Assembly: GCA_017617395.1 (NCBI GenBank)
Contig: JAFZWG010000085.1
Span: 1 to 32,214, forward strand
DNA: 32,214 bases
From: Lachnospiraceae bacterium
Lineage (GTDB): Bacteria > Bacillota > Clostridia > Lachnospirales > Lachnospiraceae
Reading direction: 5' to 3'
Shown here: positions 1-32,214 of the stretch, piece after piece
How positions within the stretch are numbered: position 1 is the first letter of the stretch
Layout of the letters: every line of letters starts with the position of its first letter
The notes under the pieces: model-generated
The model's database searches: none
What the model saw: the letters and a program-made list of their open reading frames with translations, nothing else
Told to the model about the DNA's origin: nothing
Made by a program: the position numbers and the translations under genes

Positions 1-337
1 CGAAAACCTGTCGGAGAACGAGTGGATCTCGTTTGACGGCTTCGGCACGTGGTCCGGTGATTTTGTTGTGGGCGTAGCGTATCGCATAGGCAAGGACGGT
101 CCGAGCTTTGTGTACGAAAACATGAAGGTGGACACGGTGATCCTTGCAAGCAATCCGAGCATGCTTCCGATCCGGACGCTTACGACGACCGGGCGGGACA
201 TCGGATTTGCTGTCTGGGTGGTGCTGTGGTTTGCGATTCCGATCGGATATTACCTGCTCATGTTGAGAGCGAGAAAGAAAGCCTCGTCGATGGAACCCGA
301 GGCGATGGAGACAGCGGAAAATGGCGATTTATCTTGA
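1..337 (+). CDS. C-terminal part of an unrecognised membrane protein (5' end outside window)
   Basis: The frame is open from base 2 to a stop at 335-337, so only the last ~111 residues are present; the real start lies upstream of the window. The visible part has an extracytoplasmic-looking stretch rich in Gly, Ser and Thr, then one hydrophobic segment (FAVWVVLWFAIPIGYYLLML) followed by basic residues RARKK and a short acidic tail. That is the pattern of a protein anchored at its C-terminus with the tail in the cytoplasm. It overlaps the start of the cysteine desulfurase gene by 17 bases, so the two are probably co-transcribed and translationally coupled. I do not recognise the family and propose no function. 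Confidence 0.75.
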   Translation, partial: ENLSENEWISFDGFGTWSGDFVVGVAYRIGKDGPSFVYENMKVDTVILASNPSMLPIRTLTTTGRDIGFAVWVVLWFAIPIGYYLLMLRARKKASSMEPEAMETAENGDLS

Positions 338-1517
338 CAATGCAGCTTCGATGAAGACGCGCGCGGAGGCTTTGGCGGCAGCGATGCCGTATCTGGCGGA
401 GGAGTACGGGAATCCGTCCTCCCTGCACTCGCCGGGGTTGTCCGCGAAGAAGGCGATCCAGAAGGCGAGAGAGGACATCGCGACGTGTCTGTGGTGCAAG
501 CCGAGCGAGATTGTATTTACCTCGGGCGGAACGGAGAGCGACAACCTGGCGATCAAGGGATACTTTGAGGCCAATTGCGCCAGAGGGAAGCATATCATCA
601 CCACGAACATCGAGCATCACGCGGTCGGCGGGAGCATTGCGTGGCTTCGCGGCATGGGGGCGGAGGTGACGGTTCTTCCGGTGAACGGCGACGGGCTGGT
701 CAGCGCTTCGCAGGTCGCGGCGGCCATCCGGCCGGACACGATCCTGATCGCGATCCAGTTCGCGAACAACGAGATCGGAACGATTCAGCCGGTCGCGGAG
801 ATTGCGGCGGTTGCGAAGGAGAGAGGGGTAGCATTTTTCACGGACGCGGTGCAGGCGGTCGGACATGTGCCGTTTGCTCTGGGAAGTTCCGAGGGAGCGG
901 GCAAGCTTCCTCCGGGGGATACGCCCTACAACTATCAAGGAATTGCGATGCTCGCGGGCTCCGCGCACAAGTTCGGCGGGCCGAAGGGTACGGGCTTTTT
1001 GTTCGTTCGCGAGGGAACGAAAATTGCGCCGCAGATGCACGGCGGACCGCAGGAGATGCGGCTTCGCGCAGGTACGGAAAATGTCGCCGGCATCGTCGGC
1101 ATGGCGGCCGCGTTGGTGGTTTCCTGCAGGGAATTGCGGGAGTCCTCGCGGCGTGTGCGTGCGCTCGGAAATATGATGATCGACCGGATTACGGCGGAGA
1201 TTCCCGATGTGAGAGTAAACGGCAGCAGAGTCAGCCGGCTTGCGGGAAATGTGAGCGTCTCCTTTGCGGGAGTCGAGGCGGCCTCGGTGCTTGTGCTGAT
1301 GGACATGGCGGGCATTGCCTGCTCGGGCGGCTCGGCGTGCACGTCGGCTTCGGGAGAGGTGTCGCATGTGATCCGCGCAATCGGTGTTCCGGCAGAGTAC
1401 GAGAAGGGAACGGTCCGCATGACCATCTCTTCAGAGACGACGCAGGCCGAGGTCGACGCGGCAGTGACCGCGCTCGCGGGAGTGGTCGCAAAGCTTCGTG
1501 CGGGAAGAAACTATTGA
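321..1517 (+). CDS. Cysteine desulfurase, NifS/IscS family
   Basis: A PLP-dependent enzyme that takes sulfur from L-cysteine, leaving alanine and a persulfide used for Fe-S clusters, tRNA thiolation or other sulfur carriers. The 398 residues show the family signatures: the N-terminal YLDNAA, the TSGGTESDN loop, IEHHAV, the FANNEIGT block, the PLP lysine K217 in SAHKFGGPKG, and the sulfur-accepting Cys340 in SGGSACTSASG. A stretch at about residues 187-205, rich in Gly and Pro, lies between VQAVGH and SAHK and is ~16 residues longer than in ordinary IscS. The start overlaps the preceding gene by 17 bases. No iscU or thiI neighbour is visible, so the acceptor is unknown; the suf genes of this window lie 20 kb away. 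Family sure, pathway role open. Confidence 0.95.
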   Translation: MAIYLDNAASMKTRAEALAAAMPYLAEEYGNPSSLHSPGLSAKKAIQKAREDIATCLWCKPSEIVFTSGGTESDNLAIKGYFEANCARGKHIITTNIEHHAVGGSIAWLRGMGAEVTVLPVNGDGLVSASQVAAAIRPDTILIAIQFANNEIGTIQPVAEIAAVAKERGVAFFTDAVQAVGHVPFALGSSEGAGKLPPGDTPYNYQGIAMLAGSAHKFGGPKGTGFLFVREGTKIAPQMHGGPQEMRLRAGTENVAGIVGMAAALVVSCRELRESSRRVRALGNMMIDRITAEIPDVRVNGSRVSRLAGNVSVSFAGVEAASVLVLMDMAGIACSGGSACTSASGEVSHVIRAIGVPAEYEKGTVRMTISSETTQAEVDAAVTALAGVVAKLRAGRNY

Positions 1518-1532
1518 TATTTACAAGAAAAA

Positions 1533-1570
1533 CCCTCCTTGCCGGATGACCAGCGAGGAGGGCATTTTTG
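1533..1570. terminator. Bidirectional intrinsic terminator between convergent genes
   Basis: Bases 1533-1542 pair with 1553-1562 (ten pairs, one G-T) around a ten-base loop. A T-run follows on the plus strand and an A-run precedes it, so it can stop transcription of the cysteine desulfurase gene from the left and of the rqcH/PHP operon from the right. Confidence 0.85.
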
Positions 1571-1588
1571 TGCTTGAAGATTTAACTC

Positions 1589-2407
1589 TTAAAACTTGTG
1601 AAACTCCGGCTGACCGGCCTTGAAGGTCGCGTAGGAGGTGAACCCTAACGAGGTGAGCATCGCCTCCGCGCGGTCGAAGTCCGCGGCGACATGCTCGGCA
1701 AAGTGGGCGTCGGAGCCGACGGTAATCAGCGTTCCGCCGAGTTCCTTGTAGCGCGCCGCAATGGCGGCGGAAGGGTTCGTGTCGGGGTAGTTGCGCCGAA
1801 GCGCTCCGGTGTTGATCTCCAGACCGATGCCGCGTCGGATGATCGTGCGAAGGATCGCGTCGATCACGTCCGCGAGCTTATCTTTGTTTACACGGCGGTT
1901 CTTCGGCACGTAGCGGAGGATGTAGTCGAGATGACCGCAGACCTGGAAGTCGTCGTAGTGCTCCATGTTCCATAGCTCGGCCTCAAGGTACCGAAGAACG
2001 CCCTCGGTGCCCGTGCGATCCTCCCAGTACTGCGGGTAGTAGGGGTCGGTGTGGCACACGCAGTGCGTCGAGCCGATCACGAAGTCAAACGGGTACTTGC
2101 GCAGAAGCTCCTCATAGTATTGCCGTACCGGTTCCACAACGTCCTCCTCGTCGCGGAGTCCGAGCTCCACGCCGATGCGAAGGTCGATGCGGTCGCTCCA
2201 CTCGTCGCGCAGCTTCGTAAGCTTCGCAAAATACTCCTCCGGATCGAACAGAAACAGCCCCTGGTCCAGCGGAAAGAGCCAGTCCATATGGTCGGTGATG
2301 CAGTACGTTGTAAGACCGCGGAAGACGGCGCTTTGCAGCATTGCCTCCGGTGCGGCATCACTGTCCGTGGAAAAGCTTGTGTGCGTATGGATGTCAGCCA
2401 GAATCAT
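1589..2407 (-). CDS. PHP-domain phosphoesterase, histidinol-phosphatase (HisJ/HisK) family
   Basis: Members of this PHP family hydrolyse L-histidinol phosphate to histidinol in histidine biosynthesis, using a multinuclear metal centre. The 272-residue length fits. Metal ligands visible are H7 and H9 in DIHTHTSFSTDS, D39-H40 in ITDHMDW, the Glu in GVELGL, the His in GSTHCV, the His of CGHLDY, and D/H in the late GSDAH. It lies 16 bases downstream of rqcH on the same strand, with an AAAGGA ribosome site before the ATG, so it is probably the second gene of that operon. There is no other his gene in the window, and related PHP proteins act on other phosphates, so the substrate is inferred from family only. 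Confidence 0.85.
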   Translation of the reverse strand: MILADIHTHTSFSTDSDAAPEAMLQSAVFRGLTTYCITDHMDWLFPLDQGLFLFDPEEYFAKLTKLRDEWSDRIDLRIGVELGLRDEEDVVEPVRQYYEELLRKYPFDFVIGSTHCVCHTDPYYPQYWEDRTGTEGVLRYLEAELWNMEHYDDFQVCGHLDYILRYVPKNRRVNKDKLADVIDAILRTIIRRGIGLEINTGALRRNYPDTNPSAAIAARYKELGGTLITVGSDAHFAEHVAADFDRAEAMLTSLGFTSYATFKAGQPEFHKF

Positions 2408-2423
2408 ACAAAATCCTTTCGGT

Positions 2424-4181
2424 CTACTCCGTGACTAAAAGTTCCGCGTGTTCCGCGGGCTCCGCAACCAGGGAGTAGTTGGTGTAGTAAACGACAAAGC
2501 CGGGCTTGCCGCCGGCGGGCTTTTTCACATTTTTCTTTCGAAGATAGTCGACCTCGACCTTCGCCTGCTCGCGCCGCTTCGAGTAAAATGCAGCCAGCGA
2601 TCCGGCCAGCTCGAACACCGCATCCGGAACCTCGGCGTCGCCGCAGCGAAGCACGACGTGGGAACCGGGAACGCCCTTGGCGTGGAACCACCAGTCGTTG
2701 CCGGCAGCAAAGTGGTGCGTGAGTTCCTCGTTCTGGTAATTGTTCTTGCCGACGTAGATGTCAAAGCCTTCGGCGGTGCGGTAGTGGTACGGGCGGCTTG
2801 CGGGCTTCTTCGGCGCCTTCTTTGAGTTTCCGTCGCGGTGAAACTTCAGATACCCGTAGTCCGTGAGCTCGCGGCGGATGTCCGCAAGGTCGGCCTCATC
2901 CTTAGCGTACTCTAAGGAGTCGCGGACGGACTCCAGGTGAGCCAGTTCCTCGCGGCTTTCGGTGATGTGCGCGGAAACCGCCTCGCCGGTTCGTTTCAGC
3001 TTGCTGTAGCGCTCGTAGTAGCGCTTTGCGTTATCCATGACGGAGAGCGTCTCGTCGAGCGGGATTGTGATCTCCTGATTGTCGTAGTAGTTTGTGCACG
3101 TGAAGGACTTCGAGCCCGAGACGGCGCTGTAGCCGTAGGTTGTCAACAGCTCGCCGTAGATGCGGAAGCGGTCCTTCTTCTCCGTGTCGGCAAATTGTTT
3201 CTCCTGCAGATCGAGCTTCTTCGCGACACGCTCAATCGCGGTTTGTACGGTGCGGCGAAGCTCCGACGACTTCTGGCGGATGCGCGTCGCTGCCTCCTTG
3301 GTCTCGTAGTAGTACAAAAGCAGCTCACTCATTGAGTCGAAGGCCTTCGCCTCATAGCGGCTGTAGTCCGTATACACTGTGAGCGGCAGTGCGGCAAATT
3401 CCGCGGGAACCGAATCCTCCAGCGCACACATCGGCGAAAAATCCCCGCTCTCAATCCGTCCGCGCAGCTTCGAAAGCTCAGTCCCGAGGCGTTCAAAATC
3501 GGCGTCGGAGCACTCGGCTGTATCATTGGCCGAATCGAGGCCCGCGCGGTGCAGAAGCTCGTTGGCGATCACGGGGCTTAAGCCTGTGACGGTCGTGTAG
3601 ACGGCGCGGCGAAGATCTCCGGCGCAGGCACGGATACCTGCGGCGAGTGCTTCCGTACTGTCCGTAAGAAGAGAGAGCTTCTCGGCGGTCTTCGGGATGA
3701 AGTAGCTTCGGCCCGGAAGGACTTCTCGGACAGAGCTGACCATCTGAGAGACTCGCTTGATGCTGTCGACGATGGTGTCCGATTCATCGCAGAAGATGAT
3801 GTTCGAATGCTTGCCCATCAGCTCGATGATGAGGTGCTTGATGCGCGTGTCGCCCATCTCGTCGAGATGCTCGATCCTGATGCGGATGACGCGCTCGAGG
3901 TCGGGCTGGTCAACCGAGAGGATCCGCGCGCTGCTTAAGTGCTTCCGTAAAAGCATGCAAAATGCCGGTGCGGTGAGCGGAGAGGGGCGGTTATCCGGAA
4001 TCAGGCACGCGAGCGGCAGAGATGCGCTCGCGGACAGGTGAAGCCGGTAGGTGTCATAGTTTTTTATCGTCAATAAAAGCGCATCGGGCTCGGGCTGTGC
4101 GATCTTCGTGATCCGCCCTCCGACGAGCTTTTCTCGCCATTCGTGTACGAGGCAGGCGACGGTGATTCCGTCCAGTGCCAT
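2424..4181 (-). CDS. rqcH: RqcH / NFACT-family ribosome quality control protein
   Basis: RqcH binds stalled 50S subunits carrying peptidyl-tRNA and directs C-terminal alanine tailing, marking the nascent chain for degradation. The 585-residue product has the NFACT-N domain (from MALDGITVACLVHEWREKL), a long charged helical middle (about 290-430, coiled-coil like) and the NFACT-R/DUF814 domain near the C-terminus, with the typical VGKNNYQNEEL, WWFHAKGVPGSHVVL and VDYLRKKNVKKPAG blocks. The open frame runs far upstream to 5687, but family homology begins at the ATG at 4181, which has a GGAGGAG ribosome site; the upstream part is antisense to another gene. At residues 96-97 it has Glu-Arg where the B. 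subtilis protein is described with Asp-Arg. Older annotations call this family fibronectin-binding protein A. Confidence 0.93.
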   Translation of the reverse strand: MALDGITVACLVHEWREKLVGGRITKIAQPEPDALLLTIKNYDTYRLHLSASASLPLACLIPDNRPSPLTAPAFCMLLRKHLSSARILSVDQPDLERVIRIRIEHLDEMGDTRIKHLIIELMGKHSNIIFCDESDTIVDSIKRVSQMVSSVREVLPGRSYFIPKTAEKLSLLTDSTEALAAGIRACAGDLRRAVYTTVTGLSPVIANELLHRAGLDSANDTAECSDADFERLGTELSKLRGRIESGDFSPMCALEDSVPAEFAALPLTVYTDYSRYEAKAFDSMSELLLYYYETKEAATRIRQKSSELRRTVQTAIERVAKKLDLQEKQFADTEKKDRFRIYGELLTTYGYSAVSGSKSFTCTNYYDNQEITIPLDETLSVMDNAKRYYERYSKLKRTGEAVSAHITESREELAHLESVRDSLEYAKDEADLADIRRELTDYGYLKFHRDGNSKKAPKKPASRPYHYRTAEGFDIYVGKNNYQNEELTHHFAAGNDWWFHAKGVPGSHVVLRCGDAEVPDAVFELAGSLAAFYSKRREQAKVEVDYLRKKNVKKPAGGKPGFVVYYTNYSLVAEPAEHAELLVTE

Positions 4182-4255
4182 GGGTATCTCCTCCGTGTCG
4201 TAAGACTCGCAGCGCAGGTGCCGGATGCCGGTGTCGGACGCTGTGAAACAAGCCA

Positions 4256-4261
4256 AGTATA
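4256..4261 (-). promoter_or_regulatory. Possible extended -10 promoter for rqcH operon
   Basis: On the minus strand the hexamer TATACT is preceded by TGC, an extended -10. No good -35 lies 17 bases upstream. It sits about 75 bases before the rqcH start and next to the divergent promoter at 4273-4301. Confidence 0.45.
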
Positions 4262-4272
4262 GCACAAATCGT

Positions 4273-4301
4273 TTGACATTACTACGGGAAAAACATATAA
4301 T
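4273..4301 (+). promoter_or_regulatory. Perfect-consensus SigA promoter for the rhomboid-like operon
   Basis: TTGACA (4273-4278), exactly 17 bases, then TATAAT (4296-4301): all twelve consensus positions match. The gene it serves starts at 4392, leaving a leader of about 80 bases. It faces away from rqcH. Confidence 0.85.
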
Positions 4302-4391
4302 GATTATGATTGATTTTTGATTGGACGGCGCGAGGGAGCGGGTGAATTTCCGCCGGGTGTGGGGTCGTGCCGGAGAAGGAAAGCAGGACGT

Positions 4392-5384
4392 ATGATTAAC
4401 AAACTGGAACGCAAATTCGGCAAATACGCCATCCACGGTCTGATGAAGTATCTGATGCTTCTGTACGGCGTCGGATTGGTGATTTTCTTCGTCAACGCGG
4501 ACTTTTATGTGCAGTGGCTGGCGCTGGACATCGAAAAAGTCTTTATGCACGGTCAGGTGTGGCGGCTTGTGACCTTTTTGGTTCAGCCGATCGAGCAGCA
4601 GGAGCAGCTGTTCTTCGTGCTCATCTCCATGTACCTGTACTACTTTATCGGCAATATGCTGGAGATGAGATGGGGAGCGTTCCGCTTCAATCTGTTTTAT
4701 TTTTCGGGAATATTGCTGACCATTCTCGGCAGCATTATCACGTATTTTATGTATTATTGGATCACGGGTGTCGGACTCTCGGTCGGAGCGTCTTTGGAGT
4801 ACATCAATCTGGCGATGTTCTTCTCCTTTGCGGTGGAGTTCGGTGAGGTGCAGCTTCTGTTGTTCTTCCTGCTTCCGATCAAGGTGAAATATCTGGGAAT
4901 CTTCTACGGCGCGTACTACGCATATCAGTTTGCCAAGATTTACATCTACCTGGGAGCGAAGCCGTTCCTGGTTGTTGTGATCCCGTTCCTGGTCGGAATC
5001 GCGAACTTCTTGATCTTCTGGTTTGCGACGAGAAAATCGCGGCGGGCCAGACGGGCGACGATCGCGGATCTTCGCAGGCGCTACGCGTACATGCAGGGCG
5101 TTCGCACCGGCGAGCGCGAGGGCAGTGTGGTGAACACCGCGGGCACGAAGAAGGTCATCACCAAGCATCGCTGTGCGGTGTGCGGCCGGACCGAGCTTGA
5201 CGACGACATGCTGGAGTTCCGGTTCTGCTCGAAGTGCGAGGGCGATTACGAATATTGCATGGACCACCTCTACACGCACACGCACGTGAAGCGTGAGCCG
5301 GCGGGCGGTCTTGGCGGGGAGCTCCTTTCGGAGATCACCGACGAAGTAAAAAAGGATGATTCGGGAGACGATACGATAGGATGA
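4392..5384 (+). CDS. Rhomboid-like multi-span membrane protein with C-terminal zinc ribbon
   Basis: The 330-residue product has about six hydrophobic segments in residues 15-215, arranged like a rhomboid core, then a basic stretch (RKSRRARRATIADLRRR) and a cytoplasmic tail with CAVCG...CSKC followed by YCMDHLYTHTH, a probable zinc-binding ribbon. A rhomboid protease would need a GxSG serine motif; the closest stretch here is GVGLSVGAS, so an inactive, Derlin-like relative is more likely. I chose the ATG at 4392 because the upstream 25 codons look like leader sequence and an AGGA lies before this ATG. It has a perfect promoter upstream, and its stop overlaps the next start as ATGA, so it heads an operon. 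Function not known. Confidence 0.75.
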   Translation: MINKLERKFGKYAIHGLMKYLMLLYGVGLVIFFVNADFYVQWLALDIEKVFMHGQVWRLVTFLVQPIEQQEQLFFVLISMYLYYFIGNMLEMRWGAFRFNLFYFSGILLTILGSIITYFMYYWITGVGLSVGASLEYINLAMFFSFAVEFGEVQLLLFFLLPIKVKYLGIFYGAYYAYQFAKIYIYLGAKPFLVVVIPFLVGIANFLIFWFATRKSRRARRATIADLRRRYAYMQGVRTGEREGSVVNTAGTKKVITKHRCAVCGRTELDDDMLEFRFCSKCEGDYEYCMDHLYTHTHVKREPAGGLGGELLSEITDEVKKDDSGDDTIG

Positions 5385-6715
5385 GTGTAAAGAGTATTGA
5401 GCGCCGCCTCTGCAGCGGCTTCTATGATATGGCATGGCTGAACCTTGCGGCCGGCATCGAGAACCTGCCGGATGCAGAGGATTCGGAAAATGCATCCGCC
5501 GAAGCGCTCCGCGGCGAGTGGCTGTCGGTGGCTTTGCCGGTTGCGAAGACGCTTGCCGGAGAGGAAGCAGACGACCTGGCTGCGGGCACGGAGAAACTCC
5601 TGGCGCTTCGCGAGAGGATCGCGGCGTCGGTCGAGGCACTGGCGAGATGCCGTGCCGAGGCGACGGTTTTGCGCAAGGCACTCGCAAGGCGCGCGGCCGG
5701 CGAGAAGACCGTGGTGCCCGTGGATACGGACGATGAGGTTAGAAGCTTACTGGCACGCATCTTCGCGGGCAACGACCCGATGATGATGAACCTGCGGGTG
5801 CAGTCGATGGTTTCTGCATTTCCCGCACGAATCACGAAGAAACGTTTTTATGATATGATCGCCGGATACCTGTCGCTGTACAACGGCCAGGAGGACGGTT
5901 ACGGACTGGAGTCCTTCTGTTACCGCATCCGCTCCGCGGCGGCAATCGGCGAGGATGTCGGCGTCACGGACGAGGCGGTTTCGGAGGCAAAAGCCGTTCT
6001 GGCGAAGGCCTCGGAGCTTGCGGTTTCGGAGGCAACGGACGGCGCGGAGGAGATGAGCGAAACGCTTGATCGGCTCTGCGGAACGCTCGATGCGAACATC
6101 GGTCTTTGCGAGAGCATCGTCCGGTGCATCAACCCGATGGCGGCGATCGGCATCTTAAGCGGTGTTCAGGAGGATCTGGCGAAGGATTCCTCGGTGGAGA
6201 AGGAGCTCTGTCCGGCGGTTTTGGCGCAGCTTTCGCGCGCGGCCGGCGAGGAGGTTGACGAAGCTTCGTACGAGCGCCTCGCGGCAGCGGCGCACGACGC
6301 GATGGAGAGGTTCTTCGAGCCGCTTTCGGTGATGACCGAGCAGGAGACGGGACGGCTGCAGTCCGCGATCGACGCGATGGACGACGAGACGGCAGCGGCG
6401 TACATCCCCGTGATGAAGGCGGCGAGACTCATGTCCACGTCTGCATTTGCCTCGCTCTCGGAGGAAGTGTCGCCGAAGGTTACGCCGGAGCAGGTGGACG
6501 CGTGCCGCGACGAGCTGTATGCGCAGCTTGAGGCGCGGTTCGAGGGACTTCCGAAGTCCCTGGTAAGAGAATGGATGGCATCGGTACTCTCGGAGCTTCC
6601 CGTGTGGTTTGAGAACCGCTCCGAGGTGATGGAATACATGCTTGCGGCGCTCCGCGGATGCCGTACGGACGGCGAGCGCAGATATGCGATTTCGGAGCTT
6701 CGCAAGTCGCTGTAA
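5381..6715 (+). CDS. Unrecognised 444-residue helical protein
   Basis: I do not recognise this family. The start overlaps the stop of the rhomboid-like gene by four bases (ATGA), so the two are translationally coupled. The product is acidic and rich in Ala, Glu and Leu, predicted almost entirely helical, with no signal peptide, no membrane segment and no obvious catalytic motif. The N-terminus (MSVKSIERRLCSGFYDMAW) and the block ITKKRFYDMIAGYLSLYNG near residues 151-169 look like the most conserved-type parts. Base composition and codon use match its neighbours, so there is no sign of recent transfer. A cytoplasmic role linked to the membrane protein upstream is a guess from coupling only. 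Confidence 0.7.
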   Translation: MSVKSIERRLCSGFYDMAWLNLAAGIENLPDAEDSENASAEALRGEWLSVALPVAKTLAGEEADDLAAGTEKLLALRERIAASVEALARCRAEATVLRKALARRAAGEKTVVPVDTDDEVRSLLARIFAGNDPMMMNLRVQSMVSAFPARITKKRFYDMIAGYLSLYNGQEDGYGLESFCYRIRSAAAIGEDVGVTDEAVSEAKAVLAKASELAVSEATDGAEEMSETLDRLCGTLDANIGLCESIVRCINPMAAIGILSGVQEDLAKDSSVEKELCPAVLAQLSRAAGEEVDEASYERLAAAAHDAMERFFEPLSVMTEQETGRLQSAIDAMDDETAAAYIPVMKAARLMSTSAFASLSEEVSPKVTPEQVDACRDELYAQLEARFEGLPKSLVREWMASVLSELPVWFENRSEVMEYMLAALRGCRTDGERRYAISELRKSL

Positions 6716-6771
6716 GCAGGTTTGCGGTGTGCTGCGGGACGGCGGTTTCGCAGCGGGAGAGGCAGGAGGAT

Positions 6772-7071
6772 ATGCTCAAACTCAGCAGTCGGGTCAAGAC
6801 AATCGAGGAGGACGCTGACGACCTCGGTACCATGATTCGTGCGATTCGCAAAAATCGCGGCGGCGAGGGAGTGTATTTGGTGACGCATTCGGACGCCACG
6901 CAGGGGCTGATGGAGATCACGCCGCTTGCGTACGCGCGCATCGAGGCGGCCAAGCGGGACATCGATGTTTTAGGTGTCGCGAAGAGCCGTGAAAATGCGC
7001 TTGAGCTGGTCCGCAGCATGGTTGAGGAGATGGCGAAGAGTGGAAACTTCACCGTTTCCGGGCTTCTTTGA
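6772..7071 (+). CDS. Unrecognised 99-residue protein
   Basis: A small gene starting at the ATG at 6772, which has a strong AGGAGGA ribosome site at 6764-6770; the open frame extends upstream to 6658 only by overlapping the previous gene. The product begins MLKLSSRVKTIEEDADDLG and carries predicted helices, with no signal peptide or membrane segment. I recognise no family. It lies between the 444-residue gene and the DUF2953 gene with spacings of 56 and 12 bases, so it is probably part of the same operon. Confidence 0.7.
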   Translation: MLKLSSRVKTIEEDADDLGTMIRAIRKNRGGEGVYLVTHSDATQGLMEITPLAYARIEAAKRDIDVLGVAKSRENALELVRSMVEEMAKSGNFTVSGLL

Positions 7072-7083
7072 CGGGAGGCAGGA

Positions 7084-8160
7084 ATGGGAGTCGTTTGGCT
7101 TGTGTTGAAAATCATAGGAATCACCCTCCTGTGCATTCTCGGGCTGGTGCTCCTTGTGCTTGCGTTAGTGCTGTTCGTTCCGATCCGCTACCGACTGGAA
7201 GGGAGCATCCGATCAAAACAGGACTTCGAGGGCACGGTTCAGGTGCATTGGCTGCTGCGCGCCTTCAATCTGCGCTTTGATATCGAAAGCCCGTTGAAGG
7301 TTCGAAAGAAGATGCGCATCCTGTGGCTGTTCGGCCGCAAGGGCGACGGTGTTGTCTATCCGTCGGAGGACGAAGACGAGGAGTCGGAAGATGAAACCGC
7401 CTCCGAGGAAGAATCCGAAAAGAAAGAGGACGCCGCGGATAAAGAGGATGCTTCGAAGAAAGAAGACAGCGCCGCGGAAACCGTTGCCGGAAACAAACCG
7501 GCGGAGACGGTAGCCGAGACAGCGCCTAAGGACGATACGAAAGAAGAGAAGGAAGAGGAAAAGGCAGAGGAGAAGCCGGCAGAGAAGCCTGCGGAGAAAC
7601 CTGCCGACAAGCCCGAGGAGGCGAAGGAAGAGCCGCCGGCGGACGAAAAACCGAAGAAGAAATCATTTTCCGAGAGGATCGAGGAGAAGATCGAGGGCGT
7701 GAAAGAGACATTTGCATGCGTCGCGGAGCTCTTCTCGAGGAAGAAAGGCCTGTTGGAAAGATACATAAAGAAACCTTCCACGAAGGCGGCGGTTGCAAAG
7801 CTCTGGAAGACGGTGCTGTGGTTACTCAAACACATCGCGCCGAGGAAGGGGCACGCCGAGCTTACATTCGGCATGAAGAACCCCGAGACGACCGGCAAGA
7901 TCTTCGCCGGGGCGGCGGTGTTGTATCCGTGGTACTGGAAGCACATCGATGTGGAGCCGGACTTCGGAGGCGAGACACTCCGGGGCGAGGGAATGCTCAA
8001 GGGCCGGATCCGGTTGTTCGGCATTGTCATCCGGGCGCTGGGGCTTTTGATCGACAAGAACATCAAGAAGATGCGCAAGGAGTTTACGAAGGTTAAGGAC
8101 AGCATGACCGCGACGCCGGGCGAGCTCAAAAAGATTGTCAAAAAGGATGAAGCGGCGTAA
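7084..8160 (+). CDS. DUF2953 (YtfI-like) membrane protein with long charged linker
   Basis: The 358-residue protein starts with a hydrophobic segment (residues 5-37), followed by VPIRYRLEG and a beta-type region typical of the DUF2953 N-terminus. Residues ~94-200 are a low-complexity linker dominated by Glu, Lys, Asp, Ala and Pro, including tandem AEKP/ADKP units. The C-terminal part (about 225-340) carries the DUF2953 signature region with GHAELTFGMKNPETTGK and LRGEGMLKGRIRLFG. In B. subtilis the related ytfI lies next to ytfJ (gerW), and the same pairing occurs here, 70 bases apart. That suggests a role in sporulation or germination, but the biochemical function is not known. The linker is unusually long. 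Confidence 0.85.
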   Translation: MGVVWLVLKIIGITLLCILGLVLLVLALVLFVPIRYRLEGSIRSKQDFEGTVQVHWLLRAFNLRFDIESPLKVRKKMRILWLFGRKGDGVVYPSEDEDEESEDETASEEESEKKEDAADKEDASKKEDSAAETVAGNKPAETVAETAPKDDTKEEKEEEKAEEKPAEKPAEKPADKPEEAKEEPPADEKPKKKSFSERIEEKIEGVKETFACVAELFSRKKGLLERYIKKPSTKAAVAKLWKTVLWLLKHIAPRKGHAELTFGMKNPETTGKIFAGAAVLYPWYWKHIDVEPDFGGETLRGEGMLKGRIRLFGIVIRALGLLIDKNIKKMRKEFTKVKDSMTATPGELKKIVKKDEAA

Positions 8161-8230
8161 CAAAAGGAACAGTAACGACAATTCAGCATAGTTAGCGGGA
8201 GCGGGGCTTCCGCGGAAATGGAGAAGCATC

Positions 8231-8659
8231 ATGGCAGAAGTAAATTTCGGTGAGACCGTCAGCAAGCTGTTGGAGGGAATGGAAGGATTTGTCTCCACGA
8301 AGAGTGTGGTAGGAGATGCGAGAACGCTGCCGGACGGCACGGTCATCATTCCTCTGGTGGACGTTTCGTTCGCGGTCGGCGCGGGCGCTTTCAACAAGGA
8401 CGCGAAGAATCGCGCGACCGGTGCGGTCGGCGGCAAGATGTCGCCCTGCGCGGTTTTGATCATCCGCGACGGCAACACGAGACTGATTACGATCAAGGAT
8501 CAGGACACGATGTCGAGAATCTTCGAGATGCTTCCCGATGTGGTGGAGCGCGTGCGCAACATGATCGGAAAGAAGAAGTCGGACAAGGAGGTTTCCGAGG
8601 AGGAAATCAACATGATCGCCGACGAGATCATGAAGGAAGACGCGAAGGACGCGGAGTGA
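8231..8659 (+). CDS. gerW: GerW (YtfJ) family spore protein
   Basis: GerW is a forespore-made protein needed in B. subtilis for normal germination through the GerA-type receptors. The 142-residue product has the family core: the helix TVSKLLEGMEGFVSTKSVVGD, then GTVIIPLVDVSFAVGAG, a Gly-rich loop (TGAVGGKMSPCAVLII) and the IKDQD block, followed by a charged tail. Its size fits. The ATG at 8231 has a GGAGAAG ribosome site. It follows the DUF2953 gene as ytfJ follows ytfI in Bacillus, and is the best evidence in the window that the organism forms endospores. Confidence 0.92.
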   Translation: MAEVNFGETVSKLLEGMEGFVSTKSVVGDARTLPDGTVIIPLVDVSFAVGAGAFNKDAKNRATGAVGGKMSPCAVLIIRDGNTRLITIKDQDTMSRIFEMLPDVVERVRNMIGKKKSDKEVSEEEINMIADEIMKEDAKDAE

Positions 8660-8692
8660 TGTAAAAAAACATAAAATCCGCGAAATTTTTGC

Positions 8693-8721
8693 TTGCATTT
8701 TCCGAACAAGTTTGATATTAT
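8693..8721 (+). promoter_or_regulatory. SigA-type promoter of rpmB
   Basis: TTGCAT (8693-8698), 17 bases, TATTAT (8716-8721). The -35 runs into TTTTCCG and so overlaps a copy of the recurrent GGAAAATG/CATTTTCC octamer (8696-8703). The rpmB start follows 48 bases after the -10. Confidence 0.75.
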
Positions 8722-8769
8722 GTGCATGTTCGGGTTTTTGAGTCCATTTGATAAAGGAGGTGCGATATC

Positions 8770-8967
8770 ATGGCAAAGTGTGATATCTGTGATAAAGGCG
8801 CTCTGTTCGGAAGACAGATCAGCATTACGAGAAGTCAGGTTTCCGGACGTGCCAACAGAATGTGGAAGTCCAACGTGAAGTCGGTTCATGTGAAGGTTGA
8901 CGGCGGTTCCAAGAAGATGCATGTCTGCACCGCTTGCCTCAGATCCGGCCTTGTTGAGCGTGCCTGA
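8770..8967 (+). CDS. rpmB: 50S ribosomal protein L28
   Basis: A 65-residue basic protein of the large ribosomal subunit. It opens MAKCDICDKGALFG and has the family stretch SGRANRMWKSNVKSVHVKVDG. Cys4, Cys7, Cys53 and Cys56 form two CxxC pairs, so this is the zinc-binding (C+) form of L28, whose expression or replacement can depend on zinc in some bacteria. A strong AAGGAGG ribosome site precedes the ATG. It has its own promoter at 8693-8721 and its own terminator just after the stop, making it a monocistronic unit, next to the Asp23-family and fakA genes as in many Firmicutes. Confidence 0.97.
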   Translation: MAKCDICDKGALFGRQISITRSQVSGRANRMWKSNVKSVHVKVDGGSKKMHVCTACLRSGLVERA

Positions 8968-8986
8968 GACGGAATGAGAAATGCGG

Positions 8987-9030
8987 GAGTCCGATAAGCG
9001 ACGCGAAGTCGCGGTATCGGACTCTTTTTG
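8987..9030 (+). terminator. Intrinsic terminator of rpmB
   Basis: Bases 8987-8996 pair perfectly with 9015-9024, with a second internal pairing 8998-9002 with 9008-9012, followed by TTTTTGTT. The stem of up to ~15 pairs and the T-run make it strong. It lies just upstream of the next promoter. Confidence 0.9.
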
Positions 9031-9036
9031 TTAGGC

Positions 9037-9065
9037 TTGCTTTTTTCGCATATTTGTACTATAAT
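9037..9065 (+). promoter_or_regulatory. SigA-type promoter of the Asp23-family / fakA unit
   Basis: TTGCTT (9037-9042), 17 bases, TATAAT (9060-9065). It begins seven bases after the rpmB terminator and lies 80 bases before the gene start at 9146. Confidence 0.8.
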
Positions 9066-9145
9066 ATGTGGGGGTTTGCAGTTGCAGATTCCGAATATTC
9101 GTGTGCGGCGAAGAAGGGGTGCCGCGCGCGGGAAAGAGGTGTATC

Positions 9146-9502
9146 ATGGACGGCAATTTGGAGACGAAATACGGAGAAGTGTTTATCGATCTTGACGTCA
9201 TTGCGCAGTACGCGGGTTCGGCCGCCATCGAGAACTTCGGTGTTGTCGGCATGTCCGCCGTCAGCATGAAGGACGGCCTTGCAAAATTGTTGCGCCGCGA
9301 GAGCTTAAATCACGGTGTTCATGTGGAAATCGAGGGCAACCGTCTGTCGATTGACCTTCATATTATCGTATCGTACGGCATCAGCGTTGCTACGGTGTGC
9401 CAGAATTTGTGTGAGACGGTCAAGTACCGGGTGGAGGAGTTCTCCGGTTTAACGGTTGAGAAAATCAATGTCTATGTCGACGGCGTTCGCGTGATCGACT
9501 AA
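9146..9502 (+). CDS. Asp23/Gls24 family envelope stress protein (YloU-like)
   Basis: A 118-residue Asp23/Gls24-family protein. Such proteins are small, abundant, membrane-associated proteins linked to cell-envelope homeostasis in Firmicutes. The pattern is clear: ETKYGEVFIDLDVIAQYAGSAA, then GVVGMS, the central VEIEGNRLSIDLHIIVSYG strand-rich core, VATVCQNLCETVKYRVEEF and the closing VEKINVYVDGVRV. I chose the ATG at 9146, with GAAAGAGG before it, over an upstream start at 9068 that would overlap the promoter region and add a Cys-rich extension foreign to the family. The next gene is fakA, an order conserved with yloU-yloV in Bacillus. Confidence 0.9.
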   Translation: MDGNLETKYGEVFIDLDVIAQYAGSAAIENFGVVGMSAVSMKDGLAKLLRRESLNHGVHVEIEGNRLSIDLHIIVSYGISVATVCQNLCETVKYRVEEFSGLTVEKINVYVDGVRVID

Positions 9503-9578
9503 AGACTTATCGCCCCGGACCGGAGACACAGCCGGTCTGCGCCCGTTTGTCGGCAGGGGCATAAAGGAGGAACGAAAA

Positions 9579-11240
9579 GTGGCGTTGCAAACAGTGGACG
9601 CAGCACTGATGCGCAAGATGTTTCTTGCGGGTGCGAAGAATCTGGAGTCCAAGAAGGAAATCATTAACGAGTTGAATGTTTTCCCGGTGCCGGACGGCGA
9701 TACCGGAACGAATATGACATTGACGATCCTCTCGGCGGTCAAGGAAGTAAATGCCGCAGACGGTTCGATGAAGGCTCTGGCCAAGGCAATGTCTTCGGGT
9801 TCGCTGAAGGGTGCGCGCGGTAACTCCGGCGTTATTCTTTCGCAGCTGTTGCGTGGTTTTTCCAAGGTTGTTCGCGAGCATGAGGTCATTACGATTCCGA
9901 TTGCGGCGGAGAGCTTTGCACGTGCCGTTGATACGGCGTACAATGCGGTTATGAAGCCGAAGGAGGGCACCATCTTAACGGTTGCCCGTGCCGGTGCGGA
10001 GCGTGCTGCGGAGCTCGCGGGAAGCTGCACGGACTTCGAGGAGTTTACGACGCAGGTTGTCAAGAGAATGCAGGAGGCTCTCGATTATACGCCCGAGCTT
10101 CTGCCCGTACTCAAGGAAGCCGGTGTGGTTGACTCCGGCGGAACGGGTCTTCTCGAGGTGATGAAGGGCGGTCTCGACTGCATGCTCGGCAAGGAGATCG
10201 ATTACTCCTTCGAAGAGTCCGAGAGTGCCACTGCGGAGAAGAAGCCCGGCGGCGCAGGTTCGACGGACATTTCTACCGCAGACATCAAGTTCGGTTATTG
10301 CACGGAATTTATCATCATGCTGAATCGCGAGTTTTCGCTCGCCGACGAGGCATCCTTCAAGGCTTTCCTTTCCTCCATCGGCGATTCGATCGTCTGCGTG
10401 GCGGATGACGGCGTCGTGAAGGTACATGTACATACGAATGATCCGGGTCTTGCTCTTCAGCGTGCGCTCACGTTCGGACAGCTGTCCCGCATCAAGATCG
10501 ACAACATGCGCGAGGAGCACAACGAGCGCGTGATCATGAGCGAAGAGAAGGCTGCCGAGCCGGCGAAACCGGTGGAGCGCAAGCCGTTCGGCTTTGTCTC
10601 GGTGTCGATCGGTGACGGAATGAACGCCATTTTCCGCGAGCTCGGCGTCGACTACCTCATCGAGGGCGGTCAGACGATGAACCCGAGCACGGAGGACATG
10701 CTCAAGGCGGTTGACGCCGTTGAGGCGAACACGGTGTTCATCCTTCCGAACAACAAGAATATCATCCTTGCCGCTGAGCAGGCCAAGAGCCTTGTCGAGG
10801 ACAAGGAGATCATCGTCATCCCGACCAAGACGGTGCCGCAGGGCATCAGCGCGGTCATCGCGTTCAACCCGGAGGTTTCCGCGGACGAGAACCGCGAGGC
10901 GATGACGGAAGCGTTGTCCTACGTCAAGAGCGGTCAGGTCACCTACGCGGTGCGTGACACAAGCTTCGAGGGACACGAGATTCACGAGTCCGACATCATG
11001 GGTATCTCCGATCACGGTATTGTGGCGGTCGGTCAGGACATCGACGACACGACGCTTGCGATGATCGAGACGATGATGGACGACGACGCAGGGCTTCTCA
11101 GCATCTACTACGGCAGCGATGTGACGGAAGAGCAGGCACAGGGCCTTGCGGATCGTTTCTCCGAGAAATTCCCGCTGGTGGACGTTGAGGTCCACAACGG
11201 CGGACAGCCGATTTACTACTACGTTGTATCGGTGGAGTGA
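9579..11240 (+). CDS. fakA: FakA/YloV-type DAK2-domain protein, fatty acid kinase
   Basis: FakA is the ATP-binding subunit that phosphorylates fatty acids carried by a FakB (DegV-family) partner, so that host or recycled fatty acids enter phospholipid synthesis. The 553-residue length fits. The DhaL/DAK2 domain fills about residues 10-200, with the Mg-ATP aspartates in VFPVPDGDTGTNM and the GARGNSGVILSQ and DSGGTGLL loops; a middle domain follows, with FGYCTEFII and VKVHVHTNDPG; the C-terminal part (from ~330) is the family domain thought to contact FakB. The start is GTG at 9579 with AAGGAGG before it. No fakB lies in the window. The family is sure; the substrate rests on characterised relatives. 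Confidence 0.92.
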   Translation: MALQTVDAALMRKMFLAGAKNLESKKEIINELNVFPVPDGDTGTNMTLTILSAVKEVNAADGSMKALAKAMSSGSLKGARGNSGVILSQLLRGFSKVVREHEVITIPIAAESFARAVDTAYNAVMKPKEGTILTVARAGAERAAELAGSCTDFEEFTTQVVKRMQEALDYTPELLPVLKEAGVVDSGGTGLLEVMKGGLDCMLGKEIDYSFEESESATAEKKPGGAGSTDISTADIKFGYCTEFIIMLNREFSLADEASFKAFLSSIGDSIVCVADDGVVKVHVHTNDPGLALQRALTFGQLSRIKIDNMREEHNERVIMSEEKAAEPAKPVERKPFGFVSVSIGDGMNAIFRELGVDYLIEGGQTMNPSTEDMLKAVDAVEANTVFILPNNKNIILAAEQAKSLVEDKEIIVIPTKTVPQGISAVIAFNPEVSADENREAMTEALSYVKSGQVTYAVRDTSFEGHEIHESDIMGISDHGIVAVGQDIDDTTLAMIETMMDDDAGLLSIYYGSDVTEEQAQGLADRFSEKFPLVDVEVHNGGQPIYYYVVSVE

Positions 11241-11253
11241 GTTAGATTGGATG

Positions 11254-11286
11254 CGCCGGTTGCGTAACAGCAGCCGGCGTTTTTTG
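11254..11286 (+). terminator. Intrinsic terminator after fakA
   Basis: Bases 11254-11263 pair with 11270-11279 (ten pairs, one wobble) around a six-base loop, followed by seven T. It separates fakA from recG, for which no clear promoter is visible in the 60 bases after it; recG may rely on read-through. Confidence 0.85.
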
Positions 11287-11340
11287 TAACACGAGTCGTT
11301 TGCGAGTGCCCGCAAGCCCGGGCTGCGAAAGGCGGTAACG

Positions 11341-13356
11341 ATGGAGACGAGGGAAGCGCTCACAAAATTAAAGGGTGTCGGTCCGAAGACGGCCGAGGCA
11401 TTTCACCGCTTGCGGATCGATACGGTCGGCGAGCTTCTTTCGTATCTGCCGAGACGCTACGAGATGTATGCGCCTGAGGTGCCGATCGCATCGCTTACGG
11501 AGGGCCGCACGGCGACGGTTTTGGGCACGTTTGCGAACCTTCCCGGTGTTGTCCGGACCTCGCGGGGAAGCCTCTTAACGGGAAAGTTTCGCGATGCCTC
11601 GGGCACGATCACGGTGCGGTGGTTCAACCGCCCCTACCTTCGGAAAATGATCTCAGTCGCCAAGTACGTTCTCCTTCGCGGTCGTGTTGCGAGAGACCGC
11701 AGGGAGCGGTATCTGCTGCAGCCGGAGATGTACACGCCCGAGCAGTACCGCGAGCTGATGAAGACGCTTCGGCCGGTGTACGGCCTGACCTCGGGACTGA
11801 CGACCAATGCGATCGCCAAGGCGGTTCGCGCGGCGCTTGACAACTGCGAGATACGGGAGAAGATTCCGGCGACGGTCCTTAAGGATACGGGGCTGATGCG
11901 GATCAAAGACGCGCTGGAGGAAGCGCATTTTCCGAAGAACGAGGAGACGACGAGGGAGGCGATGCGCCGTCTGGCGTTCGATGAATTTTTCGGCTTTTTG
12001 CTGTCGGTAAGGAACCTTCGCGAGCAGACGGAGACGCTTCCGAACACAAGTCCGGTGGCGTGCAGCGGGTTTGCGAACAGACTGATCGAGAGCCTTCCGT
12101 ATGAGCTCACGGGCGCGCAGAAGCGCGCGTGGGGCGAGATTGCGGCGGACCTTCGCGGGAACCACCCGATGCAGCGTTTGCTGCAGGGCGACGTCGGCTC
12201 GGGCAAGACCGTGATTGCGGAGCTGGTGCTCGCATCGTCGGCGGAGGCCGGGTATCAGGCGTGTCTGATGGTGCCGACGGAAGTGCTTGCGAAGCAGCAT
12301 TTTGCAGAGCTGTCGAAGCGGCTCGGCGCGCTCGGCATCACAGTAGGACTTTTGACGGGCTCTACGACGGCGGCACAGAGAAGAGAAATCCTCGCGGGTG
12401 CGGTGTCCGGAGAGCTTCAGGTGCTGGTCGGAACGCACGCGCTGTTCCAGGAGGGCGTTTCGTTTGCGCACCTCGGTGCGGTCGTTGTCGATGAGCAGCA
12501 CCGCTTCGGCGTCGAGCAGCGAAGGGCGCTGTCGGACAAGGGCAGCACGCCGCACGTTCTTTTGATGAGCGCGACACCGATTCCCAGAACGCTTGCGATG
12601 ATGCTGTACGCGGATCTCGACATCTCGATTCTTGACGAGATGCCCGCGAACCGGAAGAAGATCAAGACCGCCGTTGTGGACGCGGGGTACCGCCCGAAGG
12701 CGTATCATTTCTTAGCGGAACACATTGCGGCAGGGGAGCAGGCGTATGTGATCTGCCCGCTGATCGAGGCGAGCGACGGGCTCGATGCGGAAAATGTGGA
12801 GGACTACGCGGAGTGCCTCTCGGAGGAGCTTCCGGATGCGCGAATCGCGACGCTGCACGGGCGCATGAGCGCGAAGGAGAAAACGGCTGTGATGGAGGCT
12901 TTCGCGCGCAGGGAGACCGACATTCTGGTGAGCACCACGGTCATCGAGGTCGGCATCGACGTTGCGAACGCAACCGTGATCATGATCGAGGATGCCGAGC
13001 GGTTCGGTCTTGCACAACTGCACCAGCTGCGCGGCCGTGTCGGACGAGGCGAGAAACAGTCGTATTGCATCCTCGTGCAGGGCAACGATTCCGCGGACGC
13101 GAAGGAGCGACTTTCGGTGCTGCAGACGGCCACCGACGGCTATGCGATCGCGGAGAAGGACCTGTCCCTTCGAGGACCGGGAGATTTCTTCGGAATCCGC
13201 CAGAGCGGCGAGGATATCTTCCGCATTGCGGACCCTATCCGGGACGCGGATATTCTGGGGATGGCGAAGCGCGCAGTGACGTCGCTAAGCGCCTCGGAAT
13301 ATGCGAAGGCAGTGAAGCAATGTCTTGCGGAAACGAAGGAGTCTGTGGTATACTGA
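11341..13356 (+). CDS. recG: ATP-dependent DNA helicase RecG
   Basis: RecG reverses stalled replication forks and drives branch migration of Holliday junctions and D-loops. The 671-residue protein begins with a helix-hairpin-helix-like GVGPKTAEAF, continues with the OB-type wedge domain (ASLTEGRTATVLGTF through VRWFNRPYL), then the helicase core: Walker A GDVGSGKT (residues 283-290), DEQHRFG (384-390) as the DEAH-box equivalent, SATPIPRTLAM as motif III, VSTTVIEVGIDVANA, and QLHQLRGRVGRG as motif VI. The DEQHRFG and FFGIRQSG blocks are diagnostic of RecG. It follows fakA as in many Firmicutes, but a terminator lies between them. Start ATG at 11341. Confidence 0.97.
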   Translation: METREALTKLKGVGPKTAEAFHRLRIDTVGELLSYLPRRYEMYAPEVPIASLTEGRTATVLGTFANLPGVVRTSRGSLLTGKFRDASGTITVRWFNRPYLRKMISVAKYVLLRGRVARDRRERYLLQPEMYTPEQYRELMKTLRPVYGLTSGLTTNAIAKAVRAALDNCEIREKIPATVLKDTGLMRIKDALEEAHFPKNEETTREAMRRLAFDEFFGFLLSVRNLREQTETLPNTSPVACSGFANRLIESLPYELTGAQKRAWGEIAADLRGNHPMQRLLQGDVGSGKTVIAELVLASSAEAGYQACLMVPTEVLAKQHFAELSKRLGALGITVGLLTGSTTAAQRREILAGAVSGELQVLVGTHALFQEGVSFAHLGAVVVDEQHRFGVEQRRALSDKGSTPHVLLMSATPIPRTLAMMLYADLDISILDEMPANRKKIKTAVVDAGYRPKAYHFLAEHIAAGEQAYVICPLIEASDGLDAENVEDYAECLSEELPDARIATLHGRMSAKEKTAVMEAFARRETDILVSTTVIEVGIDVANATVIMIEDAERFGLAQLHQLRGRVGRGEKQSYCILVQGNDSADAKERLSVLQTATDGYAIAEKDLSLRGPGDFFGIRQSGEDIFRIADPIRDADILGMAKRAVTSLSASEYAKAVKQCLAETKESVVY

Positions 13357-13482
13357 AACTTGTGATTATGCATCGAAAACATTGTTTTCGTTGAAACTTT
13401 TTTGAAAAATGCTTAGAGTTTTTCCGCGTTTGCGGTACTAAGGAGTGTAAAGGCAGTTTGAATCCTTAGAGGAGGCACCCCA

Positions 13483-14037
13483 ATGGATCCTGGTGAGAGC
13501 AGTTATCGCCGTTTTTTAGGCGGCGACGATGAGGGACTGCGGGAGATCATCCGTGAGTACCATTACGGGTTGCTGATGTATCTGAACAGCCTTGTTCGGA
13601 ACGTAGCCCTAGCCGAGGATCTGACGGAGGACACGTTCGCGGAGATCGCGGTAAAGAGGCCGCGGTTTCACGGCAGAAGCCGGTTTAAGACATGGCTGTA
13701 CGCGATCGGCAGAAACCTCGCATGTAAGTACATCCGAAGAAGCTCGCGGGAGACGGTGATTCCCCTGTCGGCGGCCGAGGAGGTCGCGGAGGAGGAGAAC
13801 CTGGAGCGAAACTGCATCCGCGACGAGCAGAAGATTGCGCTGCACCGTGCGATGAGTGGGCTGAAGGCAGAGTACCGGCAGGTTTTGTGGCTGACATTTT
13901 TCGAGGACTTGAGCAATGAGGAGGCCGCGGCGGTCATGGACCGGAAGAAGCGGCAGATCGAGAACCTTCTCTACAATGCGAAGAAAGCGTTGAAAGAGGA
14001 ATTGCAAAAGGCAGGGTTTCAATATGAAGAACAGTGA
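13483..14037 (+). CDS. ECF-type RNA polymerase sigma factor
   Basis: The 184-residue protein has the two conserved sigma domains of the extracytoplasmic-function group: region 2 at about residues 18-90 (HYGLLMYLNSLVRNVALAE, DLTEDTFAEI, FKTWLYAIGRNLACKYIRR) and region 4 at about 120-175 (LKAEYRQVLWLTFFEDLSNEEAA, with helix-turn-helix). Region 3 is missing, as usual for the group. A GGAGG site at 13471-13475 precedes the ATG. The next gene, a small single-span protein, overlaps it by 14 bases, which is the usual arrangement for an anti-sigma factor. The target genes are unknown; the glycosyltransferase block immediately downstream is the obvious candidate. Confidence 0.9.
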   Translation: MDPGESSYRRFLGGDDEGLREIIREYHYGLLMYLNSLVRNVALAEDLTEDTFAEIAVKRPRFHGRSRFKTWLYAIGRNLACKYIRRSSRETVIPLSAAEEVAEEENLERNCIRDEQKIALHRAMSGLKAEYRQVLWLTFFEDLSNEEAAAVMDRKKRQIENLLYNAKKALKEELQKAGFQYEEQ

Positions 14038-14407
14038 TGAGATGTTTGAGAGCGTGCTTCGCAAGGTGAAAGTGCGCAAGGAGCAAAAGAAAGCGCGCGT
14101 TGCTGCTTTTAAGAGCGCGGCGATCGCGATTGCCTGCGTCGTGCTGGCATTTGTCATCGGCGCGGGGTTGGAGAAGAGAGTCCGGCTGCCGTTCGGAACG
14201 GGCGAGGTTTCCGTCACGGTTATGGCGGAGTCGCCGGTCAGCCCGACACACGGCGAGGACAGGACGGAGTACGTTTCTGTGGAAAATCAGGGCGGTGCCC
14301 CTTCCGCCGTTGCGGCAATTCCGCCGACGGTCATGGGCAGCAGAAATGCAAGACCGACGCCGACGCCGATTCCGCAGAGTCCGTCGCCTGCGGGCAGCGA
14401 GGGCTGA
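14024..14407 (+). CDS. Small single-span membrane protein, possible anti-sigma factor
   Basis: A 127-residue protein with a short charged cytoplasmic N-terminus (MKNSDEMFESVLRKVKVRKEQKKAR), one hydrophobic segment at about 30-48 and an outside part of ~80 residues ending in a Pro/Thr/Ser-rich tail (RPTPTPIPQSPSPAGSEG). It overlaps the ECF sigma gene by 14 bases, so it is co-translated with it. Position and topology suggest an anti-sigma factor, but the N-terminus is too short for a standard anti-sigma domain and no zinc motif (HxxxCxxC) is present. That role is inference. The extracellular tail may be a wall-spanning linker. Confidence 0.7.
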   Translation: MKNSDEMFESVLRKVKVRKEQKKARVAAFKSAAIAIACVVLAFVIGAGLEKRVRLPFGTGEVSVTVMAESPVSPTHGEDRTEYVSVENQGGAPSAVAAIPPTVMGSRNARPTPTPIPQSPSPAGSEG

Positions 14408-14450
14408 CGCATCCGGATCGTTAGAACAAAGGTGATTGTTGGGAGGTCAC

Positions 14451-16613
14451 ATGCTGGGGTTAATCTACATTTGCTTAAATCTGTTGACAGGATTTGTCAT
14501 CTGCTCGCTGGCGCTTCCGAAGCATGCGGCGTTTACGAGACGCACGTATCTTGGGGAGAAGACGTCGGTGATGCCGGCATTGCTGTGCCTTCCGCTGTGG
14601 TATATCGTCGGTGCGTTTTTGATGACGTGGGCGACGTATTTAACGGCATACCTTGCGTCGATGTGCGGCGCGAAGGAGCCTCTCGGGATCGCGAACATTG
14701 TTGTGATGCTCGTGTTCGCGGTGTTCGATGCCTGCGGGACGTATTACCTGTATCAGAAGAAGCGTCTTCGCCGCATCGGAGCCTATCTCAGTAAAGTCAA
14801 TACGGGCGAGGTTGTGTTCGCCTGCATCACATTTTTCTTCTGTGCCTTTTTGATGTGGTGGACGTTCTCGTACCAGAACGGCCAGTACCGCGTCGGCTAC
14901 AGCGTATTCAGCGATTTCGCGCCGCATCTCGGCATGATCCGCTCGTTCACGAGAGGCGATAATTTCCCGACATACTACTCGCATTTTGCGGGAGAGGACA
15001 TCAAATACCACTTCCTGTTCCAGTTTATGGTCGGCAACCTCGAGTATCTCGGGCTGCGCCTCGACTGGGCGTTCAACCTGCCGAGCACGATCTGCTTCGC
15101 GGGCGCGTTCTGGCTTTTGTATGTGCTCTCGGTCAAGCTGACCGGCAAGCGTGCGGTCGGTTATGTTGCGGCGGCGCTGTTCGCGTTCCGAAGCAGCGAT
15201 GCGGTGTTCGATTTCTTTGCAAAGCCCTCGCAGAAGCTGATTTACGGAGTTGAACAGAAGAACCTTTCGAAGACCATCTGGAAGGCGTTCCGGGAAAATG
15301 AGGAGTTCATCGGAACGACGACGCACGAGGACTGGGGCCTTTGGAATTTAAATGTGTATTGTAACCAGCGCCATCTGGCCATCGGCCTGTGCGCGCTGTT
15401 GATCGCGGTTTTGTTCCTCCTGCCGCTTGTGTTTGCGGCCGTGGCGCGCGTGAAGGAAGCGGTTGCAAAGAAAGAGGAGGAGCTTCGCGCGGACGATCCG
15501 AACCTGAAGCTGTTCTTCATCGAGAAGGTCGGGTACGCCATCCGGTTCTCCGTCTTTGAGGGCGAGGGCTGGATGCCCGAGAGCTGGGTTCGCCCGGTCG
15601 TTGTGGGACTGTTGCTCGGAATGTGCAGTTTCTTTAACGGCGCGTGCGTCATCGGATGTATGTGCGTGTTGTTTTTGCTTGCATTTGTCGCGGATCATCG
15701 CGTCGAATATGCGCTCACGGCGCTGTTGACGGTAGGCCTTACGCTTCTGGCGACCAAGTTCTTTATCAACGGCTCGGTGGTGGAGACGAAGTACTACTTC
15801 GGATTTCTCGCGGATCTTCGCACGTTCGCGGGCGTTTGGGAGTACATTATGACACTGTGCGGCATCCTGCCGTTTGTACTGCTCGCAGGGTTCCTTCTCG
15901 CTGACGGCTGCCGCAAATGGATCTGGGTTGCGTTCGCGGCTCCGTTCGTCTTCGCGTTTACAATCTCGCTGACCATCGACGTCACCGTGAACCACAAGTA
16001 CATTATGATGAGCCTGATGCTTCTCGCGATTCCCGCGGCAAGTTTTCTGGTGTGGCTTTACGAGCGCGTCGGCGCATGGCCGAAGATCGTGGCCATCGGA
16101 CTGTTGTTCGTGCTGACCGCGACCGGTCTTTACGACCTTCGCACCGTGGTCCGCAAAAACGACATCCGCCAGGGTCGCTACCTGGCATTCCGGGAGGATG
16201 ATCCGATCACGAACTGGGTGATGGAAAATGCAACCTCGCAGGACATTTTCCTCACACCGTACTATTCGCTCAACAATTTTGTCATGGGCGGCGCGATGTT
16301 GTACTACGGCTGGCCGTACTACGCCTGGTCCGCAGGCTACAACACGGAGTACCGCAACATGAAGGTGAAGGAGATGTACGAAGCGTCGACCCCGTGGGAA
16401 CTGATCTCCTTGGTCAGCGAGAACAACATCCGTTATATCGTTGTGGACAGCGAGGCCAGAAACTCGAAGGAATATGACCTCCATGACGGCATCATTGCCA
16501 TCACGTACCAGGCGGTGTTTGAGTCCGGCGGTACGGTGATCTACGACACGACCAAACCGTTCAATTACAATCCCGATGATGTCCAGGGCGACGAGAATAC
16601 GTCTGCGGACTGA
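14451..16613 (+). CDS. Multi-span membrane protein, GT-C glycosyltransferase-like
   Basis: The 720-residue product has more than ten hydrophobic segments over residues 1-570 and a soluble C-terminal domain (about 570-720). An early loop (about 152-195) carries SDFAPHLGMIRSF with Asp155 and His159, then GEDIKYHFLFQF. This matches in position and pattern the loop of the second membrane protein of this block (EGINYYYIGQF), so the two look like distant relatives. GT-C enzymes transfer sugar from a polyprenyl-phosphate donor on the outer face of the membrane; the adjacent GT2 could supply the donor. The start was taken at the ATG at 14451, which has GGGAGG at 14441-14446; a TTG at 14436 is the alternative. 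Acceptor and sugar are unknown. Confidence 0.75.
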   Translation: MLGLIYICLNLLTGFVICSLALPKHAAFTRRTYLGEKTSVMPALLCLPLWYIVGAFLMTWATYLTAYLASMCGAKEPLGIANIVVMLVFAVFDACGTYYLYQKKRLRRIGAYLSKVNTGEVVFACITFFFCAFLMWWTFSYQNGQYRVGYSVFSDFAPHLGMIRSFTRGDNFPTYYSHFAGEDIKYHFLFQFMVGNLEYLGLRLDWAFNLPSTICFAGAFWLLYVLSVKLTGKRAVGYVAAALFAFRSSDAVFDFFAKPSQKLIYGVEQKNLSKTIWKAFRENEEFIGTTTHEDWGLWNLNVYCNQRHLAIGLCALLIAVLFLLPLVFAAVARVKEAVAKKEEELRADDPNLKLFFIEKVGYAIRFSVFEGEGWMPESWVRPVVVGLLLGMCSFFNGACVIGCMCVLFLLAFVADHRVEYALTALLTVGLTLLATKFFINGSVVETKYYFGFLADLRTFAGVWEYIMTLCGILPFVLLAGFLLADGCRKWIWVAFAAPFVFAFTISLTIDVTVNHKYIMMSLMLLAIPAASFLVWLYERVGAWPKIVAIGLLFVLTATGLYDLRTVVRKNDIRQGRYLAFREDDPITNWVMENATSQDIFLTPYYSLNNFVMGGAMLYYGWPYYAWSAGYNTEYRNMKVKEMYEASTPWELISLVSENNIRYIVVDSEARNSKEYDLHDGIIAITYQAVFESGGTVIYDTTKPFNYNPDDVQGDENTSAD

Positions 16614-16649
16614 TCCGGAACGAAATACAAACATAAAGGAGTTTAACGT

Positions 16650-17399
16650 ATGAACACGTTGTACATCGTGATTCCCGCATACAACGAGGAAGCGAACATT
16701 GAGACTGTGGTGAAAGAGTGGTACGAGGTGATCAAGGAGCGGAGCGAAGAGAGCCGCCTCGTGGTCATCGACGACGGGAGCAAGGATTCGACCTATGCGA
16801 TCATGCAGAAAATGGCGGAGACCATGCCGAAGTTCATCCCTCTCACGAAGCCGAACGGCGGACACGGAGCCACGGTTTTGTACGGTTACCGCTATGCGCT
16901 CGATCACGGTGCCGACTATGTCTTCCAGACGGATTCCGACGGTCAGACGAGACCGGAGGAGTTCCCGCAGTTCTGGGAGAAGAGGGAGCAGTACCACATG
17001 GTGATCGGACACCGCAAGGGTCGTCAGGACGGATTTTCACGCGTGATCGTCACGAAGACCTTAAAGCTTGTGTGCCTTCTGTGCTTCCATGTCCGCGTTA
17101 AGGATGCCAACACGCCGTTCAGAATCATGCAGGCGGAGTATCTGGAGAAGAACCTCAAGGTGATTCCCGAGAATTACAATCTGCCGAACGTGGTGCTCTC
17201 GGTATTGTACGCCAAGAAGAAGGAGCCCGTGTTGTACATCCCGATCACGTTCCGTCCTCGCCAGGGAGGCGTGAACTCGATCAACATGAAGAAGATCTTC
17301 AAGATTGGAAAGCAGGCCTGGAAAGACTTCCGCGAGATCAATCGCTGCATCAAGCGGAGTATGAAGGAAGAGGGGGAAGCGAAAAATGAATCGAAGTAA
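16650..17399 (+). CDS. GT2 glycosyltransferase, polyprenyl-phosphate-sugar synthase type
   Basis: The 249-residue protein is a GT-A fold family 2 transferase of the dolichol-phosphate-mannose-synthase kind: IVIPAYNEEANIETVV at the start, the nucleotide-binding VVIDDGSKDST, PNGGHGATVLYGYRYAL, and the metal-binding FQTDSDGQTRPEEF, then a basic region rich in aromatic residues. It would move a hexose from a nucleotide sugar onto undecaprenyl phosphate at the inner membrane face. It has no transmembrane tail, unlike GtrB-type relatives, so it may dock onto its neighbours. AAAGGAG precedes its ATG; it overlaps the next gene by 14 bases and sits between two GT-C-like proteins. The sugar is not predictable. 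Confidence 0.9.
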   Translation: MNTLYIVIPAYNEEANIETVVKEWYEVIKERSEESRLVVIDDGSKDSTYAIMQKMAETMPKFIPLTKPNGGHGATVLYGYRYALDHGADYVFQTDSDGQTRPEEFPQFWEKREQYHMVIGHRKGRQDGFSRVIVTKTLKLVCLLCFHVRVKDANTPFRIMQAEYLEKNLKVIPENYNLPNVVLSVLYAKKKEPVLYIPITFRPRQGGVNSINMKKIFKIGKQAWKDFREINRCIKRSMKEEGEAKNESK

Positions 17400-19974
17400 T
17401 CAAAGGTTGCTGCTCACGCGGTTTACGCTGACTGCGTGCGCGTTTCTGCTGTTCTTCGTTCTGGGAATGAAGTACCTCGGATCGGAGGATTTCTCGTACG
17501 TGCTGCGCTGGTGGATGACGATTCTGATCATCGGACTGGCCATGCAGCCGTTCAGCGCAGTTCTTTTTAAGAACTTCGTAGACGGCGGCTGGGTGTTCGC
17601 CAAGGCGATCGGTGTCGGCGCTGCCGGGTGGCTGATGTGGGTGCTTTCGTCCGTGCATCTCGTGAAGTTTACGCGCGGCGGCAGCATCGCCTGCATCGTT
17701 GTTCTGTGTGCATTATCGTTTGTGTTTTTGTATTTTACGACGATGCGCAAAAACCGGTACGCAAGTGTCACAAACTTTTACAATGCGGACCGGCTGTGCT
17801 CAATCTTCACGTCGGAGACGATCTTCTTCGCACTCCTGGTGTTCTGGTGCTACTTAAAGGGCATCACGCCGGATGCGATCGGAACCGAGCGCTACATGGA
17901 CTACGGTTACATGATGTCGATGAGCAAGTCGGATTATATGCCGGCTGCCGACATGTGGTTCGCAAATGAGGGTATCAATTACTACTATATCGGTCAGTTT
18001 TTGATGACGTACATCAACAAGATTGCGGGTGTTCCGATTACGGCAGGCTACAACATCTCGATGATGTTTCTGGCGGCGCTCAGTTTCCCGCTTTCGTACT
18101 CGATCGGCAACAACCTGATGCACGTTTTCCTTGCAGACCGCGCGAAGCGCAAGTGGTCCCCGCAGGAGACGGCCCGCATGCAGGAGATCGGCTGCATCGT
18201 TTCGGAGAACAACAAGCCGTTCTTCCGTCCGGCGATCGCCGGTACTTTGTCCGGCCTGGCAGTGACCTTCGCCGGAAACATGCATTATCCGATTTACAAG
18301 TTCATCTATCCGAAGCTGCAGCGGCTTCACGGGGAGGACACCGTGTACAGCTACTGGTTCCCGGATGCGACGAGATACATCGGTTACCAGCCGGATCTTC
18401 CGGATAAGACGATCCATGAGTTCCCGGTCTATTCGTTCACGATCGGAGACCTCCACGCACATGTTATCAACATGATCTTCGTGTTGACGGTGCTCGCGCT
18501 CTTGCTGTCGTGGCTTTGGGACCGCAAGAAGTCGATGGATCTGGTGCGTGTGTATGACGCCGTTCCGAAGACGGAGACGATCCTCAAGGAGACGTTTAAC
18601 CCGGCGCTTGTGCTGTGTGCATTTTTCGTCGGATTGTTCCACACGACGAACTATTGGGATTTTCCGATTTACTTCGTGGTGTGCGGCGCGATCATTCTGT
18701 TCTCAAACCTGGTGATTCACCGGTTCCGCGTGTCCGCATGGATTCTGACGGCATATCAGGCGGCGATGTTCTTAATCGTCGGAGCCCTGGTAGCGCTGCC
18801 GTTTACGCTTACGTTTGACAGCATCGCGTCCGGCATCGGCATCTGCACGGGAGAGCATCACACGAAGCAGTTCCAGCTGGCGGTTTTGTGGGGACTTCCG
18901 AACCTCGCGGTATGGTCGTTCCTCGGGTTCCGCATCGCGGAGCATGTGCGCAGCAGAAAGAACCGTCACATCGAGCCCCTGCCGAAGGAGTTCGAGAAGG
19001 ATATCGAGAAGCCCGCGGACAAGGCGACCCTCGATGATCCGTTTGCGGAGATCGGCGGAAAGCACGGTTTCAGCGGCTTCCTTTCGTCGCTGGAGATTTC
19101 GGACCTTTACGTTCTGACCATCGGCCTTTGCGCGTTCGGTCTGGTGTTGCTTCCGGAGATTATCTACGTCCGCGATATCTACAGCGGTGCGTATGTCCGT
19201 GCCAACACGATGTTTAAGCTGACGTATCAGGCGTTCATCATGTTCGGATTGAGCATGGCGTTCATTATCACGAGATTCGTTTCAACGCCCGTGAACCGAG
19301 CGATGAAGGCGTTGGGTGTCGTCATTCTGTTCCTGTTCATGACGACGGTAGGTTACTTCAACGAGGCGTACACCGCTTGGTTCAGCGGCAAGTATCAGGG
19401 CCTCGATGCAACCACGTTCATCCGCGACGATGTCAGTGGGGCGGAGGCCGAAATCATCGACTACATCAATTCGGAGTTCGATCAGCAGTACAATGTGCTG
19501 GAGATGTCCGGCCTAAGCTACACGTACTTTAACCGCGTATCCGCGTTCACCGGCATGCCGACCGTTCTCGGCTGGCAGACGCACGAGTGGCTGTGGCGCA
19601 GCAGCGGCGACATCTCGGAGTATCCGAAGGTTGTCGACGACCGCCACAAGGATGTTCTCACGCTGTACGAATCGCGCGATCTTCGCGAGGTTAGCGCCCT
19701 GGTCGAGCAATACGACATCGACTATGTCTTCATCGGTCTGTGTGAGCGCGTGGACGGCTACTTCGAAGTCTCGGATGCGAGCATCAAGAGCGGACAGTTC
19801 ACTGCGGATCAGACGATGACGATCCATGGCAAGCGCTGCAAGAAGATCGATGTCAACATCGACACATGGCTTGCGCTCGGAGATATCGAAAAGTCCGTTG
19901 TCGACGAGAGAACGCAGGAGACGGTATACCTGATCAAGGTCAACCGTGAACTCACGAAAGCGAACAGCAAGTAA
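17386..19974 (+). CDS. DUF2298 / YYY-motif membrane protein, GT-C-like
   Basis: An 862-residue protein with about 14-16 hydrophobic segments. It has the hallmarks of the DUF2298 (Chlor_Arch_YYY) family: the first loop at about 170-204, MDYGYMMSMSKSDYMPAADMW then GINYYYIGQF with the YYY at 199-201, and the later EFPVYSFTIGDLHAH at 345-359. The C-terminus (from ~690) is a soluble region. The family is known from Chloroflexi and archaea among others and is thought to belong with GT-C type transferases; no reaction is established. It overlaps the GT2 gene by 14 bases, so the two are translationally coupled, which supports joint work on a polyprenyl-linked sugar. Confidence 0.88.
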   Translation: MNRSNQRLLLTRFTLTACAFLLFFVLGMKYLGSEDFSYVLRWWMTILIIGLAMQPFSAVLFKNFVDGGWVFAKAIGVGAAGWLMWVLSSVHLVKFTRGGSIACIVVLCALSFVFLYFTTMRKNRYASVTNFYNADRLCSIFTSETIFFALLVFWCYLKGITPDAIGTERYMDYGYMMSMSKSDYMPAADMWFANEGINYYYIGQFLMTYINKIAGVPITAGYNISMMFLAALSFPLSYSIGNNLMHVFLADRAKRKWSPQETARMQEIGCIVSENNKPFFRPAIAGTLSGLAVTFAGNMHYPIYKFIYPKLQRLHGEDTVYSYWFPDATRYIGYQPDLPDKTIHEFPVYSFTIGDLHAHVINMIFVLTVLALLLSWLWDRKKSMDLVRVYDAVPKTETILKETFNPALVLCAFFVGLFHTTNYWDFPIYFVVCGAIILFSNLVIHRFRVSAWILTAYQAAMFLIVGALVALPFTLTFDSIASGIGICTGEHHTKQFQLAVLWGLPNLAVWSFLGFRIAEHVRSRKNRHIEPLPKEFEKDIEKPADKATLDDPFAEIGGKHGFSGFLSSLEISDLYVLTIGLCAFGLVLLPEIIYVRDIYSGAYVRANTMFKLTYQAFIMFGLSMAFIITRFVSTPVNRAMKALGVVILFLFMTTVGYFNEAYTAWFSGKYQGLDATTFIRDDVSGAEAEIIDYINSEFDQQYNVLEMSGLSYTYFNRVSAFTGMPTVLGWQTHEWLWRSSGDISEYPKVVDDRHKDVLTLYESRDLREVSALVEQYDIDYVFIGLCERVDGYFEVSDASIKSGQFTADQTMTIHGKRCKKIDVNIDTWLALGDIEKSVVDERTQETVYLIKVNRELTKANSK

Positions 19975-20001
19975 TCGGTTGTTTCATAAAAAAAGCATTC
20001 G

Positions 20002-20044
20002 AAAAATGCACCCGGCGAGGCGAATCGTCGGGTGCATTTTTTTT
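20002..20044. terminator. Bidirectional terminator, 12-pair stem
   Basis: Bases 20007-20018 pair with 20025-20036 (one wobble) around a six-base loop; A-run before and T-run after allow it to work for the plus gene ending at 19974 and for the minus gene ending at 20077. Its arms are built from an AAAATGCA/TGCATTTT pair. Confidence 0.92.
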
Positions 20045-20076
20045 GCTTTCAGTTTATTCGTTTGTCGTTAGCGTAC

Positions 20077-21363
20077 TTATTCGGGCATCTCGCGAACGGG
20101 CATTTCCTCGGGCTTGCACGGAAGCGTTACGCGGATTCTGTCGATGCGGTTTTTATCGACCGCCAGAACCTCATAGACAACGCCGTCCTCGTCGGTGACC
20201 GATTCGCCCTCGGCAGGAATGTGCTCCAAAAGCTGGTAGATGTGGCCCGCGATCGAGTCGTAATCATCGGATGCAAGCATAAGGCCGGTGGCCTCGCTGA
20301 CATCCTCAAGTTTCGCGGAACCGTCGATTAAAAACTCGGTGTCGGAGACGCGCTCGATCGGGTCCTGCTCGTCCTGGTCGTACTCGTCGCGGATCTCGCC
20401 GACGATCTCCTCGAGGAGGTCCTCCAGGGTGATGATGCCGGCCGTTGCGCCGTACTCATCGAGGACAACCGCAATCGTGACCGACTCGCGCCGAAGCTCG
20501 GTAAGAAGGTCCGCAGTCTTTTTGAACTCGTAGGTAAAGAACGGCTTTCGCATCAGTTTGCGGACGTCAAAGTCCTCCTTGCGGCCGTCGTAGTGGAAGA
20601 GGTCCTTCAGAAACAGGATGCCGACCACGTTGTCCTGCGTCGTCTCGAAAACCGGGAGACGGGAGTAGTTGTTGGCGCGGAAGGCTTCCGCAATCTCGTC
20701 GTAGGACATGTCGGTGCTCGCAAAATCGACGTCGATGCGGGGAACCATGACATCCTTGGCGACGGAATCGCCGAAATCCACCACGTTGTTGATCATCTCT
20801 TTTTCTTCATTTTCCAACACACCGTCCTCATGGCTCGCCTCGACGAACGTCAGAAGCTCATCCTCGGTCACGGTTTCGCGCTTCTTCGGGTCGATGCGGA
20901 AGATGCGAAGGATCGTGTTGGAGAAGAGGTTGATTAAGAAAATGAACGGCGTCATGCACCAGGTGTACACAGAAACAATACCGGAGTACGCCATGGCGAA
21001 CCGGTCACTGTACAGCGATGCGATTGTCTTCGGGATGATTTCGCCGAAAATGATGACAATGAACGTGAGAACGCCCGTTGCCACGGAGAGATACGTCCGA
21101 CCCCAGAGGCGCTGCGCGAAGACCGAAGTCAAGGCGGAAGCCGTGAGGTTGACGACGTTGTTGCCGATGAGGATCGCAGAGAGAACCTTTGCCTGGTTCT
21201 CCATCAAAAGCATTACGCGCTTGGCCGCTCTGCGAGTGTCCGCGAGGCTTCGCATCTTCATGCGGTTGACGGACATCAAAGCCGTCTCCGCCGATGAGAA
21301 AAATGCGGACAGAAGTAAGAGAATAAGAATAATAATCAATTGCAGCCGTGAGGCAGGGTCCAA
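20077..21363 (-). CDS. CNNM/HlyC-CorC family membrane protein with CBS pair
   Basis: The family exports or regulates divalent cations, in particular Mg2+, in bacteria (CorC, MpfA) and animals (CNNM). The 428-residue protein shows the order DUF21 membrane domain (residues ~1-185, with SAFFSSAETALMSVN, GNNVVN and FGEIIPKT), a CBS pair (~205-330, starting VAKDVMVPRIDVDF and with YSRLPVFE and DEYGATAGIITLEDLLEEIVGEI), and the C-terminal CorC/HlyC domain (~345-425). It starts at TTG on the minus strand (21363-21361), with AAGGAG about 12 bases upstream, the only sensible start before the first membrane segment. It is divergent from sufC. The old name hemolysin for the family is misleading. Confidence 0.92.
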   Translation of the reverse strand: MDPASRLQLIIILILLLLSAFFSSAETALMSVNRMKMRSLADTRRAAKRVMLLMENQAKVLSAILIGNNVVNLTASALTSVFAQRLWGRTYLSVATGVLTFIVIIFGEIIPKTIASLYSDRFAMAYSGIVSVYTWCMTPFIFLINLFSNTILRIFRIDPKKRETVTEDELLTFVEASHEDGVLENEEKEMINNVVDFGDSVAKDVMVPRIDVDFASTDMSYDEIAEAFRANNYSRLPVFETTQDNVVGILFLKDLFHYDGRKEDFDVRKLMRKPFFTYEFKKTADLLTELRRESVTIAVVLDEYGATAGIITLEDLLEEIVGEIRDEYDQDEQDPIERVSDTEFLIDGSAKLEDVSEATGLMLASDDYDSIAGHIYQLLEHIPAEGESVTDEDGVVYEVLAVDKNRIDRIRVTLPCKPEEMPVREMPE

Positions 21364-21411
21364 AGAAAAATCACACTCCTTATTGATGTAGTCCCATAAG
21401 TGTCAAGCAAT

Positions 21412-21440
21412 ATTATACATAAGCGGCGCCGAAAAAGCAA
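21412..21440 (-). promoter_or_regulatory. Promoter of the CNNM-type gene
   Basis: On the minus strand TTGCTT (21440-21435), 17 bases, TATAAT (21417-21412). The spacer starts TTTCGG, as in several other promoters here. It drives the gene starting at 21363. Confidence 0.8.
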
Positions 21441-21461
21441 ACAATATTGTAGAAACGATTC

Positions 21462-21490
21462 TTTAACTGGTCACAAAGTTATGGTATAAT
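21462..21490 (+). promoter_or_regulatory. Promoter of the sufCB operon
   Basis: TTTAAC (21462-21467), 17 bases, TATAAT (21485-21490), with TGG before the -10 (extended -10). The leader to the sufC start at 21541 is about 45 bases; no IscR- or Fur-like site was recognised. Confidence 0.7.
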
Positions 21491-21540
21491 ACCGGCGGGG
21501 AAGCGTAAAAAGAGGCGCTTTCCGAAGAAAGGAATCCTCT

Positions 21541-22302
21541 ATGCTTGAGTTACGAAACGTCAGCTTCGAAGTGCGGGATGACAATTCGGAGAAGACGAAA
21601 GAAATCATAAAAAATGTAAGTCTCACGATCGGAGACAATGAATTTGTCGCGATCACCGGCCCCAACGGCGGCGGTAAGTCGACGCTTGCGCGCCTGATCA
21701 TGGGCATCGAGCGCCCGACGTCGGGACAGATTCTGTACAACGGTCAGGACATCACCGGGATGTCGATCACGGAGCGCGCGAAGCTCGGAATCGGCTTTGC
21801 GTTCCAGATGCCGATCCGGTTTAAGGGCATCACCGTGAAGGACCTTTTGACATTGGCGTACGGTGACAAGCTGACAACCTCGGAGGCGTGCCAGTATCTC
21901 TCGGAGGTCGGTTTGTGTGCGCGCGATTACGTCGGCCGCGAGGTTAACGCAAGCCTCTCGGGCGGTGAGTTGAAGCGCATCGAGATCGCGACGATTCTGG
22001 CGAGAAAGCCTGTATTTTCCATCTTCGATGAGCCCGAGGCGGGCATCGATCTGTGGAGTTTCCAAAACCTGATCCGCATCTTTGAGCGGTTGCACAAGGA
22101 GATGAACGGCTCGATCGCCATCATCAGCCATCAGGAGCGCATCTTAAACATCGCCGACCGCATCATCGTGATCGCGGACGGTGAGGTGCTCACGCAGGCG
22201 GCGAGCGAGGAGATTCTGCCGAAGATCCTGAGCGATTCGCTCGGATGCCTGTACCACAAGGAGGTCGAGGGACTCTCGGCGTTCGGAAAGGACGGTAAGT
22301 GA
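21541..22302 (+). CDS. sufC: SufC-type ABC ATPase for Fe-S cluster assembly
   Basis: SufC powers the conformational change of the SufB scaffold while Fe-S clusters are built. The 253-residue protein has Walker A GPNGGGKST (residues 40-48), the SufC-typical FAFQMPIRFKGI Q-loop region, signature LSGGELKR (from 139), Walker B FSIFDEPEAGIDL and the switch histidine in IISHQER. It starts an operon with a SufB/D-like gene whose start overlaps its stop. There is no separate sufB plus sufD and no sufS or sufU here, so this is the minimal two-gene type described as SmsCB in anaerobes and archaea. Confidence 0.93.
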   Translation: MLELRNVSFEVRDDNSEKTKEIIKNVSLTIGDNEFVAITGPNGGGKSTLARLIMGIERPTSGQILYNGQDITGMSITERAKLGIGFAFQMPIRFKGITVKDLLTLAYGDKLTTSEACQYLSEVGLCARDYVGREVNASLSGGELKRIEIATILARKPVFSIFDEPEAGIDLWSFQNLIRIFERLHKEMNGSIAIISHQERILNIADRIIVIADGEVLTQAASEEILPKILSDSLGCLYHKEVEGLSAFGKDGK

Positions 22303-23222
22303 GTATGGATGCCATTTTGAAGAATATGTTCGAGCAGATTGCGGACCTGCACGAGGTGCCGCAGGGCGCATACAACTTCCGTGTCAACGGTGAGGGCGCG
22401 GGCCGTAACACGACGGAGCATATCAACATCGTGACGAAGTCGGACAAGCCCGGCATCGACATTATCATCAAGGCGGGGACGAAGCGCGAGAGCGTGCACA
22501 TCCCGGTTGTCATCTCGCAGAGCGGTCTGCAGGAGTGCGTCTACAACGATTTCTATGTCGGTGAGGATGCGGACGTGACGATCGTCGCGGGCTGCGGCAT
22601 CCACAACGGCGGTGACAAGAAGTCGGAGCACGACGGCATTCACACGTTCCACATCGGCAAGAACGCGCACGTGAAGTATGTTGAGAAGCACTACGGCACG
22701 GGCGAGGGCACGGGCGAGCGCATCCTAAATCCCGAGACCGTGATCTTCCTCGATGAGGGCAGCACGCTCGAGATGGACACGGTGCAGATCGAGGGTGTTG
22801 ATTCGACGGTACGCACGACGCGTGCGACGATCGGAGACCGCGCGAACCTCGTGATCCGCGAGAAGATTATGACGCATGATCAGCAGTATGCGAAGACCGA
22901 TTTTTCGGTGGACGTCAACGGCGAGGACAGCTCGGTCGATCTGGTGTCCCGCTCGGTTGCGAAGGGCAACTCCCGCCAGGAGTTTTTCTCGAACATCAAC
23001 GGCAATAACCGCTGCAAGGGCCATTCCGAGTGCGACGCCATTCTGATGGAGAACGGCTCGGTAGCCGCAGCTCCGATGCTGACGGCGAACCATCTCGACG
23101 CGTCCTTAATCCACGAGGCCGCCATCGGCAAGATCGCCGGTGACCAGATTATCAAGCTGATGACACTCGGGCTCACCGAGGAGGAAGCGGAAGCGCAGAT
23201 CGTCAACGGCTTTTTGAAGTAA
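22299..23222 (+). CDS. Minimal SufB/SufD-family Fe-S scaffold (SmsB type)
   Basis: At 307 residues it is much shorter than SufB of the classical operon (about 470) and consists mainly of the right-handed beta-helix core shared by SufB and SufD. Visible parts are ECVYNDFYVGEDADVTIVAGCGIHNGG, HTFHIGKNAHVKYVEKHYGTGEGTGERILNP cut into its two halves, and the late GNNRCKGHSECDAILMENGSVAAAP, ending with the family-typical HEAAIGKIAGDQIIKLMTLGLTEEEAEAQIVNGFL. Cys residues that could bind clusters occur in AGCG, NNRC and SEC. The GTG at 22299 overlaps the sufC stop and has AAAGGA six bases upstream; ATG at 22305 is the alternative. It would form the scaffold with SufC. Confidence 0.9.
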   Translation: MSMDAILKNMFEQIADLHEVPQGAYNFRVNGEGAGRNTTEHINIVTKSDKPGIDIIIKAGTKRESVHIPVVISQSGLQECVYNDFYVGEDADVTIVAGCGIHNGGDKKSEHDGIHTFHIGKNAHVKYVEKHYGTGEGTGERILNPETVIFLDEGSTLEMDTVQIEGVDSTVRTTRATIGDRANLVIREKIMTHDQQYAKTDFSVDVNGEDSSVDLVSRSVAKGNSRQEFFSNINGNNRCKGHSECDAILMENGSVAAAPMLTANHLDASLIHEAAIGKIAGDQIIKLMTLGLTEEEAEAQIVNGFLK

Positions 23223-23231
23223 GAGGGAAGA

Positions 23232-24146
23232 ATGAAGAAAAGAGTATTACAGTTTCTGCCAAAGCGTCTGTTCGCGCTGATGATTGCCGCAGTGATCGTA
23301 TTCTCTGCGGCCGGATGTCAGCCGGGCGGGGGCGAGAAAAATGCAACCCTGACGCCGACGCCTTCGACGGCGCCCGCTGCGACCGGCTGCGAGGTGCACA
23401 TCCTTGCGATCGGCAAGGCAGATGCGATTTTTATCACGGTCGACGGCAAGACAATGCTGATCGACGCCGGATATCCGGAAAATGCAGATACAGTCATTTC
23501 GTATCTGCGCAGTCAGTCGGTCACGAAGCTTGACTACGTGATCTTAACGCACGGCGACCGCGACCACGTGGGCGGAATGCCTGCGGTTCTTCGGGAATTT
23601 TCCGTCGGGCAGATGCTGATCTCCCCGAAGAAGGAGAAGTCCGACCAGTATCAGGAGATGATCTCGATCATTCAGAGCAAGAGCATCCCGTGCGTCTCCC
23701 CGGAGGTCGGCACGACGTACGAGCTCGGCGGCGCGACGTTTCAGGTGCTTGCACCGGGACCGAAGGCTTTGAAGGAAGGCTCGGACAATGATGCTTCGAT
23801 CGCGATCCGGCTTGTGTACGGCGCGCGCAGTTTCCTGTTGATGGGCGATGCGCTCTCGACGACCGAGAAGGAGCTTGTCGACTCGTCCTACACAATCCGC
23901 TCGGACGTTTTGAAGGTCGGTCACCACGGAAAGAGCGATGCGACGAACAAGAAGTTTCTTAAGGCGGTGCAGCCGAAATACGCGGCGATCTGTTGCGGCG
24001 AGACCGTGGACGGAGAGGACGGTTTCCCGGCAAACAAGGTCATTGAGCTGTTGACGGACTTCCATGTGACGACGTACCGGACCGACAACGACGGAACGAT
24101 CATTTTCCGAACGGACGGAACGACGTTGACGTGCAACTGTGATTAA
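23232..24146 (+). CDS. Lipoprotein with ComEC/Rec2-like metallo-beta-lactamase domain
   Basis: The 304-residue product begins with a signal peptide ending in a lipobox at Cys29 (SAAGC), then a short Thr/Pro linker (TLTPTPSTAPAATG), then an MBL-fold domain from about residue 53. The metal motif is THGDRDHVGG (H107, D109, D111, H112); further motifs are LMGDALS and VLKVGHHGKSDAT, the form seen in the periplasmic MBL domain of ComEC and related lipoproteins. It would be a metal-dependent hydrolase on the outside of the membrane; nuclease or phosphodiesterase activity is possible from relatives, none is proven. It starts 9 bases after the SufB-like gene and overlaps nothing; operonic co-transcription is likely, functional linkage to Suf is not implied. 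Confidence 0.88.
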   Translation: MKKRVLQFLPKRLFALMIAAVIVFSAAGCQPGGGEKNATLTPTPSTAPAATGCEVHILAIGKADAIFITVDGKTMLIDAGYPENADTVISYLRSQSVTKLDYVILTHGDRDHVGGMPAVLREFSVGQMLISPKKEKSDQYQEMISIIQSKSIPCVSPEVGTTYELGGATFQVLAPGPKALKEGSDNDASIAIRLVYGARSFLLMGDALSTTEKELVDSSYTIRSDVLKVGHHGKSDATNKKFLKAVQPKYAAICCGETVDGEDGFPANKVIELLTDFHVTTYRTDNDGTIIFRTDGTTLTCNCD

Positions 24147-24165
24147 CCCCGAAAAGGAGGGCAAT

Positions 24166-24570
24166 ATGGATCGTAAGCGATTGTTGGCGGAAGCGGCGAA
24201 AGCCAGAGAGAACAGTTATTGCCCGCACTCGGGATTTGCCGTCGGCGCGGCGCTTTTGTGCAAGGACGGCGAGATCTTCCGCGGCTGCAATGTGGAAAAT
24301 GCATCCTACGGCGTGACGAACTGTGCGGAGCGCACGGCGTTGTTCTCGGCGGTTGCGAACGGACGGAAGAGGGGCGATTTTGCGGCGATTGCCGTTGTCG
24401 GAGGACCGAAGGACGGGGAGCTTGCAGCGAGCCCGCCGTGCGGTGTCTGCCGGCAGGCATTGTCCGAGTTTGTCGATTCGGAAACGTTTGTTGTCCTCTG
24501 GGCGACCGGCGCGGATTCGTACGAGGAGCACACGCTCGCGGAGCTGCTGCCGTACGGCTTTTCGCTGTGA
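24166..24570 (+). CDS. cdd: Cytidine deaminase
   Basis: It deaminates cytidine and deoxycytidine to uridine and deoxyuridine in pyrimidine salvage. The 134-residue protein has the small homotetrameric form: PHSGFAVGAALL, CNVENASYG for ribose binding, zinc ligand Cys53 and catalytic Glu55 in NCAERTA, and Cys92 and Cys95 in PPCGVCRQ. An AAGGAGG at 24154-24160 fixes the ATG at 24166, although the frame continues to a GTG at 24139 inside the previous gene. The gap to the upstream gene is 19 bases, so it is probably the last gene of the suf operon. Confidence 0.95.
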   Translation: MDRKRLLAEAAKARENSYCPHSGFAVGAALLCKDGEIFRGCNVENASYGVTNCAERTALFSAVANGRKRGDFAAIAVVGGPKDGELAASPPCGVCRQALSEFVDSETFVVLWATGADSYEEHTLAELLPYGFSL

Positions 24571-24602
24571 GAAAAATGGCGCATGTTTTTTGAAACTAGT
24601 GC

Positions 24603-24630
24603 TTGACAAACAAAAGGTTCATGGTATAAT
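24603..24630 (+). promoter_or_regulatory. Promoter of tRNA-Met
   Basis: TTGACA (24603-24608), 16 bases, TATAAT (24625-24630) with TGG just before the -10. It is the only consensus promoter close to the tRNA. The expected start of transcription, near 24637, lies inside the left arm of the hairpin at 24634-24662. Confidence 0.8.
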
Positions 24631-24633
24631 AGC

Positions 24634-24662
24634 AAAGTACCGCTCAAACGGCGGTACTTTTT
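24634..24662 (+). terminator. Terminator-like hairpin between the tRNA-Met promoter and the tRNA
   Basis: Bases 24634-24643 pair perfectly with 24651-24660 around a seven-base loop, and five T in a row (24658-24662) end three bases before the tRNA. It would terminate read-through from cdd; transcripts from the tRNA promoter would start within its left arm and lack the first pairs. Confidence 0.75.
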
Positions 24663-24664
24663 AC

Positions 24665-24738
24665 GGCGAAGTAGCTCAGTTGGCTAGAGCATACGGTTCA
24701 TACCCGTAGTGTCGAGGGTTCGAATCCCCCCTTCGCTA
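24665..24738 (+). tRNA. tRNA-Met (CAT), elongator type
   Basis: A 74-base cloverleaf: acceptor 24665-24671 with 24731-24737 (ending in a G-U pair typical of elongator tRNA-Met of Firmicutes), D-arm from GCTC at 24674, anticodon loop 24697-24703 with CAT at 24699-24701, and TTCGAAT T-loop at 24719-24725. The T-stem has one A-C mismatch. CCA is not encoded. A CAT anticodon could also belong to tRNA-Ile2 or the initiator, but the body resembles elongator Met. Confidence 0.92.
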
Positions 24739-24747
24739 TAACCAAAG

Positions 24748-24775
24748 GCAGGTGCGAACGGCACCTGCTTTTTTG
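24748..24775 (+). terminator. Intrinsic terminator of tRNA-Met
   Basis: Bases 24748-24755 pair with 24761-24768 around a five-base loop, followed by six T. It lies ten bases after the tRNA. Confidence 0.88.
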
Positions 24776-24796
24776 TCTCTAAGGGGAGGTGACAAA

Positions 24797-25411
24797 ATGG
24801 GGATCAAAAAGGTAATCTACACGGTGCAGCACACGGAGTCGGTGCACCACACAAACGGCCATGTCGGCGCATGGGGCGACTGGCCTCTGTCGGAGCGAGG
24901 CATGGAGCAGGCGCGTGCCGTCGGGCGTGCTTTGGCGGCGGAAGGCGTTGACGGAAGCTATGTGATGTATTGCTCGGATCTGCAGCGCGCGGTGATGACC
25001 GCTGCGGGCATCAACGAGACGCTTCATTTGACGCCCGAGTATCTTCCGATCATCCGCGAGGTGAACGCGGGAGAGGGCAACGGACGGCCGTACGAGTGGT
25101 TTGCGGCAAACCGTGCACCGCAGAACGGCTACGATCCGGACTACCGGCCGTTTCCGGATGCGGAGTCGGACCGCGACGTCTGGAAACGGCTGACGCCGTT
25201 TTACGAGATGATCACAAAAAATGAAGCCTCGCGCATCGTCGTGGTTTCCCACGGTACGGCGCTCGGCTTCCTTCAGGAAATGCTGTGCGGCCTCCGGTTT
25301 GAGGACGTCACGGGCCATCGCTTTCACGGCAGGGCCGGTTCGGTTTGCCGCTTCACGATCGGCGATGACGAGAGAATCAATACGGAGTACATCAACCGCC
25401 TGTATTGCTAG
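24797..25411 (+). CDS. Histidine phosphatase family protein (variant QHTE motif)
   Basis: The 204-residue protein has the phosphoglycerate-mutase-like fold: nucleophile His12 in VQHTESVHHTNG, DWPLSERGMEQAR, Arg64 in SDLQRA, the acid Glu88 in IREVNAGEGNG and the second His152 in VVVSHGTALG. In place of the usual RHG(E/Q) the first motif reads Q-H-T-E, so the arginine that normally binds phosphate is replaced by Gln11; a related QH form is seen in other Firmicutes sequences as I recall. It starts at ATG 24797 with AGGGGAGGTG before it; an in-frame extension to 24752 runs through the tRNA terminator and is not credible. Substrate unknown. It converges on barstar, sharing a CTAG at the stops. Confidence 0.88.
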   Translation: MGIKKVIYTVQHTESVHHTNGHVGAWGDWPLSERGMEQARAVGRALAAEGVDGSYVMYCSDLQRAVMTAAGINETLHLTPEYLPIIREVNAGEGNGRPYEWFAANRAPQNGYDPDYRPFPDAESDRDVWKRLTPFYEMITKNEASRIVVVSHGTALGFLQEMLCGLRFEDVTGHRFHGRAGSVCRFTIGDDERINTEYINRLYC

Positions 25412-25680
25412 ACATCCTCGAAGAAGAGGAGCATGCGGTTTTGCTTTGCGGCATCGCGAATGACGGTAAGAAGCATCTTGCCGTATTCGCCGAGGGCCGC
25501 GAGCATGAGTTCCTTGCGGTAGAGCACGATCTGTGTCGGCTCGCAGGGCTCGGTCAAAACATCATGAAGGGCGTCTAAGTTGCGCCCGAAATAGTCCGGA
25601 AGATCGAGACGCCACTTGAGATAATCGAAGGTGGCGTCTTTTGTATTCATGTAAAGGCCGTCGAGAACAATCGTTTTCAT
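25408..25680 (-). CDS. Barstar-family ribonuclease inhibitor
   Basis: Barstar binds barnase tightly and blocks its active site, protecting the producing cell. The 90-residue length equals that of the Bacillus protein. The key helix is present: LPDYFGRNLDALHDVL (residues 27-42), with Tyr30, Asn34, Asp36 and Asp40 matching barstar Tyr29, Asn33, Asp35 and Asp39; Trp38 of barstar is His39 here. The gene starts 17 bases after the barnase gene on the same strand, with GGAGG before the ATG, so the two are in one operon, enzyme first. Its stop overlaps that of the convergent phosphatase gene. Confidence 0.93.
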   Translation of the reverse strand: MKTIVLDGLYMNTKDATFDYLKWRLDLPDYFGRNLDALHDVLTEPCEPTQIVLYRKELMLAALGEYGKMLLTVIRDAAKQNRMLLFFEDV

Positions 25681-25697
25681 CGGGGTTTCCTCCAGGG

Positions 25698-26411
25698 TTA
25701 CTTATACAGCTGCGTGAACGACTCGTAGTGGTCGTCGGTGTAGAAGATCAGGCCGTCGTTTGAGAAGATGATGCGCTTCGCGCCGCGGCTTTTGGCGCCC
25801 TTGGTGTCGATGTCGCACTCGTAGTATTTGCGGCCGCTCTTCTTGGGCAGAAGGCCTTCGTAGTTGCCGAAGTAATCGCCGCCGATCGCCTTTCCCTTCG
25901 CATATTTTTCAATGCTTCCGCCGGTCCATCCGAGCGCCTCGGCCTCGGCCTTGGTGATGTAGTTGCCCGGCAGATGTCCGTACGTGTGAATGTACAATGC
26001 GACGTTGTCCTTGTCGTAGTACCAGCCGCTCTCGTCGATCGCTGCCTTCGGCGTCGGTGTGGCCGTCGCGGGCTTCGGCGTGGGCGTCTTGGTCGGTGCC
26101 TTGGTGGGCGTAACAGTCGGCACTGCGGCCTTTGTGGGCTCCTTGGTAGGAGCTGCGGTCGGAGTTTCGGTAGGCGCTGTTGTCGGTGTCTCGGTCGGTG
26201 AATCGGTCGGCGCGGTCGTCGGCGTGTCCGGGACCTCCGTAGGCGTCATGGTCGCACCCTGCGTGACGATCGGCAGATCGCCGCCGGAGCCGTTGTTTTT
26301 GCCGGACCAGATCAGGTAGCCGACGATGCCGCCGAGCAGCAGTAAAATAACGAGCGCCGTCAGAATCGGATGCTTTTTATAGTTTTTCAAAAGTTTGATG
26401 ATCGCTTCCAT
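25698..26411 (-). CDS. Membrane-anchored barnase-family ribonuclease with Thr/Pro linker
   Basis: The 237-residue product has a short basic N-terminus, one hydrophobic span at about 15-35, an extended Thr/Pro/Ala linker (about 52-123) and a C-terminal barnase domain (about 125-237). Barnase blocks are clear: LPGNYITKAEAEALGW, GKAIGGDYFGNYEGLLPKKSGR, and the final DHYESF. The catalytic residues all survive: Glu198 (Glu73 in barnase), Arg209 (Arg83), Arg213 (Arg87) and His228 (His102), with correct spacing between the last three. The span has no clear signal-peptide cleavage site, so it probably stays anchored with the RNase outside. Start ATG 26411 with AAAGGGG; a longer frame to 26540 crosses the promoter. 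Extracellular RNase, nutrient or competition use, is inference. Confidence 0.9.
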   Translation of the reverse strand: MEAIIKLLKNYKKHPILTALVILLLLGGIVGYLIWSGKNNGSGGDLPIVTQGATMTPTEVPDTPTTAPTDSPTETPTTAPTETPTAAPTKEPTKAAVPTVTPTKAPTKTPTPKPATATPTPKAAIDESGWYYDKDNVALYIHTYGHLPGNYITKAEAEALGWTGGSIEKYAKGKAIGGDYFGNYEGLLPKKSGRKYYECDIDTKGAKSRGAKRIIFSNDGLIFYTDDHYESFTQLYK

Positions 26412-26450
26412 GGCAACCCCTTTCGCGGGAACAAGGTAACTTACGAAAAA

Positions 26451-26479
26451 AGGATAGCACGATTCGCCGAAAAATGCAA
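26451..26479 (-). promoter_or_regulatory. Promoter of the barnase-barstar operon
   Basis: On the minus strand TTGCAT (26479-26474), 17 bases, TATCCT (26456-26451), with TGC before the -10. Leader to the start at 26411 is about 33 bases. Spacer begins TTTTCGG. Confidence 0.7.
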
Positions 26480-26508
26480 ACGAAAGGACGTTCCGGGCGC
26501 CGTAAGGA

Positions 26509-26537
26509 TTGCTTTTTTGCGGCTTTCGTGGTATCAT
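26509..26537 (+). promoter_or_regulatory. Promoter of ispF
   Basis: TTGCTT (26509-26514), 17 bases, TATCAT (26532-26537) with TGG before the -10. It faces away from the barnase promoter, 29 bases between the -35 boxes, and leaves a leader of about 89 bases. Confidence 0.7.
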
Positions 26538-26553
26538 CACAGAGGCGGTTTTT

Positions 26554-26590
26554 CGGAAAATGAAGGGCCGTTTTGCGGCGGCATTTTCCG
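26554..26590 (+). repeat. Inverted pair of the GGAAAATG octamer in the ispF leader
   Basis: CGGAAAATG (26554-26562) and its exact complement CATTTTCCG (26582-26590) flank 19 bases. The transcribed leader of ispF can therefore form a nine-pair hairpin. There is no T-run after it, so it is not an ordinary terminator. Confidence 0.7.
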
Positions 26591-26632
26591 GGCGGAAGAC
26601 GCGGTGTGCCGCGAATCGGAAGGGAGCAGTTC

Positions 26633-27175
26633 ATGAGAATCGGAACGGGATATGACGTGCACCGGCTGGTCGAGGGCAGACCGCTTGTTCTCGGCGGCGT
26701 GACGGTGCCTTACGATAAAGGACTTTTGGGACACTCGGACGCGGATGTTTTGCTGCATGCAATCTCCGATGCGATCCTGGGTGCGGCAGCTCTGGGGGAT
26801 ATCGGGCTGCATTTTCCGGACAATGATCCGGCGTACGAGGGGATCGATTCGCGGATTCTTCTTCGGAAGGTCGGCGAGCTGGTCGCGGAGCAGTGTTACG
26901 TGATCGCGAACGTCGATGCGACGATCATCGCACAGCGGCCGAAATTGCGGGACTACATCAACGAGATGCGCGCCAACATCGCAGAGGATCTGCAGATCAC
27001 GATTGGGCAGGTGAACGTGAAGGCGACGACCGAGGAGGGCCTTGGTTTTACGGGCGCCGGCGAGGGAATCGCGGCACAGGCCGTGTGCCTGCTGGAGCCG
27101 ATGGTGCCGTACACGGAAGTGACGTACGGAAACGCCTGCGGGAGCTGTGAGGGCTGTCCGGGCTGCCGGCAGTAG
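26633..27175 (+). CDS. ispF: 2-C-methyl-D-erythritol 2,4-cyclodiphosphate synthase, with Cys-rich tail
   Basis: IspF converts CDP-methylerythritol 2-phosphate to methylerythritol cyclodiphosphate, a step of the non-mevalonate isoprenoid pathway. Zinc ligands are Asp8 and His10 in GYDVHRL and His42 in [22 protein letters not shown], and the CDP-binding [21 protein letters not shown] are all present. The core ends near residue 158; 22 extra residues follow, ending in Cys169, Cys172, Cys175 and Cys178 ([15 protein letters not shown]), a CxxCxxCxxC pattern foreign to the family core. The ATG at 26633 has AGGGAG before it; the frame extends to 26573 without support. tex follows 46 bases later. Confidence 0.95.
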
Positions 27176-27221
27176 CGAAAACGCCGGTTAATGAGGAAAA
27201 TTACGAGAAGGAATGAATCAC

Positions 27222-29372
27222 ATGACGATTGCACAGACGATTGCGAAGGAATTGAACATCAAGGTGACGCAGGTGGAAGCCGCGATCACGCTGATCGATG
27301 AGGGAAACACGATCCCGTTCATCGCGAGATACCGCAAGGAGGCGACCGGAATGCTCAACGACGAGCAGCTCCGTGACTTAAACGAGCGGCTTACGTACCT
27401 TCGCAACCTTGACGATAAGAAGAAACAGGTGCTCGCGACGATCGAGGAGCAGGGGAAGCTCACGGATGAGCTCCGCGCGGCGATCGAGGCGGCGACCACG
27501 ATGGTGGCGGTGGAGGATCTGTATCGCCCGTACCGCCCGAAGCGGCGCACGCGCGCGACCGACGCGAAGGAGAAGGGCCTCGAGGGTCTTGCGGCCATCC
27601 TCACGATGCAGTACACGGACAAGCCGATGGAGGTCGAGGCGCAGGCCTATCTCTCCGAGGAGAAGGGCGTGACGAGCGTGGAGCAGGCGCTTCAGGGCGC
27701 GATGGACATCGTCGCCGAGTCCGTCAGCGACTCCGCGGACTACCGTAACTACATCCGCGGCATTACGTTCAAAAAGGGTATGCTGTATTCAGAGGCGAAG
27801 ACCAAGAGCGAGGAGCCGAGCGTGTACGATATGTACAAGGCATTTTCCTCACCGATCGAGAAGATGAGCGGCTACCGCGTTTTGGCGGTCAACCGCGGCG
27901 AGAACGAGAAGGTCCTCACGGTGCGCATCGAGGCGCCCGAGGAGGACATCCTGCGCTACCTTGAAAAGCAGGTGATCGTGCGCGACAACCCGAACACGAC
28001 GCCGTATTTAAAACTCGCTGTGGCGGATGCGTACCGCCGCCTGATTGCTCCGTCCATCGAGCGTGAGATCCGAAACGAGCTCACGGAAAATGCAGAGGAC
28101 GGCGCCATCAAGGTTTTCGACAAGAACCTGACGCAGCTTCTGATGCAGCCGCCGATCACCGGCAAGGTTGTGCTCGGCTGGGACCCGGCGTTCAGAACCG
28201 GCTGCAAGCTGGCGGTCGTGGATGCGACGGGCAAGGTGCTGTACACGGTTGTCATTTACCCGACGGAGCCGCAGAACAAGATTGCGGAGGCGAAGTCGCT
28301 TCTTAAAAAGATCATCAACCACTTCGGCGTCGAGCTGATCTCGCTCGGAAACGGAACGGCCTCGAGAGAGTCGGAGAAGGTTATCGTAGAGCTGTTGTCG
28401 GAGATTCCGCAGAAGGTTGCGTACGCGATCGTCAACGAGGCGGGCGCGAGCGTCTACTCGGCGAGCAAGCTCGCGACGGAGGAGTTTCCGAAGCTGGATG
28501 TCGGCGCGAGAAGCGCGGCGTCAATCGCCAGACGTCTGCAGGACCCGCTGGCGGAACTTGTCAAGATTGAGCCGCAGGCCATCGGCGTCGGGCAGTACCA
28601 GCACGACATGAATCAAAAGAAACTGGCGGAGAGCCTTACGGGCGTTGTCGAGGACTGCGTAAACCGCGTCGGCGTCGACCTTAACACCGCGAGCGTTTCG
28701 CTTCTCGAGTACGTCTCCGGAATCAACAAGACGCTTGCCAAGAATATTGTCACATACCGCGAGGAGAACGGGCGGTTCAAGAGCCGCAAGGAGCTTCTCA
28801 AGGTCGCCAAATTAGGCCCGAAGGCCTACGAGCAGTGCGCGGGTTTCCTGCGGATCCGCGAGGGCAAGGAGGCGCTTGACAATACGGGCGTGCATCCGGA
28901 GAGCTACGAGGCAGCGTACAAGCTCCTCGACAAGCTCGGCTACACCGCAGCGGACATCACCGCGGGCGGCGCGAAGGGCATGCGCGCAAAAGTGAAGGAC
29001 AAGGCAGCGCTGGCGCGCGAACTGGGCGTCGGCGAGATTACCCTGACGGACATCATCGGGGAGCTCGAGAAGCCCTCGAGAGACCCCCGCGAGGATATGC
29101 CAAAGCCCATTCTTCGAAGCGACGTGCTGGAGCTTAAGGACCTTAAGCCCGGCATGAAGTTGAAGGGGACGGTGCGAAATGTCATTGATTTCGGTGCATT
29201 TGTCGACATCGGCGTGCATCAGGACGGACTCGTTCATGTGAGCGAGCTGTCGGACCGCTTCGTCAAGCATCCGCTGGATGTTGTGAAGATCGGCGATATC
29301 GTCGATGTGCGCGTCTTAAGCGTCGATGAGAAGCGCGGGCGCATTCAGCTCTCGATGAAGAGCGAAAAATAA
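27222..29372 (+). CDS. tex: Tex family RNA-binding transcription accessory protein
   Basis: Tex is a conserved nucleic-acid-binding protein linked to transcription and RNA turnover. The 716 residues follow the family order: N-terminal helical region with VEAAITLIDEGNTIPFIARYRKE and LYRPYRPKRRTRATDAKEKGL, an RNase-H-like YqgF fold at about 310-440 (VVLGWDPAFRTGCKLAVVD, ISLGNGTASRESE), a helix-hairpin-helix pair (VGVDLNTASVSLLEYVSGINKTLAKNIVTYREENG, seen as motifs) and a C-terminal S1 domain (about 635-712, LKGTVRNVIDFGAFVDIGVHQDGLVHVSEL). GAAGGA at 27207-27212 fits ATG 27222; ATG 27213 is too close to it. Promoter not separate; likely read from the ispF promoter. Confidence 0.95.
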   Translation: MTIAQTIAKELNIKVTQVEAAITLIDEGNTIPFIARYRKEATGMLNDEQLRDLNERLTYLRNLDDKKKQVLATIEEQGKLTDELRAAIEAATTMVAVEDLYRPYRPKRRTRATDAKEKGLEGLAAILTMQYTDKPMEVEAQAYLSEEKGVTSVEQALQGAMDIVAESVSDSADYRNYIRGITFKKGMLYSEAKTKSEEPSVYDMYKAFSSPIEKMSGYRVLAVNRGENEKVLTVRIEAPEEDILRYLEKQVIVRDNPNTTPYLKLAVADAYRRLIAPSIEREIRNELTENAEDGAIKVFDKNLTQLLMQPPITGKVVLGWDPAFRTGCKLAVVDATGKVLYTVVIYPTEPQNKIAEAKSLLKKIINHFGVELISLGNGTASRESEKVIVELLSEIPQKVAYAIVNEAGASVYSASKLATEEFPKLDVGARSAASIARRLQDPLAELVKIEPQAIGVGQYQHDMNQKKLAESLTGVVEDCVNRVGVDLNTASVSLLEYVSGINKTLAKNIVTYREENGRFKSRKELLKVAKLGPKAYEQCAGFLRIREGKEALDNTGVHPESYEAAYKLLDKLGYTAADITAGGAKGMRAKVKDKAALARELGVGEITLTDIIGELEKPSRDPREDMPKPILRSDVLELKDLKPGMKLKGTVRNVIDFGAFVDIGVHQDGLVHVSELSDRFVKHPLDVVKIGDIVDVRVLSVDEKRGRIQLSMKSEK

Positions 29373-29392
29373 ATGCATTTTCATTTTACCTA

Positions 29393-29421
29393 TTGACGAG
29401 ATAGGGGAAATGCGGTATTCT
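29393..29421 (+). promoter_or_regulatory. Promoter of the pyridoxamine kinase gene
   Basis: TTGACG (29393-29398), 17 bases, TATTCT (29416-29421). It starts 20 bases after the tex stop, and the leader to the gene start at 29462 is about 34 bases. Confidence 0.7.
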
Positions 29422-29461
29422 TTACCGAAAAACCATGCCGCAAGGCAAGAAGGAGGCTGTT

Positions 29462-30289
29462 ATGGCTTACAAGAGAGTATTGACGATCCAGGATATTTCG
29501 TGTGTGGGACAGTGTTCGCTCACGGTTGCTCTGCCGATTCTTTCGGCGTCGGGCACGGAAACCTGTATCCTGCCGTCCGCGGTTCTCTCGAACCATACGG
29601 CCGGCTTCTCGGGATTTACGTTCCGCGATCTTTCGGATGATTTTGCGAAGATCAGCGAACAGTGGAAGAAAGACAAGATTACGTTTGATGCCGTGTACAC
29701 CGGGTATCTCGGCAGCATCCAGCAGATCGATTCCGTTCGGAAGATCTTTGCGGCTCACTGCAAGGGCCTTACGATCGTCGATCCCGCGATGGCTGACAAC
29801 GGCAAGCTCTACGTCGGTTTTGATGAGGCGTACGCAGCCGAGATGGCAAAGCTTTGCTTCGAGGCTGACATCACGCTTCCGAACATCACCGAGGCGTGCT
29901 TCATGACCGGCACCGAGTACCGCGAGACCTACGACCGTGCGTACATTGACGATCTGCTTCAGAAGCTTCGCGACCGCGGTGCCAAGACGATCATCCTGAC
30001 GGGTGTTTCGTACCGCGAGGGCCGCACGGGCGTGATCGTTGACAAGAACGGCGTTTCGACGTACTATGAACACAAGAAGATTGCGGGTGGCTGCCACGGC
30101 ACGGGCGATGTTTACGCTTCGGCCTTCACGGGCGCCGTGATGCAGGGCTTTAACGAGCAGGAGGCGGCGCGCATCGCAGCGGATTACACGGTTGCCTGCA
30201 TCGAGAAGACTGCCGGGGATGCGAAGCATTGGTACGGCGTCAAATTCGAGCTGGCGCTGCCGGATTACATCCGCATGCTCGGACTGTAA
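29462..30289 (+). CDS. Pyridoxamine/pyridoxal kinase, PdxY-like
   Basis: A ribokinase-fold kinase that phosphorylates the B6 vitamers to supply PLP by salvage. The 275-residue protein begins MAYKRVLTIQDISCVGQCSLTVALPILSA, continues with PSAVLSNHT, VDPAMADNGKLY, LPNITEACFMTG, ILTGVSY and the anion-hole/catalytic block GGCHGTGDVYASAF, with the catalytic Asp in GTGD. I chose ATG 29462 with GAAGGAGG before it over an ATG 27 bases upstream that overlaps the ribosome site. PdxY, PdxK and ThiD share this fold; the N-terminal sequence fits the pyridoxamine kinases of Clostridia. PLP is used by the cysteine desulfurase of this window. It has its own promoter. Confidence 0.88.
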   Translation: MAYKRVLTIQDISCVGQCSLTVALPILSASGTETCILPSAVLSNHTAGFSGFTFRDLSDDFAKISEQWKKDKITFDAVYTGYLGSIQQIDSVRKIFAAHCKGLTIVDPAMADNGKLYVGFDEAYAAEMAKLCFEADITLPNITEACFMTGTEYRETYDRAYIDDLLQKLRDRGAKTIILTGVSYREGRTGVIVDKNGVSTYYEHKKIAGGCHGTGDVYASAFTGAVMQGFNEQEAARIAADYTVACIEKTAGDAKHWYGVKFELALPDYIRMLGL

Positions 30290-30310
30290 TGATGAAGGAG
30301 ATTTAGTCAA

Positions 30311-31735
30311 ATGGAAGATAAATTACAAATGTACAACACGCTGACGAGACGGGTGGAGCGGTTCGTTCCGAACGTGCCCGGCAAGGTGGCGATGTATACG
30401 TGCGGACCTACGGTGTATCATTTTGCGCACATCGGAAACCTTCGCAGCTACATCGAGGAAGATGTGCTTGAGAAGACACTTCGCTACCTGGGTTACGACG
30501 TAAAGCGCGTGATGAACATCACCGATGTGGGTCATCTTTCCGACGACGGCGACAACGGCGAGGACAAGATGGTCAAGGGCGCGCAGCGCGAGCACAAGAC
30601 GGTCATGGAGATTGCAAAGTATTATACGGATGCATTTTTCGCAGACTGCAAAAAGCTCAACATCAAGATGCCCGATGTGGTGGAGCCTGCGACCAACTGC
30701 ATCCCCGAGTTCATTCACATGATCGAAGTTCTGCTTGACAAGGGTTATGCGTACCGCGCCGGCGAGAACGTGTATTTTGACACGTCGAAGCTTAAAGAGT
30801 ACTACGTGCTCACGAACCACAGCGAGGAGTCGCTCCTCGAGGGCGTTCGCGACGACGTTGACGTTGACCCGAACAAGAAGAACAAGAATGACTTTGTTCT
30901 CTGGTTTACGAAGTCCAAGTTTGAGGACCAGGCGCTCAAGTGGGACAGCCCCTGGGGCGTCGGCTACCCCGGCTGGCACATCGAGTGCTCGTGCATCAGC
31001 ATGAAGCATCTCGGCGAGTACATGGACATCCACTGCGGCGGTGTGGACAACATCTTCCCTCATCACACGAACGAGATCGCGCAGTCGGAGTCGTACATCG
31101 GCCACAAATGGTGCAACTACTGGTTCCATGTGAACCACTTAAACGACAAAAACGGCAAGATGAGCAAGAGCAAGGGCGGGATCCTCACGGTTTCCGTGAT
31201 TGAGGAGAAGGGCTACGATCCTCTGGTTTACCGCATGTTCTGCCTGCAGTCGCACTATCGCAAGCCGCTGGAATTCTCCTATGATGTCATGGATCAGGTG
31301 AAGGCGGCGTACGAGAAGCTGCGCAGACGCGTTTCGTCCCTGTCCGCGGACGGCGCGGTGGATGAGGCGGTGTTCGCCGCATTCCGCACGCAGTTCGAGG
31401 ATGCGCTGGCCAATGATATCAACACGGCTTCCGCCATCACAGTTTTGTATGATGTGCTCAAGGCCGACACGAACGACGCGACGAAGCGTGCCCTTGCGGA
31501 CAGCTTCGACGAGGTGCTCGGGCTTTCGCTGACGACTCCTCTGCCGCAGAAGGAAGAGAACACGGACAGCGAGCTGGCGACGTGGGTCGAGGAGATGATC
31601 GGCAAGCGTGCCGAGGCGAAGAAGGCAAAGGATTTTGCGACGGCGGATGCGATTCGCGCCGAGCTTCTTGCGCGCGGTGTGCAAATTAAGGACACCAGAG
31701 AGGGCGTCGTATGGGAGTTGATCGAACAGAAATAA
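30311..31735 (+). CDS. cysS: Cysteinyl-tRNA synthetase
   Basis: A class I synthetase that charges tRNA-Cys. The 474-residue length is standard. Signatures are YTCGPTVYHFAHIGNLR with the zinc ligand Cys31 and the HIGH-type HIGN (40-43), the GWHIECSCIS zinc site, GGVDNIFPHHTNEIAQSE, and KMSKS at 283-287, then the helical anticodon-binding C-terminus. AAGGAG precedes the ATG, 21 bases after the kinase gene, so the two may be co-transcribed. Its end overlaps mrnC by 25 bases, an order common in Firmicutes. No T-box leader is present in the short upstream gap. Confidence 0.97.
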   Translation: MEDKLQMYNTLTRRVERFVPNVPGKVAMYTCGPTVYHFAHIGNLRSYIEEDVLEKTLRYLGYDVKRVMNITDVGHLSDDGDNGEDKMVKGAQREHKTVMEIAKYYTDAFFADCKKLNIKMPDVVEPATNCIPEFIHMIEVLLDKGYAYRAGENVYFDTSKLKEYYVLTNHSEESLLEGVRDDVDVDPNKKNKNDFVLWFTKSKFEDQALKWDSPWGVGYPGWHIECSCISMKHLGEYMDIHCGGVDNIFPHHTNEIAQSESYIGHKWCNYWFHVNHLNDKNGKMSKSKGGILTVSVIEEKGYDPLVYRMFCLQSHYRKPLEFSYDVMDQVKAAYEKLRRRVSSLSADGAVDEAVFAAFRTQFEDALANDINTASAITVLYDVLKADTNDATKRALADSFDEVLGLSLTTPLPQKEENTDSELATWVEEMIGKRAEAKKAKDFATADAIRAELLARGVQIKDTREGVVWELIEQK

Positions 31736-32163
31736 AATTAGCGTCGGCGATTCTTGCGAAAGCAGGGATCGCCGATTGTGATGCTTCGATGCTTTCGCCG
31801 CTTACGCTTGCGTACGTGGGCGACTGCGTCTATGAAATCATCATCCGCACGATCGTGGTCGGCAGGGCGGAGCACACCGTGAACACGCTTCACAAGCACA
31901 CGTGCCGTTACGTCAACGCCGCCGCACAGCGGCAGCTTCTCACGATCATGTCGGAGAAGCTGACGGAGGCAGAGCAATCGGTTGTCCGCCGCGGCCGCAA
32001 CGCCAAATCCCACTCGGTCGCAAAGCACGCGACCGTCACGGACTACCGTCTGGCCACGGGCTTTGAGGCATTGTGCGGGTATTGGTACTTAATGGGACAG
32101 GAAGAGCGTATGTTGACGCTGTTGACGGACGCGATCCGCGCGTTCGATGAGGCGGAAGGATGA
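31711..32163 (+). CDS. mrnC: Mini-ribonuclease III
   Basis: Mini-III lacks the double-stranded RNA-binding domain of RNase III and trims 23S rRNA precursors in B. subtilis. The 150-residue product has the catalytic signature LTLAYVGDCVYEIIIR with Asp38 and Glu42, VNTLHKHTCRYVNAAAQ, RRGRNAKSHSVAKHATVTDYRLATGFEALCGYWYL (the second metal-binding block, with TGFEAL) and a short C-terminal helix. It overlaps cysS by 25 bases, which makes translational coupling likely. The 3' end runs directly into the inverted repeat at 32174, which may serve as its terminator. Confidence 0.95.
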   Translation: MGVDRTEIKLASAILAKAGIADCDASMLSPLTLAYVGDCVYEIIIRTIVVGRAEHTVNTLHKHTCRYVNAAAQRQLLTIMSEKLTEAEQSVVRRGRNAKSHSVAKHATVTDYRLATGFEALCGYWYLMGQEERMLTLLTDAIRAFDEAEG

Positions 32164-32173
32164 CAGAGGGACA

Positions 32174-32214
32174 GTCCCCAGTTGTCATCTTTTCGGCAGA
32201 TGACAACTGGGGAC
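32174..32214. repeat. Large perfect inverted repeat at the window end, REP- or MITE-like
   Basis: Bases 32174-32190 and 32198-32214 are exact reverse complements (17 pairs) around a seven-base loop; the right arm is cut by the window end and may be longer. The left arm is preceded by GGGACA, giving the GGGACAGTCCCC palindrome seen next to mobile repeats and RAYT-type transposases in many bacteria. It begins 11 bases after the mrnC stop. Confidence 0.8.

Follow-up and report, generated by a model that had tools for sequence, protein, structure and literature searches.

A stretch of 32,214 nucleotides from an uncultured gut bacterium of the Lachnospiraceae (the window) repeats one eight-base word, GGAAAATG, on both strands, raising the question of whether the word is a by-product of coding and mutation or a signal read on the DNA itself. 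Its behaviour supports a likeness to DNA uptake sequences, and we give roughly even odds that a self-recognition motif spread over the whole genome has this word as its core, acts on double-stranded DNA and works as an uptake sequence does.

Abundance of the word

The window holds 21 copies (11 forward and 10 reverse; Table 1), where composition alone predicts 0.68, and GGAAAATG is its most frequent 8-mer; GGAAAATGC occurs 10 times and CGGAAAATG 15 times. The initial annotation had counted 20 copies against an expected 0.6–1. The strong excess stands, as do all 11 forward starts, exact on recount, and the ten copies extending to the longer form GGAAAATGC; eight of nine reverse starts were exact, with 11936 really 11926 and the copy at 7664 overlooked. 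Across the host genome (a Lachnospiraceae MAG, Bacillota, of 2,341,923 bases) there are 1,313 copies (620 forward, 693 reverse), compared with 25 (11 forward, 14 reverse) of the reversed word as a control. A 192 kb sample contains 107 copies against 7.8 and 9.2 expected under order-2 and order-3 Markov models. A maximal-order model built on the window only expects 18.3, a high value because the sub-words of so short a window themselves consist of motif, and the informative nulls are low-order Markov models and shuffling. Genome-wide enrichment, the check first proposed, is thus near or above ten-fold, far over Markov expectation as in uptake sequences, and the over-representation is confirmed and stronger than claimed. 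Density is 0.56 per kb in G000 and highest, at 0.65, in G019, with a sixfold spread across members of the genus.

Table 1 Copies of GGAAAATG in the window and their gene context.
Feature	Position	Strand	Context
GGAAAATG as CGGAAAATG	316..323	+	Overlaps start of aminotransferase ORF at 321
GGAAAATG	1076..1083	+	Inside gene 321-1517
GGAAAATG	5485..5492	+	Inside gene 5381-6715
GGAAAATG	7664..7671	-	Inside gene 7084-8160; absent from initial annotation
GGAAAATG	8696..8703	-	Intergenic (predicted genes)
GGAAAATG	10628..10635	-	Inside gene 9579-11240
GGAAAATG	11642..11649	+	Inside recG-like gene 11341-13356
GGAAAATG	11926..11933	-	Inside recG-like gene 11341-13356; initially 11936
GGAAAATG	12789..12796	+	Inside recG-like gene 11341-13356
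GGAAAATG	15293..15300	+	Inside gene 14436-16613
Inverted pair	16223..16251	.	GGAAAATG 16223 / CATTTTCC 16244; inside gene 14436-16613
GGAAAATG	20808..20815	-	Inside gene 20077-21363; exact in G014, G005, G010
GGAAAATG	23477..23484	+	Metallo-beta-lactamase-fold gene 23232-24146; inexact in G014, G005, G010
GGAAAATG	24101..24108	-	Gene 23232-24146; inexact in G014, G005, G010
GGAAAATG	24294..24301	+	Gene 24139-24570; exact in G014, G005; one base different in G010
Inverted pair	26555..26589	.	GGAAAATG 26555 intergenic / CATTTTCC 26582 at start of gene 26573-27175
GGAAAATG	26810..26817	-	Gene 26573-27175; exact in G014, G005, G010
GGAAAATG	27841..27848	-	tex-like gene 27213-29372; exact in G005, G010, not G014
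GGAAAATG	28085..28092	+	tex-like gene 27213-29372; exact in G014, G005, G010

Codon usage and placement relative to genes

Genes in the samples were predicted with a custom codon-score script rather than a standard gene finder, and the rich-clade totals of the shuffle, gene-placement and spacing counts include the motif-poor pilus loci. Codon counts over the genes predicted for the G000 sample (GAG 3636 vs GAA 1047; AAC 1663 vs AAT 730) agree with the earlier remark that these genes otherwise favour GAG and AAC. Fifty rounds of synonymous shuffling left 6.8+5.1 copies of GGAAAATG where 53+37 were observed (~12 vs 90), and 3.2+2.4 of CGGAAAATG where 31+21 were observed, placing intragenic copies more than sevenfold above codon expectation. 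The word is also about twice as frequent as expected outside predicted genes in the motif-rich genomes, a preference for non-coding DNA (43 of 224 copies lie at least partly outside predicted genes, and non-coding bases make up 9.6%).

The initial annotation had named codon bias and context-dependent mutation as its main alternatives. A codon-pair preference or mutational origin could appeal to reading phase, as 36 of 54 same-strand copies in G000 fall in the Glu-Asn phase, and to a mild enrichment (173 copies vs 117 expected) across 75 loci from further genomes, most of them Lachnospiraceae. However, the enrichment extends to both strands, all phases and extragenic DNA, bearing out the initial observation of several phases and copies between genes; the shuffle that accounts for so few of the real copies yields 10.8 of 17 in motif-poor G006 and 4.7 of 9 in motif-poor G017; and three sister species stand near background. 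The codon form of this explanation is refuted, the mutational form is made unlikely, and the two together are very improbable.

Strand balance, spacing and consensus

Of 46 rich-clade stretches, two were dropped for their weak GC skew, and in the other 44 the leading- and lagging-strand copies number 160 and 141 (53:47), with no significant orientation bias; G000 alone gives 76:52 (p=0.04 against an even split). Other 8-mers of equal composition in the same stretches are divided 3837:1644 (70:30), and 53% leading differs from 75% at p=2e-16. Together with the 11 forward and 10 reverse copies of the window, these counts uphold the earlier description of balanced strands, unlike Chi or KOPS. Spacing is only marginally more even than random (CV 0.83 vs 0.95, p=0.052), with no excess of gaps of 48 bases or fewer (two vs 3.2 at random in G000; two vs 5.8 in the other rich genomes). 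Seven of eight close gaps across eight sample groups, themselves not in excess, join copies in opposite orientation, and at 100 listed places of G012 there are at least four pairs of oppositely oriented copies no more than 40 bases apart. Neither of the two inverted pairs in the window is placed as a terminator would be, one being intragenic and the other at a gene start.

The consensus is approximately CGG(A/C)AAATG(C/A/T), with a tolerance of single mismatches that depends on position: 1, 3 and 4 are most variable, and 6 to 8 invariant. GGAAAATG differs from its own reverse complement. Perfect copies number 80 in 241 kb compared with 228 single-mismatch copies. Sub-clades differ in their preferred form, as dialects of uptake sequences do. 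A T follows GGAAAATG at 34 of 69 sites in the G008/G016/G018/G012 and G001/G021 clades, while the rich clade has it at 70 of 316 (p=1e-5); CGGAAAATG is enriched 4.7-fold in samples of G001 with G021 and 6.2-fold in the G008/G016/G018/G012 clade; and in a second genus (G411) GGCAAATG and GGAAAATG rank 1 and 2 among 9,888 8-mers. Flanking columns return to about background within a few bases on either side, and pooling 314 sites brings out no more than weak biases. Copies are scattered across the whole genome, as leftovers of a small mobile repeat might be, but flanks carrying so little information past the core indicate that the word is not a transposon, and we regard a mobile-repeat origin as scarcely credible.

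Distribution among relatives and in prophages

Motif-rich, intermediate and motif-poor species occur together in one genus. In a Tex tree (one gene, six open forks) the 11 rich species form one clade and G015 with G017 another; G006 and G012, neither having a full-length Tex match, are outside this tree, and the grouping of G006 with G017 and G015 comes solely from identity of their AddA and AddB. Tex also matches records labelled Lachnospiraceae at 91–95%, on which a Chloroflexota host, suggested by DUF2298, was rejected. Comparing G000 with nine rich relatives (79–84% identity), 24 of 51 sites are exact vs 18–29% of all 8-mers, the 51 including repeats of the same sites and so not being independent.

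The initial annotation had suggested contrasting core and accessory DNA. In one relative, G005, two prophage regions carry 5 copies in 60 kb (O/E 1.2, i.e. background) vs 82 copies in the remaining 160 kb (O/E 16.4), within limits drawn by eye from motif count and G+C in 5 kb bins, a procedure that favours depletion. Terminase, portal, head and tail genes inside these limits attest phage identity. Phage capsid matches were found in two of 22 genus genomes, G005 being the sole rich one, and a relaxase search for mobile elements matched two of 22 genomes (14 genus and 8 order members), none in the rich clade. Motif density is low in pilus loci and about half in addAB loci, neither of which is a simple prediction of an uptake model.

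Competence and pilus genes

ComEC is present in 58 and DprA in 57 of 61 genomes, the host genome counted in both; motif-rich G009 yielded no match for DprA. Pilins of a type IV pilus operon were read in 16 of 22 genus members. The MAG to which the window belongs (85% complete) carries ComEC and DprA but gave no match for the operon, which was seen in relatives only. ComEC, DprA and pilins are equally present in motif-poor G006 and G017 and in rich genomes. Presence of ComEC, DprA, PilB, PilT or pilins showed no association with motif density and was set aside as its cause, as was a split ComEC, found in G015 (low) yet also in G016 (intermediate); no pilin feature compared with density tracks it cleanly. 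Of 31 major-type pilins, only two reach E 0.05 or better with the ComP_DUS Pfam profile, and one such match (E=0.00038), below the curated cut-off, was not used. For a basic minor pilin, matches to Pfam and PDB profiles come chiefly from its N-terminal region; its likeness to GspH/FimT consists of size, charge and a C-terminal G-K/R, with no family match.

Candidate functions of the word

We infer that the motif would be bound by a DNA receptor on the cell surface, most probably one of the minor pilins of the type IV pilus; candidates include the small one whose head is basic. Motif-bearing DNA would then be taken in by preference and handed to ComEC before being recombined, copies would build up as tagged alleles are imported more often, and drift of the receptor may produce dialects. 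The initial proposal that the word behaves as uptake sequences do is partly supported: the enrichment, strand balance, independence of codon usage and rarity in two prophages of one relative bear it out, and membership of the USS/DUS class stays putative. We do not file it there because mismatch copies outnumber perfect ones, the inverted pairs are not terminators, pilus genes and ComEC occur in motif-poor relatives, and receptor and uptake are hypothetical. The ratio of 228 to 80 counts against the uptake model, being the reverse of that in USS and DUS, where perfect copies outnumber single-mismatch copies according to PMC1626085.

The main rival to an uptake sequence is Chi: the word would switch a diverged AddAB from degrading DNA ends to recombination, marking self against phage DNA. 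Like the Chi of RecBCD/AddAB, it is an 8-base word, genome-wide and rare in prophage, and the depletion, seen in one genome with two prophages, fits the favouring of core over acquired DNA. AddB, of the AddAB/RecBCD machinery that Chi calls for, is matched in 61 of 61 genomes, including 22 of 22 of the genus (in pieces or part in G014, G020 and G021). Main AddB matches score 465–559 bits in nine rich-clade genomes vs 666–735 in ten other genus members, and identity between rich and other genomes is 0.33 for AddB and 0.36 for AddA vs 0.45 among the others, where the Tex control gives 0.74 vs 0.76. Position 44 of B. subtilis AddB, presumably near the Chi pocket, is N in 10 of 10 rich genomes read and in G011, and T or S in the other nine. 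Nonetheless, it is T in G001 and G008/G016/G018/G012 despite their 4.7-fold and 6.2-fold CGGAAAATG enrichment, and the F210 position is Y in rich and poor genomes alike (read from the printed alignment block, script numbering running low after about residue 150 where B. subtilis AddB insertions were dropped). Preference for extragenic DNA and lineage-specific variants also oppose Chi, being traits not known for it to our knowledge. AddA has diverged nearly as much as AddB, although the recognition locus lies in AddB (PMC4824097). Chi also fails on polarity: as described in PMC8022716, its sites are polarised to the leading strand, whereas the word shows no leading-strand polarity beyond composition, at 53:47 vs 70:30 for composition-matched words, and is enriched outside genes. 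We consider Chi unlikely; if it were Chi, its great abundance, its lack of polarity and the fast evolution of its AddAB would also be unexpected.

A binding or modification site of some other genome-wide protein (a nucleoid protein, an orphan methyltransferase as for HIP1, or a self/non-self nuclease) is somewhat unlikely. The surplus of near-matches, strand symmetry and prophage depletion suit such a protein, but the more than sevenfold intragenic excess would imply many sites each needing selection, we know of no ordinary binding protein that yields such an excess, and the word is non-palindromic. KOPS is likewise a short genome-wide word, but is strand-polarised, whereas GGAAAATG is nearly balanced. 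The HIP1 of cyanobacteria is also a strongly over-represented octamer, but it is the palindrome GCGATCGC (PMC4390886).

Comparison with known uptake sequences

Returning to the uptake model, the word resembles the DUS of Neisseriaceae, with their dialects and receptor ComP, in that a short core lacking symmetry recurs from hundreds to more than a thousand times, with hardly any preference for one strand and with lineage variants about a fixed inner core (PMC3630211). It differs in its Clostridia host, looser consensus, close pairs without excess and the scarcity of ComP_DUS matches. The USS of Pasteurellaceae share a 9-base core, both strands and a non-coding preference (PMC1626085), but here there are no strong AT-rich flanking segments and perfect copies do not outnumber near-matches. 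A 2025 paper names Neisseriaceae and Pasteurellaceae as the sole families with such motifs. We tentatively propose, at slightly under even odds, sequence-specific uptake with dialects in two or more genera of uncultured Lachnospiraceae, which would be the first outside those two families and the first in Bacillota. If so, a DNA tag would mark where species begin and end in part of the gut flora. A Bacillota family would then supply a third, independent instance, showing that the tagging of self DNA has arisen repeatedly and does not depend on an outer membrane. With rich, intermediate and poor species in one genus, gain, loss and receptor change are directly testable. Repetition many hundreds of times across a genome is a further likeness to the self-recognition tags of Haemophilus and Neisseria.

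Abundance, coding context and strand balance

The 8-letter motif GGAAAATG is real, strong, genome-wide and independent of coding context, and it has lineage-specific variants. An exact count gives 21 copies in the window (11 forward and 10 reverse), where base composition predicts 0.68. The initial annotation listed 20 copies against an expectation of 0.6–1; its start positions are exact except for one placed at 11936, which is really at 11926, and one at 7664 that was omitted. Fifteen of the 21 copies extend to CGGAAAATG and, as had been claimed, ten extend to GGAAAATGC. The whole host genome (2,341,923 bases in 97 contigs, 85% complete) contains 1,313 copies against 25 of the reversed word. 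Enrichment over a Markov model, anticipated from the window, was found across a 212 kb sample, in which GGAAAATG is the top 8-mer (120 observed, 10.1 expected, order 3) and CGGAAAATG the top 9-mer (74 observed, 4.4 expected, order 3).

Codon bias, one of the alternatives initially proposed, does not explain these numbers. Among 166 predicted genes sampled from the host, 90 copies lie within codon text, 53 on the same strand and 37 on the opposite one, whereas 50 synonymous shuffles within genes yield means of 6.8 and 5.1. Other stretches from the motif-rich clade of the host's genus hold 44 and 46 copies, against 8.8 and 7.6 after shuffling; the corresponding values in motif-poor genomes are 9 and 8 against 7.1 and 3.7 (G006), and 6 and 3 against 3.0 and 1.7 (G017). 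The annotated use of several reading phases is borne out, with all phases represented and Glu-Asn the most frequent (36 of 54 same-strand copies in the host sample). Copies between genes were also confirmed: 43 of 224 in the host and other rich genomes are not fully within predicted genes, against a non-coding share of 9.6% of bases.

Strand balance, first described from the window, holds for the rich clade, where 44 of 46 stretches oriented by GC skew (708 kb) contain 160 leading and 141 lagging copies, against 3,837 and 1,644 for other 8-mers sharing its composition (3 G, 4 A, 1 T). No departure of the word was detected from order-2 or order-3 leading-strand Markov models, both of which expect 58% (p = 0.08 and 0.12). 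The claim is less exact for the host genome alone, at 76:52, which is below matched words (70%, p = 0.012) and above even (p = 0.04). These data fit a force acting on double-stranded DNA regardless of replication direction and, as the initial annotation held, do not fit Chi or the strand-polarised KOPS.

Motif anatomy and close pairs

Flanks of 102 copies are close to background, with biases at positions -1 (C in 63%), +8 (C or A in 70%) and +9 (A in 40%); 314 rich-clade sites show weak biases at many flanking positions, none approaching core strength. In 241 kb of host DNA there are 80 perfect and 228 single-mismatch copies. Mismatches are tolerated at position 1 (A 21, G 10, T 15; 1.7–2.9 expected), position 3 (A 46; 4.2 expected) and position 4 (C 33; 5.0 expected). 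Change is not tolerated at positions 6 to 8, and the apparent depletion of inner mutants should not be over-read because their expectations are inflated by the motif itself.

Only two inverted pairs no more than 40 bases apart occur in 212 kb, both within the window (Table). Opposite-strand copies flank seven of eight close gaps (≤48 bases) over all samples, and such gaps show no excess over random placement (2 against 3.2 in the host, 2 against 5.8 in other rich genomes). Genome G012 may differ, since at least four opposite pairs within 40 bases, more than in other samples, appear among 100 listed places. They are located on its contigs 13, 15 and 21.

Table. Positions and composition of individual features
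Feature	Sequence	Positions	Remark
Inverted pair	Window	16223-16251	Within gene
Inverted pair	Window	26555-26589	At gene start
RecG-like protein	Window	11341-13356	Helix-hairpin-helix match at N-terminal end
DUF2298 membrane protein	Window	17386-19974	862 residues
ComEC competence domain	G015:C63	24535-25331	Broken across frames
ComEC competence domain	G016:C57	53707-54488	Broken across frames
Type IV pilus operon	G009		PilT-like, PilC-like, two major-type pilins, prepilin peptidase, PilM-like protein, minor pilins

Distribution and dialects among relatives

The Tex-like protein of the window has its best matches in Lachnospiraceae-labelled records, namely MAGs of an uncultured Lachnoclostridium (95%), from goat omasum (91%) and from horse faeces (78%). 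Among the 22 genomes of the host's genus in the searched set, motif density is lowest in G017 (99 per Mb) and highest in G019 (648). One Tex clade unites eleven rich genomes, including G007 at only 269 per Mb, and the motif-poor trio of G006, G017 and G015 is near background (18 copies of CGGAAAATG, 12.7 expected, 377 kb). Among 392 genomes drawn from the order, the host, sole member of its genus in that draw, is the only one with more than 236 copies of CGGAAAATG. The next highest counts belong to G414 and G395, from one genus; G395 shows no CGGAAAATG excess in a 100 kb sample (5 against 4.9).

In the rich clade GGAAAATG is preferably followed by C, A or T. T follows at 34 of 69 sites in the clades of G008/G016/G018/G012 and G001/G021, against 70 of 316 in the rich clade (Fisher p = 1e-5). 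G004 favours the variant GGCAAATG (23 against 4.6, rank 3) and also GGAAAATGC (15 against 1.9), and G011 favours GGAAAATGC (10 against 0.7). In G411, of another genus in the family, GGCAAATG ranks first and GGAAAATG second of the 9,888 8-mers that occur five times or more in a 120 kb sample; this genome is not a random draw, because it was chosen for a raised count over the control word in the order-wide draw. Its genus-mate G348 ranks them 7 and merely 352, respectively (60 kb). Four further genomes were chosen likewise, G414 (short contigs only), G395, G316 and G378, and neither word is among the top words of the last three. Observed/expected ratios for both words lie between 0.8 and 1.6 in the motif-poor trio, G033, G034, G378 and L046–L120 (75 of 80 named loci matching a Tex search, mostly labelled Lachnospiraceae, 1.22 Mb), and reach 2.1 and 1.9 in G395; the 18 kb sampled from G035 are not enough for this comparison. 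Loci L046–L120 show a mild GGAAAATG excess (173 against 117) and a GGCAAATG deficit (43 against 57). Other over-represented 9-mers in G006 (L126–L130), G017 (L131–L135) and G395 (L276–L280), such as CCCGCTGAG, TTTCATAGG and CGAGTGAGG, are chained, which suggests longer dispersed repeats.

Foreign DNA, special loci and site history

Rich-clade genome G005 carries two prophages, recognised from protein families for the terminase, portal, head and tape measure. Their 60 kb contain 5 copies where their own Markov model expects 4.0, and 160 kb of other G005 DNA contain 82 where 5.0 are expected (p = 1e-8). These prophages, on contigs 8 and 9 (L267–L270), encode HK97-family capsid genes, and one has a DNA methyltransferase match. 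In seven rich-clade genomes, 126 kb of loci for the type IV pilus (L177–L182, L194, L195) contain 15 copies, and 622 kb from other places contain 304 (p = 1e-12), a four-fold depletion (11.9 against 48.9 per 100 kb). The addAB loci contain 22 copies in 87 kb.

In alignments with nine rich relatives, 24 of 51 window copies are exact; the share is 18–29% for 8-mers in general and 5–21% for A-rich control words. Corresponding values are 6 of 9 against 46% in G003 and 8 of 26 against 7 to 14% in seven more distant genus members. The same small set of window sites recurs among the alignments, so these values speak for maintenance with turnover and are not independent cases.

Possible roles: Chi site or uptake sequence

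It is improbable that the word is the Chi site of AddAB, although AddB matches score lower in the rich clade and both AddA and AddB, but not Tex, have diverged there (L247–L266, addAB loci of 20 genus members). At AddB position 44 every one of the ten rich genomes read has N, as does G011, and nine others have T or S; this residue thus tracks the rich clade but is indistinguishable from shared descent. At the F210 position rich genomes, poor genomes and G011 all have Y and the six others have F, a pattern that does not track motif density. Of the latch residues named in PMC4824097, E129 is conserved, as is F68 except in G001. PMC8022716 describes Chi as polarised, which is at odds with the near-even leading and lagging counts of the word.

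By analogy the motif would most resemble a DNA uptake sequence, a reading to which we give even chances. The initial proposal of such a sequence is supported in that the motif is genome-wide, coding-independent, nearly balanced between strands and divided into dialects; we do not class it as USS/DUS because two of the traits listed for such sequences were tested and not found, and DNA uptake is here a predicted function. The USS/DUS traits used for comparison come from PMC1626085; other papers cover uptake-sequence dialects (PMC3630211), uptake sequences as terminators (PMC1852404, PMC2346458), FimT (PMC8897410) and Gram-positive DNA uptake (PMC12236230). Among the titles and abstract openings listed from open-licence papers on uptake sequences (in general, in Gram-positives with minor pilins, and in Lachnospiraceae, Clostridia or Firmicutes) and on Lachnospiraceae competence with type IV pili, none gives an earlier report, and the open-licence papers yielded no match for GGAAAATG itself.

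Competence machinery and other genes

ComEC was detected in 58 of 61 genomes and DprA in 57, both including the host, whose ComEC passes the ComEC_Rec2 equivalog cut-off; DprA was not found in rich G009 or poor G015. Pilins from the type IV pilus operon, which is present in G009 (Table), were read in 16 of 22 genus members. In the MAG that contains the window (85% complete) no such operon was detected. One minor pilin has a mature length of 148–174 residues and a head pI of at least 8.5 in 13 of 16 genomes, the exceptions being G005 (6.9), G017 (7.6) and G011 (8.0). Neither ComEC, DprA, the pilus operon nor the minor pilin distinguishes rich from poor species. The frame-split ComEC of G015 and G016 may reflect either decay of the gene or a fault in the assembly.

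The window also encodes a RecG-like protein and a DUF2298 membrane protein (Table). The DUF2298 family is associated with phyla other than that of Lachnospiraceae, in a genome of which it is found here.
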